A stretch of DNA of 60,108 nt from Alphaproteobacteria bacterium (GTDB taxonomy: Bacteria > Pseudomonadota > Alphaproteobacteria > Rhodobacterales > Rhodobacteraceae): positions 11,138-71,245 of the forward strand of contig JARFTV010000015.1 in NCBI GenBank assembly GCA_029289325.1, given 5' to 3'. Made by a program: the position numbers and the translations under genes. Below the pieces are notes generated by a model. That model ran no database searches, had not been told where the DNA came from, and saw nothing but the letters and a program-made list of their open reading frames with translations. Positions 1 to 60,108 of the stretch are shown one piece after another. Position 1 is the stretch's first letter; each line of letters opens with the position of its first letter.

Positions 1-147
1 GGCAGAACTTCGGCAAGACCCTGGTCCGGCTGGACTATGCCGCGGGCCCCGCCCCGGTCACACCGGGCCGATCCGTGCGGCCTTCGCGCAGCGCCCCTCT
101 CGCCAAGCCCGCAGGCTTCCGGCAAAAGAGGGGAAATGCGAGGGACC

Positions 148-1122
148 ATGGACATCATCGAACGCGCCCGACTGATCCGCTCCGGCGACCGCCGCGCCCT
201 TGCCCGCGCCATCACGCTGGTCGAAAGCGCCCGCCCCGACCATCGGGCCGAGGCGCTGGCGCTGCTCGAGGCGCTGCGCCCCGGCCCGCAGGCGCTGCGG
301 ATCGGCCTTTCCGGCACGCCCGGTGTCGGCAAGTCGACCTTCATCGAGGCTTTCGGCCTGATGCTGACGGGGCAGGGCCTCAAGGTCGCGGTCCTTGCCG
401 TCGACCCGTCCTCGGCCCGCTCGGGCGGCTCGATCCTCGGTGACAAGACCCGGATGGAGCGTCTCTCGCGTGAGCCCCTTGCCTTCATCCGCCCCTCGCC
501 CAGCCAAAGCCAGCTGGGTGGCGTCGCCCGCCGCACCCGAGAGGCCGTGGCGCTGTGCGAAGCGGCGGGCTTCGACGTCGTCCTGATCGAAACGGTCGGC
601 GTCGGCCAGTCGGAAACCGTCGTCGCCGAACTCAGCGACCTCTTCCTCCTCCTCCTTGCCCCGGCCGGCGGGGACGAGCTTCAGGGCGTCAAGCGCGGGA
701 TCATGGAGATGGCTGATCTCATCCTGATCAACAAGGCCGACGGCGACCTGAAACCCGCCGCGATGCGGACCGTCGCGGATTATACCGGCGCGCTCCACCT
801 CTTGCGCCGCCGCCCGCAGGACCCCAAGGGCTTCCCCAAGGCCCTCCCCGTCTCGGCGCTGGAGCAATCCGGCCTCGCCCAGGCCTGGGAGGAGATGCAG
901 ACCCTCATTGCCTGGCGGAAAGAGCACGGCCACTGGGACCGCACCCGCGCCGGGCAGGCCCGGCACTGGTTCGAGGAAGAGGTCCGGCAGGGGCTGCTCG
1001 CCGCCCTGACGCGTGAGCCGCAGAGGGGCCTGATGTCCAGCCTCGGCGACCGCGTGGCGGGCGGAGAGATCGCCCCGGAGGCGGCGGCGGCCGAGATGCT
1101 GCGGCTTCTGGGCCGGGGATGA
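148..1122 (+). CDS. meaB: Methylmalonyl-CoA mutase-associated GTPase MeaB
   Basis: G3E-family P-loop GTPase that chaperones adenosylcobalamin-dependent methylmalonyl-CoA mutase, loading cofactor and protecting the enzyme in the propionyl-CoA/ethylmalonyl-CoA route. The 324-aa reading has the Walker A loop G-T-P-G-V-G-K-S-T near residues 56-64, a D-P-S-S switch region and the guanine-specificity motif N-K-A-D. I chose the ATG at 148, preceded by an AGGG; an in-frame ATG at 136 behind GAGGGG is also possible. The stop overlaps the next start by 4 bp (ATGA), implying translational coupling. The mutase itself is not in the window. Confidence 0.93.
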   Translation: MDIIERARLIRSGDRRALARAITLVESARPDHRAEALALLEALRPGPQALRIGLSGTPGVGKSTFIEAFGLMLTGQGLKVAVLAVDPSSARSGGSILGDKTRMERLSREPLAFIRPSPSQSQLGGVARRTREAVALCEAAGFDVVLIETVGVGQSETVVAELSDLFLLLLAPAGGDELQGVKRGIMEMADLILINKADGDLKPAAMRTVADYTGALHLLRRRPQDPKGFPKALPVSALEQSGLAQAWEEMQTLIAWRKEHGHWDRTRAGQARHWFEEEVRQGLLAALTREPQRGLMSSLGDRVAGGEIAPEAAAAEMLRLLGRG

Positions 1123-1910
1123 GCGACGCGTCCAGCCGTGTCTTCGACGGCAATCTGCTGCGGGCGACGCTCTGGCAGCCGTCGGAGGCGCGCACGCTTT
1201 ACGTCACCTTCCGCCAGCGCCTGCCCGCTCCGGGCCAGTTCGACGATCCCGGCCCGGTCCGGCAGGCCCTGAGCCGGGGATTTGCCCATCTCCACCTGCA
1301 ATCGCGCTGGAACGACTGGTATCTGAACACCGAGACGACGGCGCTGGAAGCGGCGCTGTCCGCGCTCCGCGCCCGGTTCGATCGCGCCTGGGCGATCGGC
1401 TATTCGATGGGCGGGTATGGCGCGCTGCGGCTGGCCCGCGCGCTGAGGCTGGACCGGGCGCTGCTGGTCTCGCCACAGGTCACGCTCGACCCCAGGGTGA
1501 TTCCCGGCGAGACCCGCTATCCCGAAGGCCCGGACTTCGACCCCGTGCTCGGCGATCTGGGCCGGGTCCCCTGTCCGGGACTGTCCGGGGTCGTCGCCTT
1601 CGACCCGTTCCGCCCGCTGGACCGCGCCCACGCCCGCCTGGCGGCCAGTCTTTTCCCCGGCCTCCGCCTCGCCCCGCTGGGCTTTGGCGGCCATCCCGCG
1701 ACCGGGGTCCTGCGTGAGGCCGGGGCCTTCCGCAGCCTGCAGGGCCTGAGCCTTGGCGGCGATCTGACCGCTGCCGCCGTCACCCGCCTGCACCGTGATC
1801 TGCGCGCCGGTTCTGCCCGCTACTGGCAGAACCGCGCCGCCGCCTGCCGCCGCGCCGGGCGCCCCGTCGCTGCCTGCACCGCCGAGGCCCGGCTGGCGGT
1901 GTTGGAGTGA
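1119..1910 (+). CDS. Alpha/beta-hydrolase-like protein of unknown substrate
   Basis: A 263-aa cytoplasmic protein with no signal peptide. It has a nucleophile-elbow motif G-Y-S-M-G (Ser96) inside a predicted beta-turn-helix, so an alpha/beta hydrolase fold is likely, but the family was not recognised. A possible catalytic His lies in the G-F-G-G-H-P stretch. It overlaps meaB by 4 bp and is probably co-transcribed. No link to MeaB function can be drawn from sequence. Confidence 0.75.
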   Translation: MSDASSRVFDGNLLRATLWQPSEARTLYVTFRQRLPAPGQFDDPGPVRQALSRGFAHLHLQSRWNDWYLNTETTALEAALSALRARFDRAWAIGYSMGGYGALRLARALRLDRALLVSPQVTLDPRVIPGETRYPEGPDFDPVLGDLGRVPCPGLSGVVAFDPFRPLDRAHARLAASLFPGLRLAPLGFGGHPATGVLREAGAFRSLQGLSLGGDLTAAAVTRLHRDLRAGSARYWQNRAAACRRAGRPVAACTAEARLAVLE

Positions 1911-2031
1911 CCCGAAGCCGCCTGTTCCCGCTTGACCTCCCCCGGCTTTCCCCTTACACGCCCCCAATCGAATTCGAGGGCTGGGGATTCCCCGCCTTCC
2001 CCCGCTTTTGACGAATCGAAGGAACACCGCA

Positions 2032-2319
2032 ATGTCGCGCGTCTGCGAACTCACCGGCAAGGGCCCGATGACGGGGAACACCGTCTCCCACGCCAACAAC
2101 AAGTCCCGCCGTCGGTTCCTCCCGAACCTCAACGAAGTGACCCTGATCTCCGACGTGCTCGGCCAGTCGTTCAAGTTCCGCGTCACCGCCGCGGCGCTGC
2201 GCTCGGTCGACCATCGTGGCGGGCTGGACGCCTATCTGGCCAAGGCCAAGGACGAAGAGCTTTCGGCCAATGCGCTGAAGATCAAGAAGGACATCGCCAA
2301 GGCGCAAGCCTCGGCCTGA
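2032..2319 (+). CDS. rpmB: 50S ribosomal protein L28
   Basis: Structural protein of the large ribosomal subunit. The 95-aa product begins [10 protein letters not shown] and contains the family blocks G-N[13 protein letters not shown] and [11 protein letters not shown]. The start at 2032 sits behind AAGGA at 2019-2023. A longer in-frame reading from 2008 lacks a good ribosome site. A strong hairpin terminator follows directly, so it is probably monocistronic. Confidence 0.97.
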
Positions 2320-2337
2320 TCCGGTTGACCTGATCGA

Positions 2338-2373
2338 AAAGGCCCCGCCTTCGTGAGGAAGGGGGGGCCTTTC
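2338..2373 (+). terminator. Intrinsic terminator after rpmB
   Basis: A 15-bp stem (AAAGGCCCCGCCTTC paired with GAAGGGGGGGCCTTT, one mismatch) with a 5-nt loop, ending in a T-rich base, 18 bp after the rpmB stop codon. Confidence 0.85.
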
Positions 2374-2492
2374 GTCTTGGCCGGGGACGGGGGGCGGATC
2401 GCCCACTCTCCCGCGGCGGTCGTCGGGGCGACCTGTACGGGCAGGGGCTGGTCGTAGGGTGGGCGATCCGCCCACCGCCCGCCGCTTGGGTC

Positions 2493-2804
2493 TCAGCCGC
2501 CGCAATAGGCCTCGGCCGTCCGGCCAAAGCTCTTGTAGCGTTCCCAGAAGGCGTCATCCGCCTTCTTCTGCGAGATCCAGGTCGCATGGGCCGCCTCGGG
2601 GTCCTTGAAGAACTTCGCCGCCCGGCGCTGATCCCCGCCCGACAGCGTCATGTTCGCCGCCTGCTGGATGCAGCCGCAGAGCTGCCGGTTTCCCTTCGAC
2701 CGGTCCGAGCCCATGCAGGCCCGCTCGATCGGACCGGCCTCGGCCAGACCGGAAAACACTGCAAAGGACGCCGCCACTGCGGCCGCAAAGATGGTGGATT
2801 TCAT
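2493..2804 (-). CDS. Small secreted cysteine-containing protein, unknown function
   Basis: A 103-aa protein with a classic signal peptide (M-K-S-T-I-F then a hydrophobic run ending around A-E-A). The mature part is short, charged and holds four cysteines (E-R-A-C, L-C-G-C, Y-C-G-G), suggesting disulfides in the periplasm. The start at 2804 gives the signal peptide and has GAGGC upstream; a longer in-frame reading to 2891 adds an implausible extension. It stands alone and converges on rpmB. Resembles uncharacterised secreted proteins of Rhodobacterales. Confidence 0.8.
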   Translation of the reverse strand: MKSTIFAAAVAASFAVFSGLAEAGPIERACMGSDRSKGNRQLCGCIQQAANMTLSGGDQRRAAKFFKDPEAAHATWISQKKADDAFWERYKSFGRTAEAYCGG

Positions 2805-2990
2805 TCGCTCTGCCTCGCTTGCCGGCCCGGAAGACTGCTGGCTACAGCCCTCTTGCCGATCGTTTTCTGCCGTCAATGATGCCGTCACCAAGCGAATTTT
2901 TCAAGTCGCACAGAGGTTTGGCGATTTCTGGCCGATTCCCGCAAGACCTCGCCCCCCCATTGTCCGCGCTCCACAATATCCTGTGGCCAC

Positions 2991-3392
2991 TCATTCGATC
3001 GGCTCGATTCCCTCGCGCCGTGTGCGTGCGGCAAAGGCCCGCAGGTCCGCCAGCCGCGCGGCTGGCGTCGGTGCCCATCCCGTCACCTCGCCCAGAACCC
3101 GCAGCGCGCCCTTCGTCCGGTAGGAGCGCGTCGGATTGCCGGGAAACTTCCTGTCCGTCACGTTCGGATCGTCCTCTACCTCCGCCTCCGGCTCCACCAC
3201 ATAGACCCGCGCCCCGCCGGCCTCGGCCGCCAGTTCCGCCGCCAGCACCGCGATCTCCAGCCGCGCCGTCATGTAGACCCAGCCCGCCGGCCGCCCCGCG
3301 CCGTAATTCGCCGCATGGCCCGGCACGATCCGGTCCCCCTCGCGCAGCGCCACCTTCGTTCCGTGGAAATAATGGGCTGGTCCACCGATCAT
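2991..3392 (-). CDS. arr: NAD+--rifampin ADP-ribosyltransferase (Arr family)
   Basis: Arr enzymes inactivate rifamycins by ADP-ribosylation using NAD+. The 133-aa product matches the family's length and blocks: Y-F-H-G-T-K near residues 8-13, N-Y-G-A-G-R-P near 29-35, V-Y-M-T-A near 39-43, V-E-P...E-D-D-P-N near 66-77, and K-F-P-G-N-P-T-R-S-Y near 82-91. Start at 3392 is preceded by AGGAG. It is transcribed divergently from lepA with 168 bp between starts. Chromosomal Arr homologues are common in environmental bacteria and may have a native substrate other than rifampin. Confidence 0.9.
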   Translation of the reverse strand: MIGGPAHYFHGTKVALREGDRIVPGHAANYGAGRPAGWVYMTARLEIAVLAAELAAEAGGARVYVVEPEAEVEDDPNVTDRKFPGNPTRSYRTKGALRVLGEVTGWAPTPAARLADLRAFAARTRREGIEPIE

Positions 3393-3560
3393 CGCCCGTC
3401 TCCTCTCCGTCCGCTCAAGGCCCGCCAGACTGCCGCAAACCGCTTGCGCCGCCCAGACTTGAACGAAATTCATTCCTCGCCACATCAGTGCAAATGCCCG
3501 CCGCTTTTCCCTTGCGGATAAGCCCTTTCCGGCCCCCCCGCCGTCAGCTATATGCGGCCC

Positions 3561-5360
3561 ATGACCGAGCTCGACCGCATCCGCAATTTCTCCATCGTGG
3601 CGCATATCGACCACGGCAAATCCACCTTGGCTGACCGGCTGATCCAGATGACGGGCACGGTCGCCCAGCGGGACATGAAGGCCCAGATCCTCGATTCCAT
3701 GGATATCGAGCGGGAGCGGGGCATCACCATCAAGGCCAACACGGTGCGGATCGAATATCCGGCCAAGGACGGTCAGACCTACATCCTGAACCTCATCGAC
3801 ACCCCCGGCCACGTCGACTTTGCCTATGAGGTCTCCCGGTCCATGCGCGCGGTCGAAGGCTCGCTCCTCGTCGTCGACGCCTCCCAGGGGGTCGAGGCGC
3901 AGACCCTGGCCAACGTCTACCAGGCTCTGGACGCGGGCCACGATATCGTCCCGGTCCTGAACAAGATCGACCTGCCCGCGGCCGAGCCCGACCGGGTCAA
4001 GCAGAACATCGAGGATGTGATCGGCCTCGACGCCTCCGACGCGATCCCGATCTCCGCCAAGACCGGCCTCGGCATCCCCGATGTGCTGGAGGCCATCGTC
4101 CACCGCCTGCCGCCCCCCAAGGGCGACCGCAACGCGCCGCTGAAAGCGATGCTCGTGGACAGCTGGTATGATGCCTACCTCGGTGTCGTCGTGATGATCC
4201 GCGTCGTCGACGGCGTGGTGAAGAAGGGCGACCGCATCAAGATGATGCAGACCGGCGCGATCTACGGCATCGACAAGCTCGCTGTCCTGAAACCCCAGAT
4301 GGTCGACATCCTCGAGCTTGGGCCGGGTGAGATCGGCGTTTTCACCGCCTCGATCAAGCAGGTCCGCGACACCCGCGTCGGCGACACGATCACCCACGAA
4401 CGCAAACCCTGCGACGCGCCGCTGCCCGGCTTCAAACCCTCGGTCCCCGTCGTGTTCTGCGGCCTCTTCCCCGTCGACGCCAACGACTTCGAGGCGCTGC
4501 GCGACGCCATCGAGAAACTCGCCCTCAACGACGCGAGCTTCACCTACGAGATGGAGACCTCGGCCGCGCTCGGCTTCGGCTTCCGCATGGGCTTCCTTGG
4601 CCTTCTGCACCTCGAAGTTGTCCGTGACCGGCTGGAACGCGAATATGACCTCGACCTGATCACCACCGCGCCCTCGGTGGTCTTCAAGCTCCACATGAAG
4701 GACGGCGAGGTCCGCGACCTCCACAACCCCGCCGACATGCCCGACCTGACCTATGTCGACCATATCGAAGAGCCGCGGATCAAGGCGACGATCATGGTCC
4801 CCGACGACTATCTCGGCGACATCCTGAAGCTCTGCCAGGACCGCCGCGGCATCCAGTTGAACCTCACCTATGCCGGCAACCGCGCGATGGTCGAATACGA
4901 CCTGCCGCTGGCCGAAGTGGTGTTCGACTTCTACGACCGCCTGAAATCCGTCACCAAGGGCTATGCCAGCTTCGACTACCAGATTTCCGAGTACCGCGAG
5001 GACAACCTGGTGAAGATGTCGATCCTGGTGAACGACGAACCCGTCGACGCGCTGTCGATGATGGTCCACCGCGACCGCGCCGAGGCCCGCGGCCGGTCGA
5101 TGGTGGAAAAGCTCAAGGACCTGATCCCCCGTCACATGTTCAAGATCCCGGTCCAGGCGGCCATCGGCGGCCGCGTGATCGCCCGCGAGACGATCTCGGC
5201 CATGCGCAAGGACGTGACCGCCAAGTGCTACGGCGGCGACGCGACCCGGAAGAAGAAGCTCTTGGAGAAGCAGAAGGCCGGCAAGAAGAAGATGCGCCAG
5301 TTCGGCAAGGTGGAGATCCCGCAGGAGGCGTTCATCTCCGCGTTGAAGATGGATGGGTGA
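3561..5360 (+). CDS. lepA: Elongation factor 4 (LepA), ribosome back-translocase
   Basis: Translational GTPase that acts on stalled or mis-translocated ribosomes. The 599-aa product equals the E. coli length. G-domain motifs are A-H-I-D-H-G-K-S-T at the N terminus, D-T-P-G-H-V-D-F (G3) and N-K-I-D-L-P (G4). The LepA-specific C-terminal domain, rich in lysine near the end ([17 protein letters not shown]), is intact. The start used is the second ATG (3561); one three codons upstream at 3552 would give 602 aa. Confidence 0.97.
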
Positions 5361-5386
5361 GGCGCGGCCCCGGCCTTAGCAGGGGA

Positions 5387-5411
5387 GAAAACGCTCCAGT
5401 GGAGCGTTTTC
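5387..5411. repeat. Perfect 11-bp palindrome after lepA
   Basis: GAAAACGCTCC and GGAGCGTTTTC separated by AGT, 26 bp after the lepA stop. It may act as a terminator hairpin although no T tract follows, or be a dispersed intergenic repeat. The next bases to about 5500 hold no gene. Confidence 0.6.
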
Positions 5412-5520
5412 AGCGCCGAACGCCCGCGAACGCTTTCGCAGGCGGGCTCTGGAGGAGGGTGGCCCCCAGGACATTCCCTGTCGGTGAGCCGAGTTGGCTG
5501 CCTCGTTACGCACATTTGCG

Positions 5521-5661
5521 TCAGAACAACCCGTCACCCCCGTCTTCCCGCTCTTTCGCCTCATCTACCGCCACGGCGGCTCCGGCTCCCAGCAGCGGCC
5601 CACAGGACGCCAGCATCAGCAGCGCCAGAAGCGCCGCCAGTCCTTTCGCTCCAATGCTCAT
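5521..5661 (-). CDS. Very small lipoprotein
   Basis: A 46-aa reading frame from ATG 5661 behind AAAGGAGAG. The product is a lipoprotein precursor: short basic start M-S-I-G-A-K-G, hydrophobic run, then lipobox L-A-S-C at about residue 20, followed by a short Gly/Ala stretch and an acidic tail. Signal peptidase II processing is expected. Function unknown. It lies 20 bp downstream of the entericidin-like gene on the same strand and is probably in one operon with it. Confidence 0.7.
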   Translation of the reverse strand: MSIGAKGLAALLALLMLASCGPLLGAGAAVAVDEAKEREDGGDGLF

Positions 5662-5681
5662 CGCGCTCTCCTTTCACCCGC

Positions 5682-5816
5682 TCACAGTCCCGCCTGCGCC
5701 TCATTCGCCTCCTGGCTGATCGCCTCTCCTGCATTTTCCAGGTCCTGTCCCGCGCCCTTGATGGTCTCGCAGGCGGTCACGCCCAGCAGGGCGAAAAGAA
5801 CAAGCAGTCGGTGCAT
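5682..5816 (-). CDS. Entericidin A/B family lipoprotein
   Basis: A 44-aa lipoprotein with lipobox V-T-A-C and the entericidin signature C-E-T-I-K-G-A-G-x-D-L-E-N-A-G-E-A-I directly after the lipid-anchored Cys. Entericidins are small envelope lipoproteins, studied in E. coli as a stationary-phase toxin/antidote pair. Only one clear member is present here, though the adjacent 46-aa lipoprotein might be its partner. RBS GGAGA lies upstream of 5816. Confidence 0.85.
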   Translation of the reverse strand: MHRLLVLFALLGVTACETIKGAGQDLENAGEAISQEANEAQAGL

Positions 5817-5898
5817 GGGTCATCTCCTAACAGGACGTGACCCCCTAAACCGTCCGCCGCCCAGCATGTTCCCGCAGGGTGGGGTTCCACCCTGACGC

Positions 5899-6396
5899 TC
5901 ACCGGACCAAGGGCCGCAGGGTCTCCGGCTCCGGCGGACCGTCCTCGGCATAGCGCCGTTGCAGCACCTCCTGCGCGCGCGCAAGGGCCGGGACCACTGG
6001 CGTCTCGCCGATCCCCTCGACCTCCCGGTCCAGATCGCCGAACCCCGGCTTCGGCCCCTCATAGGCCCCTCGGTTGCGGTAATGGTCGATCGTCTCCGCC
6101 CCCCGGATCACCCCCGCCAGCCGCGCGTGCATGTAGCTGCGCAAGACGTCGTTGATCCGCGGCCCATAGTCCGGCCCCATCGAGCGGAAGAACTTCAGCA
6201 CATCCGTCTCGAGCCGCAGCGTCACCTTCGCCCTTCCACTGCCGGGCCGCCGCTGCGCGATCTCGTGCCACTCCTCGGGGATGCGGCCCGTCATCTCGAT
6301 GGAGTTGTGCAGGTCCCATTCCAGGCGCCGCATCACATCCATCATGTAGCTCATCTGCGCCCGCTGCCGGGGCGTCTGCTTCTTCAGGTCAGGCAT
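5899..6396 (-). CDS. BrnA-like antitoxin family protein (orphan)
   Basis: A 165-aa protein whose centre (K-V-T-L-R-L-E-T-D-V-L-K-F-F-R-S-M-G and Y-G-P-R-I-N-D-V-L-R-S-Y) matches the BrnA antitoxin DNA-binding pattern: a beta strand followed by two helices of ribbon-helix-helix type. Classical BrnA is about 90-100 aa and encoded after a BrnT RNase. Here no BrnT-like gene is adjacent and the protein carries extra N- and C-terminal segments. A role as a stand-alone DNA-binding regulator is inferred. Start chosen at 6396 (M-P-D-L-K-K) after GGAGAC. Confidence 0.7.
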   Translation of the reverse strand: MPDLKKQTPRQRAQMSYMMDVMRRLEWDLHNSIEMTGRIPEEWHEIAQRRPGSGRAKVTLRLETDVLKFFRSMGPDYGPRINDVLRSYMHARLAGVIRGAETIDHYRNRGAYEGPKPGFGDLDREVEGIGETPVVPALARAQEVLQRRYAEDGPPEPETLRPLVR

Positions 6397-6540
6397 GGTC
6401 CGTCTCCTTCCGCGGCCAGCAAACCATGCAAGGGTTAACGTCTTCCAAGGCCACCGCGCCGCCCGACGGAAAGCCGACGGATGCCCGACAGGTGCCAGAC
6501 GCTTAACCACCTGTTAACCACCCTCTGCCACGTTGGCGGC

Positions 6541-6834
6541 ATGAAAGCCCTGATCCCCCTCCTGTTTCTCGCCGCCTGCGGCGCATCACCGGCCCCGGAA
6601 TTCATGAACGCCACCCGTACCGACATCACCTTAAACGGCCGCAGTTACACGATTTTCCAGAAAGGGGAGCGGGTGGAGGTCATTCGCCTTGGTTACGCCC
6701 ATCGCGGTGAGCATCAGGAAATCCGCGCCACGATGATCGAACTGATTCCCCGCGTCACGGGCTGCCGCCTCCGCGAAAGCACGTTGCAGGGCGACAGCGG
6801 GGAAATGCGCGGGTCGCTGGACTGTCCGGCTTGA
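6541..6834 (+). CDS. Small lipoprotein, unknown function
   Basis: A 97-aa lipoprotein precursor: [13 protein letters not shown] gives a textbook lipobox with Cys13. The mature domain of about 85 residues is predicted to be mostly beta and holds two further cysteines (G-C-R-L, L-D-C-P) likely to form a disulfide. An in-frame upstream ATG at 6481 would bury the lipobox, so 6541 is preferred. It lies divergent to the BrnA-like gene and 52 bp before purC. Confidence 0.75.
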
Positions 6835-6886
6835 CTCGGGCCGCCGGAACGCCAAGAAGCGAGGCCACCGAAAGGGGGGCCAGCCC

Positions 6887-7852
6887 ATGCCGAAGATCGA
6901 CCTTTCCCGCACCCTGCCGCACGCGCGCATCGATGAGCTTCCGAACCCCTATTTCGGCAAGGTGCGCGACTGCTACGACCTGCCCGACGGCTCGCGGCTG
7001 CTGATTTCTTCCGACCGGATTTCCGCGTTTGATCAGATACTTGCGGTGATCCCCTGCAAGGGGCAGGTCCTGACCCAGCTGGCGCGCTACTGGTTCGACC
7101 ACACCGCCGACATCGCCGCGAACCATGTTCTCGGCTATCCCGATCCGAACGTCGTTCATTGCAAGCGCGTCTCCATCCTGCCGGTGGAAATCGTGGTGCG
7201 CGGCTACCTCGCCGGGACGACCTCGACCTCGATCCTGACCCAGTATTCCAAGGGCTTGCGCCAGATGTACGGCCATACCCTGCCCGACGGCCTCCGCCCC
7301 AACCAGGCCCTGCCGCAGCCCATCATCACCCCCACCTCCAAGGCCTTCGACGGCGGCCATGACGAGCCTCTGACGGCCGAGGAAATCGTGGCAACCGGCC
7401 TGTTAACGCAACGGCAATGGGATGAGGTTAGTGAAAAGGCCCTCGCTCTTTTCGCCAGGGGGCAGGAAATGGCGGCACAGCGTGGGTTGATCCTGGTCGA
7501 TACCAAATACGAATTCGGGACGGATGCCGAAGGCAACATCCTGCTGGCCGATGAGATCCACACGCCGGATTCCAGCCGCTACTGGATCGCCGACGGTTAC
7601 GAACAGGCGTTCCAGACCGGGGGCCGCCCGCCCAGCTTTGACAAGGACGTCATCCGGTCCTGGGTCGTGGCGCGCTGCGATCCTTACAAGGACCCGGTGC
7701 CGGAAATCCCGGCGGAAATGATCGAGAAGACCGCCCACGTCTATATCGACGCCTTCGAGCGGATCACCGGCCAGCCGTTCGAACCCGACACCTCCGGCGC
7801 GACGCCTCTGGACCGCATCTGCGCCAACCTGACGCCGTTCTTCACGACCTGA
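6887..7852 (+). CDS. purC: Phosphoribosylaminoimidazole-succinocarboxamide synthase
   Basis: SAICAR synthetase joins aspartate to CAIR with ATP in purine synthesis. The 321-aa product belongs to the longer PurC subgroup; E. coli PurC is about 237 aa. Signature elements: G-K-V-R-D-C-Y near the start, [28 protein letters not shown] and [21 protein letters not shown] lies before the ATG. It precedes the kinase-Dtd fusion gene by 41 bp. Confidence 0.96.
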
Positions 7853-7893
7853 TCTGTTTGCGCTAACAGTGCGCTGAAACAAGGGGGAAGACG

Positions 7894-9255
7894 ATGATTC
7901 TCAGCTGTGGCGAAGCGCTGATCGACATGCTGCCCAGGACCTCGACCGAGGGCGAGGCCTGCTTTGCCCCCTATGCTGGGGGCGCCGTTTTCAACACGGC
8001 CATCGCGCTGGGGCGCCTTGGGGCACCCTCGGCGTTTTTCTCGGGCGTTTCCAATGACATGCTGGGTGAAATCCTGGCGGATACTCTGACCGCGTCGAAG
8101 GTCGATACCCGCTTTCTCGCCCGGTCCGACCGGCCCACGACGGTCGCCTTCGTCAAGCTGGTCAATGGCCAGGCAACCTATGCCTTCTATGACGAGGCGA
8201 CGGCGGGCCGGATGCTGTCCACGGCCGATCTTCCCGCGTTACTCCCTGAAATCTCGACGCTTTTCCTGGGTGGGATCAGCCTGGTGAACGACCCCGCCGC
8301 CAGCACCTATGAGGCGCTGCAGGCCCGCGAATGCGCCACCCGCGTTACCATGGTCGACCCCAACATCCGCCCCGGCTTCATCGCCGGGAAAGAGGCAGAG
8401 TACCGCGCACGGATCGAGCGGATGCTGGCCCGGGCAGATATCGTGAAACTCTCGGATGAGGATCTGCACTGGCTGGAAGGGCAGGGCGACCTGACGGCGC
8501 TGGCGCGGGGGATCCTGGCGCGGGGGCCGAAGGTCGTGTTCATCACCGAAGGCGCGCAAGGGGCGCGGGCGGTGACGGCGGGTCAGGATATTTTCGTGGC
8601 CGCGCAGAAGGTTACGGTCGTCGATACGGTCGGCGCGGGCGATACGTTCAACGCCGGGGTCCTTGCGGCGCTGCATCAGGCGGGGGCGCTGAGCAAGTCC
8701 GGCGTCGCGCGCCTTGGCGATGCGACCCTGACCGCTGCGCTTGACCTTGGCACCCGTGCGGCGGCGGTGACCGTCAGCCGCGCCGGGGCCAACCCGCCCT
8801 GGGCGGATGATGTGAGAGCGGTCCTTCAGCGCGTCACCAGCGCCGCGGTCCATGTCGATGGCGCGCTGGTGGGTGAGACGGGACGGGGCTTCCTGATCCT
8901 CGTCTGCGCCATGGCCGGGGACAGCGAGGCGCAGGCGGAGAAGCTCGCGGCCAAGGTCGCCAAACTGCGGGTCTTCAAGGACGATCAGGGCAAGATGAAC
9001 CTGTCGATCCGCGACATCGGCGGCAGCGCGCTTGCGGTCAGCCAATTCACGCTTGCGGCCGACCTGCGCGGCAATCGCCCCGGATTTTCCACCGCCGCTC
9101 CGCCGGCCGAGGGGGAGCGGCTGTACCTTCACTTTGCACAAGCCCTTGAAAAGGAAGGCGTCCCGGTCTCGACCGGCCGGTTTGGCGCCGACATGGCGGT
9201 CAGTCTGGTGAACGACGGGCCGGTGACCATCTGGATGGACACCGACGCGCCCTAG
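7894..9255 (+). CDS. Fusion: PfkB-family sugar kinase + D-aminoacyl-tRNA deacylase
   Basis: One 453-aa frame holds two complete enzymes. Residues 1-306 are a PfkB/ribokinase-type carbohydrate (fructokinase-like) kinase, with G-G-A-V-F-N-T-A near 29-36 and the catalytic anion-hole motif [12 protein letters not shown] in the last third. Residues 307-453 (147 aa, the normal length of free Dtd) are D-aminoacyl-tRNA deacylase, which removes D-amino acids from mischarged t[12 protein letters not shown] start, S-Q-F-T-L motif, and the G-P-V-T-I motif near the end. A GTG at 8812 sits exactly where free Dtd would begin and could give an independent Dtd. Both other frames meet TGA near this junction, so a past indel or stop loss is possible. 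Confidence 0.9.
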
Positions 9256-9779
9256 TTGAAGGGGTTGCCCGGCTTCGTGCTGGTGATCACCTCGCCACAT
9301 TCGATCAGCGCGTCGATCGAGGCGCGCGAGCCGGACAGAGAATAGTTCTGCACGTCCGCGCCGTCGGATGAGCGCAGATAGAGCCGGTTGCCCTGTGCCA
9401 CCTCGACGATGAAATTGATGCCGGCCTGATCGTCCGGCAGGGTGAACAGGACCGAGTTCTGGTACAGCTCCGCCTCGGTCAGGTTCCAGGCCGCGCGGCG
9501 GTCGATCTGCACCTCGAGGTCGGCGGTGTCGCCCTCGCCGAACTCCCAGGCGGTGGAATAGAACTGCAGCTGCACCGACCCGTCCGGGAAGGTCCAGAGC
9601 GAGAAGCTCTCTCCCGGTGCCGAGACCTGTGCGACGCAGCCAAGCGAGCCGTCCTCCCAGCCCACGATCTCGACCTGCCAATGCTTGTGCGAGAAGACCA
9701 CTTCCGACTGTTGCGCGTCAGCCGACCCCGCGAGAGCCGCCAGCGTCACGGCGGCGGCAAGACCCATGCGAATACCCAT
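9252..9779 (-). CDS. Secreted protein of unknown function
   Basis: A 175-aa protein with a cleavable signal peptide ([22 protein letters not shown]). The mature portion looks all-beta, with an internal disulfide possible between the Cys in L-G-C-V-A and the Cys in I-E-C-G-E. It recalls small periplasmic Rhodobacterales proteins of the 'invasion-associated locus B' size class, but no motif proves this. Its stop overlaps the kinase-Dtd gene convergently by 4 bp. Confidence 0.75.
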
Positions 9780-9890
9780 CGTTCACATCCCGAAAACCAA
9801 ATGCCTGCGGCGTTTGTCGCGCCGGCCTGCGAGGAAGGCAAACGAATCTTGCTGGCAATTTCATGGCACCGCCGCCGCGGCGGGTGGGCC

Positions 9891-11783
9891 CTATGCGGCC
9901 CATTCCCACGGGTTGCTGAACCGGCCAAGGACGGATTGCACGGCGGCATCCTCGACTGGGGCCGAACGGTCCAGCTGCGCCACAAGCCCGCGCTTCTTGT
10001 CCTCGATCACTGCAGAGACTCGGGCGGGGATCCCGGCCTCCGCGAGGGCGGCGTCGAAGGTGCGGGTGATCGCAAGGCGGCGCAGGTCGGGCTTGAACAC
10101 CTTGCCCACGGCGGTCTTCGGCAGCTCTGGCAGAACCTCGAGGTACTTCGGCAGGGCGGCGCGTTCGTGGATGTGCTGGGAGGCATAGGTCATCAGATCC
10201 TCGACCGAGGCGCTGGCGCCCTTCACCAGTTCGACATAGGCACAGGGCAATTCCCCGGCCACGGCGTCGGGCTGGCCGATGGCGCCGACGAAGGCGACGG
10301 CCTCATGGCCCATCAGCGCCTCTTCGATGATCGCCGGGTCGATGTTGTGGCCGCCGCGGATGATCAGGTCCTTTGCCCGCCCGGTGATGAAGAGATAGCC
10401 ATCCGCGTCGATCCGGCCGAGGTCGCCAGTCCGAAGGAAGCGGCCCTCGGCGAACAGCTCGCGGTTCTTGTCGGCCTCGGTATAAGTCGAGCCCTCGAAG
10501 ACGCCGGGGTTCGAGATGCAGATCTCGCCCACCTCGTCCACCGCACATTCGCGGTAGCCGATGGCCCCTTCCGAGGTCAGGATGCGGACATGGGTATAGG
10601 GGAAGGGCAGGCCGACCGAGCCGATCTTCTTCACCCCGTCGGGCGGGTTGATCGACACGAGGCAGGTCGCCTCGGTCAGGCCGTAGCCTTCGACGATCTC
10701 GATCCCGGTTTCCTTCTTGAAGCGGTTGTAAAGCTCGATCGGAAGGGGGGACGAGCCGGAAAAGGCGTTCTTCAGGCTGGAGATGTCGGCATTGACCGGG
10801 CGCTGCATCAGCGCGGCCAGGGCGGTCGGCACGGTGATCATGTAGGTCACCTTGTAGCGCTCGATCAGCTTCCAGAAGTTGTCGAAGACGCCCTCGCCGC
10901 GATAGCCCTGCGGGGTCGGGAAGACCACATGCGCGCCCGATCCGATCATCGACATCAGGATCGGATAGCAGGCAAAGACGTGGAACAGGGGCAGGGGGCA
11001 CATGACCACATCGGTCGGCTTGAACAGCAGGTTCGCCCCAAGCCAGCCATTGTAGACCATGCCCGAGACCTTGTGCTGCGCGACCTTCGGCATCCCCGTG
11101 GTCCCGCCGGTGTGGAAATAGGCCGCCACCCGGTCCTTCAGGCTGTCGGTGAAGGTGAGCTTGTCGGATGGCATCCGCGCCATCTCGGTCCGGAAGTCCT
11201 TAATGTTGGCGGTGTGCTGCGGCGGGTTCTTCGGCCGGATCAGCGGGACGATGATCTTCTTCAGGCCCGAGAGATAGGGGACGAGGTCCACCTCCAGCAC
11301 GGTCTTGACGTTCGGGGCGAACTGCACCGCCTCCGACACCTTCTGCGCCAGGTCGGTCTTGGGAAAGGCTTTCAGCGTGACCACGACCTTGGCATTGGTC
11401 TCGCGCAGGATGGCGCTGATCTTTTCCGGCTCCAGAAGCGGGTTGATCGGGTTCACGATCCCGGCCACCGCGCCGCCCAGCAGGGTGACTGCCGTCTCCA
11501 TCGCGTTCGGCAGGATGAAGGCCACCACATCCTTTTCGCCCACACCCAGCGACCGGAACAGGTTGGCCGCCTGCGTTACCTGCGCGTGCAGCTCGGCCCA
11601 GGTCAGCGTGATCCGCTTCGTCTGCGGCCCGGACAGCAGCTGATAGCTGATCGCCGGGCGGCTGCCATGCGCCTCCCTGGTGCGGCTGAGGTATTCGTAG
11701 ATCGAGCGGGCCTGGCCGCGATCGGCCCAGGGCTTCTCGGCCTCGATGGCCTGGATGTCCGCGAGAGACGCGAATTTGGTCAT
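9891..11783 (-). CDS. Acyl-CoA synthetase (AMP-forming)
   Basis: ANL-superfamily enzyme activating a fatty or related carboxylic acid to its CoA thioester via an acyl-adenylate. The 630-aa product carries the P-loop-like AMP motif F-H-T-G-G-T-T-G-M-P-K near residues 223-233, E-G-Y-G-L-T-E-A-T (A5 region), T-G-D-L-G-R-I-D (A7/A8 region) and the C-terminal lysine motif P-K-T-A-V-G-K-V-F-K. GGGGAGGAA precedes the ATG. Substrate range cannot be judged; nothing adjacent is a clear beta-oxidation gene. Confidence 0.92.
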   Translation of the reverse strand: MTKFASLADIQAIEAEKPWADRGQARSIYEYLSRTREAHGSRPAISYQLLSGPQTKRITLTWAELHAQVTQAANLFRSLGVGEKDVVAFILPNAMETAVTLLGGAVAGIVNPINPLLEPEKISAILRETNAKVVVTLKAFPKTDLAQKVSEAVQFAPNVKTVLEVDLVPYLSGLKKIIVPLIRPKNPPQHTANIKDFRTEMARMPSDKLTFTDSLKDRVAAYFHTGGTTGMPKVAQHKVSGMVYNGWLGANLLFKPTDVVMCPLPLFHVFACYPILMSMIGSGAHVVFPTPQGYRGEGVFDNFWKLIERYKVTYMITVPTALAALMQRPVNADISSLKNAFSGSSPLPIELYNRFKKETGIEIVEGYGLTEATCLVSINPPDGVKKIGSVGLPFPYTHVRILTSEGAIGYRECAVDEVGEICISNPGVFEGSTYTEADKNRELFAEGRFLRTGDLGRIDADGYLFITGRAKDLIIRGGHNIDPAIIEEALMGHEAVAFVGAIGQPDAVAGELPCAYVELVKGASASVEDLMTYASQHIHERAALPKYLEVLPELPKTAVGKVFKPDLRRLAITRTFDAALAEAGIPARVSAVIEDKKRGLVAQLDRSAPVEDAAVQSVLGRFSNPWEWAA

Positions 11784-11893
11784 GGTTCCTCCCCTGTGCT
11801 GCCCGCTGTATCCGCGGGCTTCGGGTCAGGATGCGGGGGCCAGGCGGATTTGTGAAGTCGGTTTGTCCCCACCAGGCGCGCCGGGACGCGACG

Positions 11894-13675
11894 TCAGATC
11901 GTGCCGTCGGTGAATTGCAGCCGGGCCAGCCGGGCGTAAAGCCCGTCCTCTGCGACCAGCTGGTCATGCGTGCCCTGCGCCACGATCCGGCCCTGGTCGA
12001 AGACGACGATCCGGTCGGCCCGCTTCACCGTGGCCAGCCGATGCGCCACGACCAGGGTCGTCCGCCCCTCGGCCAGCTTTTCCACCGCCGCCTGCACCAG
12101 ACGCTCACTTTCGGCGTCCAGCGCCGACGTCGCCTCGTCCAGAAGCAGGATCGGCGCGTCGCGCAGGATGGCGCGGGCGATGGCCACCCGCTGCTTCTGC
12201 CCGCCCGAGAGCATGACACCGCGTTCGCCCAGATAGCTGTCATAGCCCTGCGGTAGCGCCGTCAGGAAATCATGCGCCGCCGCCGCCTTTGCCGCTGCCT
12301 CGACCTCGGCATCCGAGGCACCGGGGCGGCCGAAGCGGATGTTTTCGCGCGCCGAGGTGGCGAAGATCACCGGGTCCTGCGGCACCAGCGCGATGTGCTG
12401 GCGGAAGTCGGCCCGCGTCATCTGGGGCAGGGCCACCCCGTCCAGCGTGATCCGGCCCGACTGCGGGTCGTAGAACCGCATGAGAAGCTGCAGGATCGTC
12501 GTCTTCCCCGCGCCCGAGGGACCGACCAGGGCCACCGTCTCACCGGGGCGGACATGCAGGGAAATGCCGTTTAGCGCGCTCGTCTCGGGCCGGGCGGGAT
12601 AGCGGAAGGTCACGTCGTCAAAGGCGATCTCGCCGCGCACAGGGCGGGGCAGGGCCACCGGACGGGCCGGGTCCTGCACCGTGTCGTCGGTGTTCAGAAG
12701 CTCGACCAGCCGCTCGGTCGCACCGGCCGCGCGCTGAAGCTCGCCCCAGATCTCGGACAGCGCGCCCACGGCGCCCGCCACCATCACCGCATAGATCACG
12801 AACTGGATCAACTCGCCCACGCTCATCACGTCGGCCCGCACATCGCGCGCGCCGATCCAGAGGACGCCGACGATCCCCGCGAAGGTGAGGAAGATCACGA
12901 TCACCGTCATCACCGCCCGGGTGCGGATGCGGGCCTTGGCGCTGTCGAAGCTCTTTTCCGTCACCTGGCCAAAGGCGGCGCGGGTCGGGCCCTCATGGGT
13001 GAAGGCCTGCACCGTCTGGACCGAGGACAGCGCCTCGGAAGCCGCGCCCGAAGAATTGGCGATCCAGTCCTGGTTCTCGCGCGACAGCCGGCGCAACCGG
13101 CGGCCCAGCACGATGATCGGCACCACGATGGCCGGGACGACCAAAAGCACCAGCCCGGTCAGCTTGCCCGAGGTGAGGAACAACAGCACCAGCCCGCCCA
13201 GCAGGATCAGCACATTGCGCAGGGCGACCGAGACGGAAGACCCGATGACCGACAGGATCAGCGTGGTGTCCGTGGTGATCCGGCTGAGGACCTCGCCGGT
13301 CAGGATGCGTTCGAAGAAGGCGGGCGACATGCCGAGGACGCGGTCGAACAGCGCCTTGCGGATATCGGCCACCACCCGCTCGCCCAGCCGGGTGACAAGG
13401 TAGTAGCGCAGGCCGGTCCCCAGGGCGAGCAGCGCCGCGATCACCAGGGCCGCGCCGAAATACTGGTCCAGAAGCGCCGCGTCGCTGTCGTTGAACCCGT
13501 CCACCACCCGGCGGACGGCCAGGGGCAGGATCAGGCTGATCGTGGCCGTCAGGATCAGCGCAACCAGCGCCAGAAAGGCCAGCCCGAAATAGGGCCGCAC
13601 GAAGGGCGCAAGCCCCCGCAGCGCGCCCACGCGTTTCGACTTCGGCCGATCCTCGACCACCGAGCTGTCCGACAT
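11894..13675 (-). CDS. MsbA-type ABC exporter (fused permease/ATPase)
   Basis: A 593-aa half-transporter with an N-terminal six-helix ABC membrane domain (about residues 25-310) and a C-terminal nucleotide-binding domain with Walker A G-P-S-G-A-G-K-T-T, signature L-S-G-G-Q-K-Q-R, Walker B I-L-L-L-D-E-A-T-S and the H-loop A-H-R-L. It should work as a homodimer in the inner membrane. Family members flip lipids or export drugs or peptides, and no neighbour points to a cargo. Start 13675 gives M-S-D-S-S-V-V-E; the longer frame upstream is a shadow of the divergent gene. Confidence 0.92.
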   Translation of the reverse strand: MSDSSVVEDRPKSKRVGALRGLAPFVRPYFGLAFLALVALILTATISLILPLAVRRVVDGFNDSDAALLDQYFGAALVIAALLALGTGLRYYLVTRLGERVVADIRKALFDRVLGMSPAFFERILTGEVLSRITTDTTLILSVIGSSVSVALRNVLILLGGLVLLFLTSGKLTGLVLLVVPAIVVPIIVLGRRLRRLSRENQDWIANSSGAASEALSSVQTVQAFTHEGPTRAAFGQVTEKSFDSAKARIRTRAVMTVIVIFLTFAGIVGVLWIGARDVRADVMSVGELIQFVIYAVMVAGAVGALSEIWGELQRAAGATERLVELLNTDDTVQDPARPVALPRPVRGEIAFDDVTFRYPARPETSALNGISLHVRPGETVALVGPSGAGKTTILQLLMRFYDPQSGRITLDGVALPQMTRADFRQHIALVPQDPVIFATSARENIRFGRPGASDAEVEAAAKAAAAHDFLTALPQGYDSYLGERGVMLSGGQKQRVAIARAILRDAPILLLDEATSALDAESERLVQAAVEKLAEGRTTLVVAHRLATVKRADRIVVFDQGRIVAQGTHDQLVAEDGLYARLARLQFTDGTI

Positions 13676-13780
13676 CGGCCCGTCCTTCAACGTTTCGCCT
13701 TCCCACTTAATCCGCAAGGCCGGGGGCCACAAGCGCCGGTGCCCTTTCCAAGGCCCGCGCCCCGTGCCACCTTGCGCGCC

Positions 13781-14608
13781 ATGACCGAGACACAGCATTT
13801 TCTGGCCGAGGACGGCGCCCGCCTCGCCTATCGCGATCAGGGGGAGGGGCTGCCGCTCCTCTGCCTGCCGGGCCTGACGCGAAGCATGGCCGACTTCGAC
13901 TATCTTGTTCCGCACCTGCCGCCCCTGCGGCTGATCCGCATGGACTATCGCGGCCGTGGCGCAAGCGACTGGACCGGGGCCTCCACCTACACGATAGAGC
14001 AGGAGGGCCGCGACGTGCTGCGCCTGCTGGACCACCTGGGGGTGGAGCGCGCGGCGATCCTTGGCACCTCGCGCGGGGGGCTGATTGGCATGGTCCTTGG
14101 CGCCGTGGCGCGGCACCGGGTGATGGGGCTGATCCTGAACGATGTCGGCCCCGAGATCGCTCGGGAGGGCCTTCACCGCATCTTCGACTATGTCGGACGC
14201 AACCCCGCGGGCAAGACGCATCAGGGATTTGCCGAGCTTCTGTCCCGCTCTCCCGGTTTTGCCGGCGTGCCGATGTCGCGCTGGCTGGAGGAGGCGCGCA
14301 AACATGCGATCCAAACGCCCGAGGGTCTGCGGATCCCCTACGATCCCGCCCTGCGCGACAGCTTTATTGCCGCCTTCGACGGCCCCCGGGTTGACCTCTG
14401 GCCGTTGTTCGACGCGCTGCAGGGCCTGCCGCTGGCGTTGATCCGTGGCGCGAACTCCGACCTTCTGACGCCGGGAACGGTGGCAGAGATGCGCGCCCGC
14501 CGCCCCGACATGGGCTTCGCCGAGGTCCCGGACCGCGCCCATATCCCCTTCCTCGACGAACCCGAGGCCGTGGCGCTGATCCGCAGCTTTCTGGCGGGGC
14601 TGGCATGA
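13781..14608 (+). CDS. Alpha/beta hydrolase
   Basis: A 275-aa soluble hydrolase with oxyanion-hole region C-L-P-G-L-T-R, the D-Y-R-G-R-G strand motif, nucleophile elbow G-T-S-R-G (Ser97), a probable Asp in the R-G-A-N-S-D segment and His in D-R-A-H-I-P-F. The fold is clear but the substrate unknown. First gene of a tightly packed four-gene operon (overlaps of 4, 4 and 8 bp) with a threonine dehydratase-like gene and two more hydrolases, a grouping that suggests a small catabolic or salvage pathway. Confidence 0.88.
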   Translation: MTETQHFLAEDGARLAYRDQGEGLPLLCLPGLTRSMADFDYLVPHLPPLRLIRMDYRGRGASDWTGASTYTIEQEGRDVLRLLDHLGVERAAILGTSRGGLIGMVLGAVARHRVMGLILNDVGPEIAREGLHRIFDYVGRNPAGKTHQGFAELLSRSPGFAGVPMSRWLEEARKHAIQTPEGLRIPYDPALRDSFIAAFDGPRVDLWPLFDALQGLPLALIRGANSDLLTPGTVAEMRARRPDMGFAEVPDRAHIPFLDEPEAVALIRSFLAGLA

Positions 14609-15570
14609 ACCTGACGATGATCGAGGCCGCCGCCGCCCGCATGGCCGGCCATATCCGCCGCACCCCGCTCCTGAATGCGCCGCTTCTGGACAAGGCCGTC
14701 GGGCGGCGGGTCTTCGTCAAGGCGGAGTGCCTGCAACTCACTGGCAGCTTCAAGGCACGCGGTGGCTGGTCGGCCGTCTCGGCGCTTGACCCCGAGGCCC
14801 GGGCGCGCGGGGTGATCGCCTTTTCGTCGGGCAACCATGCGCAGGGCGTGGCCTATGCAGCCGCACAGCACGGCGCGCCCTGCGTGATCCTGATGCCCGC
14901 CGACGCACCGCAGGTGAAGATCGGCAACACCCGCGCCTATGGGGCCGAGGTGGTGCTTTATGACCGCAGGACCGAGGATCGCGACGCCATCGGTGCCCGC
15001 CTTTCCGCCGACCGTGGCCTGACCCTCATCAAGCCTTTCGACGATGCCCAGGTCATCGCCGGGCAGGGGACCGTCGGTCTGGAACTTGCCGAACAGGCGG
15101 CGGAGGCGGGGATCGCGCGGGCCCCGGTCATCACCTGCTGCGGCGGGGGTGGCCTCGCCTCGGGCATCGCGCTGGCCCTTGCAGCGCGCGCGCCCGGCCT
15201 TCAGGTCCGCACGGCCGAGCCTGCGGGCTTCGACGACATGGCCCGATCCCTTGCCTCTGGCCGACGCGAGAGGAACCCGACCACCGCCGGCTCGATCTGC
15301 GACGCGATCCTGACGCCCAGCCCCGGTGAACTGACCTTCCCCATCCTGCAACGCCTGGCGGGACCGGGGGCGGTTGTCACCGATGACGAGGCCCTGCGGG
15401 CCATGGCCCTTGCCTTCACCCATCTGCGGATCGTGCTGGAACCCGGAGGCGCCGTCGCCCTTGCCGCCGCGCTCTTCGGCGAGAACCTCCCCGACACGGT
15501 CATCGCCGTCGCCACTGGCGGCAATGTCGCCCCCGCGACCTTCGCCCGCGCCTTGGAGCGGTTCGCGTGA
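14605..15570 (+). CDS. PLP-dependent threonine/serine dehydratase-like enzyme
   Basis: Fold-type II PLP enzyme of 321 aa. The Schiff-base lysine is in T-G-S-F-K-A-R-G-G (Lys50), followed by S-S-G-N-H-A-Q-G (substrate/PLP loop) and the phosphate-binding glycine loop C-G-G-G-G-L-A-S-G. It lacks the C-terminal ACT-like regulatory domain of biosynthetic IlvA, so a catabolic threonine dehydratase, serine racemase or hydroxyaspartate dehydratase is likely; these cannot be separated here. Overlaps both neighbours by 4 bp. Confidence 0.88.
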   Translation: MNLTMIEAAAARMAGHIRRTPLLNAPLLDKAVGRRVFVKAECLQLTGSFKARGGWSAVSALDPEARARGVIAFSSGNHAQGVAYAAAQHGAPCVILMPADAPQVKIGNTRAYGAEVVLYDRRTEDRDAIGARLSADRGLTLIKPFDDAQVIAGQGTVGLELAEQAAEAGIARAPVITCCGGGGLASGIALALAARAPGLQVRTAEPAGFDDMARSLASGRRERNPTTAGSICDAILTPSPGELTFPILQRLAGPGAVVTDDEALRAMALAFTHLRIVLEPGGAVALAAALFGENLPDTVIAVATGGNVAPATFARALERFA

Positions 15571-16337
15571 CCCTCGTCTGGTTGGAAGACCTGCGCCTGA
15601 ATGCAACGCTCACCGGCCCCCCGGACGCGCCGCCCCTGGTGCTGATCCACGGCCTCGGCCTTGACCTGCGGCTTTGGGACGCGCTGCAGTTGCCGACCCG
15701 GACGCTCCGCCTCGACCTGCGCGGGCATGGCGCTTCGGACTCGCCCCCGCCGCCCTATGCGATGGGCACGCTGATCCGCGACGGCGAGCGCCTGATGACC
15801 CATTTCGGCCTGAAGGATGCCGTGGTCCTTGGCGCCGGAGAGGGCGGCCTGATTGCGCAGGGCCTGGCGGTCAAGCGCCTTGACCTGGTCCGCGCTCTGG
15901 TCCTGACCGGCAGCGCCACGCGTTTCGCCAACCCGTCCGTCTGGGAAACGCGCCTCTCCCGCCTCGCCGCCGAAGGGCCCGATCTCGACGCCGAATGCGC
16001 GACACTCCTCGGCCCGCGCTGGAGGACCTCCCCCGCGCTCGGCCCGCTACGGGCGATGCTCAGCGAGACCCGGCCCGAAGGCTGGCAGGGCCTTGCCGCC
16101 GCCACCGCCACGGCGGATTTCTACCAGACCACCGCCACGCTGCGCTTGCCGACCCTTGTCCTTGCCGGGGCCGACGACCGCAAGACCCCGCCCGACCTGC
16201 AACGTGAGCTGGCGGACCTGATCGCCGGCTCTACCTTCCAGCTCCTGCGCGGCGGGTCGCATCTGTCGATGCTGACCCATGCCGACGCCTTCACCCAGGC
16301 CCTGACCGACTTCCTGACCCGGATCGCCCATGTCTGA
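15567..16337 (+). CDS. Alpha/beta hydrolase fold protein lacking the nucleophile serine
   Basis: A 256-aa protein similar in layout to 3-oxoadipate enol-lactonase: L-I-H-G-L-G near 26-31, D-L-R-G-H-G-A-S-D near 50-58, acid motif G-A-D-D-R-K and histidine motif G-G-S-H-L-S. The nucleophile elbow, normally G-x-S-x-G, reads G-A-G-E-G at 89-93, so the serine position is Gly91. Either the protein is a non-catalytic homologue or it uses another mechanism. Sits in the hydrolase/dehydratase operon with 4-bp and 8-bp overlaps. Confidence 0.85.
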   Translation: MTLVWLEDLRLNATLTGPPDAPPLVLIHGLGLDLRLWDALQLPTRTLRLDLRGHGASDSPPPPYAMGTLIRDGERLMTHFGLKDAVVLGAGEGGLIAQGLAVKRLDLVRALVLTGSATRFANPSVWETRLSRLAAEGPDLDAECATLLGPRWRTSPALGPLRAMLSETRPEGWQGLAAATATADFYQTTATLRLPTLVLAGADDRKTPPDLQRELADLIAGSTFQLLRGGSHLSMLTHADAFTQALTDFLTRIAHV

Positions 16338-17031
16338 CCTTCTCCTGATCCACGGCACCTGCCACGGCGCCTGGTGCTTCGATCGTCTCCTGCCCGAGCT
16401 TGCCGCCCGCGGCATCCCCGCGACGGCCATCGACCTGTCCGGCCGCGACGGCAGCCCCACCAGCCTTGACGATTATGCCCGGGCCATCCTCGCCGCCGCC
16501 CGGCCCGGGACCATCCTCGTCGGCCATTCCGCTGGCGGCTACGCCATCACCGCGGCGGCCGAGGTCGAGCCCGGGCGCTTCAAGGGCCTGATCTACCTCT
16601 GTGCCTATCTGCCCGAGGCCGGCCAAAGCCTCGCCGACATGCGCCGCGCCGGGCCGTCCCAGCCGCTTCTCCCCGCGATCCGCATGGCCGAGGACAAGCA
16701 GAGCTTCACCATCGACCCCGCCCGCGCGCCCGCCGCCTTCTACCAGGACTGTCCGCCCGACCGCGCCGCCTGGGCCACCGCGCAACTCTGCCCGCAGCCC
16801 GTCCTGCCGCAGCAGACCCCGCTCTGGCCCAAGGCGGCCGAAACCCTCCCGCGGCACTACATCGTCTGCGAGACCGACCAGACCATCCCCCCGGACTACC
16901 AGCGCCAGATGGCCGCCCGACTTCCCGAAGGCTGCCGCCATGCGCTCCCCTCCGGCCACTCCCCGTTCCTGTCGATGCCCGACCGGCTGGCCGACCTTCT
17001 GGCCGAACTGCGCCAGACCATCCTAGCATAG
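16330..17031 (+). CDS. Alpha/beta hydrolase, esterase EstC/hydroxynitrile-lyase-like
   Basis: A 233-aa hydrolase with a very short N terminus (M-S-D-L-L-L-I-H-G-T-C-H-G-A-W), nucleophile elbow G-H-S-A-G (Ser67), acidic residue in C-E-T-D-Q-T and catalytic His in S-G-H-S-P-F. This compact layout matches the plant SABP2/hydroxynitrile lyase and bacterial EstC group. Last gene of the operon; its start overlaps the preceding gene by 8 bp. Unlike its neighbour, its triad is intact. Confidence 0.85.
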   Translation: MSDLLLIHGTCHGAWCFDRLLPELAARGIPATAIDLSGRDGSPTSLDDYARAILAAARPGTILVGHSAGGYAITAAAEVEPGRFKGLIYLCAYLPEAGQSLADMRRAGPSQPLLPAIRMAEDKQSFTIDPARAPAAFYQDCPPDRAAWATAQLCPQPVLPQQTPLWPKAAETLPRHYIVCETDQTIPPDYQRQMAARLPEGCRHALPSGHSPFLSMPDRLADLLAELRQTILA

Positions 17032-17122
17032 CAGGTTTGCGACGCATCAACGTCGTTTTCGCGCAACAAGACGCATCAATCCCCCTCTACCTTCTTCTCT
17101 GCATAAATATCCCACGGGGGGC

Positions 17123-17145
17123 GCGGGGGGTGTGAAACCCCCCGC
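17123..17145. terminator. GC hairpin before the enolase-superfamily gene
   Basis: A perfect 8-bp stem GCGGGGGG / CCCCCCGC with loop TGTGAAA, 91 bp after the hydrolase operon and 27 bp before the next start. It is probably a terminator or a dispersed Rhodobacterales intergenic element, as similar C/G-run hairpins are common in these genomes. Confidence 0.5.
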
Positions 17146-17172
17146 TCCGCCGCCAGCCAGGGGGCGCGACGG

Positions 17173-18411
17173 ATGAAACTCAAGGACCTCGAACTCTTCA
17201 TCGTGGCTCCCCCGTTCCCCGGCTGGGGCGGGCGCTACTGGATCTTCCCGAAGCTCACCACCGACACCGGCATCACCGGCTACGGCGAATGCTACGCCTC
17301 GACCGTCGGTCCCAAGGCGATGCAAGCGGTGATCGAGGACGTGTTCGAGCGTCACATGCAGGGCGAAAACCCTGAAAACATCGAGCTGATGTTCCGCCGC
17401 GCCTATTCGGCCGGGTTCACCCAACGCCCCGACCCGACCGTGATGGGCGCCTTCTCGGGGTTGGAGATCGCCTGCTGGGACATCCTGGGCAAGGCGCGCA
17501 ACCGCCCGGTCTACGCCCTTCTGGGCGGCAGGATGAACGACCGGATCCGCAGCTACACCTATCTCTACCCCGAGCCGGGAAAGGAATCCGCCGAGTTCTG
17601 GGTCGACCCCGACGCCGCCGCCGAGGCCGCGGTCCGGTTCATGAATCAGGGCTTCACCGCGGTGAAGTTCGACCCCGCCGGCCCCTACACGATCCGCGGC
17701 GGGCACGAGCCTGCCATGTCCGACATCACCCGCTCCGTTGCCTTCTGCAAGGCGATCCGCGAGGCCGTGGGCGATCGCGTCGACCTTCTTTTCGGCACTC
17801 ACGGACAGTTCACCACCCCCGGCGCGATCCGCATGGGGCGCGAGTTGGAGCCCTACAACCCGCTCTGGTACGAAGAGCCGATCCCGCCGGACAACCTGCT
17901 GGAATTCGCCGAGGTCGCCAGATCCGTCCGCGTCCCACTCGCGACCGGCGAACGGCTGACCACCAAGGCCGAATTCGGCACCCTGCTCCGCGCCGGGGGC
18001 GTCAAGATCCTGCAACCCGCGCTGGGCCGCGTGGGTGGCATCTGGGAGGCGAAGAAGATCGCCGCCATGGCCGAAATCTTCAATGCCGAGATGGCCCCGC
18101 ACCTTTATGCTGGCCCCGTGGAATGGGCCGCCAACGTGCATCTCTCCGCCTCGATCCCGAACCTTCTCATTGCCGAGACGATCGAGACCGGCGGCGCCTT
18201 CCACCAGAAGCTGATCCACAACTCGATCAGATGGGAAGACGGCTATATCCTGCCCCCCGAAGCCCCCGGCCTTGGGATCGAGTTCGACGAGGATGTCGCC
18301 CGCGCCCATCCCTATATCGGCACCGGCCTGCATCTGCAGATGCAGGAGGCCCCCTGCGACTATCGTCACGGCAACCGTTTCGAGGGTGGCGCCCCAAGCT
18401 CGATCACCTGA
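17173..18411 (+). CDS. Mandelate racemase/muconate lactonizing enzyme family protein
   Basis: Enolase-superfamily enzyme of 412 aa, with an N-terminal capping domain (W-I-F-P-K-L-T-T-D-T-G-I-T-G-Y-G-E) and TIM barrel. The barrel has V-K-F-D (Lys165 region), metal-ligand glutamates in W-Y-E-E-P (Glu234) and A-T-G-E-R (Glu260), and a C-terminal acid-sugar-dehydratase-like tail. The first metal-ligand position, normally Asp in D-x-H, reads G-T-H (Gly208, His210). The likely role is dehydration or cycloisomerisation of a sugar acid. No sugar-acid transporter is adjacent, so the substrate is open. Confidence 0.85.
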   Translation: MKLKDLELFIVAPPFPGWGGRYWIFPKLTTDTGITGYGECYASTVGPKAMQAVIEDVFERHMQGENPENIELMFRRAYSAGFTQRPDPTVMGAFSGLEIACWDILGKARNRPVYALLGGRMNDRIRSYTYLYPEPGKESAEFWVDPDAAAEAAVRFMNQGFTAVKFDPAGPYTIRGGHEPAMSDITRSVAFCKAIREAVGDRVDLLFGTHGQFTTPGAIRMGRELEPYNPLWYEEPIPPDNLLEFAEVARSVRVPLATGERLTTKAEFGTLLRAGGVKILQPALGRVGGIWEAKKIAAMAEIFNAEMAPHLYAGPVEWAANVHLSASIPNLLIAETIETGGAFHQKLIHNSIRWEDGYILPPEAPGLGIEFDEDVARAHPYIGTGLHLQMQEAPCDYRHGNRFEGGAPSSIT

Positions 18412-18493
18412 CCTGCTCCTCCTTGGGCGCGTCGTGCCATTCGTCCGGGCCTTCCCGCGAGGAGTGCACGACGTGCGCGGCAAGCCACGGGTC

Positions 18494-18508
18494 ATTGGAC
18501 TTGTCAAA
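18494..18508 (+). promoter_or_regulatory. Candidate operator, ATTGG-N7-AAA
   Basis: ATTGGACTTGTCAAA, 82 bp before the start of the SMP-30-like gene. It matches the 15-mer pattern shared by seven intergenic sites in the PQQ region and contains a LysR-type T-N11-A. It is one of the weaker matches. Confidence 0.4.
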
Positions 18509-18590
18509 GCTAAGCATTGCCCTGACCCCACTGGTCGGTGTCCCGGCATGTCGTCATCCTGACTCCGACGCTCAGTCTGGAGGGAATGAC

Positions 18591-19448
18591 ATGCGCTGTG
18601 CCGCCTTGACGGGAATCCTGCTTGCCTGCGCGGGCCTCGCCCATGCCGAAGCGACCGAGGTCTGGCGGTTGGGCGGCTTTAACGGGCCCGAGTCGGTGGG
18701 GCGCGACCCGGCGACGGGCAGGCTTTATGTCTCCAACTACGGCGCGGACCCGATGGCCCGGGACGGCGACGGGTTCATCTCGATCATCACGGCAGATGGC
18801 AGCATCGAGCGGCTGGACTGGGTGACCGGGCTGGACGGCCCGAAGGGCATCGACTTTGCCGGAGGCAAGCTCGTCATCGTCGACCTCGACCAGCTGGTCG
18901 AGATCGACACCGTGTCGGGAGAGATCACCGCCCGCCACAGGGTCGAGGGGGCGCAGCTGCTCAACGATGTGGCAGCGGGGCCGGATGGCCGGATCTATGT
19001 CTCCGACACGCTGGGCGCCGCTGTCCATGTGCTGGAAAACGGTGTGGTCAGCCTGCTTGTGCAGGACCCGCTTCTGAGCGGGGCCAATGGCCTTCTGGTC
19101 GAAGGTGACACGCTTCTGGTGGCGGAACTGGGGGATCTTTCCGGCGGGTTCGAGAACATCACGCCCGGCCCGGTGATGCGGGTCGATCTCGTGACCAAGG
19201 CGATCACCGCCTATGGGGCCGAGGGCCCGGTCGGAGTTCTGGACGGGGTCGAATCCGACGGCGAGGGCGGCCTTCTCCTGACGGATTTCATGGCGGGGAC
19301 GGTTCTGCAGCTGCAACCGGGCGGAACCGCTAGCCTGGTCGCCACTGTGGGGCAGGGTGCCGCAGACCTGGAGGTCGACCCGACCAACGGTCTGATCCTC
19401 GTTCCGGTTTCTCCCGCGAACGAGGTCGTGGCCCTCAGACGGAACTGA
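18591..19448 (+). CDS. Secreted SMP-30/gluconolactonase-like beta-propeller protein
   Basis: A 285-aa exported protein: signal peptide M-R-C-A-A-L-T-G-I-L-L-A-C-A-G-L-A-H-A, then repeated propeller blades (G-R-L-Y-V-S-N-Y-G, D-G-P-K-G-I-D-F, L-N-D-V-A-A-G-P-D-G-R-I-Y-V-S-D). The L-N-D-V and Y-V-S-D blocks are those that place metal ligands in SMP-30-type lactonases. A periplasmic lactonase would fit beside a periplasmic alcohol/aldose dehydrogenase, though a non-enzymatic propeller is equally possible. Strong RBS GGAGGG upstream of 18591. Confidence 0.82.
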   Translation: MRCAALTGILLACAGLAHAEATEVWRLGGFNGPESVGRDPATGRLYVSNYGADPMARDGDGFISIITADGSIERLDWVTGLDGPKGIDFAGGKLVIVDLDQLVEIDTVSGEITARHRVEGAQLLNDVAAGPDGRIYVSDTLGAAVHVLENGVVSLLVQDPLLSGANGLLVEGDTLLVAELGDLSGGFENITPGPVMRVDLVTKAITAYGAEGPVGVLDGVESDGEGGLLLTDFMAGTVLQLQPGGTASLVATVGQGAADLEVDPTNGLILVPVSPANEVVALRRN

Positions 19449-19497
19449 GGCTCCGGCCATTCCTCTGTCGCGGCGCTCACTCGGCGGACAGCGGCAT

Positions 19498-19519
19498 CCA
19501 TTGGTATTCCCAATAATGG
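19498..19519 (+). promoter_or_regulatory. Candidate LysR operator with nested dyad
   Basis: CCATTGG-TATTC-CCAAT-AATGG. The core ATTGGTATTCCCAAT (19500-19514) is a perfect 5-bp dyad containing T-N11-A, and outer arms CCATT/AATGG extend the symmetry. It lies about 70-90 bp before the LysR gene starts, suggesting autoregulation. Confidence 0.55.
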
Positions 19520-19603
19520 AAATTCGGGATAGCGATGTACTGCAATCTTCGCATGTCATGCCGTTCGGGTATGCTGACGGAAGAAATGCAGGGCAGCGCC
19601 ATC

Positions 19604-20605
19604 ATGGATTTCACCTTCCGCCAGCTGGAGATCTTTCGGGCCGTCGTGGTTTCGGGGTCGATCACCAAGGCGAGCCACCGGATCGGTCTTTCGCAGCCTT
19701 CGATCAGCCAGCAACTGGCCAAGCTGGAAGAAAGCCTTGGCGTGCAGCTGATCAACCGCAATCGGGCGAGCTCGGTCTCACTGACCCCGGCGGGCGATTA
19801 CTGGTATCGCGCCGCGCAAGAGCTAACCGAGCGGGTCCAGGCGATCGTGCAGGAGCATGACCAGAGCTTTCGGACGTCCAATCTGGTGCTGAAGCTAGGG
19901 ATCACCCCCGCGCTGCGTGGCAAGTTCCTGACCGCCGTCGCCCGGATCGCCCAGGAGGAGGCCAGTTTCCACCGTTTCGAACTGACCTATGACCTGAACT
20001 CCAGCCTCCTGGTCGAGCAGCTGCGCATGCACCGGATCAATTTCGGGGTCTTCGCGCTGGAGGCGCTGGCGGAGGACTCCAGTTCGTTCGTGGTGGCCGA
20101 TCTCTTCCTTGACACGATCATCTGGGCGGTGCCGGCCGCCGTCCCGGACGAGGAGCTGCGCAAGGCGCTGGACCCGGACCGCCGGGACGAGCCCCTGCAT
20201 CCGCTGCTGCGCCATTTTGTCGACATCGATCCACTGGTGCCCACGCGCACGGCGTCCAGCGAATGGTACCGTCTGCACATGCCGCAGGCTGCGCCATCCT
20301 TCCGGGCTCCGACCTTTGCCGCGTCGATCGAATTCGTGGCCGATGGTCTTGCAACCTGCCATATCGCCCGCTCGCTGGTGCCGAACCTCAGCCGGAACGT
20401 GCTGGACAATGTAAAACTCTTCAAGGTGGAAGGGTTTGAGCGCCATATCGTCCTGGCAATGCGAAAGCATTTCCTGTCGCATCCGACCTATGCCCGGATC
20501 TTCAACCGGATTGTCGATTATTGTCGCGAGGATTACGGGCCCGCGATGCAGGCACAGGTAATCCGGCCCTTGTCGGATCTGCAATCCAGATTGCGCGTCG
20601 CTTGA
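19604..20605 (+). CDS. LysR-family transcriptional regulator
   Basis: N-terminal winged helix-turn-helix (F-T-F-R-Q-L-E-I-F-R-A-V-V, S-Q-P-S-I-S-Q-Q-L-A-K-L-E) with a C-terminal effector-binding region of about 240 residues. The start is uncertain: ATG 19604 gives M-D-F-T-F-R and 333 aa, the usual LysR beginning; ATG 19586 behind GGAAG adds six residues. It sits at the left edge of the PQQ-alcohol-oxidation genes with a LysR-like operator in front, so it is the best candidate for their activator. A hairpin terminator follows. Confidence 0.88.
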   Translation: MDFTFRQLEIFRAVVVSGSITKASHRIGLSQPSISQQLAKLEESLGVQLINRNRASSVSLTPAGDYWYRAAQELTERVQAIVQEHDQSFRTSNLVLKLGITPALRGKFLTAVARIAQEEASFHRFELTYDLNSSLLVEQLRMHRINFGVFALEALAEDSSSFVVADLFLDTIIWAVPAAVPDEELRKALDPDRRDEPLHPLLRHFVDIDPLVPTRTASSEWYRLHMPQAAPSFRAPTFAASIEFVADGLATCHIARSLVPNLSRNVLDNVKLFKVEGFERHIVLAMRKHFLSHPTYARIFNRIVDYCREDYGPAMQAQVIRPLSDLQSRLRVA

Positions 20606-20626
20606 GTCAGAGTTTGGGGCGGAGGC

Positions 20627-20655
20627 TTTGAAACGGGACCGTCCCCGGTTTCAAA
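20627..20655 (+). terminator. Hairpin terminator after the LysR gene
   Basis: TTTGAAAC and GTTTCAAA arms with an inner GGG/CCC pairing, 22 bp after the LysR stop. No long T tract follows. Confidence 0.6.
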
Positions 20656-21019
20656 CTTCGGGGCCCTTGGATGCCATTACCCTGATCGCGGGATCGCCAC
20701 TTACCGTGCGGTACCTTGGGCGCAGGGCTTCCTCCGTCCAGCCATTCGATTTTCCAATATTCCAGATTTGTTTCCGCATGGTCCACCTGCCGCGGCCACA
20801 ACGGAGGCATGATCTGATGGAAATAGCCGTGAAGAAACAGCATCTTCCGTCACGTTCATTTACGGGAAGCGGGCGGCTATTCTGATATGAATCAGTGGGT
20901 TAGGGAAGGCACCGCGCACCGACCGCCTGCGCCGATCCATCCGCCTGGCCGACTGCGCGTGTCCACCGGGCGCTGGATTTGCCTGACCCTTGACCCTTGC
21001 TTGCCGGCCCGGGGTTGGC
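20656..21019. other. Intergenic stretch without a convincing gene
   Basis: About 360 bp between the LysR terminator and a sigma70-like promoter. Short readings on both strands lack ribosome sites and family resemblance. Apart from the candidate operator at 20744-20758 nothing was recognised. Confidence 0.6.
20744..20758 (-). promoter_or_regulatory. Candidate operator, ATTGG-N5-CGAAT
   Basis: Minus strand reads ATTGGAAAATCGAAT. One of the best matches to the shared 15-mer. It lies about 265 bp before the promoter-like sequence at 21020, farther than the other sites and in opposite orientation to the downstream gene. Confidence 0.45.
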
Positions 21020-21049
21020 TTGACCGCGCAAAAATCACGTTGTTACTAT
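21020..21049 (+). promoter_or_regulatory. Sigma70-like promoter upstream of the 4-TM protein
   Basis: TTGACC (21020-21025) and TACTAT (21044-21049) with an 18-bp spacer, giving a 5' leader of roughly 80 nt before ATG 21136. This is the best -35/-10 pair seen in the island. Confidence 0.55.
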
Positions 21050-21135
21050 CTATCTGCCGAGAGGCGCTCGGTAATGCCAATAAAAACATGAAGATAGCGG
21101 AAGGCCGCCTTTGGCGGGCCTGCATGGAGGGAGTC

Positions 21136-21735
21136 ATGGCCGAAAGTGTTGCAGTGCAAAGGAGTCGCGGAAATACCGGGGTCTGGATCTTCCGTATCCT
21201 CGTGATCGCGGGTGCCGCATTCATGCTTTATTCCTGGTTCGCGCCGTGGTGGACCGCGAAAGTCAGCGTCATTCCGGGCAAGGACCACCTTGTCCTGCGG
21301 CCATGGGGGGTCGAGGCGGTTGCCCAGGTCCGGGCCAATACCGACAAATCGCTTTATTCCATGCCGTGGTTCTTCGGTCCCTTCATGTGGACCTATCTCA
21401 CCCTGTGCATGTTGGCACTCGCTGCCAGCCTTTTCGTGGAAAGGAAGATATCGCTCGGACGGTTCAAGATTTCCCTTGCGACGCTGATGATCGGGATTGT
21501 CGGCTTTTCCTATATGGCCGCCGTCGGAATTGCCTATGGCGTCGGCGAATTGAAAGCCGGATGGGCCGACACCAACTTCATCGGGAAATCCACGATCAGG
21601 AACGCGATGACAGGCACCAGGATCAACATGGTCTCGGAATTGCTGATCGGTTACTGGCTGGCCCTTGCCGCGGGGGGAGTGCTGTTCTTCCTTGCCCTGA
21701 TCCGCTGGATTTTCGTCCGTGGGCCAAAGGCATAG
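21136..21735 (+). CDS. Four-helix membrane protein of unknown function
   Basis: A 199-aa inner-membrane protein with predicted helices near residues 16-34, 80-100, 112-134 and 166-190. A periplasmic loop between helices 1 and 2 holds a W-F-A-P-W-W motif and G-K-D-H. Start 21136 follows GGAGGGAG; the frame is open far upstream, but that part looks non-coding. It directly precedes the quinoprotein dehydrogenase gene and is separated from it by a strong hairpin, so it may be expressed alone at higher level. No family recognised. Confidence 0.8.
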   Translation: MAESVAVQRSRGNTGVWIFRILVIAGAAFMLYSWFAPWWTAKVSVIPGKDHLVLRPWGVEAVAQVRANTDKSLYSMPWFFGPFMWTYLTLCMLALAASLFVERKISLGRFKISLATLMIGIVGFSYMAAVGIAYGVGELKAGWADTNFIGKSTIRNAMTGTRINMVSELLIGYWLALAAGGVLFFLALIRWIFVRGPKA

Positions 21736-21760
21736 CACGATCTGAAAAGGGAAATGATTG

Positions 21761-21789
21761 GCGCGGTCCGGGGGATGCCCGGGCCGCGC
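21761..21789 (+). terminator. Strong hairpin between the 4-TM gene and the dehydrogenase gene
   Basis: GCGCGGTCCGGG and CCCGGGCCGCGC pair over 12 bp (one G-U) around a 5-nt loop, followed by TTTGCCTT. It is likely a terminator or a partial read-through attenuator. Confidence 0.75.
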
Positions 21790-21855
21790 TTTGCCTTGCC
21801 GTCGGCTGACGGGCCATTGCGCATAGTGCGCCGTCGCGGTGGGTCAATGATGTGT

Positions 21856-21870
21856 ATAGGAAAATCCAAA
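21856..21870 (+). promoter_or_regulatory. Candidate operator, ATAGG-N5-CCAAA
   Basis: ATAGGAAAATCCAAA, 65 bp before the dehydrogenase start. It shares G-G-A-A-A-A-T-C with the site at 20744-20758. Confidence 0.45.
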
Positions 21871-21895
21871 TCCCGAAGGTGCAAACATGCCCGCG

Positions 21896-21916
21896 AACGG
21901 ATGCGCCCCATCCGTT
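21896..21916 (+). promoter_or_regulatory. Leader hairpin just before the dehydrogenase RBS
   Basis: AACGGATG / CATCCGTT, a perfect 8-bp stem with loop CGCCC, ending 6 nt before the GGGAGG ribosome site. It could stabilise the transcript or modulate initiation. Confidence 0.5.
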
Positions 21917-21935
21917 TCCTTTGGGAGGGACACTG

Positions 21936-23684
21936 ATGAAAATGACGAGACTCCTCGCCGGATCCTGCGCCATGTCGCTGGCGATGGCCGGTACCGCCAC
22001 CATGGCGGAAGTGACGCCGGACCGGCTTTTGGCCGCCGGTTCCGAAGCCGAGGCCGGCAACTGGCTCATGGTCCACAAGACCTATGATTCCAATCGCTTT
22101 TCGCCGCTGAACCAGATCAATGCCGGCAATGTGGCCGGTCTCAAACTCGCCTTCGCCGTGCCGCTTGGCGGGCTGGAGCCGTCGGGCTTTGGCCTTGGCT
22201 ACATGGAAGGCACGCCGCTGGTCGACAACGGCTTCATGTATGTCAGCGATCCTTGGGGCACGCCGTACAAGGTCGACGTCTCCTCGGGCAAGCAGGGCAA
22301 GATGCTCTGGGTCTGCGATACCGGGATCGACAAGGACCCGAGCCGCGGCATCCTGCTGGCGCATCGCGGCCTGGCGCTGGCGGGCAACAACGTGATCACC
22401 GCGCTGAACGATGGCCGGGTCGTGGCCTGTGACAGCGAGACCGGGGATATCGTCTGGGAGCAGCAGGTCGGCACCGAGCCGGGCGAAGGCTTCACCGGCG
22501 CGCCGCTGGTCGTGGGGGACAAGGTTCTGGTTGGCCAGTCCTATGGCGACTGGGCGACGCGCGGCTGGCTTGCCGCGCTGAACGTCGAGACGGGTGAGGA
22601 GGTCTGGCGCTTCTACACGGTGCCGGAGCCGGGCCAGCCGGGTTCGGAAACCTGGAAATGTGACGAGGCCGGCAATCCCGACTGCTGGAAGACCGGCGGC
22701 GGCGCGCTTTGGGTAACGGGCGCCTATGACCCGGACTCGAACACCACGATCTGGGGCACGGGGAACCCGGTCCCGATGTTCGACCCCGAGTTCCGACCGG
22801 GCGACAATCTCTACACCAATTCGTCCATCGCGCTGGACATGGATACTGGCGAGCTGAAGTGGCACTTCCAGTACACGCCCGGCGACTACATGGACTATGA
22901 TGAGGTCGGCGTTCAGCTCCTGATGGATGCCAAGATCAATGGCGAAGACCGCAAGGTCCTGTCGCACTTTGGACGGAACGGGCTGTTCTACACCCTGGAC
23001 CGGACCAATGGCGCCTATATCCAGTCGGCGCAGTATGTCAGCGAGCTGAACTGGACCAAGGGGCTTGATCCCAAGACCGGCATGCCGCTGGAGTATGACC
23101 CCTCGAAATCGCTGCAGACCTATGCCCTGGGCGTGATCAACCGCGACGGTGCCACGGCGACCAGCTGCCCGGACATTCGCGGTGGGGTGAACTTCTATCC
23201 GACGGCCTACAACCCCGCCACCGGCGTGGCCTATGGCGCCGGCATGGAGGGTTGCTCGGAGATCGCCACCAAGGAAGTCGCGGTCGAGGACGTCGTCCCC
23301 GGTTCGATCTTCCTCGGCGGGACCTACTCCAACTCGGACGCGATGACCGGCTCGATCACGGCGATCGACGTGACGACCGGCACGCAGGTGTCGAAGGCGG
23401 AAACCCCCTATCCGAACAACAGCGGCGTTCTGGTGACGCCGGACCTGATCTGGACGGGGGCGCTGGACGGCACGCTGGGCGCCTATGACGCCAAGTCGCT
23501 GGACCAGCTTTGGTCGATCAACGTCGGCACCGGCTTCCGTGCCCCGCCGATGACCTATTCGGTCGATGGCAAGCAGTATATCGCCATCGCCGGGGGCAAC
23601 GTCGGGCCAAGCAACGCCATGGGTCATGCGGAGCTGGAGATGATCCAGCCGGCCAACATGATCTGGGTCTTCGCGGTCGAGTGA
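21936..23684 (+). CDS. PQQ-dependent alcohol dehydrogenase, periplasmic quinoprotein
   Basis: Quinoprotein of the methanol/ethanol dehydrogenase superfamily, oxidising alcohols in the periplasm with PQQ and passing electrons to cytochrome c. It has 582 aa with a signal peptide (cleavage near A24-E25) and repeated tryptophan-docking propeller blades, and no fused haem domain. By alignment to MxaF/XoxF the metal/PQQ residues are Asp205 (usually Glu), Asn277 in G-T-G-N-P, catalytic Asp320, and Asp322 two residues on. That D-Y-D pattern is the mark of lanthanide-type enzymes. The usual vicinal Cys-Cys that contacts PQQ is absent; the position reads Gly138-Ile139. RBS GGGAGG. The substrate is not certain; polyols or larger alcohols are possible. 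Confidence 0.9.
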   Translation: MKMTRLLAGSCAMSLAMAGTATMAEVTPDRLLAAGSEAEAGNWLMVHKTYDSNRFSPLNQINAGNVAGLKLAFAVPLGGLEPSGFGLGYMEGTPLVDNGFMYVSDPWGTPYKVDVSSGKQGKMLWVCDTGIDKDPSRGILLAHRGLALAGNNVITALNDGRVVACDSETGDIVWEQQVGTEPGEGFTGAPLVVGDKVLVGQSYGDWATRGWLAALNVETGEEVWRFYTVPEPGQPGSETWKCDEAGNPDCWKTGGGALWVTGAYDPDSNTTIWGTGNPVPMFDPEFRPGDNLYTNSSIALDMDTGELKWHFQYTPGDYMDYDEVGVQLLMDAKINGEDRKVLSHFGRNGLFYTLDRTNGAYIQSAQYVSELNWTKGLDPKTGMPLEYDPSKSLQTYALGVINRDGATATSCPDIRGGVNFYPTAYNPATGVAYGAGMEGCSEIATKEVAVEDVVPGSIFLGGTYSNSDAMTGSITAIDVTTGTQVSKAETPYPNNSGVLVTPDLIWTGALDGTLGAYDAKSLDQLWSINVGTGFRAPPMTYSVDGKQYIAIAGGNVGPSNAMGHAELEMIQPANMIWVFAVE

Positions 23685-23699
23685 TCGTCGCATCACCCT

Positions 23700-23725
23700 T
23701 GCCGGGCAGCTTCGGTTGCCCGGCA
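23700..23725 (+). terminator. Hairpin terminator after the dehydrogenase gene
   Basis: TGCCGGGCA / TGCCCGGCA, a perfect 9-bp stem with loop GCTTCGGT, then TTTCCAGCTTTT. It could reduce read-through into the cytochrome gene. Confidence 0.7.
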
Positions 23726-23764
23726 TTTCCAGCTTTTGGCACGAGCCGAACCAGAGGACCCGAC

Positions 23765-24274
23765 ATGCCAATGACCCGCGCCCCGGCCGTGTCGCTTGCG
23801 CTGTCGCTTCTGGCCGCACCCATGGCTCCTGCTCAGGAGACAGGCGCGGCGCCGGGTGATCCTGAACGGGGGAAGATCGTCTATCGGACCTTGGGGAACT
23901 GCGTGAGCTGCCATGGCTGGGCCGCCGACGGAAAGGCGGGTGTCGATCTGCGCGCTCCCACCGGACCCGATCTGCGGGAAACCGCACTGGACGAGGCGTC
24001 ACTGACCGAGGTGATCCGATGCGGACGTCCGGGCACCGCGATGCCCTATCACGACCGGGCCGCGTATCGTGACGACCGCTGCTACGGGCTGGTGATGGCC
24101 GATTTCGACGATGCGGGAAAGCCCGTGCGCGGCAAGACCTTCGGCGAGGCTGATCTCGCCAGTCTCGTCGCCTACCTGCAGGCCCGCGTGATCGGCCAAG
24201 GCAAGCCGACGCGTGAGGACTGTGCAGAATTCTTCGACAACCCGGCCGCCAAGGCCTGCAGTAACCTGAAGTGA
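23765..24274 (+). CDS. Periplasmic c-type cytochrome, electron acceptor candidate
   Basis: A 169-aa exported protein (signal peptide through about A-P-A-Q) with one haem-binding motif C-V-S-C-H (Cys46, Cys49, His50) and a probable axial Met93 in G-T-A-M-P-Y. Extra cysteines (R-C-G, R-C-Y-G, E-D-C, K-A-C) may form disulfides. Position directly after the quinoprotein gene makes it the likely electron acceptor, analogous to cytochrome cL/c550, but it belongs to neither by obvious motif. Start ATG 23765; a second ATG lies two codons later. Confidence 0.88.
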   Translation: MPMTRAPAVSLALSLLAAPMAPAQETGAAPGDPERGKIVYRTLGNCVSCHGWAADGKAGVDLRAPTGPDLRETALDEASLTEVIRCGRPGTAMPYHDRAAYRDDRCYGLVMADFDDAGKPVRGKTFGEADLASLVAYLQARVIGQGKPTREDCAEFFDNPAAKACSNLK

Positions 24275-24277
24275 GCC

Positions 24278-25009
24278 GTGCGCAGCAAAACCTTTCCTGC
24301 CCTCATCTGCCTGAGCCTTGCGGGGCACTCCGCGCTGGGCCAGGTGCAGATCGAACCGGTGTTTTCCATCTGGGATGTCCAGCTTGGCCAGCCTGTCGCG
24401 CAGATATCGGATGGCGTTGTCGGTGAGATTGCCTGTGGCACCAACGGTGGCCCGCCGGGACAGATGCTCGCCTCCTTCGCGGACTTCGAGACCTGTCCGC
24501 CCGAACCCTCTGGCCTTCGCGAGGTCACGTTCAACTATGACGACGAACAGGACTATATCGCGATGGCGCTTGAGGTCGGCTACAAGTTCCTGCAGGGCGG
24601 CACCTCGGTCTTCGCGCATCCGGTGATCGTGTCGGTGCTGATCGATGAAGCGGGCATCGTCCGGGGGCGCCGCATCGTGACGGACGACCGGATCGCGATC
24701 AACGACCGCCGCACCGCCGTCACCCTCATCCGCAATTTCAAGGCGCGTTACGGTAGCTGGTCGCTTGATTGCGCGGATATCGCCATGAAGGAAGGCGAGC
24801 AGCCGGTCGGCAACCAGTTCATCCACGAAATCTGCATCGGGCAGTCACCGGACGGGGGCACCCGCATCGCCATCGAGGCCAGCTACCTGCGCAAGAAGGG
24901 CCAGCGCGCGCTGAACCTGGAAACGCAGGCGGTCAACAAGGGCTATTTCGAAAGCAAGACCCGATATGACGAGGTGCTGGTTCCCTATGATCCGGTGGTC
25001 GGGCCATGA
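24278..25009 (+). CDS. Exported protein of unknown function in the PQQ cluster
   Basis: A 243-aa protein from a GTG start three bases after the cytochrome stop, with a signal peptide (M-R-S-K-T-F-P-A-L-I-C-L-S-L-A-G-H-S-A-L-G-Q). The mature part is mixed alpha/beta with a central E-V-G-Y-K-F segment and four cysteines. Tight linkage to the cytochrome gene suggests a periplasmic partner or assembly factor of the dehydrogenase-cytochrome pair. Family not recognised. Confidence 0.75.
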   Translation: MRSKTFPALICLSLAGHSALGQVQIEPVFSIWDVQLGQPVAQISDGVVGEIACGTNGGPPGQMLASFADFETCPPEPSGLREVTFNYDDEQDYIAMALEVGYKFLQGGTSVFAHPVIVSVLIDEAGIVRGRRIVTDDRIAINDRRTAVTLIRNFKARYGSWSLDCADIAMKEGEQPVGNQFIHEICIGQSPDGGTRIAIEASYLRKKGQRALNLETQAVNKGYFESKTRYDEVLVPYDPVVGP

Positions 25010-25011
25010 GG

Positions 25012-25761
25012 TCACTCTTGCAGCCGGCCGTCCGCCATGAAGTTGCCGGTCATGCTGGCCTTGTCGAATTCGACGCCCGCAACTGCTGCGGTGGTGAAGC
25101 GATTGCCGGTCAGGGTGGCGCCGGCGACCTTGGCGCGGCGCAGATCGGCTTTGTAGAAGTCGGTGAACAGTATCCTCGAGCCGACAAAGCTCGCGCTGCC
25201 GGCCTTGGCCTTGACGAGGCCGGCATGGCTGATCGTGGCCCCGTCGAACAGGCTGCGGCCAAGATGCGCCCCGGCCAGATTGGTCTGCCGGATCGAGGCA
25301 TTGCTGAAATCGGCGCTGTTGGCGACCGCATCCCGCATCACCGCCCGATCCAGCACAGCGCCCGGCAACCTGGCCGAGGTGAGCCGCGCGGTCTGCAGCC
25401 GCGCCTCGCTCAGATCGGCGGCCGCAAGGTCCGCACCGGACATCTGCGCGCCGTAGAACAGCCCGCGCGAGAAATCGCCGCCCGCCATCTGGGCCTGGGT
25501 CAGGTCGGCGAGATTGAAATTGGCGTCCACCGCCGTCACCCCGGTCAGGACCGCTCCCTTCAGCCGTGCGCGGTGGAAGGTGGCCTTGGTGAGATTCGCC
25601 CCCGTCAGATCCACCCCGCTCAGATCGGCCTTCTTGAAGTTCGCGCCTTGCAGGTCGCAGCCGCGACATTCCCGGATCGTTCCGGCGATCAGATCGGCCA
25701 CCTGATCCGCAAGGACGGGGCCCGTCATCAGGGCCAGGGCCGCGGCCAGCACGATGCGCAT
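25012..25761 (-). CDS. Exported pentapeptide-repeat protein
   Basis: A 249-aa protein: signal peptide M-R-I-V-L-A-A-A-L-A-L-M-T-G-P-V-L-A, a short C-R-G-C motif, then about 200 residues of pentapeptide repeats of A(D/N)Lxx type (G-A-N-F-K-K-A-D-L-S-G-V-D-L-T-G-A-N-L) forming a right-handed quadrilateral beta-helix. The C-R-G-C pair at the cap is seen in other exported members and could be a disulfide. Role unknown. Converges on the preceding gene with 2 bp between stops and diverges from the nuclease-like gene. Confidence 0.88.
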   Translation of the reverse strand: MRIVLAAALALMTGPVLADQVADLIAGTIRECRGCDLQGANFKKADLSGVDLTGANLTKATFHRARLKGAVLTGVTAVDANFNLADLTQAQMAGGDFSRGLFYGAQMSGADLAAADLSEARLQTARLTSARLPGAVLDRAVMRDAVANSADFSNASIRQTNLAGAHLGRSLFDGATISHAGLVKAKAGSASFVGSRILFTDFYKADLRRAKVAGATLTGNRFTTAAVAGVEFDKASMTGNFMADGRLQE

Positions 25762-25795
25762 TCCTGCTTTCTCCCGGTTGCGAAAGAGTCTCTTG

Positions 25796-26335
25796 ATGTC
25801 CAATGATACAGGCCGTGCCCCCCGGTTGCGCAAATTCTGGTCATTGGCGTTTTCAATGGCCGCCGTTCTGGCCGCCGAGGCGCAGGCTCAGGACGCAGCG
25901 ACCGAGATCCGCGGCATTGCCGAAGTGCTTGACGCCGACATCCTGACCTTTGGCCAGAAGCGCGTGCTGCTCTGGGGTGTCGACGCGCCGGACAAGAACC
26001 AGAGCTGCCGGTTGAACGGGGAGCCGTGGAACTGCCACGACGTCGCCTTCCGCAAGCTGCAACTCCTTGCCGGCAGGGGCGAGGTCCTCTGCAGGTTCCA
26101 GGGCGACCCAGACCCCTTCGGTCGCCGCTTTGCCATCTGCGAAAGCGGCGGCGCCGACCTGAATGCCGAAATGGTCCGGTCTGGCCTGGCCCTCGCCTTT
26201 GAAGAGGAGTCCGACACCTACGTCGGCCAGATGGCCGAGGCGATCGGCGCCGGGGTCGGGCTCTGGCAACCCGGCGTGGAGTTTGAAGAGCCCTGGGTGT
26301 TCCGCCGCCGCGACAACCCGGCGGGCTACAGATAG
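25796..26335 (+). CDS. Exported thermonuclease-like (SNase fold) protein
   Basis: A 179-aa protein with a signal sequence (through A-E-A-Q-A-Q) and an SNase-like domain: K-R-V-L-L-W-G-V-D-A-P-D, then conserved cysteines (Q-S-C, W-N-C), D-P-F-G-R-R-F-A-I-C and L-N-A-E-M-V-R-S-G. Arginines matching Arg35 and Arg87 of staphylococcal nuclease are present, while the Glu43 position appears to be Asp. Similar small SNase proteins are common in alphaproteobacteria and their substrates are mostly unknown. Only 34 bp separates it from the divergent pentapeptide gene, unless the start is 25754. Confidence 0.82.
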   Translation: MSNDTGRAPRLRKFWSLAFSMAAVLAAEAQAQDAATEIRGIAEVLDADILTFGQKRVLLWGVDAPDKNQSCRLNGEPWNCHDVAFRKLQLLAGRGEVLCRFQGDPDPFGRRFAICESGGADLNAEMVRSGLALAFEEESDTYVGQMAEAIGAGVGLWQPGVEFEEPWVFRRRDNPAGYR

Positions 26336-26340
26336 GACAG

Positions 26341-27087
26341 ATGATGGCGCAAATTGCCGATGCAATCCTGACCCCCGGCCGCGATGGCGCCTATGATGCG
26401 GTGCTGAAATGGGTGCTCTTGATGGCGCTGATCGCCATGGGGGCGGTCGTCAGCTATGATTATGGCCTGCTGACCTATCTGTTTGCCGCGGACGAATCCC
26501 GGATCACTGTCCTGATCGCCGTCCTCTATGTCGGCTTTTCCGCCCATTGCCTGTGGATCCTGGTCGAGCTTTCCCGCGAATACCGACGGGCGCTGCAGGT
26601 CAAGGCGATGCTGGCTGCGGCCACCCGGGTCCCTAACTTGCCGCGCGGTGGTGGGCTCATCGACAATTACGTGGCCGATGTGATCCGCTCACGCGAGCAT
26701 CCGTCCGAGGTCGAGGGCAATGCCCATCTGCTGATGATGAGCCTTGGCGCCAGCTTCCGCCGCCGCACGAGGATCGGCACCTACGGCACCGATCTGCTGT
26801 ACAAGCTGGGAATGCTCGGCACGATGGTCGGCTTCGTGATGATGCTGAATTCGATGGGGGAGCTGTCGAACTTTGACGTCGACACCCTGCGCGGCGCCTT
26901 GCAGGACATGATCGCGGGCATGGCCGTGTCGCTGCTGACCACGATCGCCGGGCTGATCGGCGGCATCCTTCTGCGTCTGGAATACAACATCGCCGATGCG
27001 CTGGTGACTGACATCAGCCAGACGGCGGTCAGCTTCACCGAGGTCTCGCTCCTGCCGTTGCTGGCCCGAGGGGAGCGCGATGTTTGA
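26341..27087 (+). CDS. MotA/TolQ/ExbB-type proton channel protein
   Basis: A 248-aa inner-membrane protein with helices near 22-48, 55-77, 153-172 and 190-212. The last pair carries the family pattern L-G-M-L-G-T-M-V-G-F and A-V-S-L-L-T-T-I-A-G-L-I-G-G. Such proteins form pentameric stators that use proton flow to drive a partner in the periplasm. No ExbD/TolR or TonB gene is adjacent. The next two genes, overlapping by 8 and 4 bp, encode membrane-anchored proteins that may take that role. Starts 5 bp after the nuclease-like gene. Confidence 0.85.
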   Translation: MMAQIADAILTPGRDGAYDAVLKWVLLMALIAMGAVVSYDYGLLTYLFAADESRITVLIAVLYVGFSAHCLWILVELSREYRRALQVKAMLAAATRVPNLPRGGGLIDNYVADVIRSREHPSEVEGNAHLLMMSLGASFRRRTRIGTYGTDLLYKLGMLGTMVGFVMMLNSMGELSNFDVDTLRGALQDMIAGMAVSLLTTIAGLIGGILLRLEYNIADALVTDISQTAVSFTEVSLLPLLARGERDV

Positions 27088-27760
27088 GGAGGAGCAGGAG
27101 CCGGAGTTCGAGATTTTCTCGTCCCTGCTGTTCAACTCGTTGAAGGCCATCACCTTCATGTTCTTCATCTCTTTCGCGATGATCAACAAGCCGGCCGACA
27201 GCGGCAAGGTTGACCCGAAGGCCGAGATGCTGATCACCGTCACCTGGCCGGACAACAACCCCGATGACGTGGACACCTATGTTCAGGATCCGGCCGGCAA
27301 TGTGGTTTGGTACAACCAGCGCGAAGGCGGGCTCATGCACCTCGACCGCGACGACCGGGGCATGTTCAAGGACGTGATCCTGGTGGGCGATGAAGAGATC
27401 ACCAATCCGCTTAACCAGGAGATCGTCTCGTTCCGGGGAATGGAGGACGGCGAATATGTCGTCAACGTGGTGCATTACATCGCCAACGGGACCGCGCCAC
27501 TGCCGGTGAAGGTGAAGGTCGAGAAGCTGAACCCGACGGTGACGGTGGTCTTCTACGAGACGCTGGAGTTGAAGGGGGCGGGGGATGAACAGACTGCGGT
27601 GCGTTTCACGCTGAAGGGGCAGGATGTCATCAACATCGGCCGCGCGCCGAAAAGCCTGGTGGAACTGACCCGCTCGGCCGGTGGCAAGGGCGGAAGGGGT
27701 GGATCGGCCGCTGTGCCGGGTCAGATCGACGCCTCGACGGGGCAGGCGGTGGCGCCGTGA
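27080..27760 (+). CDS. Membrane-anchored periplasmic partner of the proton channel
   Basis: A 226-aa protein: acidic N terminus (M-F-E-E-E-Q-E-P-E-F-E), one helix near residues 13-36, then a periplasmic beta-rich domain (T-V-T-W-P...D-D-V-D-T-Y-V-Q-D-P-A-G-N) resembling calcium-binding or prepeptidase-like modules, and a Gly/Ala-rich tail. The one-helix-plus-periplasmic-domain topology is that of ExbD/TolR/MotB, but the helix lacks the essential Asp of those families and holds Asn19 and Lys22 instead. Overlaps the channel gene by 8 bp, so it is almost certainly co-translated with it. Confidence 0.72.
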   Translation: MFEEEQEPEFEIFSSLLFNSLKAITFMFFISFAMINKPADSGKVDPKAEMLITVTWPDNNPDDVDTYVQDPAGNVVWYNQREGGLMHLDRDDRGMFKDVILVGDEEITNPLNQEIVSFRGMEDGEYVVNVVHYIANGTAPLPVKVKVEKLNPTVTVVFYETLELKGAGDEQTAVRFTLKGQDVINIGRAPKSLVELTRSAGGKGGRGGSAAVPGQIDASTGQAVAP

Positions 27761-28347
27761 CCCATACCATCCTGACCCTGACGGCCGCCTATGCGCTGGT
27801 GGCTTCGCTGCTGGCCTACCTGCTCCTGATGTCGCGCCTGCACTGGGTCTTCAAGGGCCTTGCGACCCTGTCCACCGTGGCCCTGATCCCCCTGACCTTC
27901 ATCGGCGTTGGCGAACTTCGCGGTCTGCCCTCGGATGGCGATCTGCCCGACAGCTTTCGGATGCTCTGGGCCCAGGTGATCGAGCCCAACCCCCGGCAGG
28001 GCGAGAAGGGCCACGTCTTCCTCTGGCTCCAGACCCTCGACGACGACAATTATCCCGTGGGCCTGCCACGCGCCTATCAGCTGCCCTATTCCGAGCCCCT
28101 GAAGGTGAAGGTGAACGAGGCGATGGGGATGATCGCCAAGGGGGAAGCGATCCAGGGCACGGTTGATGCAAGGACGGCCCTGCCGGAAGCGACATCCGAA
28201 TCCCTGGCCGAAGAAATTGCCGCCGAACTCACGGAAGGCAGGCCAGGGGGATCCTCGGCGCTGGGCGAGAGGATCCTGAACTTCGAGCCGGGGATGCTGA
28301 TCTTCACCACGGAAGCGGCGCCCGTCACCCCCGCCAAGCCGCCCTGA
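27757..28347 (+). CDS. Third gene of the proton-channel module, membrane protein
   Basis: A 196-aa protein with a GTG start overlapping the preceding stop by 4 bp. Two hydrophobic segments near residues 4-25 and 31-50 are followed by a soluble part (M-L-W-A-Q-V-I-E, Y-P-V-G-L-P-R-A-Y-Q-L-P-Y) and a low-complexity C terminus. The family was not recognised. Likely a periplasmic or membrane accessory of the same energised complex. Converges with the ABC ATPase gene, with 3 bp between stops. Confidence 0.7.
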   Translation: MTHTILTLTAAYALVASLLAYLLLMSRLHWVFKGLATLSTVALIPLTFIGVGELRGLPSDGDLPDSFRMLWAQVIEPNPRQGEKGHVFLWLQTLDDDNYPVGLPRAYQLPYSEPLKVKVNEAMGMIAKGEAIQGTVDARTALPEATSESLAEEIAAELTEGRPGGSSALGERILNFEPGMLIFTTEAAPVTPAKPP

Positions 28348-28350
28348 GAC

Positions 28351-29100
28351 CTAGGTCGGTTTCGTGTCCGTCATGTCGAAATAGGCGCCAGTCAGGTCCG
28401 AGGCTCCGGTCAGCGCGATCAGGTCGGCGGGTGGGAGCACGGCCTTCACCTCCCCCCGGACCAGAAGCGCGATGCGGTCGGCATGGGCGACCTCGTCGAC
28501 CAGATGCGTCGCCCACAGGACCGCAAGCCCGGTCGTGGCCACGATCCCCCGGACATGGGCCACCAGATTGCGCCGCGCGGTGGCGTCAAGGCCCGTCGTC
28601 GGTTCATCCAGCAGCAGCACCTTGGGCTGGGGCAGCAGCGCCCGCGCGATCTCGGCCCGGCGCTGGTTGCCGCCCGACAGGCTGCGCACCGGCTTGTCCA
28701 ATAGCGGCTCGATCTCCATCATCCTCGCGACAGCAATCACCCGCTCTTTCAACCCGCGCCCGAACAGGCCGAACAGCCCGCCGAAAAACCGAAGATTCGC
28801 CCGCACCGTGATATCGGCATCCAGCGACCGGGTCTGGAACACGATGCCAAGCTGGCTCAGGATCAAGGATGAGCTTTTGCCGTATTCCAGCCCGAACAGC
28901 TGCACCTTGCCCCCATCCGGCGCAAAAAGTCCGGTGCAGACCTGGAACAGGGTGGATTTGCCCGCGCCATTCGGCCCGAGCAGGCCAACGAACTCTCCGG
29001 GCTGCACGTCAAGGCTGATGTCCCGCAACGCGGGGTTCCCGCCGTAACTCTTGCTGACCTGTGCAAGATGCAGCGCCGGGGGCGGGGCTGTTCCATTCAT
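28351..29100 (-). CDS. ABC transporter ATPase of the PQQ-alcohol-dehydrogenase system
   Basis: A 249-aa nucleotide-binding subunit with Walker A G-P-N-G-A-G-K-S-T, signature L-S-G-G-N-Q-R-R and Walker B V-L-L-L-D-E-P-T. It resembles the ATPases of ABC-2-type exporters found with PQQ-dependent alcohol dehydrogenases (ped-like clusters). Its expected membrane partner is the PedC-like permease at 34415-35227, on the opposite strand 5.3 kb away. Here it is instead the last gene of the NitT/TauT-type operon, overlapping the second ATPase gene by 4 bp. Confidence 0.85.
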   Translation of the reverse strand: MNGTAPPPALHLAQVSKSYGGNPALRDISLDVQPGEFVGLLGPNGAGKSTLFQVCTGLFAPDGGKVQLFGLEYGKSSSLILSQLGIVFQTRSLDADITVRANLRFFGGLFGLFGRGLKERVIAVARMMEIEPLLDKPVRSLSGGNQRRAEIARALLPQPKVLLLDEPTTGLDATARRNLVAHVRGIVATTGLAVLWATHLVDEVAHADRIALLVRGEVKAVLPPADLIALTGASDLTGAYFDMTDTKPT

Positions 29101-29822
29101 GGCACTGCTTCCAACATGCTGGTTTCAATCCTGCTTTCCAAGGCCAGGACCATGTCCCGGCTGCGCTGCTCCGGGGCGCCGTCCAGCGCCAGATCGGCGA
29201 CGATGCGGACCGGACGGCCGGCCAGCAGCACCACCCGATGCGCCAGCCGCGCAGCATCGCCGGGGTCGTGGCTGACCAGAACCGCCGTTGCCCGGCTGCG
29301 CGCGACCAGCCCGACCACGAGAGCCTGTAACTCCCGCACGACTGCGCGGTCCAGCGAGACGAAGGGCTCGTCCAGCAGCAGGAGCTGCGGGTTGACCAGA
29401 AGTGCCCGCGCAAGCCCCAGCCGCCGCTGCATCCCGCCGGAGAGCTGGCGCGGCCAATCTTCCTCCACCCCGACCAGCCCGACAGCCGCCATCGCCTCTG
29501 CGATCGTGGCGGGGCTGGCCTCGGGGCTGACAAGGGCCAGGTTCTCGGCACAAGTGGCCCAGGGCAGCAGGCGCGCGTCCTGGAAAACGAGACCGGGCCG
29601 GGGAGCCAGTGCGGCGGGCTGGCCGTCGATCAGGGCTTGGCCGTCGAAGCCACGCTCGACTCCGGCCAGGATGCGGATCAGCGTGCTTTTCCCCACCCCC
29701 GACGGGCCGATGAGCGCGAGGGTCTCTCCCGGAGCGACCTGCAGCCGAAAGTCCTGGAACAAGACCCGCGTGCCAAAGCGCAGAAGGTCAATACCTAGCT
29801 CTATCCCCGGTCCGCGCGCCAT
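29097..29822 (-). CDS. ABC transporter ATPase, NitT/TauT (SsuB/TauB) type
   Basis: A 241-aa ATPase with Walker A G-P-S-G-V-G-K-S-T, Q-loop F-Q-D-A-R-L-L-P-W (typical of nitrate/sulfonate/taurine importers), signature L-S-G-G-M-Q-R-R and Walker B L-L-L-L-D-E-P-F. Start 29822 is supported by GGAGG upstream; the longer frame is a shadow of the permease gene, which it overlaps by 22 bp. Pairs with the permease and binding protein directly upstream. Confidence 0.9.
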   Translation of the reverse strand: MARGPGIELGIDLLRFGTRVLFQDFRLQVAPGETLALIGPSGVGKSTLIRILAGVERGFDGQALIDGQPAALAPRPGLVFQDARLLPWATCAENLALVSPEASPATIAEAMAAVGLVGVEEDWPRQLSGGMQRRLGLARALLVNPQLLLLDEPFVSLDRAVVRELQALVVGLVARSRATAVLVSHDPGDAARLAHRVVLLAGRPVRIVADLALDGAPEQRSRDMVLALESRIETSMLEAVP

Positions 29823-30568
29823 GCCAGGAGCCTCCTTTCCAGGGGGCCGATGAACAGATGCTCCAGGGCCATGACGATGCAGACGAAGACGGTCGTATAG
29901 GCAAGGATGCCCTTCAGGTCGAAGAACTGGAAGAAGAGCGAGACGCGGAAACCCACCCCGGAATCCGAGCCGATCACCTCGAAGACCAGCACGATTTTCC
30001 AGACCAGCGACAGCCCGGTGCGGCCGGCGGTCAGAAGATACGGCACCAGCTGCGGGACCTGGATGTTCCAGAACCGGTCGCGGCGCGACAGGCGATAGGC
30101 GGCGGCGAATTCGTCGTAGGCCGGGTCGAAGGAGAGGACCCCCTGCCGGATCTGGGTAATGACAAGGGGCGTCTTGTTCAGCACCACCGCCAGCACCAGC
30201 GCCGTATCGGTCAGCCCCAGCCAGATGTAGCACAGGATGGCGATGACGATGGCGGGCAGGTTCATGCCCACCACCACCCAGTTCAGGAACAGCCGGTCCA
30301 CCAGCCGCGACCGCCCCAGCGCAATCCCGGCTGCCGTGCCCAGAACCATCGCTATGGCAAAGCCGCAGGCAGCCCGGGCGAGAGTCACCCCGAAGTCCGG
30401 GAGCAGATGGGCCTTTTGCGTCAGGAACAGGATATGTCCCGCCACCACCACCGGCGAGGGCAGGAAGCGCGAGTCCAGAACCATCGCGATGCCCTGCCAG
30501 ACGGCAAGCAACATCAGCACGGACAGACCGCCAAGCCAGACCTCGATCCCCAAGCGGGCGGGTCGCAT
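29801..30568 (-). CDS. ABC transporter permease, NitT/TauT (SsuC/TauC) type
   Basis: A 255-aa inner-membrane permease with about six helices and the EAA-like loop (Y-D-E-F-A-A-A-Y-R-L-S-R-R-D-R-F) for ATPase contact. Start 30568 (M-R-P-A-R-L-G) has AAGGGTGG upstream; an earlier start at 30622 would overlap the binding-protein gene. Middle gene of the importer operon. Confidence 0.9.
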   Translation of the reverse strand: MRPARLGIEVWLGGLSVLMLLAVWQGIAMVLDSRFLPSPVVVAGHILFLTQKAHLLPDFGVTLARAACGFAIAMVLGTAAGIALGRSRLVDRLFLNWVVVGMNLPAIVIAILCYIWLGLTDTALVLAVVLNKTPLVITQIRQGVLSFDPAYDEFAAAYRLSRRDRFWNIQVPQLVPYLLTAGRTGLSLVWKIVLVFEVIGSDSGVGFRVSLFFQFFDLKGILAYTTVFVCIVMALEHLFIGPLERRLLAWRADRG

Positions 30569-30590
30569 CACAGCCCATCCACCCTTCACC

Positions 30591-31583
30591 TCACTTGCGG
30601 TAGCCGGACCAGAAGGTGCCATCGGCCAGACCGTCGCTGCCGCCCGTAAGATCGGCGCCCCCGAACTTCGCCATCACCGCATAGGCTTCGATCGCTGCCT
30701 GGATGTCCGCATCCGAGTAACCTTCGACGATCCCGGCCCGGTAGGCATCGCGCAGCGCCAGGAACAGCGCGTCATCGTCGACGTTCATCGCCGGACGGAT
30801 CTTTTCCCACAAGGCGTCATCGGTCATCAGTGCTGCCTTGGTCTGGAACGAGGCGTCAAGGAAGCGCTGAATCGCCTCGGGCTCCTTGGCTGCATAGGCC
30901 TCGGAGAAGACCCAGCCCAGAAGCGGCGGCGTCTTCGACACGCCAAGCTCCTGCATGATTTCCTGCACCGAGATCAGCTCCGTGGCCCCGGCGACGGCAG
31001 CGCGCGCGTTGAAATGCCAGAAGTTCAGGCTGGCATCGGCCTGCCCGCCCAGCAGTTGTTCGTTCACCAGTGGCGGCGCACCGAAGGTGGTCGAGGCATC
31101 CTGCGTCAGGTCCCCGCCGGTCTGCGCGTTGTAATAGGCCTGCAGCATGAGATAGCTCTTGTCGACCGGCCCACCGGCGACGGCCAGCGTGGCTCCCTTG
31201 AGGTCGGCGACCGATTTCACCTTGCTATCGGGCAGGACCATCAGCCCGCCCACGGCCAGCGAATGTGGCACGATGGTGAAATCCGCGCCCTGGTCCCGTT
31301 GCAGCGAGGCCCAGATGAAATCCGACAGGATCACATCCACCTTGCCCGCCTGTAGCGCCACCTGTCCGGCCTTGCTGTCGGCCACGTTGCGGATCTTGAG
31401 CTTGATCTCGTTCCGGGAATCCAGCTTCAACTCTTGCATCGCGGCGATTTCCCACGACGCTGTCCCGCCTTCCTGCAGGGCCAGATCGACCTCTTTTGCC
31501 GGTGGGCTAAAGGCGGAAAGCCCCATCCAGACCCCCGACATTACCGCCGTGAGGCCCAGGCCTCTGATCCAGCCACGCATCAT
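30591..31583 (-). CDS. ABC transporter substrate-binding protein, NitT/TauT type
   Basis: A 330-aa periplasmic binding protein of the SsuA/TauA/ThiY class: signal sequence, then two-lobed fold with D-V-I-L-S-D-F-I-W-A-S-L, V-A-D-L-K-G-A-T-L-A-V and G-G-Q-A-D-A-S-L-N-F-W. Two adjacent ATGs (31583, 31580) follow AGGGAGAGG. The ligand is unknown. Its operon lies between the PQQ-system genes and carries a matching operator, so uptake of something needed for alcohol oxidation is the inference. Confidence 0.88.
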   Translation of the reverse strand: MMRGWIRGLGLTAVMSGVWMGLSAFSPPAKEVDLALQEGGTASWEIAAMQELKLDSRNEIKLKIRNVADSKAGQVALQAGKVDVILSDFIWASLQRDQGADFTIVPHSLAVGGLMVLPDSKVKSVADLKGATLAVAGGPVDKSYLMLQAYYNAQTGGDLTQDASTTFGAPPLVNEQLLGGQADASLNFWHFNARAAVAGATELISVQEIMQELGVSKTPPLLGWVFSEAYAAKEPEAIQRFLDASFQTKAALMTDDALWEKIRPAMNVDDDALFLALRDAYRAGIVEGYSDADIQAAIEAYAVMAKFGGADLTGGSDGLADGTFWSGYRK

Positions 31584-31658
31584 ACCTCTCCCTAGCAGGT
31601 TCAAATCTGTCGGGGCGCGTTCCCGCCGACAATCCCGTTCTGGCTATCACGAAGGGAT

Positions 31659-31673
31659 ATTCGCGTTCCCAAT
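31659..31673 (-). promoter_or_regulatory. Candidate operator of the NitT-type operon
   Basis: Minus strand reads ATTGGGAACGCGAAT, 75 bp before the binding-protein start and in the same orientation. A strong match to the shared ATTGG-N5-CSAAT pattern. Confidence 0.5.
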
Positions 31674-31683
31674 GTTGAACATT
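31671..31683. promoter_or_regulatory. 13-bp palindrome AATGTTGAACATT
   Basis: A perfect inverted repeat of 6 bp around a central G in the divergent promoter region, overlapping the end of the candidate operator at 31659-31673. Possibly a site for a second regulator. Confidence 0.4.
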
Positions 31684-31751
31684 TCCGGTCCCGATCCCCG
31701 GCAAACGGGCAACTCGCGCAAGCGCCATCGGTTCCGGGGGCGGTGCCGCCT

Positions 31752-31766
31752 ATTGGTAAAACCTAT
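31752..31766 (+). promoter_or_regulatory. Candidate operator of the plus-strand accessory operon
   Basis: ATTGGTAAAACCTAT, 87 bp before the start of the next gene and in its orientation. Shares ATTGGTA and CC with the site before the LysR gene. Confidence 0.5.
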
Positions 31767-31853
31767 TCTTAGCATTGCAAAGCATGAGTTGACCGAACGT
31801 CACGCCGGACCCGAAGTTCGTTGGCGGAATTCAGAAATTCGGGAGGAACCGGG

Positions 31854-32291
31854 ATGAAAAAGTTCAGCAAGGCCGCCGGAGTGCGTCGTGCCGTCGCGGC
31901 GGTGGCGATGGTCATGGCCGCAGCGCCAACTCTGGCCGAAGGCAACCTGGCGTCCAAACCCGTGGACCTGCCCGAACTGATGCTGACCGGCGATCTGAAG
32001 ATGAGCCAGTCCGAATACCAGCTGGAAACCGGCAAATACTACCGCCTCAACATCTCGTCGGACGGACAGGAGGAATTCGCCTGGATGGCGCCCGAGCTGT
32101 TCCGGAACGTCTGGGTCAACCAGGTGGTGGTCAACGATCTCGAGGTCAAGGCGGCCGATATCTACAGCCTGGAATTCGACGCCGCCGGGACCTTCGAGCT
32201 GACCTTCGTTCCGATCCGGCCGGGTCGCTACGACTTCTATGTCAACGGCTATCAGCGGCAGGGCATGATCGGCGCCTTCGTGGTGAACTGA
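31854..32291 (+). CDS. Exported cupredoxin-like protein, first gene of the accessory operon
   Basis: A 145-aa protein with a signal peptide (ending about A-P-T-L-A-E) and a beta-sandwich-like mature domain: Y-Y-R-L-N-I-S-S-D-G, T-F-E-L-T-F-V-P-I-R-P-G-R-Y-D-F-Y-V. The pattern recalls cupredoxin-like proteins encoded beside quinoprotein dehydrogenases, but the Cys-His-His-Met copper ligands are not evident, so a metal-free accessory role is possible. RBS GGGAGGAA. Starts a run with the beta-propeller, binding-protein and permease genes. Confidence 0.72.
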   Translation: MKKFSKAAGVRRAVAAVAMVMAAAPTLAEGNLASKPVDLPELMLTGDLKMSQSEYQLETGKYYRLNISSDGQEEFAWMAPELFRNVWVNQVVVNDLEVKAADIYSLEFDAAGTFELTFVPIRPGRYDFYVNGYQRQGMIGAFVVN

Positions 32292-32302
32292 GGGGGCCGG
32301 CC

Positions 32303-33277
32303 ATGCGCATCATTCCGACCCTCTGTCTGGCGGCGGCCCTTGCTTGGGCGGGCGGCGCCGCCTTGGCCAAGGACACCGGCCTGATCTTCGTCAGCCTCGA
32401 GCGTGGCAACGAGGTGGTCGTGCTGAATCCCGACCTCAGCGTGAACACCCGCATCGAAACCTCGCGCCGGCCACGCGACATGCAGTTCAACAAGGACCGC
32501 ACCCTGCTCTATGTCGCCTGCGGCGATGATGACGCCATCGACGTGATCGACGTGGCAACGCTGGAAGTCATCGATTCCATCCCCACCGGTCCCAGCCCCG
32601 AGGTCTTTGCCTTCTCGCCCGACGAAAGCCAGATCTTCGTTTCGAACGAGGAAGACTCGACGATGGAGATCATCGATGTCGCCACCAAGACCGTGGTCGA
32701 ACGCATCGCGACCGGGGCCGAACCCGAGGGCGTGATCAACTCGGTCGATGGCCAGTACATCTTCGTCACGTCGGAAGTTGCCGACATGGTCCATGTCGTC
32801 GACCGGGCCAAGGCCGCCGTGATCAAGAACATCATCGTCGGCACCAGACCGCGCCGCTTTGTCGTGACGCCAGACGGGGCGGATCTCTGGGTCAGCGACG
32901 AACTGTCCTCCGAGGTCCATGTCATCGATGTCGCGACCCTTGAGATCAAGACGGTCCTCAGCTTCGTCCCCCCCGGCTTCCGCCCCGAGGATGTCACTCC
33001 GGTCGGCATGGCCGTCACCAGGGACGGGTCCAAGGTCATCGTGACGCTTGGTCGGGCCAACCATGTGGCGATCGTCGATGCCAGGACCTTTGATGTCCTG
33101 CAATATGTGCTGGTCGGCAGCCGCGCCTGGGATGTGGCGCTGACGGCAGACGAAAAGACCGCCTATGTGGCAAACGGCCTGTCCGACGACATCACCGTGG
33201 TCGACATGGTCTCGATGGTGCCGGTGCAGTCGCTTCCGGTGGGGCGCACGCCGCATTCGATCCGGGTGGATGACTGA
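32303..33277 (+). CDS. PQQ-dependent catabolism-associated beta-propeller protein
   Basis: A 324-aa exported protein of YVTN repeats: blades such as V-V-V-L-N-P-D-L, E-V-F-A-F-S-P-D-E-S-Q-I-F-V-S-N and T-V-V-D-M-V-S-M-V-P-V-Q. Propeller proteins of this type are restricted to gene clusters for PQQ-dependent alcohol oxidation. The likely role is periplasmic, linked to the ABC transporter encoded by the next genes. Begins 11 bp after the cupredoxin-like gene; its stop overlaps the next start (ATGACTGA). Confidence 0.88.
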   Translation: MRIIPTLCLAAALAWAGGAALAKDTGLIFVSLERGNEVVVLNPDLSVNTRIETSRRPRDMQFNKDRTLLYVACGDDDAIDVIDVATLEVIDSIPTGPSPEVFAFSPDESQIFVSNEEDSTMEIIDVATKTVVERIATGAEPEGVINSVDGQYIFVTSEVADMVHVVDRAKAAVIKNIIVGTRPRRFVVTPDGADLWVSDELSSEVHVIDVATLEIKTVLSFVPPGFRPEDVTPVGMAVTRDGSKVIVTLGRANHVAIVDARTFDVLQYVLVGSRAWDVALTADEKTAYVANGLSDDITVVDMVSMVPVQSLPVGRTPHSIRVDD

Positions 33278-34424
33278 AATGCGTTGGGCCCTGATCCTGC
33301 TCGCCCTTGCCACTCCGGCATTGGGCGACGATCTGAAGATCGGCCATCTGAGCCTGGCAGAGGACCCGCGCTATGTGCAGGACTGGGGCTATGCCCGGCT
33401 GATCACCCCGCCGCCGGTCGTTACGGCCGATGCGGCGCGGATGGCGATCACCGACCTGCAGTTCACCACGGATGCGGTCGGGCTGACGGTGACGCTGGAC
33501 GCCCAGGCGGTGGCCGAGACTGACGTGGTGACCACCGCGCAGAAGATGGTGGCCGATGGCACGGCCTATCTGGTGCTAGACCTGCCGGGCGCGGCGGTCG
33601 CGGCCGTGGCCGTGGCGCTGAAGGACCAGCCGGTGCTCATGGTCAACGCGACCGCGCCCGAGGACAGCCTGCGCAGTGCCTGCCATGCGAACATGGTCCA
33701 CTCCGGCCCCTCGCGGCGGCAGGAGACCGATGCATTCGCGCAGTATCTGCGTGCGATGGGCTGGGACAATGTCCTGATCCTGCAAGGCGACAGCCCGGAG
33801 GACAGCGACTTCGCGGATGCCTTCACCGCCTCGGCGGAAAGGCTGCGGCTGACCGTGGTCGACCGCAAGCCCTTTACCCTTGCCGCCGATCCCGGGAACC
33901 GCGAGGGCAACAACGTCCGGCTCCTTACCGCGGAGCGCAATTATGACGTGGTCTTCGTGGCTGACACCCGGGGCGAATTCGCCCGCTACGTGCCCTACGC
34001 CACGCAGTTGCCGCGTCCGGTGATCGGCTCGGTCGGCTTGACCTCGCAAGCCTGGCACTGGGCGCTGGAACGCGACGGAGCCACGCAGGTCTCCTCGCGT
34101 TTCGACAAGCTGACCGGGCGCAAGATCCAGCCCGCCGACTGGAACGTCTGGATCGCGGTCAAGTCGCTGATCACCGCCGCGATGAAGACGCCGGGTGCGG
34201 ATCCGGCCAAGCTGCGGGACTACGTCACCTCGCATCGGCTTAAGCTGGACGGATCGAAGGGCGTGACGCTCAACTACCGCCCGTGGGACGGGCAGTTGCG
34301 CCAGCCCATCCTTCTGGCAACGACCGAAGCGGTGATCGCGATCGCTCCGATTCAGGGGTTCACCCACCAGACGACCACGCTGGACACGCTGGGCGCGGAT
34401 GAGGCGGAATTCGTGTGCAACTGA
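33270..34424 (+). CDS. Periplasmic binding protein of the PQQ-alcohol-dehydrogenase ABC system
   Basis: A 384-aa exported protein (signal M-R-W-A-L-I-L-L-A-L-A-T-P-A-L-G) of the branched-chain-amino-acid-binding-like fold: D-L-P-G-A-A-V-A-A-V-A, M-V-N-A-T-A-P-E-D-S-L-R, G-W-D-N-V-L-I-L-Q-G-D-S-P, Y-D-V-V-F-V-A-D-T. It matches the substrate-binding-like subunit found in ped-like clusters. Start 33270 overlaps the previous stop; 33279 is an alternative. Confidence 0.87.
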   Translation: MTEMRWALILLALATPALGDDLKIGHLSLAEDPRYVQDWGYARLITPPPVVTADAARMAITDLQFTTDAVGLTVTLDAQAVAETDVVTTAQKMVADGTAYLVLDLPGAAVAAVAVALKDQPVLMVNATAPEDSLRSACHANMVHSGPSRRQETDAFAQYLRAMGWDNVLILQGDSPEDSDFADAFTASAERLRLTVVDRKPFTLAADPGNREGNNVRLLTAERNYDVVFVADTRGEFARYVPYATQLPRPVIGSVGLTSQAWHWALERDGATQVSSRFDKLTGRKIQPADWNVWIAVKSLITAAMKTPGADPAKLRDYVTSHRLKLDGSKGVTLNYRPWDGQLRQPILLATTEAVIAIAPIQGFTHQTTTLDTLGADEAEFVCN

Positions 34425-35227
34425 CGGGACGGACCCTTGCGCTTGGGCTCTGGGTGGTGACCGAGCGAGAGCTGATGAAGTTCCTCCGCCAGCGCGAACG
34501 GCTTTTCTCCGCGCTGGTGCGGCCCTCGCTCTGGCTGATCGTCTTCGCATCGGGCCTGCACGACCTTCTGGGCATCTCGATCATCCCGCCCTATCGGACC
34601 TACACGCCCTATCAGGAATACATCCTGCCCGGCCTGCTGGGGATGATCGTCCTGTTCCAGGCCATGCAATCGGCGCTGTCGCTGGTCTATGACCGCGAAA
34701 GCGGGGTGATGCGGGTGATGCTGGTGACGCCCTTGCCCCGGCCCTATCTGCTTTTCGCGAAGATCCTGGCCGCCACCGTCCTGTGCCTCGTGCAATCCGC
34801 GGCCTTCCTGGCCGTAGCGGCGCTTTTCGGCATCCGTCTTCCCTTGGCGACCCTCGCGCTTGTCGTCCCGGCCCTCATCGCCGCGGGCCTCATGCTGGGG
34901 GCGATCGGTCTTGTCGTGTCGGTCTACACCCGCCAGATCGAGAATTTCGCGGGGATGATGAACTTTGTCATCTTCCCGATGTTCTTCCTGTCCTCGGCGC
35001 TTTACCCGCTGTGGAAGCTGCGCGAGGCCGGCGCGCAGGCGATCTACTGGATTGCCGTGGTCAATCCCTTCACCCATGCTGTGGAGCTGATCCGCTTTGC
35101 CGCCTACGGGCAGTTCAACCCGGTCAGCTGCGCAGTGGTGGTCGGCGTGGCGCTTGTGGCCTTCGCCCTGGCGGTGCGGGGATACAACCCGCTGATCGGC
35201 ACCATCCGCCAGATCAAGCGCGACTGA
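34415..35227 (+). CDS. ABC-2 type permease, PedC-like, of the PQQ-alcohol system
   Basis: A 270-aa inner-membrane protein with about six helices, GTG start at 34415 overlapping the preceding gene by 10 bp. The ABC-2 core is visible (Y-I-L-P-G-L-L-G-M-I-V-L-F, D-R-E-S-G-V-M-R-V-M-L-V-T-P, P-M-F-F-L-S-S-A-L-Y-P-L). PedC-like permeases accompany PQQ alcohol dehydrogenases and may export something needed for alcohol tolerance or PQQ handling; the cargo is not established. Its ATPase is at 28351-29100. Confidence 0.87.
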   Translation: MQLTGRTLALGLWVVTERELMKFLRQRERLFSALVRPSLWLIVFASGLHDLLGISIIPPYRTYTPYQEYILPGLLGMIVLFQAMQSALSLVYDRESGVMRVMLVTPLPRPYLLFAKILAATVLCLVQSAAFLAVAALFGIRLPLATLALVVPALIAAGLMLGAIGLVVSVYTRQIENFAGMMNFVIFPMFFLSSALYPLWKLREAGAQAIYWIAVVNPFTHAVELIRFAAYGQFNPVSCAVVVGVALVAFALAVRGYNPLIGTIRQIKRD

Positions 35228-36037
35228 TCAGCTCCGGCGCAGGAAGGGCAGAAGCAGGCTTGCCAGCCCGAAGATCAGGACGCCCGACAGAAGCGCGCCG
35301 ATCAGCCAGCGCGACCAGCGCAAGGGCTCCATGTCCGCGCCGAACCAGCCCCGGTCGCCCCAGAGGAGCACCCGCCCCCGCATCCCCCCGGCCGCGCCCA
35401 GCCTGATCGTGCGGCCGAGGTCTTCCTCCATCGCACTTTCGCCCAGCCATAGCGTCACCTGACGGACCTGACCCGCCGCCATCGCGCCCAATTCCAGCGC
35501 CTTCAGCCCGGTCGAGGTGGTGGTGATCCTGACCTTTTCCCCGTCCACCTCGGCCAGAAGTGCGCCCGGCACGGTCAGCGCGACGTCCTGCGTATCTGCG
35601 CTGCTGCGCAGGGTCCCGCGGATGGTGCGGCGGAAATTCCCGATGTCGAGGATCGCCGAAAGCTCGGGGATCTCATGCATCATCGCCTGCACCGCCACCA
35701 CATTCATCAGCCGCGGCAGGACGATGTCCTTAACCTTCTTTATCACGTCGGACTTCAGCGTCATGCGGATGGCGACGTCATTCTCCAGCCGTTGGGCCAG
35801 TTCATCGGCCATGAACCCCGCCACCCGGGTCGGGTTCAGCCCGAAGTCCGAAGGCACCAGAAAGTCCTGCACGACCAGCTCTGCCTGAAGGGCAGGGGGC
35901 GCCAGCACAGGTCCCTGGCCAGCCAGGACGGCCAGCCCCAGCCCCGCCGCAAGCGTCAGGCCAAGCGAGAACAGGATCTGCCAGAACCGCAATGAAGCCT
36001 CCCCCGGTGTCGGGCGGATGCTAGACCGGCGCGCCAT
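35228..36037 (-). CDS. Two-helix membrane protein with large periplasmic domain
   Basis: A 269-aa protein with an N-terminal helix near 17-40 and a C-terminal helix near 240-262. The intervening 200 residues are predicted periplasmic, with V-A-I-R-M-T-L-K-S-D-V-I-K-K-V and a late W-L-G-E-S segment. No family recognised. It is convergent with the PedC-like gene (stops abut) and divergent from the lipocalin gene, so it is a unit of its own inside the island. Confidence 0.7.
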   Translation of the reverse strand: MARRSSIRPTPGEASLRFWQILFSLGLTLAAGLGLAVLAGQGPVLAPPALQAELVVQDFLVPSDFGLNPTRVAGFMADELAQRLENDVAIRMTLKSDVIKKVKDIVLPRLMNVVAVQAMMHEIPELSAILDIGNFRRTIRGTLRSSADTQDVALTVPGALLAEVDGEKVRITTTSTGLKALELGAMAAGQVRQVTLWLGESAMEEDLGRTIRLGAAGGMRGRVLLWGDRGWFGADMEPLRWSRWLIGALLSGVLIFGLASLLLPFLRRS

Positions 36038-36107
36038 TGGAAATGCCGAAGACCAAGATTGGCCCTTCCCCCGGCAAACTGCCGTCTGATCGGCCCGAGG
36101 GGACCGA

Positions 36108-36653
36108 ATGACTGGGGGGGACATGTGGAAGACGCTGGTTCTGTCGGCACTTCTGCCGCAGGCGCTTCAGGCCGGGCCGCTGCGGGACAGGTCGGTCCCG
36201 CTGGTGGCGGTCGAGGGCTTTGATCAGGCGCGGCTGGTGGGGGATTGGTACGAGGTCGCCCAGACTCCGACCTTTCTTGAACAGGATTGCCACGGCACCA
36301 CGGTCGCCGTGGCCACGCGTGAGGACAGCCGCCTGACGTTCAAGATCGCCTGCCGCAAGGGCTCTGTCTCCGGCCCCGTCATGCCGTTGGAGGGTATTCT
36401 GGTGCAGACCGGCGCCGGTCGGTTCCACTTGCGGTTGTTTCGACTGGCCGAGTTGGGTAACCTGCCCCTCACGCTTCTCTGGCAGGCCCCCGATGACAGC
36501 ATGGCCGTGCTGGGGGCTTCCTTCGGCGAGGTGGGATGGATCTGGTCCAAGACGCCGCATCCCGACCCCGCCGCCCTTGACGTGGCCAAGGCTATCCTGG
36601 TGGCAGCGGGCTACCGGGCCGACATGATCCGAAACGTGGAGCAGGCACCATGA
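36108..36653 (+). CDS. Lipocalin family protein (Blc-like)
   Basis: A 181-aa exported protein with the lipocalin signature G-D-W-Y-E-V-A (about residues 45-51), a mid-strand Cys pair (D-C-H-G, I-A-C-R-K) and the W-I-W-S-K-T-P motif of bacterial lipocalins. Bacterial lipocalins bind fatty acids or lysolipids at the envelope. Here the N terminus is a cleavable signal, with no lipobox seen. ATG 36123 behind GGGGGG is an equally good start. Its stop overlaps the following LysR start by 4 bp. Confidence 0.85.
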   Translation: MTGGDMWKTLVLSALLPQALQAGPLRDRSVPLVAVEGFDQARLVGDWYEVAQTPTFLEQDCHGTTVAVATREDSRLTFKIACRKGSVSGPVMPLEGILVQTGAGRFHLRLFRLAELGNLPLTLLWQAPDDSMAVLGASFGEVGWIWSKTPHPDPAALDVAKAILVAAGYRADMIRNVEQAP

Positions 36654-37684
36654 GCGAGCCTGAATTCGTCGATCCCGAACTTCCCAGGGTCAAAGGGCTG
36701 GGGTCCGCTGGCAACGACATCTCCATCCGGCGCCTGCAGGTGTTCTGGGCGGTGTCGCATACCGGCTCGATGACGCGCGCAGCCAAGATGCTAGGCGTGT
36801 CGCAACCCAGCCTTTCGCAGCAACTCGCCGGTTTCGAGGCCGCGATCGGCGGCCGGCTCTTCGATCGCCGCGCCGGGCAGATGGAACTGACCGAACTCGG
36901 CCATTCGATCCTGGGGCGGGCAGAACAGGTTCTGCGCAGCGTGCAGGACCTTGAGGATATCCTGCCCAGCACGCCCGGCGGCGGTCCGCGAAGGTCGCTG
37001 CGGATCTGCGGGGCGGGCAGCGTGATGCGGACCCTTCTGCCCAAGGCCATGCTGCAGCTGGACGTTCCGCTGGATCATCTGGATTTCGACCTGCAGGAGG
37101 GCGCGCCGGGCGAGGTGCTTGAGGCGCTTTATGCCCGGCGCGCCCATATCGGCCTCGTCGCCGCCGGCTCGCTGCCCGATGCCGCAATGAGCTTCCGTCA
37201 GGTCCCGCTCCTGTCCGATCCTTATGTGCTGGCGGTCCCGTCGCGGCTTGATCTGTCCCGCTGCGCCCGACTGGCCGACCTTCCCGATGTGGATCAGGCG
37301 CTGCTTGGCACGACGCTGCAATTCGTCTTCGGCACGCAGCACAGCCGGCGGGTGCAGGACTGGTACGACCGGGTCATGCCGGGCAACCGGACCCTGGCCC
37401 GCGTGCGCAATTTCGAGACCATGATCGAAATGACCCGCGCCGGTCTTGGTGTCTGCATTGTGCCCGCCCTGAACTTCGCCGAGGGCGGGCTGCCGGTCAG
37501 GGGCCTCCGGCTTTACCGCACCGGGCTGGAGGAACGCCGGATCGTGGCGCTGCTTCTGTCGCAGCATCAGACGACCGCGCCGTTCAGCTCGATGATCGCC
37601 GCGCTGACCGCCGCCGGAAGCAAGATCATGCTGCCCGCGACAGAGCCCGCGCCGCCCTTCATCGCCGGTCCCATGAAGATGTGA
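36650..37684 (+). CDS. LysR-family transcriptional regulator, second of the island
   Basis: A 344-aa regulator with a winged helix-turn-helix at about residues 25-85 (I-R-R-L-Q-V-F-W-A-V-S, S-Q-P-S-L-S-Q-Q-L-A-G-F-E) and a periplasmic-binding-protein-like effector domain. Co-transcribed with the lipocalin gene (ATGA overlap) and placed just before pqqA, making it a candidate regulator of pqq expression. It is not a close copy of the first LysR protein. Confidence 0.9.
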   Translation: MSEPEFVDPELPRVKGLGSAGNDISIRRLQVFWAVSHTGSMTRAAKMLGVSQPSLSQQLAGFEAAIGGRLFDRRAGQMELTELGHSILGRAEQVLRSVQDLEDILPSTPGGGPRRSLRICGAGSVMRTLLPKAMLQLDVPLDHLDFDLQEGAPGEVLEALYARRAHIGLVAAGSLPDAAMSFRQVPLLSDPYVLAVPSRLDLSRCARLADLPDVDQALLGTTLQFVFGTQHSRRVQDWYDRVMPGNRTLARVRNFETMIEMTRAGLGVCIVPALNFAEGGLPVRGLRLYRTGLEERRIVALLLSQHQTTAPFSSMIAALTAAGSKIMLPATEPAPPFIAGPMKM

Positions 37685-37717
37685 TGACCCCCGCGACCGC
37701 CTGCCCGGCCTCGGCCA

Positions 37718-37732
37718 ATAGGAACCCCGAAA
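37718..37732 (+). promoter_or_regulatory. Candidate operator upstream of pqqA
   Basis: ATAGGAACCCCGAAA, about 185 bp before the pqqA start and 105 bp before the TATAAT at 37838. Matches the shared ATWGG-N5-CSAAW pattern. Confidence 0.4.
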
Positions 37733-37837
37733 AGCCGCCTGTCCACCGCGTACGACCGCCGTTGCGCACGCGCGCCGGGTGCCGCCTGCGTGAGCTGTCG
37801 TGAGCGCCCGCAAGGCATAAGGCTTCCCTATCACTGC

Positions 37838-37843
37838 TATAAT
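37838..37843 (+). promoter_or_regulatory. Consensus -10 box before pqqA
   Basis: A perfect TATAAT 75 bp before the pqqA start codon. The -35 position for a 17-bp spacer (37815-37820) reads GCATAA, far from TTGACA, which would fit an activator-dependent promoter. Confidence 0.45.
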
Positions 37844-37917
37844 TTGTCGCAGGGCAGGGGGGCACCCATAGTGGTTCGACAGGGAAAACCCCCTGTGCAT
37901 CCAAGAGGAGGAAGACC

Positions 37918-37998
37918 ATGGCCTGGACCACCCCAAAGATTGCCGAAGTCGCCTGCGGCATGGAAATCAACATGTACGCTTCGGCGAAGAAGAAGTAA
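37918..37998 (+). CDS. pqqA: PQQ precursor peptide PqqA
   Basis: A 26-aa ribosomally made precursor whose Glu16 and Tyr20 (E-I-N-M-Y) are cross-linked by PqqE/PqqD and become the PQQ skeleton. The E-x3-Y spacing, the W-T-T-P-K start and the basic C terminus are typical. RBS AAGAGGAGGAAG lies directly upstream. TAATG overlap with pqqB. Confidence 0.95.
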   Translation: MAWTTPKIAEVACGMEINMYASAKKK

Positions 37999-38960
37999 TG
38001 ACCTCGCCTGCCGCGATCTCCGGGCCGGGCGCCTTCCGGGTGCTTGTGCTGGGAAGCGCGGCAGGCGGCGGCCTGCCGCAGTGGAATTGCGGCTGTGCCA
38101 CCTGCCGGGCGGCCTGGGCCGATCCCGCGATGCATCAGGGGCAGGTCAGCCTTGCCGTGACGGCCGACGGCGGGGCGCACTGGTTTCTGGTCAACGCCTC
38201 GCCCGACCTGCGCGCACAGATCCTTGCGACGCCCGAGTTGCACCCTCATCCCGGCCATCTACGCCATTCCCCCATCGCCGGGGTCATCCTGACCAATGGC
38301 GAGGTGGATGCCGTCGCGGGCCTTCTGTCGCTGCGCGAAGGCCATGCCTTCTCGATCCACGGCCATGAGCGGGTTCTTGATCTTCTGGACATGAACCCGA
38401 TCTTCAACGTCCTTGATCGCGCCCGCGTCCCGCGCCTCTCCCTGACGCCGGGAGAACCGTTCGAGCCGCAGCTGCCGGATGGCACGCCCTCCGGCCTCGA
38501 AGTGACCGCCTTCGAGGTCGCGGGCAAGGTCGCCTGGTACATGGAAGGCGTGGCCGGCACCCCCCGCGAAACCCCCGGCGACACGCTGGGCCTGACCTTC
38601 CGGCCCAAGGGCCAACCCGGCCCGGTGGTCCATGTCCTGACCGCCTGCGCCCGGATCGACGATGCCCTGCGCGCCCGGCTGGACGGGGCCGACCTTGTGT
38701 TTTTTGACGGCACGCTCTGGACCGATGACGAGATGATCGCCCAGGGCCTTGCCCCCAAGACCGGCGCGCAGATGGGTCATCTGCCCATGTCGGGACCGGA
38801 CGGCGCGATCGAAGGGCTGAACGGCGTGGCCATCCGCCAGAAGGTCTTTGTCCACGTCAACAACTCCAACCCCGCCCATCTGCCCGGCTCGCCCGAGCGG
38901 CAGGCCATCGAGGCCGCAGGGTGGGTCCTTCCCTCCGTCAACCAGGGATTTTCGCCATGA
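37998..38960 (+). CDS. pqqB: PQQ biosynthesis protein PqqB
   Basis: Metallo-beta-lactamase-fold oxygenase-type enzyme proposed to hydroxylate the cross-linked tyrosine. It has 320 aa, with V-L-G-S-A-A-G-G-G-L-P-Q-W-N-C near the start, the structural zinc motif C-G-C-A-T-C (31-36), and the T-N-G-E-V-D-A-V-A-G-L-L segment replacing the canonical H-x-H-x-D-H, as in other PqqB. Overlaps pqqC by 4 bp. Confidence 0.96.
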   Translation: MTSPAAISGPGAFRVLVLGSAAGGGLPQWNCGCATCRAAWADPAMHQGQVSLAVTADGGAHWFLVNASPDLRAQILATPELHPHPGHLRHSPIAGVILTNGEVDAVAGLLSLREGHAFSIHGHERVLDLLDMNPIFNVLDRARVPRLSLTPGEPFEPQLPDGTPSGLEVTAFEVAGKVAWYMEGVAGTPRETPGDTLGLTFRPKGQPGPVVHVLTACARIDDALRARLDGADLVFFDGTLWTDDEMIAQGLAPKTGAQMGHLPMSGPDGAIEGLNGVAIRQKVFVHVNNSNPAHLPGSPERQAIEAAGWVLPSVNQGFSP

Positions 38961-39721
38961 ACGACCTGTCCGCCCCGCTTGTCGAACCCCGGGAGTCGCT
39001 GGACAGCGCCGACGCGATGGAGCGCCGCCTGCGCTGGATCGGGGCGACACGCTATCACTCGTTGCACCCGTTCCACCGGATGCTGCACGGCGGCCAGCTG
39101 ACGCGGGGTCAGGTGCAGGCATGGGCGTTGAACCGGTACTGCTACCAGTCGATCATCCCTATCAAGGACGCCGTGGTCATGTCGCGCTTCCGCGACCGGA
39201 TGATCCGGCTGGAATGGCGCCACCGGATCGAGGATCACGACGGCTTCTTCGACAGTGAAGGCGGTATCGAACGCTGGTTGAAGCTGACCGACGGGCTGGG
39301 CTTGGACCGGGCCTATGTGGAGTCGCTTGCGGGTGCCTTGCCCGCAACCCGCTTTGCCACCGAGGCTTATGTTCACTTCGTGCGCGAGAAATCCCCGCTC
39401 GAGGCCATCGCCTCCTCCCTGACCGAACTGTTCGCCCCGAACCTGCATGAGGAGCGGATCGCCGGAATGCTGAAGCATTACGACTTCATCCATCCCGGCA
39501 TCATGACCTATTTCCAGCGCCGTCTCGATCAGGCCCCGCGCGATGCCCAATTCGCCCTGGCTTATGTCCGAGATCACGCCACCACGCCCGAGGCCCGTCA
39601 GGCGGTCTGCGATGCGCTGATCTTCAAGACCAACGTGCTCTGGGTGCAGCTCGACGCGCTGCACCATGCCTATGTGAACGGCAACGTACCGCCGGGCGCC
39701 TTCCGGCCGGACGGGATGTGA
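38957..39721 (+). CDS. pqqC: Pyrroloquinoline-quinone synthase PqqC
   Basis: Cofactorless oxidase that performs the last ring closure and eight-electron oxidation to PQQ. The 254-aa helical-bundle protein contains Y-H-S-L-H-P-F-H, N-R-Y-C-Y-Q-S-I-I-P-I-K-D and R-I-E-D-H-D-G, the His/Arg/Lys-rich active-site blocks of the family. Start at 38957 overlaps pqqB; an upstream in-frame ATG lies inside pqqB. Confidence 0.96.
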   Translation: MNDLSAPLVEPRESLDSADAMERRLRWIGATRYHSLHPFHRMLHGGQLTRGQVQAWALNRYCYQSIIPIKDAVVMSRFRDRMIRLEWRHRIEDHDGFFDSEGGIERWLKLTDGLGLDRAYVESLAGALPATRFATEAYVHFVREKSPLEAIASSLTELFAPNLHEERIAGMLKHYDFIHPGIMTYFQRRLDQAPRDAQFALAYVRDHATTPEARQAVCDALIFKTNVLWVQLDALHHAYVNGNVPPGAFRPDGM

Positions 39722-40026
39722 TGGCCCGCCTGACCCTGCACCCCGACAGCATCGTCAAGCTGCCGCGCCACATCATGCTCCGCCATGACAAGCTGCGAGA
39801 CCGCTGGGTGATCCTTGCGCCCGAACGCGTGCTGGTGCCCGATGCCATCGCCGTGACCGTCCTCCAGCGGCTGGACGGGGTGCAGACGCTGGCGCAGCTG
39901 GCCGAGGGGTTGGCTCGCGACTTCGCCGCCCCGGCCGAGGTGATCCTGGCCGATATCACCGCTCTTCTGCAGGACCTCGCGGACAAGAACTTCCTGATCG
40001 AGACGGAGCCCGCGCGCCATGGATGA
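39721..40026 (+). CDS. pqqD: PqqA-binding chaperone PqqD
   Basis: RiPP recognition-element protein that delivers PqqA to PqqE. The 101-aa product has the expected winged-helix content (L-R-H-D-K-L-R-D-R-W-V-I-L-A-P-E-R and L-Q-R-L-D-G-V-Q-T-L-A-Q-L). ATG 39721 shares one base with the pqqC stop; GTG 39718 is an alternative. Overlaps pqqE by 8 bp. Confidence 0.95.
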   Translation: MARLTLHPDSIVKLPRHIMLRHDKLRDRWVILAPERVLVPDAIAVTVLQRLDGVQTLAQLAEGLARDFAAPAEVILADITALLQDLADKNFLIETEPARHG

Positions 40027-41182
40027 CCACGCCCCTTCCCTCGGAACGCCCCTCGGCCCCGCTGCGGGCGAGACCCATGCCATCCCGCTGGCCGTTCTGG
40101 CCGAGCTGACGCACCGTTGCCCGCTGCAATGCCCCTATTGCTCGAACCCCGTGGCGCTTGACCCGTCGTCAAGGGAACTGACCACCAAGGAATGGCTGCG
40201 GGTCATCGACGAACTGGCCGAGATCGGAGTGCTTCAGATCCATTTCTCGGGCGGCGAACCGGCGGCACGGAAAGACCTTGAACAACTGGTGGCCCGCGCC
40301 AATCAGGTCGGGCTTTACACCAACCTCATCACCTCGGCGGTGATGCTGACCCGCCCGCGGCTTCAGGCGCTGGCTGATGCCGGGTTGAACCATGTCCAGA
40401 TCAGCTTTCAGGGGGCCGAGCCGGGCATTGCCGACCGCGTCGGCGGCTACAAGGGTGGCCATGCAAGGAAGCTGGAAGTCGCGGCCTGGGTACGTGAGCT
40501 GGACCTGCCGCTGACCGTGAACGCGGTAATGCACCGGCAGAACCTCGACCAGTTGCCCGCGATGATCGACATGGCCGTCAAGCTGGGGGCGGGCCGGATC
40601 GAGGTCGCGAATGTCCAGTACTACGGCTGGGCGCTGAAGAACCGCCGGGCCCTGATGCCCACGCCGGAACAGGTGGACGACTGTCTGCGCGTGGTCGAGG
40701 AAGCGCGCGAACGGCTCCATGGCGTCCTGGAAATCGACCATGTCCTGCCCGACTACTATGCCGACCGGCCCAAGGCCTGCATGGGCGGCTGGGCGCGGCA
40801 GTTCTTCAACATCTCGCCGCAGGGGAAGGTCCTGCCCTGCCATGCCGCCGAAACCATCACCACGCTGAACTTCGAAAGCGTGCGCGGCAACCGCTCCATC
40901 GCCGAGATCTGGCACGGTTCCGAGGCGATGAACGCCTTTCGCGGCACCGGCTGGATGCAGGAACCCTGCCGGTCCTGCGCCCACAAGGACGAGGATTTCG
41001 GCGGTTGCCGCTGCCAGGCCTTCGCGCTGACCGGCGATGCCCATGCCACCGACCCGGCCTGCGCCTTCTCACCTCTCCACGCCGAACTGTTCACCGTCGC
41101 GGCGACCGAAGCGGCGGAGGAGGCTGACCGCTTCACCTATCGCAACTTCTCGGGCGGGACGGTCGAGAAGGATGGGGCCTGA
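40019..41182 (+). CDS. pqqE: PqqA peptide cyclase PqqE (radical SAM)
   Basis: Radical SAM enzyme forming the Glu-Tyr carbon-carbon bond in PqqA. The 387-aa product has the cluster motif C-P-L-Q-C-P-Y-C (Cys34, Cys38, Cys41), F-S-G-G-E-P (SAM binding) and a C-terminal SPASM domain with cysteines in K-A-C-M-G-G-W, L-P-C-H-A, C-R-S-C-A-H-K-D and G-G-C-R-C-Q-A-F. Last canonical pqq gene; no pqqF follows. Confidence 0.96.
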   Translation: MDDHAPSLGTPLGPAAGETHAIPLAVLAELTHRCPLQCPYCSNPVALDPSSRELTTKEWLRVIDELAEIGVLQIHFSGGEPAARKDLEQLVARANQVGLYTNLITSAVMLTRPRLQALADAGLNHVQISFQGAEPGIADRVGGYKGGHARKLEVAAWVRELDLPLTVNAVMHRQNLDQLPAMIDMAVKLGAGRIEVANVQYYGWALKNRRALMPTPEQVDDCLRVVEEARERLHGVLEIDHVLPDYYADRPKACMGGWARQFFNISPQGKVLPCHAAETITTLNFESVRGNRSIAEIWHGSEAMNAFRGTGWMQEPCRSCAHKDEDFGGCRCQAFALTGDAHATDPACAFSPLHAELFTVAATEAAEEADRFTYRNFSGGTVEKDGA

Positions 41183-42062
41183 CGGCGGGTTTCTTCCGGT
41201 CGGCGATGGCCACCGGCTCTGGGTCAAGACCGAGGGGAGGGGCCAGCCGGTCCTTGTCCTGCATGGTGGACCGGGCAGCGGTTGCTCGGCTGCGCTGCGC
41301 GGGCTCTTCGATCCCGACCGGCACCGCGCGATCTTCCTTGACCAGCGCGGCGCCGGGAAAAGCGAACCCAACCGCAGCCGCGCCGCCAATACGACGGCCC
41401 ATCTGCTCGCCGACATCGAGCGTCTGCGGCAGGCGCTCGGAATCGACTCCTGGCACGTTTACGGCGGCTCCTGGGGTGCGACGCTGGCGCTCGCCTATGC
41501 CCAGACCCATCCCGACCGAGTCCGCGGCATGGTCCTGCGGTCCGTCTTCCTTGGCACGGCGGCCGAGCTGGATTGGGCCTTCACCGTCGCTCTGCCGACC
41601 TTTTACCCGACCCTCTTTCCGCCGCTTCAGGGGGTAATGGCCGGCGGCGGGCTTCCCGCGCTCTGGCAGGCGATCCTCCACCCCGACCCCGCGCGCCATC
41701 GCCCGGCGGCCTTGGCCTTCTACCGCGCCGAACGCGCGCTGTCTAAGCTTTCGCCGGCCCCAGACCTCCCCGATCCCGGCGACGGCCCCTGGCCCGCAAC
41801 CCCCTTCATGGAGGCGCATTACTTCGCCCATGACTGCTTCCTCGCCCCCGGCCAGCTGCTCCGCGATGCTGGGCGCCTGAAAGGGATCCCGGGCGAAATC
41901 ATCCAGCCGCTGCAGGACCTGCTCTGTCCGCCCGCCACTTCGGCCCGGCTGGCGGCGGCCTGGCAGGATGCACGGGTCATTACCGTCCCAGCGGCCGGAC
42001 ATTCCCTGTCGCACCCGCCGGTCTTTCAGGCCTGCAAGACAGCCCTCGCGCGGCTCGGCTGA
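41172..42062 (+). CDS. Proline iminopeptidase-like alpha/beta hydrolase (S33)
   Basis: A 296-aa peptidase family S33 protein: oxyanion motif H-G-G-P-G-S-G (31-37), D-Q-R-G-A-G-K-S (57-64), nucleophile elbow G-G-S-W-G (Ser100) and His in A-G-H-S-L-S-H. These are the hallmarks of prolyl aminopeptidases. It overlaps pqqE by 11 bp and is therefore in the pqq operon. This operon lacks the protease PqqF/G that would free the cross-linked Glu-Tyr, so this enzyme may help trim PqqA remnants; that is inference. Confidence 0.85.
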   Translation: MGPDGGFLPVGDGHRLWVKTEGRGQPVLVLHGGPGSGCSAALRGLFDPDRHRAIFLDQRGAGKSEPNRSRAANTTAHLLADIERLRQALGIDSWHVYGGSWGATLALAYAQTHPDRVRGMVLRSVFLGTAAELDWAFTVALPTFYPTLFPPLQGVMAGGGLPALWQAILHPDPARHRPAALAFYRAERALSKLSPAPDLPDPGDGPWPATPFMEAHYFAHDCFLAPGQLLRDAGRLKGIPGEIIQPLQDLLCPPATSARLAAAWQDARVITVPAAGHSLSHPPVFQACKTALARLG

Positions 42063-42552
42063 GGCCCCCCGCCGTAGGCAACGACAACAACGGGAAAAAT
42101 GGCGGGCCCAGAAGGAGTGCCCACGTGCCCGGAATCGTTGGATTTTTCCGCCAAACTGGATGCAAAACCGCCCACGGCAAATCAATGGGTTACGAGGCAG
42201 TGGAAACGGAATCCCGGCCGACTTAACAGCTGCCCGGCGCCTGGGGACTTTCCGCCGGGCAGCTCCATACTCGTGGTGGCAGATCCGAAGAACAGCGGAC
42301 CGCCAGTCCTACACTACTGCCGGCGATGCGCCGACAAAGCGGAACTAAAGCAGCTTTGCCGGTCGAAAAGGGGAGTATCGAAAGACAGCGAAGTGACTTT
42401 GGATACCATGCGCAAACCCTTTCAGCCGGTGATTGCACTACACGCGATCTGCACTATCTTCGGGATGGGCGCGACCGACTGGGGACGGTCAGCGGAGCGA
42501 TACCTTGCTCCGTTTCCCGCGGACGTCGTCGTCCCGGGCGCCCGATTATCCG
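42063..42552. other. Gene-poor stretch after the pqq operon
   Basis: About 490 bp in which short frames on both strands look like noise. The only recognisable item is the first copy of a 39-bp direct repeat (42344-42382). It marks the change from PQQ island to the accessory patch. Confidence 0.6.
42344..42382 (+). repeat. Imperfect 39-bp direct repeat, copy 1
   Basis: Begins ACTAAAGCAGCTT and ends ATCGAA; identical to copy 2 (42823-42861) at 33 of 39 positions by eye. In the plus frame both copies read T-K-A-A-x-P-V-E-K-G-x-I-E, a peptide seen in small spurious frames of many Rhodobacterales genomes, so a dispersed repeat family is likely. Confidence 0.65.
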
Positions 42553-42750
42553 CTACTGATCCCGCTGCGCCGTCTCGCCTGGTGGCGGCTCCGGCTTGAT
42601 GTGGTCCGGCATCTCGACGCCGTTCTCGACCAGCCAGTCGCGGATCTCGCCCCAGACCTCGGCCGGGCCGAAGCTGCGCTGAGACAAGACCGCATCGAGG
42701 CGGTGGCGGAGACCGGCGGGCATGGTGTGGGGCCAGGATCGATTGGTCAT
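42553..42750 (-). CDS. Small protein, unknown function
   Basis: A 65-aa product beginning M-T-N-R-S-W-P-H-T-M-P-A-G-L-R-H-R-L-D. It contains a helix-rich segment A-E-V-W-G-E-I-R-D-W-L-V-E-N-G and a proline-rich tail, with codon use like neighbouring genes. It lies between the two copies of the 39-bp repeat. Ribosome site weak (GAAGA). Reality likely, function not recognised. Confidence 0.55.
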   Translation of the reverse strand: MTNRSWPHTMPAGLRHRLDAVLSQRSFGPAEVWGEIRDWLVENGVEMPDHIKPEPPPGETAQRDQ

Positions 42751-42822
42751 TTATGGAGTCTTCTCGAAGAGTTAGGATCCGTGCCCATATCAGAAAAGCA
42801 GCCTGCGTGCCCGCACTGCGGG

Positions 42823-42861
42823 ACTAAAGCAGCTTCGCCCGTTGAAAAGGGTTGGATCGAA
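42823..42861 (+). repeat. Imperfect 39-bp direct repeat, copy 2
   Basis: Second copy of the element at 42344-42382, 479 bp downstream in the same orientation. The bracketed segment carries only the 65-aa gene. Confidence 0.65.
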
Positions 42862-42942
42862 GGAGTGATGCTTCCCGGAGCTGTTGCTTGATCTGGCTAT
42901 CCGTGCTTCGCTGTAGGCAGAGCCAGTTGGAGCAAGAATGGC

Positions 42943-43116
42943 ATGGTGGGCCTGTACTTTATCGCTGGAGCGGTTTTGAACGTGATTGTGACGGTCGTCA
43001 GATCGCCGGGACTCTTGCAGGACTCCCCTCATCCCTACCAAGGACTCGCCGCGTCAGCCGCTGTTGGGGCCGTGATCTACGGCACCGTCTTCTGGTTGGT
43101 CAGCTTGCTGTTTTGA
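42943..43116 (+). CDS. Small two-helix membrane protein
   Basis: A 57-aa frame (M-V-G-L-Y-F-I-A-G-A-V-L-N-V-I-V) with two hydrophobic segments near residues 3-18 and 36-56 joined by a polar loop S-P-G-L-L-Q-D-S-P-H-P-Y. GGAG lies 10 bp before the ATG. Too short for confident identification. Its end overlaps the decayed minus-strand gene at 43054-43227. Confidence 0.5.
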   Translation: MVGLYFIAGAVLNVIVTVVRSPGLLQDSPHPYQGLAASAAVGAVIYGTVFWLVSLLF

Positions 43117-43227
43117 ACGATCCTGCTTCTTCAGGTCCTGCTGGCCCATGATGCGGTCAAGTGCATCTTCGGACTCGTCCGCGCCCAGGTCGCGGGCGGC
43201 TTGTTTGAAAGCTTCGCTTTGGCGATA
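43054..43227 (-). pseudogene. Decayed copy of the small gene at 44107-44295
   Basis: An open frame without a start codon (preceded by TAA at 43228-43230) reads S-E-A-F-K-Q-A-A-R-D-L-G-A-D-E-S-E-D-A-L-D-R-I-M, closely matching the product at 44107-44295. The peptide-level match between two separated loci indicates a duplicated small gene whose 5' end is lost here. Confidence 0.55.
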
Positions 43228-43243
43228 TTATACTTGACGTACC

Positions 43244-43468
43244 CTAGGCGGCGATGATGTCTGCAAGGGCTATCGCGGCCTCATAGGACGCTGTCTTTCC
43301 GAAGATGGTGATCCCGTTCCTGTCCGGCAGGTCTGAGGTCTCAAAGACGAAGTACCCCTCGTACCCCAAGTGCGCGGCTCCACAATCTTCAATTGTGTGA
43401 CGCGCCAGACTCGCGATATGCAGGTTGCGTCCGTTTCCGATTGATTTTGTCGCGAGGAAGTCATCCAT
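43244..43468 (-). CDS. Small protein, unknown function
   Basis: A 74-aa product (M-D-D-F-L-A-T-K-S-I-G-N-G-R-N-L-H) with a mixed alpha/beta pattern and a C-terminal helix E-A-A-I-A-L-A-D-I-I. Its start overlaps the divergent gene at 43467 by 2 bp, so the two cannot both have independent upstream promoters outside each other's coding region. Not recognised. Confidence 0.5.
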   Translation of the reverse strand: MDDFLATKSIGNGRNLHIASLARHTIEDCGAAHLGYEGYFVFETSDLPDRNGITIFGKTASYEAAIALADIIAA

Positions 43469-44153
43469 GCCTAACCCTCCCAGAATTTCAGCAAATGACC
43501 TTGCCCTGTTTATGGTCTCGTCCACCACCGCCCAGTTGGGGATCGTGAAGCGGGCCAAGACACCGATCATCCCGCCCATCATCCGCTATAAGGACGCCAG
43601 GCCAGCGATCACGGCCTATCTTACCGATCCGGCCAAGAAGTTGAATGCCCTAGTCACTGCCGAACAAATGTTCCAGCACAGGGTTGCCGATATGTCGGAA
43701 AGTACCCTGCGAAGGGACGACGCCTCGAAGTCCATCGAAGTGCTACATGCAATCCAGGGCATGCAGAACCAGCTTTCGACCTACAACTTCGGCCCGGCAC
43801 CGTCCAGGCAAGGGAAGCTGGTTCTGGCCGGGGTGGAGGTGTCGGTCTATGCGGACATGCTGGTTTACGCCAAGGACAGCATCGGCGCGGCGTTGCTCCG
43901 AATGACGCAGGACGATGCGTCGACCGAAGCGGCAATCGAGAAGCGCAAGCAGATGGGGCTGTACGTCGCGACGATGGTCAGGCTGCACGTCGATCAGAAC
44001 ATTCCTACGGACCTCAAGCCCGCGAACAAGCTCTGCATGTCCATCGACGTGCAGCATGGGGAAGTGTTCATCGCGCCAAACTCAAACACCCGGCGCGTGA
44101 ACGATCTTACCGCTGCTTGTCAGATGATTGCGGCTCTGTGGCCGGGGGCTTAG
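43467..44153 (+). CDS. Unrecognised 228-aa protein next to the DUF3800 gene
   Basis: A soluble protein without signal or membrane segments, starting M-P-N-P-P-R-I-S-A-N-D. Mostly helical: K-K-L-N-A-L-V-T-A-E-Q-M-F, a conserved-looking S-T-Y-N-F-G-P-A-P block, and M-S-I-D-V-Q-H-G-E-V-F near the C terminus followed by a polar A-P-N-S-N-T-R-R segment. Moderate GC and isolated context suggest transfer. No family recalled. It precedes the DUF3800 gene on the same strand by 149 bp and may form a two-gene unit with it. Confidence 0.65.
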   Translation: MPNPPRISANDLALFMVSSTTAQLGIVKRAKTPIIPPIIRYKDARPAITAYLTDPAKKLNALVTAEQMFQHRVADMSESTLRRDDASKSIEVLHAIQGMQNQLSTYNFGPAPSRQGKLVLAGVEVSVYADMLVYAKDSIGAALLRMTQDDASTEAAIEKRKQMGLYVATMVRLHVDQNIPTDLKPANKLCMSIDVQHGEVFIAPNSNTRRVNDLTAACQMIAALWPGA

Positions 44154-44295
44154 CTTCCGGCTTCTTTTTCAAGTCCAGCTTGGCCATGACGCGATCTAAC
44201 GCGTCCTCGGACTGGTCTGCGCCAAGATCGCGGGCGGTGCATCCAAATGCTTCCGCTTGAGCGGGATTTGCAGCAGCACCGCCTTTCTGCTTCAC
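44107..44295 (-). CDS. Small helical protein, intact copy of the duplicated gene
   Basis: A 62-aa reading from GTG 44295: central helix C-T-A-R-D-L-G-A-D-Q-S-E-D-A-L-D-R-V-M-A-K-L and a Lys/Pro-rich tail. The 'A-R-x-L-G-A-D-x-S-E-x-A-x-D' pattern resembles small alphaproteobacterial proteins of unknown role. Supported by the decayed copy at 43054-43227. It overlaps the 228-aa gene convergently by 47 bp and sits 7 bp from the divergent DUF3800 start; a longer start inside that gene is possible. Confidence 0.5.
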   Translation of the reverse strand: MKQKGGAAANPAQAEAFGCTARDLGADQSEDALDRVMAKLDLKKKPEAKPPATEPQSSDKQR

Positions 44296-44302
44296 TTCTG
44301 CA

Positions 44303-45133
44303 ATGGCACGAACTCCTGATTCTTTTTCGACCGTATATGCTGATGAATCCGATGATCAGCAGTTGTTTGTAATCGCCTGCGTCGCGATCCCAACGATGGG
44401 GCTGAGTATAGCCAAAACCGAGTGGGATGCACATCATATCACGGACACATGGAGCGACTACTTCAAGGCGGCCAAGGCGTGGCGAAGTGACCTGAAGGAC
44501 CGCTTCAACATTCCAGTTTCCAAGGAACTTAAGGGTGCGAAGCTGGCGACAGGGCACAACAGCTACGACGGCGGGAAGGGGGCGCTGTACGGGACCAAAG
44601 CGCATGAAGCCTATGCTCACGCTCTTAGGAACTTGAGCTTCCTTCCCCCGCGAAGCATCTTCTCAGTGTGCGCCGCGCGAAACTATAACATGTACGGCCA
44701 CCGCAAGCTGGAAGCTTCACTGTACGCAGTCTTTCAAAGACTGGAGAAGCAAATGAATGCGGCAAACTCACTCTGCACGATCTTCTTCGATGAAGGGCAC
44801 GGGGAGTACCGAACTCTGTTCCGAAAGGCCTGCAAACATTTGCCAACGGGGTCCTCTCAAGGGCATTGGGCGTCTGGTGCAAGGTCCAAGAATATGCCCC
44901 TTCAAGCGACTATTGAGGATGCTAACTTCAAGGATTCGAAAACTTCGCACTTCATCCAAATCGCTGACTTGGTCGCGTATGCTACACTTTCGAAGATCAA
45001 GGCAGAGCGCGGCACTATTTCAGCCAAGCAAACACGCTTGGGGACGGCACTTCTTCATGATCAAATCCCCAGAGAAGTGCTGAATCAGAAGGTCTACACT
45101 CGCAACCCGGATGGGATTGTCCGCCTAATGTAA
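44303..45133 (+). CDS. DUF3800 domain protein
   Basis: A 276-aa protein beginning with the DUF3800 motif V-Y-A-D-E-S-D-D (usually Y-x-D-E-S-G) and ending with I-Q-I-A-D-L-V-A-Y-A, the other conserved acidic block. The spaced Asp/Glu residues (Asp14/Glu15 region, F-F-D-E-G-H, A-D-L-V) suggest an RNase H-like nuclease fold. DUF3800 genes often occur on mobile elements and in defence islands. The N-terminal Gly of E-S-G is Asp here. Followed by a hairpin terminator. Confidence 0.85.
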   Translation: MARTPDSFSTVYADESDDQQLFVIACVAIPTMGLSIAKTEWDAHHITDTWSDYFKAAKAWRSDLKDRFNIPVSKELKGAKLATGHNSYDGGKGALYGTKAHEAYAHALRNLSFLPPRSIFSVCAARNYNMYGHRKLEASLYAVFQRLEKQMNAANSLCTIFFDEGHGEYRTLFRKACKHLPTGSSQGHWASGARSKNMPLQATIEDANFKDSKTSHFIQIADLVAYATLSKIKAERGTISAKQTRLGTALLHDQIPREVLNQKVYTRNPDGIVRLM

Positions 45134-45159
45134 AACGGCCCCATCGCTGGGACCGTTTA
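45132..45159 (+). terminator. Hairpin terminator after the DUF3800 gene
   Basis: AAAACGGCCC pairs with GGGACCGTTTA (one bulge) around CATCGCT, followed by TTTATT, directly after the stop codon. Confidence 0.7.
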
Positions 45160-45254
45160 TTGAGCAGGTGCACTCCAGCCCATTCGGGTGGTCGCAACCT
45201 ACAATGCTCATATAGCACATTCAGCGCCTTGACACAAGGGCTTACTTTGTGTCA

Positions 45255-45660
45255 CGCGCGCGAAGCAAACGAATCAGGTCGCTGATACTTGAGCCGCTTG
45301 CCGTTCACGCCCAACAGGGCTTTGTCGGCGCGAACCACATCATCCGAACCAAGCGCGACACGGTTGCTGTACCGGAAGTCAAACTCGGCCATATAGCGGT
45401 GCAGGTGCTTCTTGCCGCAGTGCTGGTACCCGCCCGGCCGTGCCTGAAGATGGAGAAAACGCCTTCGATGGTGTTGGTGCGGAGGTCGCCGCGAATGTAC
45501 TCGTCTGCACGGTAGCGCACGAAATCTGGCCAGGAAGTCGGCAGCGATGCCCTTGTAGTGGGTAGGCTTCATCCGTGTGGACCGTTGCTTCCTTGCCAAC
45601 GTTTTCGCGTAGGATTGCAACCACGGTTCTCTTGGTCAGGTCGTCCACGACGGGAAGGCC
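45255..45660 (-). pseudogene. Frameshifted IS1595/ISXO2-like transposase remnant
   Basis: Minus-strand pieces in three frames assemble into the C-terminal half of an ISXO2-like DDE transposase: V-H-T-D-E-A, then Y-I-R-G-D-L-R-T-N-T-I-E-G-V-F-S-I-F-R, then Y-Q-H-C-G-K-K-H-L-H-R-Y-M-A-E-F-D-F-R-Y-S-N-R and G-V-N-G-K-R-L-K-Y. At least two frame changes occur within about 150 bp, and the N-terminal zinc-ribbon part is not seen. Non-functional insertion-sequence relic. Confidence 0.82.
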
Positions 45661-46529
45661 TTCGCTATTAGCGCCGGAGGGGTGCGCGAAGCACCGCGCC
45701 TCCGAAACGGGTCTGAACCCGCCCGGCAATCTTCCCCCGAGACGCCGCGCCGCGCTCGGAGAGTATCGTGGGAATACCACCAGTCCACCTGACTTTAGCG
45801 ATCGACACCAAAGATATCCGCACTCCGCACCAAAGATACCGCCCATGTCACGACGATACTTCGCGCGCCCTGAAAGCGCCATCGACTGTCCATGGTTAAG
45901 CCGCAAGGCAGATCAACAAGGCGGTGTCCGGGATAGAACGTTGAGCCCTTGCTGTCCCGGCACCTCGGCCCCGCCACTTGGCTGCCCGTTTGATCAGGTG
46001 GCGGGGCCGATCGGTCCCGCTCGATCAGGTTCAGCGTTGAAGATGGCGGGAGACGGGCGCGCGGCTGATGTGGGTGGACCGCGGGACCTTCGGAGGAGTC
46101 TGCCCTCACGGGCCGCCCGCCTTCCTGCCATCAGGAATCGGAGATCAAGGAGTTGGACTTCCGCCGGGATCTCCAACCCTCAAACGGCCATGACGGCAAA
46201 AAGTTCCAGACCAGCGCTCCGGTCGCCGCGCTGACTGTCGCCACATTGCGGCAAACGCCGCCGTGCGCCCGCCACACCCGCCCCCGTCCAGCCGTGAAAC
46301 TTCCCGCGAACCGACTTTCTTGCGCCCAGCTTGTCCCCGAAACAGGAGGACGGCGACCGATTTCATCCCTTCCGGCCGCCAAGTGACGAGTGTTCTGCCC
46401 AGCCTGGGCCCGGGCTGGGCAGTGTTTGCGGATGGCATCTTCTGGCCGGAGATTGATCCCCTCCGCCCCCTTAGAGTTGTTTCGGCTCATCCCAAGGTGT
46501 TATGCTGATCTTCTAATGGGAGGGCAGAA
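45661..46529. other. Degenerate accessory DNA without a recognised gene
   Basis: About 870 bp. Frames are open on both strands but have no ribosome sites or family resemblance. It holds a repeated CACCAAAGATA near 45807 and 45831, the 12-bp inverted repeat at 45966-46009 and a hairpin near 46398-46425 (CTGCCCAGCC/GGCTGGGCAG). Probably decayed mobile-element DNA. Confidence 0.55.
45966..46009. repeat. 12-bp perfect inverted repeat with 20-nt loop
   Basis: CGGCCCCGCCAC (45966-45977) and GTGGCGGGGCCG (45998-46009). Could be a relic of transposon ends or a strong hairpin; no T tract follows. Confidence 0.6.
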
Positions 46530-46931
46530 ATGAGTCGGATCACCTTCCTTTACTGGCAATGCCTGAGCAATTCCGAGGACCGAGATCCGATCCGGATCAC
46601 CGTCGCGGAATGCCCAAGGTGCGGCCATCGCTCCACGGCAAACGGCTTCGGTATCGACGCTCTTCGGGCTTGCGGCGAGAAAATGCGCGCCGAGTGCCCG
46701 CGTGGCGAGGAAAACACCTACAGCCATGAAGTGTTCCCGGCCCTGGAAGAAAGCCATCCTGGCTCTGCTGAAGCCACGCAGGGCGCGGCCGCGACATCAG
46801 CTCTGGAAAAGCCGGACCACGGCCGCCGGAAAGCGGTCGTGGCCTGCTGCTCAGCCTACGGGCGCGACGAAGCAGTCACCGGAAAGCTGCCCCGTCTACG
46901 TCCGCCCAGACTTCGCCTTCCCGAAACTTGA
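46530..46931 (+). CDS. Small zinc-ribbon-like protein
   Basis: A 133-aa product with a clear ribosome site (GGGAGGG) and an N-terminal half holding C-P-R-C-G-H plus later cysteines (R-A-C-G, E-C-P-R-G-E-E), resembling small phage-associated proteins that read E-C-P-x-C-G-H...E-C-P-R-G-E. The C-terminal half loses this character and overlaps the opposite-strand gene by 56 bp, so the true protein may end earlier or be frameshifted. Function unknown. Confidence 0.55.
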   Translation: MSRITFLYWQCLSNSEDRDPIRITVAECPRCGHRSTANGFGIDALRACGEKMRAECPRGEENTYSHEVFPALEESHPGSAEATQGAAATSALEKPDHGRRKAVVACCSAYGRDEAVTGKLPRLRPPRLRLPET

Positions 46932-47493
46932 AGGCGGCATTGCTGATCCGGTAGCAGGATGCGCCAGCGGTCTGGACTCGGACCGTGACGAGTTTCTGGT
47001 CAGCGCTGACCGTCGCATCATGGATCACGCCGATCACCGCGCCGCTGCGATCGCGCACGACGAACCCGTTGTATGCGACCGCATTGCCGTCCTTCGCGCA
47101 CGGCAAGCCCTTGCCCACGTTCTTGCCCGATGCCAGTCCAGGTGCTGTCGGATCCACCACACCCGGCGCTCCTGGTCCACCAGGTCCACCGGGACCGCCC
47201 GGACCACCGGGTCCACCCGGACCTCCAGAGCCACCGCCACCGATTCCTACTGCGACGTCGACACCGGACCCGCCAATCCCGACTCCGGCGTCCACGCTGG
47301 TGCCGCCAGTCCCGAGACTGACGTCAAGGCCGATGCCGCCCTTGCCGATATCAAGGTCAGCGCCGACGTTTAACCCGCCTGCAAGCGCAGATCCCGCGGC
47401 CAGCGTCGATGAGAGCATGAGCGCAACCAGAAGGGCTGGATTGCTTTTCGAAACAGAAACTCGGGAACTTGCCCTACCGAGATGAAAGTGCAT
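46876..47493 (-). CDS. Exported collagen-like glycine/proline repeat protein
   Basis: A 205-aa protein with basic N terminus and signal peptide (to about G-S-A-L-A-G-G), a Gly-rich part with alternating V-G/D-V-G repeats, then a stretch of consecutive G-G-P triplets (about residues 90-108, collagen-like). It ends in a globular domain (N-G-F-V-V-R-D-R-S-G-A-V-I-G-V-I-H-D-A) resembling a PRC-barrel strand pattern. GAGGAG precedes ATG 47493. Likely a surface or periplasmic structural protein. Confidence 0.75.
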   Translation of the reverse strand: MHFHLGRASSRVSVSKSNPALLVALMLSSTLAAGSALAGGLNVGADLDIGKGGIGLDVSLGTGGTSVDAGVGIGGSGVDVAVGIGGGGSGGPGGPGGPGGPGGPGGPGAPGVVDPTAPGLASGKNVGKGLPCAKDGNAVAYNGFVVRDRSGAVIGVIHDATVSADQKLVTVRVQTAGASCYRISNAAFKFREGEVWADVDGAAFR

Positions 47494-47770
47494 GGCAACT
47501 CCTCAATGCATGGCAAACCAGCATTGGATCGCAAGGCCTGTTTGCCGGCGTCACCCGCTACGAATGTGATTGTTCAGCGGGCAACAAAACCCTGCAATCC
47601 AGGGCCGAGAATTCAAGCCCACGCCTCAACCTTGAGCGGCGTTTGCGTCGAGAATCGCGCGCAAAGGTGGCCATAGTGTGGCTGGAAGCCGGAGGGCCCC
47701 CTTGGTCTTACCGGGCATAACCTTCAGCGCGCTTTCCGCCGCCACGGCCGCCGCTTGACCAGCTTCGGTT
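47494..47770. other. Junction between accessory patch and prophage lysis end
   Basis: About 280 bp. No gene, terminator or attachment-site repeat could be recognised. A minus-strand frame continues past the last prophage gene but lacks a start and looks like noise. Confidence 0.5.
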
Positions 47771-48142
47771 TCACCGCCGGAACAACCGTGCCACGGTGCC
47801 GACCCCGGCCAGGCCGAACATCGACAGGATGATCGCCTGCTGCATCTCGGCATAGACCGGCGGCATGGCCTGCACGGTCCAGCCGACCGCGGGGACCGCG
47901 CTGACGAAGGCGACGGCGGCGGCGTGCCCGCACATGGCAAGCGCGACGATCCCGATCGCCAGCCGGACGCCAGGGTTGTCCGGCGTGGCAATTCGGTTCG
48001 CCTGGGCGATCTCCAGCGCACGGATGCGGCTTTCCGCGGCCAGACGGTCGGTGTCGTTCTGGGCCGCGAGCTTGGCCTCATAGGCGCGGCGCAGCTGGTC
48101 GGCGAGACCACCGCCGAAGAGGCGGGTGAGAAGGCGGATCAC
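47771..48142 (-). CDS. Prophage holin-region membrane protein
   Basis: A 123-aa protein from GTG 48142, overlapping the preceding gene by 4 bp. A polar helical N terminus (D-Q-L-R-R-A-Y-E-A-K-L-A-A-Q-N-D-T-D) is followed by hydrophobic segments near residues 60-82 and 95-118. Small membrane proteins of this layout sit with holin and endolysin genes in Rhodobacterales prophages. Last gene of the prophage block. Confidence 0.7.
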   Translation of the reverse strand: MIRLLTRLFGGGLADQLRRAYEAKLAAQNDTDRLAAESRIRALEIAQANRIATPDNPGVRLAIGIVALAMCGHAAAVAFVSAVPAVGWTVQAMPPVYAEMQQAIILSMFGLAGVGTVARLFRR

Positions 48143-48351
48143 CGCTCCGCCCCGGCGCCCTGGTCGATCACCCGCCCGATCATCGCTGCGATGACCAGAC
48201 CCAGGGTGATATAGCCGCGCCAGTCGACCGGGATGATCGCCAGCGCCTCGGGCGGCAGGGTCTCCCAGGCCACCTGTGCGGCGGCGGCGAGCGCCATGAA
48301 CTGCATGGACAGCCAGCGTCCGGCGCTGCGCCAGTTGGGGACGAATTGCAT
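48139..48351 (-). CDS. Putative holin
   Basis: A 70-aa protein, M-Q-F-V-P-N-W-R-S-A-G-R-W-L-S, with two hydrophobic segments near 17-35 and 44-62 and a short polar tail. Size, topology and position directly after the endolysin gene fit a class II holin that permeabilises the inner membrane. GAGAAGGAG-like sequence lies upstream. Confidence 0.72.
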   Translation of the reverse strand: MQFVPNWRSAGRWLSMQFMALAAAAQVAWETLPPEALAIIPVDWRGYITLGLVIAAMIGRVIDQGAGAER

Positions 48352-48365
48352 GTCAGGGCTCCTTC

Positions 48366-49109
48366 TCAGAACAGGTTGATCAGCCAGGCCCAAGCGTCCT
48401 GCCCCCACTGCCAGGCGACAGCGGCAAGGGCAGCGATGCCAGCGGCGGCGGCAGGGGCCTTGGCCGAGGCCTTGGGCTTCCAACCGGCAGCGGTCAGGGC
48501 GTCGTAATAGGCGCGGTGGTAGCCCGCGATCAGCCCGGCCTTGTCCTGACCGTTGACGGTCCTCCGGGCCTCAGCCGCCTCGGCATCGCTCAGGAAATCG
48601 TCCGCGCCTTGGTAGTGGGAAATGCCCTTGCCGCGCGCGTTCCAGCGGCCATCCATCAGCCCCCGAAAGAGGACGCGGGCCGAGATCACGGGATCGAGCA
48701 TCGCGTCCGGGTTCGCGACCAGGTCCACGCCCGCGTCGGACGAGGATCGGAGGTAATTCTCCAGCCAGGTCAGCTGCACATGGCCGCGCCCGTAGTAGAC
48801 ATGCCCGTGCGGCCCCGCAGGCCGGGCATAGCGCGCCACGGCCGAGGCCGGGCCCCGCTTGCGCGCCAGCGCCTCGACGGCCTTCCGCGCGCCCGCGTCG
48901 GTCGTGGCAAAGCCTTCGCGCACCGGCACCATGCGCTTGCCGGTTTCGTGGTGGGCGGTGGCCAGCCCATAGGCCAGCGTGTCCTGGTCGCGGTCGCCGA
49001 CCTGGTCGAAAGCCACCAGCAGACCCTTGATACCGTCGACCTGTGCCTGGTTCATCCGGCCGCCGAACAGAGTCCGGCGGATCGTGTTGAAAAACACGTC
49101 CTCGTTCAT
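48366..49109 (-). CDS. Prophage endolysin, GH19-like muramidase/chitinase fold
   Basis: A 247-aa lytic enzyme: A-T-A-H-H-E-T-G-K with catalytic Glu55 and Y-Y-G-R-G-H-V-Q-L-T-W, the standard phage lysozyme/GH19 core. After a linker rich in Lys/Ala, a hydrophobic C-terminal segment (I-A-A-L-A-A-V-A-W) may tether it to the membrane. Start 49109 follows GGAGAC. Confidence 0.88.
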   Translation of the reverse strand: MNEDVFFNTIRRTLFGGRMNQAQVDGIKGLLVAFDQVGDRDQDTLAYGLATAHHETGKRMVPVREGFATTDAGARKAVEALARKRGPASAVARYARPAGPHGHVYYGRGHVQLTWLENYLRSSSDAGVDLVANPDAMLDPVISARVLFRGLMDGRWNARGKGISHYQGADDFLSDAEAAEARRTVNGQDKAGLIAGYHRAYYDALTAAGWKPKASAKAPAAAAGIAALAAVAWQWGQDAWAWLINLF

Positions 49110-49150
49110 GGCTGTCTCCGATGGGTTTGGGCTAGTTTCTGCCCACGGCG

Positions 49151-49471
49151 TCACTCACCGCTTTTAGCTGACAGGCTCCGCAGCAAGCGGTTCGTCTCTG
49201 CCTGCGCCGTTTTCACCTCCGTCAGGCTTTCGCGCAGCGCGGTCAGCTGGGCGGTGAGCGTAGCCGCGTTCACCGCTTGGGCATTGATCACCGCCTCGAC
49301 CGTGTTCAGGCGATTATCCTGCCGTTCGTTTGCCAGAATTGCTGTCTCCAGACGGTTGGAGACGCCAGAGACCCACCAGACGCCCCCCGCGAATTGCGCC
49401 GCCACAGCGATGACGATGGACAGGTTTATGGTCCGGTCGATATGCCACGACCGGGCGGCTGGATCTGCCAT
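49151..49471 (-). CDS. Prophage membrane protein with coiled coil
   Basis: A 106-aa protein with one helix near residues 15-36 and a long C-terminal coiled coil (N-R-L-N-T-V-E-A-V-I, L-T-A-Q-L-T-A-L-R-E-S-L-T-E-V). The topology resembles an inner-membrane spanin or a structural helper. Located between baseplate-like and endolysin genes, which favours a lysis role. Confidence 0.65.
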   Translation of the reverse strand: MADPAARSWHIDRTINLSIVIAVAAQFAGGVWWVSGVSNRLETAILANERQDNRLNTVEAVINAQAVNAATLTAQLTALRESLTEVKTAQAETNRLLRSLSAKSGE

Positions 49472-49509
49472 AGCGGCACCTTTCTTTGAGGATTCTCAGG
49501 CGGTGGTCG

Positions 49510-49827
49510 TCACGCGATATCCTCGGTGATTGTGACCAGGATGAAATCCCTGTTGGGGAAGGTCTCGATCGCGCCGCCGGGATAGACGACCTCGAACTCG
49601 GCCGTGAAGCTGCCCGGCACGTCAGTATTGGACGCCTGCCAATCGTAGCGCACGGTCGGCGATCCGGTCGGGGTCACGACCACGGCTGCGGCCCGGGAGA
49701 TTTTCACCCCATCCCGGCCGCGCATGTTGAAGAACACGGTCGCGTCTGTCAGGTCGACCGACGCCGGAGACAGCGCGTACTCCAGCGAAGGCGAGGTGTC
49801 GCCAGTCTTCAGGTAAAATCTGTTCAT
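49510..49827 (-). CDS. Prophage baseplate/receptor-protein-like small protein (BppU-like)
   Basis: A 105-aa all-beta protein: K-T-G-D-T-S-P-S-L-E-Y-A-L, V-D-L-T-D-A-T-V-F-F-N-M-R-G, V-R-Y-D-W-Q and G-S-F-T-A-E-F-E-V-V-Y-P-G-G. This strand order is that of BppU-type N-terminal domains that attach receptor-binding proteins to siphophage baseplates. Confidence 0.7.
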   Translation of the reverse strand: MNRFYLKTGDTSPSLEYALSPASVDLTDATVFFNMRGRDGVKISRAAAVVVTPTGSPTVRYDWQASNTDVPGSFTAEFEVVYPGGAIETFPNRDFILVTITEDIA

Positions 49828-49828
49828 G

Positions 49829-51502
49829 TCAGCCTCTGCCCACGTTTCCGCCGTTCCTGGCTCGCACCCGCCCGACGCCGTTGGCCGCGCGTAGCAGCGC
49901 GCCTCGGTTCGGCTTGGCTATCGCGCCGCCGTTGGGCGCCGCCACCAGCGCGCCCCCGTTCATGCTGTTGCCCGGCAGCGCCACCCGTCCGGGGATGGAC
50001 GTGGTGACGATGCCTGCCGCCTCAGCCAGCCCCTCCGCCTCCAAGGTTCCTTCGCCGAAGGTGACGCGGATGCCTGCGCCGATGATGTGGCAGGCGGCAG
50101 CGGCGCTTCCTGCCCCATAGGCGATGCGCAGGCCCGCAGCCGTCGATGTGCCGCTGGCCGACAGCGCGCCACCCCCGACGTGATCCACGGACGCGGCCAT
50201 GAACCCCGCGTCAGCCGATGCCGTCCCCGTTGCGATTGCGATGCAGGTGGCCACCGCCCCGCGCACACCGCTTGCGGCCGCAGTTCCTGCCCCGGTCGTG
50301 GTGCCACTGGCGGTTGGCGCGCGAACGCCGGTTGCCACCGCCGCCCCGGATGCCGTGAGGGTGCCCGCGCCCGCGTGGTCGGTCGTGCCCGCCGTGACAG
50401 AGCCATCTGCCGCCGCAGTGCCGCTGGCTGACGCACTGCCCGCTCCACTGGCCGCCCGGATGCCGCCCGCCGCAGCGCCACCTGTGCCCGAGACGCTGCC
50501 CGCGCCGGAAGTAATGCGCTGCCCACCCGCCGCAGCCGAGCCAGTGCCGGTTGCAGATCCCGCACCGATTGCCGCTCTGGCCGCGCCGCCCGAGACCGTC
50601 CCGGCGGCCACGATGCTGGCCCCGCCGATGGCCGCGCGGATCGCAGAGGCCGAGGCAGTGCCCGCTGCCGATACCGCGCCCGCTCCGGCGTGATCAACGG
50701 TGGGCAGGCTGATCCGCCCATCCGCCGATGCGGTCCCGGTGCCGGTAGCAGTGCCAGCGCCAAGGGCCGCGCGGGTGCCGCTGGCCGATACGCTGCCCGC
50801 CCCGGATGCAGCGCCCGCGCCGACGTGATCTGTCGGGCCGCTTGGCTCATCCCAGGTGATCCTAAGCTGGCCTCTGGCCCCGGAGCCGGACGCCGATGTG
50901 CCAGACCCCTTGCCGCCACCACCGCCGCCGGGTGCCGTGCCGTTCGCAGCGTTGGCACCGGCCAGCGCACCGTCGCCACCCCTGCCACCGTCAGGCGTTC
51001 CCCCATCACCCCCAGCGCCGACCGTCGCGCCGCTGCCGCCAAGACCGTTGCCACCGTTGCCCGTCGACCCAGCGCCGCCGCCGCCACCTGAGCCTGCCCT
51101 GGTCCCGCCGCCGCCCTGTTCCCGCGCCCCAAGTCCGCCCGAATATGCAAGGTCGCCAGTGCAGTCAGCCGCCTGACCGCCCAAGCCATCGGTGCTGCCG
51201 CTTCCCGAGATTCCGCCCGTCGCCCGAACGAAGGCTCCGCTCTCGCTGTTGGACGTGTGCGCCCATGTGCTTTGACCAGCGACGGTGACAGCGCCACCGG
51301 CCCCCACCCGGTAGAAGATCGTCGCGCCCGGGCTGACAGCCTGGACCTTGCGGGCATAAGCGCCACCGCCGCCGCCAGCGCACTGGCCTGTGGTGTTGCC
51401 GCCACCAGCGCCAGCGCCCCACGCCTCGACCGTGATCGAGGTGACGCCGGTCGGGACCGTCCACGATCCGCTGCCTGTCGTGGTGATCGTTGTGGTTGGC
51501 AT
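49829..51502 (-). CDS. Glycine-rich repeat tail-fibre-like protein
   Basis: A 557-aa protein. Residues 1-216 form a glycine-rich domain that starts W-T-V-P-T-G-V-T-S-I-T-V-E-A-W-G and ends A-R-G-Q-L-R-I-T-W. Residues about 225-505 are some 15 degenerate copies of a repeat near 17-18 residues long (G-A-G-S-x-S-A-x-G-T-A-x-A-x-G). A short basic Asn/Gly-rich tail follows. Likely host-recognition fibre. Ends 1 bp before the next gene. Confidence 0.8.
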   Translation of the reverse strand: MPTTTITTTGSGSWTVPTGVTSITVEAWGAGAGGGNTTGQCAGGGGGAYARKVQAVSPGATIFYRVGAGGAVTVAGQSTWAHTSNSESGAFVRATGGISGSGSTDGLGGQAADCTGDLAYSGGLGAREQGGGGTRAGSGGGGGAGSTGNGGNGLGGSGATVGAGGDGGTPDGGRGGDGALAGANAANGTAPGGGGGGKGSGTSASGSGARGQLRITWDEPSGPTDHVGAGAASGAGSVSASGTRAALGAGTATGTGTASADGRISLPTVDHAGAGAVSAAGTASASAIRAAIGGASIVAAGTVSGGAARAAIGAGSATGTGSAAAGGQRITSGAGSVSGTGGAAAGGIRAASGAGSASASGTAAADGSVTAGTTDHAGAGTLTASGAAVATGVRAPTASGTTTGAGTAAASGVRGAVATCIAIATGTASADAGFMAASVDHVGGGALSASGTSTAAGLRIAYGAGSAAAACHIIGAGIRVTFGEGTLEAEGLAEAAGIVTTSIPGRVALPGNSMNGGALVAAPNGGAIAKPNRGALLRAANGVGRVRARNGGNVGRG

Positions 51503-51527
51503 GGGGCGCTACCGGCTCAGCGGCCCA

Positions 51528-51917
51528 TTACGCCATGGTCAGGGTGATCGCGCCCGCGTCGAAGATCAGCCGGTCGCCGCTGCCCACCGTGCGGGAGTTC
51601 GTCAGCGCGCCATGCCACAGCATGTTGCCGCCGCTGCTGGCATCGAAGATCGCGAAATGCGTGACCGTCCCCCAGCTGGCCGCCGCCTCGAAGGTCTGCG
51701 CATTGCTCGACACCATCGTGCCGCCGGGCGAGGATGCCGCCGCAAAGCTGATCGGTTGCCGCGCATAGCCCGCGCCGGACACCACCGTGCCGCCGCCTGC
51801 GTCGTTCGGCGCTGCCGTGTACAGCGCCAGGTGCCATGTGGTCGGGCGCGTAGCCGCGCCTGCGGTCATCAGCCAGTCGAGAAGCAGCTTCTCGGCATAG
51901 TCGGATAGGTTGGCCAT
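51528..51917 (-). CDS. Phage tail fibre domain protein
   Basis: A 129-aa protein typical of small phage tail-fibre components: N-terminal helix (L-S-D-Y-A-E-K-L-L-L-D-W-L-M), W-H-L-A-L-Y-T-A-A-P and W-G-T-V-T-H-F-A-I-F-D-A, ending in a beta strand. GGAGAC before the ATG. Upstream partner of the glycine-rich fibre gene. Confidence 0.78.
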   Translation of the reverse strand: MANLSDYAEKLLLDWLMTAGAATRPTTWHLALYTAAPNDAGGGTVVSGAGYARQPISFAAASSPGGTMVSSNAQTFEAAASWGTVTHFAIFDASSGGNMLWHGALTNSRTVGSGDRLIFDAGAITLTMA

Positions 51918-51974
51918 GGGTCAGTCTCCGTTGTTCGCCCAAGGGCGGTGATTGCATCGGGTCGAGGCGAAGGG

Positions 51975-52265
51975 TCAGGCGGCGAGATCGCCGTTGCGTT
52001 GCAGGGTCTTCCGGGCGCGCGTGACCTCGGCCAGCCAGGCTTCGGCACAGTGGTCGGCGTCCCAGAAGAACAGCCGGTTGATCCGCCGCTCGCGCCGCGC
52101 CCAATCTGCGCTGGTGCGGCCCTCGATATGGGCCCGCGCCGACAGGGTCTGGTGCATCGACCCGCCGTAGATCGTCGCGTTGATCACGCGCGAGACGAGG
52201 CTGATCAAGAAATACCCGACCTCATATGCCACATGCATCGCCTGCTGCGTCCGGCTCCGGGTCAT
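51975..52265 (-). CDS. Prophage protein of unknown function
   Basis: A 96-aa protein with an N-terminal amphipathic to hydrophobic helix (H-V-A-Y-E-V-G-Y-F-L-I-S-L-V-S-R-V-I), a central R-R-E-R-R-I-N-R-L-F-F-W-D-A-D and a basic C terminus. Overlaps the previous gene by 4 bp. Found among tail-fibre genes; no family recognised. Confidence 0.65.
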   Translation of the reverse strand: MTRSRTQQAMHVAYEVGYFLISLVSRVINATIYGGSMHQTLSARAHIEGRTSADWARRERRINRLFFWDADHCAEAWLAEVTRARKTLQRNGDLAA

Positions 52266-52684
52266 ACCTGCACCGTCATTGCCAGGCGGAAAAGCTCATC
52301 CATCTGGGCGTCGGAATAGCCCAGGAGGTAGCCAAGCTCGGTCATTGCCTGACTGGTCCGCCGCCATTCGATGGCATGAGCGATGGTCTGGCGCATGGCC
52401 CAGGGGGTGGATGGGTCGGCGGCCATGGCATCCAGCGCAGCGCAGGTGGCCTCGCCAAGCACCAGGCGGCCTTGCAAACGGCTGCAGACCATGGCGGCGC
52501 GCTCGGCCGTCAGACGTTCCGCTGGATCGGGCTCGGGCGGAGGGGCGAAGGATTCGCCGTCCCAGGTCCAGCCCGGACCTGCGTCACCCGCCTCGGGGAA
52601 GCCTTGCGCCCAGTCGGGGATCTGGTCGGGGTCGACCTCGATCACGTTGATCACGACCCCATCGGCGATGACTGCCTTTCTCAT
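52262..52684 (-). CDS. Tail fibre assembly-like protein
   Basis: A 140-aa protein starting M-R-K-A-V-I-A-D-G-V-V-I-N-V-I-E-V. A W-T-W-D-G-E-S-F-A-P-P motif is seen in many phage fibre-assembly or fibre-associated proteins, and the C terminus is helical. Overlaps the fibre gene upstream by 4 bp, as assembly chaperones often do. Confidence 0.7.
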   Translation of the reverse strand: MRKAVIADGVVINVIEVDPDQIPDWAQGFPEAGDAGPGWTWDGESFAPPPEPDPAERLTAERAAMVCSRLQGRLVLGEATCAALDAMAADPSTPWAMRQTIAHAIEWRRTSQAMTELGYLLGYSDAQMDELFRLAMTVQV

Positions 52685-53754
52685 ATCCAGATCCTCACTT
52701 CGCCGCGGGCACCGGCTGCGTTCCGCCCGCCGCCGCCGCCGGGCGCCGAGCCGGCTGACCCACTGGCACCGCCATTCCCGCCACGCACCGACTGCCCGCC
52801 AGCGCCATTTGGTGAGGCGCCGCCGCCGGCGCCGCCCATCACGGCATTGCCCCCAGCTCCGCCGGCGCCGGTGCCCGAGCCACCACCGCCGCCGCCACCC
52901 CCGATTGTCCGCGCATCGTCGCCAGCCTGACCGGTGCTCAGAGTACCGCTAACACCATTACCGCCGGCGCCCCCGCCCACGCTGCCCCCCGCACCGCTTC
53001 CCGACCCAGGAGCGGGCGCGGCACCCCCACCGGCACCGCCCTGACTGACCTCACCACCGCCGCCACCACCCGCGCCAGCGCCGCCCACCCGTCCGCCAAA
53101 GGCCGTCACCAGGGCCCCAAAACTGGTGTTGCCGCCCGACCCACCAACAGCGCCACCAGCACCGATGGTGACCGTGACGCTGCCGGGCATGTCGGCGGCG
53201 CGCACCCGGCGCATCGAGTAGCCACCGCCACCACCGCCCCCGCCGCTGCCGCCGCCGCCACCACCCGCCCAGCACTCCACGTTGATGATCTGGTCGTCTT
53301 CCAACCCACCGGGTTTCAACCAGGTCCCGCTGGCGGTGAAGGTCCAGAACCGCTGCTGAGCTGTGCCGTCCGCCACATCGGTCAAGATGCGGAATGCCCC
53401 GCCGATATATTCGATCATCGATCGCAGGCCGGGCACCAGCGCCGCCACGTCCAGCGCCTGCCCCTGACGGTTCAGAACCGGAATAGCCGCACCGCCGTTG
53501 ATCTGGAGCGTGACCCCTGCGGTATTCTGTGCGGCCCAGGTCAGGGTAAACTTCATCCCGTCGACGAAGACTCCGGCGCTGGCCAGCGGCGGGTCCAATG
53601 TCGCGGTGACAGCATTCCCCGTGCCACCCACCGCTGTCAGCGGCAGGGCGCTGGCGTCGAACAGCGTGTCGATGCGCTCGGCGTATTCGTTGAAGAAAGC
53701 GGACGGGGTGAGCGGCGGGGTCGAGGACCCGGAAACGGTGGTTCGATTTACCAT
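52681..53754 (-). CDS. Glycine-rich phage tail fibre protein
   Basis: A 357-aa protein. The N-terminal 130 residues form a globular virion-binding part (F-F-N-E-Y-A-E-R-I-D-T-L-F-D, V-T-L-Q-I-N-G-G-A-A-I-P). A glycine-rich domain follows, beginning F-W-T-F-T-A-S-G-T-W-L and ending A-R-G-E-V-R-I-W-I. The same glycine-rich module forms the N terminus of the protein at 49829-51502. Likely receptor-binding fibre. Confidence 0.8.
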   Translation of the reverse strand: MVNRTTVSGSSTPPLTPSAFFNEYAERIDTLFDASALPLTAVGGTGNAVTATLDPPLASAGVFVDGMKFTLTWAAQNTAGVTLQINGGAAIPVLNRQGQALDVAALVPGLRSMIEYIGGAFRILTDVADGTAQQRFWTFTASGTWLKPGGLEDDQIINVECWAGGGGGGSGGGGGGGGYSMRRVRAADMPGSVTVTIGAGGAVGGSGGNTSFGALVTAFGGRVGGAGAGGGGGGEVSQGGAGGGAAPAPGSGSGAGGSVGGGAGGNGVSGTLSTGQAGDDARTIGGGGGGGGSGTGAGGAGGNAVMGGAGGGASPNGAGGQSVRGGNGGASGSAGSAPGGGGGRNAAGARGEVRIWI

Positions 53755-53761
53755 GGATGCC

Positions 53762-56446
53762 TCACGGGGTCAGGTCAGGGACAAGATCGGCCGCGCCTTC
53801 GTCGACGGCGGTGATCGTGGCGGTCAGGTCGGCCTCGGGCGAGATGTCCGAGATGATCAGCCGCTTCACCTCGCGGCTGAGCGGGCCGACCGCGACCAGC
53901 GTGCCGATGGCGATGCCGGCGGGATCGATCGGTGCGGTGAAGGTCAGGATGTCGCTGTCGCCGTCCGGCCCTGCCAGCTCATGCACCGTGTTTTCGCCAG
54001 CGCGACGGATCATCGCCCCGGTGCGCGCGCCAAGCGCCAAGAGATCGGGCACGGCAAGCAGGTCGGGCACCGACAAGAGGTCGGTCGTCGATCGCACCGG
54101 CACGGTGCTGTCGAGCCGCAGCGCCGTGATGTCACCCGCGCTATTGAAGGTGATGTCGGTCACGCGGCCCGCGCCGGACTGGATTTCAAGGCTGTCATGC
54201 TGGACACCGACCAGACTGCCCCGGCGGCAGATGATCGCTTCGGCCGGGGCGGCCCAGCTGTAGAAGACTGACCGCTGTTCCAGCTGTGCGAGGTCGTACA
54301 GCGCACGGGCACGAACCTCTGCCTCGGTCGTCAGTCCTTCATAGGTAACCTGTTCCAGCCGACCGGTGTCACTGCTGACGCCCGGGCGGAAGATGGTGAT
54401 CTGGCGCAAATCGAAATCTCGGGCGGAATCGCGGAAGTTGACGCGGAACCCCTCGGGCATTCTGGCGAAGGCTTTGGTCCACTGGAAATTGGCCATGTTG
54501 CGTGGGGTGAAGATCTGCACCGGGGCCTCGGCGCTGCGGTCACGGTCGCGCACGACACCCCAGACCTCGGACTGATAGGGTTTGGCATAGCCGCAGGCCG
54601 CGACGATCCGCGCCGCTTCGTCCACCGTCGCGTCCTCGATCAGGGCGTTGGCCAGCAGTCCGCGCGCGGCGCAGTCGCTGCGCCAGGCCAGCAGCTCGGG
54701 CGTGTCGACGATGCCGCCCGGCACCGGGTCGAGGTTCAGCCAGCCAGCATAGATGTCGCGTAGATGCGGCGCAGGGTTCGACGTGATGGTCCAGTTGCGC
54801 CAGTCGGTCCCGTCCCAGTCGCGCACCCAGCCGCCCGCGACGCAGCTGACCCGGTCCAGCGCACGGTTGCGCGCCCTGACCGCAATGGTCGCCAGCCCGG
54901 CCTGCGGCAGGGGATGCTCGTTCCAGATGCTGACCGACCGCAATAGCACGACGCTGTCGCTGACACCGTTGCGACTTTGGGCTATCTGGCCCGGCGTGCC
55001 AGCATAATGAAACAGGCTGCGCGTCAACCCGCCCACCGTATAGGCCGATGCCGACCAGCTTGCGTTCAGGACATGCTGACCTCGCAGGATGTCGACCTCA
55101 TAGCGTCCCCTGGGGAAGATCGCGGGATCAAGCCGGAAAGTGGCGGTGTAGCGATCAAGCTGTGCGTTCACCACCCGGGTGCTGCCCAGGTTCTGGGCGT
55201 TCATCCAAGTGTCGCCCGACGCGCCGATGAAGGATCCATCCGCCGACCAGGCGGGGACAGCGGGCGCAGCGGCCTGAGCGGGCGCACTGACATGTGCCTC
55301 CACCCAGCCTTCAGTTGGCGAAGCTGCTGGTGACGTGATTGGCACATCGCTCCAGACCAGTCGAATGGTGGCGCGCATCTGGCGCGGTGTGGCGGCGCTG
55401 AAATGCAGCTCGGGCAGATTTATCCAGTCAGCCGTGCCCTGGAGGCGAATCCGTACCCGGATCGGCACACGCAGGAATTCGGTGTCGCTGGCGTTCTTGT
55501 TCAGCCCACCGGGCCAGATCAGGTGCAGCCACTGTTCGTCCGGGTTGTCGCGGGTCGCAAGGGTTATGGGCTGCGGCAGGGCCGCAGACAGGTCACCAGT
55601 GGTCGACTCCAGCCGCCGTCCATCATCGGCATCGACCGTGAAACCGCGCAGCTCGGATTGCACCGGCTCTGTCCGCGATTGCCGCCGGACCAGCGTGATC
55701 CTGTCGTCTCCCGGCCAGCCCTCGCGAGTCTCGACCTCGACATTCGGCAGACCGTCAATGCCCGCCGCACCAATGCGGATGTCGCTGATCTGGTGCGGAC
55801 CGGCCAGGACGTAAAGAGCTTCGACTACCTCATCCTGGCCGTCGAAATATGTGATCGGCTCAGCTGCAAGCGGCGGATAGACCTTGCGCTGCCCGACGAC
55901 GCGCGGGATGGGCCCATTTGGCTCCAGCACGTTGCCTTCGGCGCTGGCCGCGCCAGGGTTCTGAATGTTCTTGCCAGTGGGAATCACCGGGGGAGGGATC
56001 AGCGCGGACAGAAGCAGAGAGCCGACGAGCGAGACGCCAGCCGCAGCCAATGTTGCGCCCAGAGTCCCTTTGGCAAAAGCGGCACCAAGGCCAAGTTTCG
56101 TCAAGCCGCCGCCAGCGATGAATCCGGTCAGCGCGGTCAGAGCGATCGCTGCGACCAGCGCCAGGATGTTCTTGCCGCCACCATCCTTCCCGCCGCCCAT
56201 CGGAGGGGCATGAAAGGTGATCTCGACCGGCGCGCCGTTGTAGCTGGCCTTGGGTCGGATCAGGCCCCAGGCACTGCGCTGGACCTGCCGCCCGTTGACG
56301 CAGATCACCCCGCGCGTGTCGAAGTCATGCGGCAGGCAGTCCATGTCCGCGCGCAACTCGGCCAGGGTCCGCCCTTCGGGCAGCCAGCGCACCTGCGGCG
56401 CCTTCAGGCTTGCGAATTCGCGGTAGACGGCAAGCTGGCCGGTCAT
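53762..56446 (-). CDS. Phage tail tip protein, host specificity J (TipJ-like)
   Basis: An 894-aa tail tip/central fibre protein. The N-terminal domain (M-T-G-Q-L-A-V-Y-R-E-F) and Y-N-G-A-P-V-E-I-T-F-H-A-P-P are followed by an unusually hydrophobic stretch at about 92-155, then the long beta-rich body with G-N-V-L-E-P-N-G-P-I-P-R-V-V-G-Q-R-K-V-Y-P-P. This matches TipJ-type lambda J homologues that contact the host receptor. Start 56446 overlaps the peptidase gene by 4 bp. Confidence 0.85.
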   Translation of the reverse strand: MTGQLAVYREFASLKAPQVRWLPEGRTLAELRADMDCLPHDFDTRGVICVNGRQVQRSAWGLIRPKASYNGAPVEITFHAPPMGGGKDGGGKNILALVAAIALTALTGFIAGGGLTKLGLGAAFAKGTLGATLAAAGVSLVGSLLLSALIPPPVIPTGKNIQNPGAASAEGNVLEPNGPIPRVVGQRKVYPPLAAEPITYFDGQDEVVEALYVLAGPHQISDIRIGAAGIDGLPNVEVETREGWPGDDRITLVRRQSRTEPVQSELRGFTVDADDGRRLESTTGDLSAALPQPITLATRDNPDEQWLHLIWPGGLNKNASDTEFLRVPIRVRIRLQGTADWINLPELHFSAATPRQMRATIRLVWSDVPITSPAASPTEGWVEAHVSAPAQAAAPAVPAWSADGSFIGASGDTWMNAQNLGSTRVVNAQLDRYTATFRLDPAIFPRGRYEVDILRGQHVLNASWSASAYTVGGLTRSLFHYAGTPGQIAQSRNGVSDSVVLLRSVSIWNEHPLPQAGLATIAVRARNRALDRVSCVAGGWVRDWDGTDWRNWTITSNPAPHLRDIYAGWLNLDPVPGGIVDTPELLAWRSDCAARGLLANALIEDATVDEAARIVAACGYAKPYQSEVWGVVRDRDRSAEAPVQIFTPRNMANFQWTKAFARMPEGFRVNFRDSARDFDLRQITIFRPGVSSDTGRLEQVTYEGLTTEAEVRARALYDLAQLEQRSVFYSWAAPAEAIICRRGSLVGVQHDSLEIQSGAGRVTDITFNSAGDITALRLDSTVPVRSTTDLLSVPDLLAVPDLLALGARTGAMIRRAGENTVHELAGPDGDSDILTFTAPIDPAGIAIGTLVAVGPLSREVKRLIISDISPEADLTATITAVDEGAADLVPDLTP

Positions 56447-56835
56447 CGGTGGACATATCTCCGGTATCCCGCGATGCGGCCGCGGATGGTGTAGTGGTCG
56501 ACCGGCACCAGGACCGATCCCGTGTCTTCCTCGGCGTGCAGGACGCGGCGGCATTCGGCCAGGATCCCGACATGACAGACTGCCCGCCCACCCCGGGCGC
56601 TGCGCATCACGACCAGATCGCCGGTCACGGGGCTGGCCGGTTCGCGCCAGATCAGGCCCTCGTCGCCGCGCCGCATCTCTCGTGCCACCCGCACCAGGTC
56701 GCGCGGATCGATGTCGCCGAACTCGGGCAGGTCGATGTCGAACTCATCAGCATAGAACCGGCGCACCAGGGACCAGCACGTCACCTGGCCGGGCCCGGTG
56801 CCAAAGGGCAGGCCGATGTAGCGGGTCAAGTCCAT
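56443..56835 (-). CDS. Phage tail NlpC/P60 peptidase
   Basis: A 130-aa C40-family cysteine peptidase with catalytic Cys20 (Q-V-T-C-W-S-L-V) and His88 (V-C-H-V-G-I), plus G-D-L-V-V-M. In lambda-like phages this tail-tip hydrolase (gpK-like) helps penetrate the cell wall. Start at 56835 (M-D-L-T-R-Y-I-G); an earlier start at 56862 overlaps the preceding gene. Confidence 0.87.
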   Translation of the reverse strand: MDLTRYIGLPFGTGPGQVTCWSLVRRFYADEFDIDLPEFGDIDPRDLVRVAREMRRGDEGLIWREPASPVTGDLVVMRSARGGRAVCHVGILAECRRVLHAEEDTGSVLVPVDHYTIRGRIAGYRRYVHR

Positions 56836-56840
56836 CGCGA

Positions 56841-57350
56841 TCACCGGAACAGCCCCGGGCAACGGGTCTGGGTGGCGCGCAGGCCGGGCCAGGGCTCCTG
56901 GCTGTAATCGCGCAGCATGACGCGGCCGCTGATCTCGGCCACCGTGCCGGTCACATCGATCAGGTCGAAGCCCGCAAAGGCGTAGATCGGCGCACCGCCC
57001 GGGATCTCGACCCGGGGCACGTCCGACAGGTCGAAATCGGCGCTGGACCGGATTTCCAGGCTGACCTGGGCGCGGTCATTCAGACCCAGCAACGCCCGGC
57101 CGATCCGGGCGTCGACATTCTGCATCTTCAGTTCGGTCATCGGCGGGCCCTCGCCATCCGACAGGATGCCGAAGTCGAAGGGCAGGCCGATGAAGGTCTT
57201 GCCGCCCACGACATAGTCCAGCACGTCCGAGACCACCCGGATGGGCTCGGGCAGAAGGGGGTGCGTGACCGTCAGGAAGGCCAGAAGCGCATCGACGCTG
57301 TCCTGCGCCTCCAGGCCCTGTTTCACATCGGCGTCGATCGGGCGGCTCAT
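56841..57350 (-). CDS. Phage minor tail protein, DUF1833-like
   Basis: A 169-aa protein (M-S-R-P-I-D-A-D-V-K-Q-G-L-E) with L-A-F-L-T-V-T-H-P-L-L-P-E-P-I-R-V-V-S-D and F-I-G-L-P-F-D-F-G-I-L-S-D-G-E. That order matches DUF1833-type tail proteins placed before the NlpC peptidase in siphophages. Overlaps the upstream gene by 4 bp. Confidence 0.78.
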   Translation of the reverse strand: MSRPIDADVKQGLEAQDSVDALLAFLTVTHPLLPEPIRVVSDVLDYVVGGKTFIGLPFDFGILSDGEGPPMTELKMQNVDARIGRALLGLNDRAQVSLEIRSSADFDLSDVPRVEIPGGAPIYAFAGFDLIDVTGTVAEISGRVMLRDYSQEPWPGLRATQTRCPGLFR

Positions 57351-57976
57351 GGCGTGAAATAGACCCTGCGCTTGACGCCCCCGGGGGCGGTTGCCGGGAT
57401 GCCGCCGGCCGTGATGACGACCCCTGCGGTGAAGGTTTCGACATCGCTGGTCGATGTGGACCAGACGTTGAAGGTCCCAGTCACTCCGGGCAGGGCGCTG
57501 GCCGCGACCTTCTGCCCGCCGATGCCGTAGACGCCGGCATTCCAGTCGGCGACAACCTGCGGCACGACCGAAGCGCCCGGCCGCAGATAGGGCCCCCACC
57601 AGGGGGTGCCCGGCATCCGCATCAGCTTCAGCCCGAGGTCATGCAGATCCGCGCCGCGCGCGACGAGGCTGTAGGCCAGCTCGCCCTGCCCGATGATCCG
57701 CCACAGCGCCGCATCGCCGAAGACCGGGTCGCGCCAGCTGAAGGACCGGGTTCCCCGATCCAGGCCGGTGCGCCAGAAGCTGCGGAACACGGCCAGGTCA
57801 GCCTGCCGCAGGTTGCGGAAGGTTGCGTCATAGATCTCGGGATCCGCCGTGGTGCGGGCGCGCAGGATCGGCGGGCCGTAGTCGGTCTTGAATCGGGCGC
57901 GGCTGTCCACAGGCCCGCCGGTGAACTCGTCGCGCTTCGGGAACTGCGGCAGCGCCGTGGGCCAGTTCGGGATCAT
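57347..57976 (-). CDS. Phage minor tail protein
   Basis: A 209-aa protein beginning M-I-P-N-W-P-T-A-L-P-Q-F-P, with Y-D-A-T-F-R-N-L-R-Q-A-D-L-A-V-F-R-S-F-W and S-F-S-W-R-D-P-V, the layout of distal tail proteins acting after the tape measure. The C-terminal half is beta-rich (T-F-N-V-W-S-T-S). Overlaps the tape-measure stop by 1 bp. Exact subfamily not certain. Confidence 0.75.
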   Translation of the reverse strand: MIPNWPTALPQFPKRDEFTGGPVDSRARFKTDYGPPILRARTTADPEIYDATFRNLRQADLAVFRSFWRTGLDRGTRSFSWRDPVFGDAALWRIIGQGELAYSLVARGADLHDLGLKLMRMPGTPWWGPYLRPGASVVPQVVADWNAGVYGIGGQKVAASALPGVTGTFNVWSTSTSDVETFTAGVVITAGGIPATAPGGVKRRVYFTP

Positions 57977-59901
57977 CAGCGCTTCACCGGGCTGGGACGG
58001 TTACCGAAGCGCGAGCGCAGCACGGCGTCCTGGCGACCGCTCCCGATGGACTCGGAGACCGCCACCTCAATGATCTTCTGCCCGTTGGGACCCTGCCGTT
58101 CGTTCACCGTCGCCTGCCCCGATGTGTTGTTGTTGACCTGCACCATGACCGGCGGGGCCGAGGCACCTGCCGCTGCCACGCCGAGCTTTCCGCCGATCCG
58201 GGTCAGCGGCATGATCGCCTCGGGCCCCGCCTCGCCCATCACGCCCATGCCACCCCGCATCGGGAACATGGTGGCGCTGCTAACGATGCCCCCGGCGGCG
58301 AAGGCCTGCACCACCCCCCGGTCGAAGGCATTGCCCTTGGCGTTCATCAGCGGGATGATCCCGCCGGCGCCGAAGATGCCCGGCAGGCTGTTCGCGAGCT
58401 GCTGATACAGCGCCATCTGCGCCAGCTGCTTGGCGAGGTTCTTCAGCGCCTCGGCCGGATCGTCGAACAGGTTGTCGAAGGCGCTGCGGATCGCACTGGC
58501 GGCCTGCTTTCCAAGGTCGCCAACCTTGTCCAGACCTTCGCCCAGCTTCTTGACCGCGCGATTGTAGGTCTCGGTATCCAGATGGCCGGCCTTGTGCAGC
58601 GCGTTCAGCTTTTCGAGCTCGATCTTGTATTTCTCCGCCGCCGTGCGGGTCTGGTCGTAGATCCGCGCCGCCTCACGCTCGGCTTGGCTGGCGGCACCAC
58701 CGCCACCGCCGCGCCCACGCTGGGTATTGCGCGGGTTCAGCATCGCGTCCGCTTGCTCGACCACCTCTCGGGACGGAACAAACGGCTTCGCACCGCCATC
58801 CATGAACTGGCGCGGGTCGCCACCGCGCCCGCCATAGGTCATGTTAGCCTTGTCAAACTCGCGCTGCGCCGCGAGGGCGTCGAACATGTTGTCAGCCAGT
58901 CGTTTCGCATCGTCCGCCCCAGCACGGATGTTGGCCAGGTCAATCGAAGCCAGCCCCAGGGCGGCCAGTTCTGCATCCGTGAGGCTTTGCAGGAGGCGAA
59001 GGGCTTCGTCATTGAACTTCCCACCGGCCGCGACTGCCGCGATGATGGCGTCTCGCAGCTCGGCCATGGCCGCGGCCTGTTCGCGCGGCGCGGCGCTTGA
59101 CACCTCGGCAACACGACCCAGCGCCTCAACAATCCGCGCCGAAGCCTCGGCGTTGAAGTTCAGCGACGACGACAGTTTGTTCACCACCTCGGCATTCATC
59201 CGGGCCAGTCGTGCTTCCAGCTTCTGAATGTCGGCCTCGGCAGCAGCGATATCGAAGTCGACCGCGAGGGGCGGATTGTTCCGCACCGCTTCGAGATCGG
59301 CCTTCAGTTCGCGGATCTTCAACCGGTACGCCTCGATCCGTTCAGCATCGTCCCCGAGAAAAGCCGCGATCGAGCCCGTTGCCTGCCCCAACGCATTCTG
59401 CGCCCGGGCCGCTGCGATCTGACGCTGGATCTCCAGCACCTCCCGCGCCTGGGTGGCGCCAGAGCCGAAATTGCCGAACAGGTCGGACGGGGTCGCGGCG
59501 GCGGCACGGGCGGCGGCCTGATATTCCTGCATCGCCGTGGTAAGTGCCGTGACGCTGGTATTCAGCTCCTTGGCCTTGTCGACACCCAACCCGAACGCGG
59601 CGAACAGCGGAATCGCGACCGCGGCGGCCGTGCCAAGAAGCACGCCGAGCGTCCCGAAGCCCGACAACAGCTGCGGCAGCTGCTGCGCCAGGGCTCGGGA
59701 TGCATCAGTACCGCCCGCAACCTGGACGGCGAAGTCCTGCACCTGGAAGCCCACGTTCTGCAGCCCGGCCCCACCCGAGCGTGCGCTGCGGTCGACCTGA
59801 CCAAATGCGCGCTGTGCTTCCTGGCCGACTTGCTGGAACTCGGCCTTCACGCGGCCGCCGCCCTCAGCCTTCAGCCGGACCGATACCTGCTTTTCCGCCA
59901 C
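57976..59901 (-). CDS. Phage tail tape measure protein
   Basis: A 641-aa protein from GTG 59901 (M-A-E-K-Q-V-S-V-R-L-K-A-E-G-G-G) behind GGAGAG. It has long coiled-coil regions (A-A-E-A-D-I-Q-K-L-E-A-R-L-A-R), a hydrophobic segment near residues 80-100 (T-L-G-V-L-L-G-T-A-A-A-V-A-I), and a C-terminal Gly-rich part with G-P-E-A-I-M-P-L-T-R, the usual tape-measure ending. Sets tail length and enters the host membrane. Overlaps the upstream gene by 38 bp. Confidence 0.88.
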   Translation of the reverse strand: MAEKQVSVRLKAEGGGRVKAEFQQVGQEAQRAFGQVDRSARSGGAGLQNVGFQVQDFAVQVAGGTDASRALAQQLPQLLSGFGTLGVLLGTAAAVAIPLFAAFGLGVDKAKELNTSVTALTTAMQEYQAAARAAAATPSDLFGNFGSGATQAREVLEIQRQIAAARAQNALGQATGSIAAFLGDDAERIEAYRLKIRELKADLEAVRNNPPLAVDFDIAAAEADIQKLEARLARMNAEVVNKLSSSLNFNAEASARIVEALGRVAEVSSAAPREQAAAMAELRDAIIAAVAAGGKFNDEALRLLQSLTDAELAALGLASIDLANIRAGADDAKRLADNMFDALAAQREFDKANMTYGGRGGDPRQFMDGGAKPFVPSREVVEQADAMLNPRNTQRGRGGGGGAASQAEREAARIYDQTRTAAEKYKIELEKLNALHKAGHLDTETYNRAVKKLGEGLDKVGDLGKQAASAIRSAFDNLFDDPAEALKNLAKQLAQMALYQQLANSLPGIFGAGGIIPLMNAKGNAFDRGVVQAFAAGGIVSSATMFPMRGGMGVMGEAGPEAIMPLTRIGGKLGVAAAGASAPPVMVQVNNNTSGQATVNERQGPNGQKIIEVAVSESIGSGRQDAVLRSRFGNRPSPVKR

Positions 59902-60108
59902 GCTCGTTCTCTCCGAAGGTCAGGTCGTTCTCGGTCTTCTGATTTGCGCCCGCGACCAAGGCAGCCTCGATCGCAGGCAGAAAGTCGCAGACCAGCGCCT
60001 CGCTGATCCCGGTGGCCCGGGCCATCGCCAGCACGGCCGTCATGTCAAAGCCCAGGACGGCGCCCGGAATGGCGCGGATCTGACCGCCGGCGCGCAGCAC
60101 CAGGTCCC
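59864..60108 (-). CDS. Phage tail assembly chaperone-like protein (partial, runs off the window)
   Basis: The frame is open to the right edge, so the true start is outside. The visible part reads L-R-A-G-G-Q-I-R-A-I-P-G-A-V-L-G-F-D followed by a helical A-M-A-R-A-T-G-I-S and L-P-A-I-E-A-A-L-V-A-G. The position directly before the tape measure is that of tail assembly chaperones in siphophages. GTG 60100 is an in-frame alternative but an unlikely start. Confidence 0.6.
   Translation of the reverse strand, partial: DLVLRAGGQIRAIPGAVLGFDMTAVLAMARATGISEALVCDFLPAIEAALVAGANQKTENDLTFGENERGGKAGIGPAEG

Follow-up and report, generated by a model that had tools for sequence, protein, structure and literature searches.

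The 60,108-nucleotide stretch of DNA analysed here (the window) carries a repeated 26-bp operator across an island of PQQ-dependent dehydrogenase, transport and cofactor genes. The operator has the layout CWAT-N7-ATWG-N7-CWAT, with three 4-bp half-sites at 11-bp steps. We consider it likely that two paralogous LysR regulators share this layout and differ in a one-base preference, LysR1 serving the dehydrogenase-transport island and itself, and LysR2 serving PQQ synthesis. The operators and genes are collected in Table 1.

Table 1. Operators and genes of the island, in window coordinates.
Feature	Position	Strand	Details
Operator before SMP-30/NHL-like gene	18494..18519	-	ATTG-N7-CAAA-N7-ATTG, 1 mismatch, 71 bp from start
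SMP-30/NHL-like protein, proposed target	18591..19448	+	NHL 21.3 bits (cut-off 20); SGL below cut-off
Operator before LysR1	19500..19525	-	ATTG-N7-CAAT-N7-ATTC, 1 mismatch, 78 bp upstream
LysR1, proposed binder of CAAT-type operators	19604..20605	+	HTH_1 and LysR_substrate, both above cut-off
Operator between LysR1 and membrane protein gene	20744..20769	-	ATTC-N7-CAAT-N7-ATTT, 2 mismatches
Conserved membrane protein	21136..21735	+	own sigma70-like promoter; present in 7/10 other islands
Operator before quinoprotein dehydrogenase	21845..21870	+	CAAT-N7-ATAG-N7-CAAA, 1 mismatch, 65 bp upstream
PQQ alcohol dehydrogenase (PedH/ExaF-like), proposed target	21936..23684	+	best PDB match 6zcv/6zcw
Cytochrome c-like gene and unknown gene behind dehydrogenase	23765..25009	+	CxxCH read; weak cytochrome matches; order conserved
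Pentapeptide-repeat protein, proposed target	25012..25761	-	start read from sequence
Operator before pentapeptide-repeat gene (new)	25832..25857	+	1 mismatch, 70 bp upstream of minus-strand gene
ABC transporter genes, proposed target	28351..31580	-	TIGR03864-like ATPase below cut-off; SsuB/C/A-like
Weaker operator before ssuA-like gene	31659..31684	-	ATTC-N7-CAAT-N7-ATTT, 2 mismatches, 78 bp upstream
Operator before cupredoxin-like/PQQ-ABC operon	31752..31777	-	ATTG-N7-CTAT-N7-ATTG, exact, 76 bp upstream
PQQ-ABC operon, proposed target	31854..35227	+	cupredoxin-like, TIGR03866 propeller, TIGR03863-like binding protein (below cut-off), TIGR03861 permease
Operator between 35.2-36.0 kb gene and lipocalin gene (new)	36036..36061	-	2 mismatches
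LysR2, proposed binder of pqqA operator	36650..37684	+	HTH_1 and LysR_substrate, both above cut-off
pqqA operator	37817..37842	-	ATAA-N7-CTAT-N7-ATAA, 2 mismatches, 75 bp before pqqA
pqqA-pqqE, proposed LysR2 target	37918..41182	+	pqqB-E tblastn matches in other genomes; pqqA read from sequence

An initial annotation had listed seven 15-bp sites with the consensus ATWGG-N5-CSAAW and a T-N11-A core and assigned them to one LysR regulon. The positions and strands it quoted are all correct, and each 15-mer is single-copy in the window. The size given was too small, since the operator spans 26 bp: the third half-site, which that annotation did not use, is found 11 bp away in six of the seven listed sites. 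These six belong to the layout, 37718 fails it, and the operators at 25832 and 36036 had been overlooked. For the half-site outside the 15-mer, the mismatch sum is 6 at offset 11 and 15-22 at the other eight offsets. None of 20,000 shuffles that kept flank base composition, though not dinucleotides, was equally good at offset 11, which had been spotted by eye beforehand. The T-N11-A core is present in the right-hand pair ATWG-N7-CWAT, with T at position 13 in 59/59 and A at position 25 in 53/59 operators, all of them selected because they match the pattern. This pair has the form of a LysR-type operator, an interrupted palindrome with T-N11-A, in front of promoters that are taken as putative. 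A fourth half-site with at most one mismatch is found in 9/59 operators on the left and 6/59 on the right, within the range of other offsets (0-11/59), so none is clear and the fourth half-site was dropped.

Site 18494 deviates from the 15-bp consensus, and the matches of this consensus include an additional one at 19868-19882, inside the LysR1 gene. In the 4.17-Mb genome it gives 24 strand hits at 21 places, seven of them in the window, against 19 strand hits for the backwards control. Because the consensus was derived from the same seven sites, independent tests were required. The small excess over the control speaks for chance matches in A/T-rich intergenic DNA, but the third half-site, conservation in relatives, spacing controls and held-out genomes scored against dinucleotide shuffles all speak against this for most sites, and we find the explanation hardly credible for the set as a whole. 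Sites 37718 and 35040 may be chance matches. The latter (35040-35065) has one mismatch but lies inside the permease gene, and no match with at most one mismatch was labelled there in the relatives scanned; it was rejected as an operator and taken for a chance match.

Conservation was evaluated in ten orthologous islands from five genera and two families. Spacing 7/7 with at most one mismatch is found in 31/41 upstream regions; of 80 other spacings, none does better than 8. For seven region classes, the corresponding counts are 24/36 against 5 for controls in six representative genomes, and 46/62 against 8 in the ten islands plus the relative L031. Since visual inspection of the same orthologous regions had already suggested the half-site letters and the 7/7 spacing, these spacing counts are not blind. 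A blind test was provided by a matrix built from the seven sites and used to score the orthologous regions, excluding the window and with 1000 dinucleotide shuffles per region. It gave Fisher p values of 2e-8 for the dehydrogenase, 3e-8 for the cupredoxin/ssuA, 1.5e-7 for the LysR1-membrane protein, 3e-6 for the LysR1 upstream and 3e-5 for the SMP-like regions, all of which are too small because the genomes are related; many regions taken singly are not significant. Regions with at least three mismatches are LysR1-membrane protein in G153, LysR1 in G165 and G396, cupredoxin in G738, SMP-like in G153, pentapeptide in G426, G427 and G431, and the 36-kb region in G153 and G426. In the alignments, G738 was omitted from the cupredoxin set and the dehydrogenase promoters of G426, G427 and G431 were aligned apart; all four are counted in the 31/41.

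Within its own genome, the 26-bp pattern occurs at 12 places with at most one mismatch, six of which, 35040 among them, fall in the window (1.4% of the genome). Of the other six, L120, L121 and L128 coincide with long open frames of high GC3, and L127, L129 and L130 coincide with none of the open frames listed. With two mismatches allowed, the pattern becomes common (178 strand hits genome-wide against 122 for the control), so 20744, 31659, 36036 and 37817 rest on conservation, of which 31659 has little. The two forms were also compared in the genome of L031 (G424), where the island genes are absent from G424:C6:40000-59999. The 15-bp consensus has 61 strand hits there, the nearest about 13 kb from LysR2, and the 26-bp form has one conserved site beside LysR2.

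The individual operators differ in how widely they are kept. The dehydrogenase operator aligns in seven orthologous islands at a nearly equal distance from the start codon, the class at 31752 has at most one mismatch in 9/10 islands, and the same holds upstream of LysR1 in 6/10 other islands, which makes LysR1 autoregulation through 19500-19525 probable. The operator at 20744..20769 lies 138 bp 3' of LysR1 and 366 bp 5' of the membrane-protein gene, whose product has no family match and no PDB match; 6/7 orthologous regions keep it with at most one mismatch, some with their flanking letters as well. Six of the eight LysR1-type operators have their near edge 65-78 bp ahead of a start codon. The 36-kb class matches in 8/11 regions with at most one mismatch, including L031 with one mismatch; two of the eight (G427, G431) adjoin a gene of 28-29% identity. 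An SMP-like gene of 33-34% identity is preceded by a 0-mismatch operator in three other genomes, and the operator is absent upstream of the closest SMP-like orthologue (G153). The pentapeptide operator overlaps the 5' end of an SNase-like gene, where the rare codons TTG (8/8) and TCA (7/8) are kept; spacing 7/7 gives at most one mismatch in 7/10 islands and spacing 8/7 is nearly equal at 6/10. At most one mismatch is found nowhere on the ssuA side of relatives, and 31659..31684 is a weak operator candidate.

The pqqA promoter belongs to another site class. The originally proposed pqqA site, 37718, has neither a third half-site nor a counterpart in six relatives and was rejected in favour of the conserved CTAT/ATAG-type operator at 37817-37842. 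Upstream of pqqA, all six relatives have an exact CTAT-N7-ATAG, 89-123 bp from the gene, and LysR2 precedes pqqA in six other genomes. Four further operators lie 157-181 bp past the 3' end of ssuB, as candidates chosen after the scan; G165, the fifth genome of this kind, has none with at most one mismatch. The exact half-sites of the 59 LysR1-type operators (window included) number 101 CAAT and 29 CTAT, against 0 CAAT and 23 CTAT in the 11 pqqA and ssuB-neighbour operators (Fisher 3e-13, with rows that are not independent). Conservation and spacing give strong support to a LysR-type regulon spanning the island, with pqqA set apart in its own class.

The two regulators form separate clades with support of 100/100. 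LysR1 is adjacent to the dehydrogenase, or one gene off, in 11/11 islands compared, a linkage that is partly selection, as eight of the ten other islands were found via LysR1 (G396 and G738 via other queries). The operator is absent (0/5, with 3-5 mismatches at best) from five more divergent dehydrogenase copies that have no LysR1 next to them; these are 50-58% identical, and two of their five upstream regions are shorter than 100 bp. Given this linkage and these copies, LysR1 is, as judged from sequence, the better candidate for binding the CAAT-type sites. The earlier expectation that one of the island's LysR proteins binds all sites agrees with this for the CAAT type, and the pqqA operator goes with the other clade. 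A plasmid search at E <= 1e-40 returned one distant LysR1 relative and no LysR2 relatives. The tree and the counts exclude the distant LysR1-like genes of L093 and L094, whose identity is 31-32%.

The recognition helices of LysR1 and LysR2 are nearly identical, so cross-binding is possible. Together with the common layout and the 29 CTAT among the 130 exact halves of LysR1-type operators, this fits a single LysR protein (LysR1 or LysR2) binding every operator including that of pqqA, with CAAT and CTAT as variants of one motif. Such an arrangement is unlikely, as the 11 LysR2-type operators hold no exact CAAT half, the initial pqqA site is not conserved, and G048, G051, G091 and G275, which have LysR2 before pqqA, keep CTAT operators with no LysR1 match at E <= 1e-40 in a first look that scores best candidates only (G386 being outside the sample). 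Cross-regulation, with both proteins on most operators through competition or mixed oligomers, would draw on the same layout and helices and on the presence of both genes within this island, but in other genomes the half-site types mostly separate by clade, and we hold it to be quite unlikely. The dehydrogenase promoters of G426, G427 and G431 are rearranged, and two have CTAT half-sites despite an adjacent LysR1, so the preference for one half-site type has exceptions.

Known LysR-type operators offer partial parallels. As outlined in PMC8787470, the OxyR operator consists of tandem ATAG-N7-CTAT repeats with 4-bp half-sites, the pairs being 7 to 10 bp apart. The island operator resembles it in half-site length, the N7 within pairs and the gap between them, and the pqqA type has the same letters; unlike it, the island operator shows three half-sites instead of four and prefers CAAT/ATTG. 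The shared half-site and step at pqqA could point to a global LysR protein such as OxyR, but the sites go with the island and the LysR genes inside it and the four-half-site pattern is absent, which leaves this very improbable. Both island proteins fall well short of the OxyR models (LysR1, 48.9 bits against 500 for NF050018 and 40.5 against 329 for NF008361; LysR2, 49.7 against 329 for NF008361) and hence are not OxyR themselves. The PDB matches of LysR1 include BenM. BenM/CatM operators (PMC6628147) are ATAC-N7-GTAT at sites 1-3; they share the T-N11-A palindrome with N7 inside and the several sites per promoter, and differ in half-site letters and in that the island's middle half-site is common to two overlapping palindromes.

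In the favoured scheme of two paralogues, LysR1 would bind three half-sites on one DNA face at 11-bp steps, preferring CAAT/ATTG. The right-hand pair is the T-N11-A palindrome, with an A/T-rich centre, and the left half-site would supply the inner half of another dimer site, a degenerate one. A tetramer is the general model for LysR proteins; if the left half-site belongs to a second dimer site, such a tetramer would probably span some 40 bp. LysR1 would activate the dehydrogenase, the SMP-like gene, the pentapeptide protein and the two transporter operons, besides regulating its own gene, and LysR2 would read the CTAT/ATAG version of the layout before pqqA, coupling cofactor supply. The effector is perhaps the alcohol or its oxidation product. 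A doubtful variant is a two-register switch, in which the central ATWG is common to a left (CWAT-N7-ATWG) and a right (ATWG-N7-CWAT) palindrome and the LysR dimer shifts by 11 bp between silent and active states on effector binding, the paralogues having diverged to CAAT and CTAT and so split enzyme and cofactor control.

The dehydrogenase aligns to quinoprotein ethanol dehydrogenase 6zcv over residues 50-579 of 582 and scores 449.7 bits against the methanol/ethanol family TIGR03075, below the cut-off of 480.05; it is related to that family, and membership is not assigned. PedE/PedH/ExaF-type clusters with TIGR03861/63/64/66 encode an enzyme of this class together with the same accessory ABC genes, for which the island exceeds the cut-off in two of four models; unlike them, the island has local LysR genes. 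A LysR-type regulator of Methylorubrum extorquens AM1 came from transposon mutagenesis on methanol/lanthanum, and its disruption caused no severe growth defect (PMC7391723). It likewise ties a LysR protein to lanthanide methanol growth, and the sections of PMC7391723 concerned give no operator or regulon for it. No published description of this regulon was found in open-access PMC, as judged by titles and the start of abstracts.

The alcohol-oxidation cluster carries a repeated DNA switch whose probable reader is one of the cluster's own regulators; the sister of that regulator appears to recognise a slightly altered switch controlling cofactor production. For this dehydrogenase-transport island, uncharacterised and found in scattered Alphaproteobacteria, the result is an operator that is precise and can be tested, and control of the enzyme would be set apart from control of the cofactor. 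The two proteins would also offer a natural paralogue pair for a one-base change of LysR DNA preference at constant operator geometry.

All seven 15-mers proposed in the initial annotation as look-alike regulatory sites (starting at 18494, 19500, 20744, 21856, 31659, 31752 and 37718) are found in the window as quoted. Their consensus occurs at 21 places genome-wide, seven of them inside the window, a count that is only suggestive as evidence for the sites because the consensus was derived from those same sites. As a blind test, the seven-site matrix was scored on orthologous regions; in each of the five promoter classes it scores better than dinucleotide shuffles, though not in some single regions. 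In related genomes, a third half-site was noticed upstream of the same genes, 11 bp outside the 15-mers, and was then tested on the window using letters outside the 15-mers, which had not entered the initial reading. At offset 11, this half-site shows 0, 1, 1, 0, 1, 0 and 3 mismatches across the sites as listed above (total 6) versus totals of 15 to 22 at the eight other offsets, and none of 20,000 shuffles was as good. The third half-site gives a predicted operator of 26 bp, CWAT-N7-ATWG-N7-CWAT, in place of the proposed 15 bp. The right pair of half-sites is a T-N11-A site with an A/T-rich centre at positions 18-21. Scanning the window for this pattern with both gaps at 7 bp (7/7) yields 6 matches at ≤1 mismatch versus no more than 2 at any of 24 neighbouring spacings, and 15 at ≤2 mismatches versus no more than 10.

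Genes and predicted operators of the island (window coordinates; distance is from the near edge to the start codon)
Feature	Position	Distance (bp)	Basis or remark
SMP-like gene, LysR1, membrane protein, PQQ alcohol dehydrogenase, cytochrome c-like and accessory genes	within 18-42 kb		profile searches
Two ABC transporter gene groups, LysR2, pqqA-E	within 18-42 kb
Membrane protein	21136-21735
Dehydrogenase	21936-23684
MotA/TolQ/ExbB-like gene and two conserved genes of no assigned function	26341-28347		in 10/10 other islands
SMP-like gene operator		71	arithmetic on coordinates
LysR1 operator		78	arithmetic on coordinates
Site near LysR1	20744		138 bp from LysR1
Dehydrogenase operator		65	arithmetic on coordinates
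Pentapeptide gene operator	25832-25857	70	window scan, missed initially; overlaps start of SNase-like gene
ssuA operator		78	arithmetic on coordinates
Cupredoxin operator		76	arithmetic on coordinates
Added operator	36036-36061		window scan, missed initially
pqqA operator	37817-37842	75	arithmetic on coordinates

The window lies on contig C58 of a 4.17-Mb genome. The pqqB-E genes were assigned via matches in other genomes and pqqA was read from the sequence; of the models matched in the ABC transporter gene groups, TIGR03861 and TIGR03866 pass their cut-offs, and TIGR03863 and TIGR03864 fall short. A D-Y-D stretch of the dehydrogenase aligns with D-F-D of 6zcv/6zcw, which is of the lanthanide type; the adjacent cysteine pair of that protein is absent. 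The membrane protein, for which family and PDB searches returned no match, is conserved close to the dehydrogenase in seven of the ten other islands and has its own conserved TTGAC...TACTAT-like promoter.

Orthologous islands were sought with LysR1, LysR2 and the dehydrogenase as queries, giving ten others (G153, G165, G229, G396, G425-G428, G431 and G738) from five genera, one of a different family. LysR1 adjoins the dehydrogenase or lies one gene off in all ten, partly by selection, since islands were found partly through LysR1. The island is rare: the dehydrogenase is found at E ≤ 1e-160 in 5/394 family genomes and 4/385 class genomes, own genome included in each. At ≤1 mismatch, the 7/7 pattern occurs in 31 of 41 orthologous regions (dehydrogenase 7/10, cupredoxin/ssuA 9/10, LysR1-membrane protein 6/7, LysR1 6/10, SMP-like 3/4) and the best of 80 other spacings in 8. 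This measures exclusivity of spacing rather than blind prediction, since the pattern was first picked out visually in the same regions. Six of the ten compared genomes belong to one genus; controlling for this redundancy, six representative genomes over seven classes give 24/36 at 7/7 versus 5. The dehydrogenase operators of G426, G427 and G431 are less certain, as the matches are shifted and in opposite orientation. CTAT-N7-ATAG half-sites precede the dehydrogenase in G431 and G427 (loci L088/L089) though LysR1 is its neighbour, and a switch of half-site type is possible there.

The operators at 20744 and 36036 fall outside the distance of 65-78 bp to a start codon. The 36036-36061 operator is present at ≤1 mismatch in 8/11 regions, including L031, a stretch of a Rhodobacteraceae MAG. 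At L031:8279-11400, the permease match starts only at residue 174, and beyond LysR2 the fetched stretch gave no match to pqqB-E; this island may be broken or mis-assembled. A one-mismatch word at 35040-35065, within the permease gene, is probably chance. The 25832-25857 operator occurs at ≤1 mismatch in 7/10 islands, with spacing 8/7 reaching 6/10 in the same class. Where it overlaps coding DNA, a rare TTG codon (22/440 Leu codons in 13 window genes) is kept in 8/8 sequences and a rare TCA codon (5/212 Ser codons) in 7/8, window included, which points to selection on the DNA.

Beyond the island, the pattern alone is too loose for claiming targets. Of 12 places in the own genome at ≤1 mismatch, the window has 6; at two mismatches there are 178 strand hits versus 122 for a control, the pattern read backwards. 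In the four genomes listed in full, with island spans set by hand from island gene matches, the island holds 6/27 (G165), 7/55 (G396), 7/23 (G229) and 9/27 (G425) strand hits. Whole-genome control hits number 14, 10, 10 and 12. In each of these genomes the pattern has more hits than that even without its island, which makes the backwards control a poor null for them.

The initially proposed pqqA site at 37718 did not hold up: it is the sole exception among the seven, lacking the third half-site, and is absent from six relatives. In six other genomes, LysR2 lies immediately ahead of pqqA, and all six carry an exact CTAT-N7-ATAG 89-123 bp before pqqA, with zero exact matches at every other spacing from 2 to 15. 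Its window counterpart at 37828, with one mismatch and 91 bp before pqqA, lies inside the tabulated pqqA operator. The three-half-site form is less general here (5/7 at ≤2 mismatches, window included). Four pqqA genomes with LysR2 gave no LysR1 match in a search at E ≤ 1e-40 with the best candidates scored.

Homologues of LysR1 and LysR2 form two fully supported clades, and the window LysR2 groups with pqqA-linked homologues (support 95/94). The 59 LysR1-type operators contain 101 exact CAAT versus 29 CTAT halves. The seven pqqA operators and four lying beyond the 3' end of ssuB contain 0 CAAT versus 23 CTAT; these four were picked after the scan, from G018, G153, G396 and G425, genomes that carry a LysR2 relative in linkage with ABC genes. 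G165, also with such a relative, has no ssuB-neighbour operator at ≤1 mismatch. Five dehydrogenase copies without nearby LysR1 (G457 and G459, 50-58% identical) have no operator in their upstream regions. The fetched G457 stretch (L102) gave no LysR1 match; it has the dehydrogenase in three tandem copies, along with cytochrome, pentapeptide and SNase-like genes. By association alone, from the clades, the half-site types and the operator-less copies, CAAT operators are likely read by LysR1 and CTAT operators by LysR2.

The site recognised by OxyR consists of two ATAG-N7-CTAT repeats in tandem, separated by 7-10 bp (excerpt of PMC8787470), and the island operator resembles this arrangement minus one outer half-site. 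BenM and CatM use ATAC-N7-GTAT sites, with the effector driving shifts between sites (excerpt of PMC6628147). A tetramer would hold the left half-site together with the strong right pair; its placement 65-78 bp upstream of the start codon fits activation. A bolder and less likely reading has a dimer shift between two palindromes with the central half-site in common.

The idea of a LysR-type regulon across the island stands, with its single regulator probably giving way to two, split by clade and half-site. The sites are real, conserved and better than first described; quite probably they are read by two related regulators with one layout and divided CAAT/CTAT preference. As a LysR regulon the system is ordinary in kind, though its operator is unusually clean.
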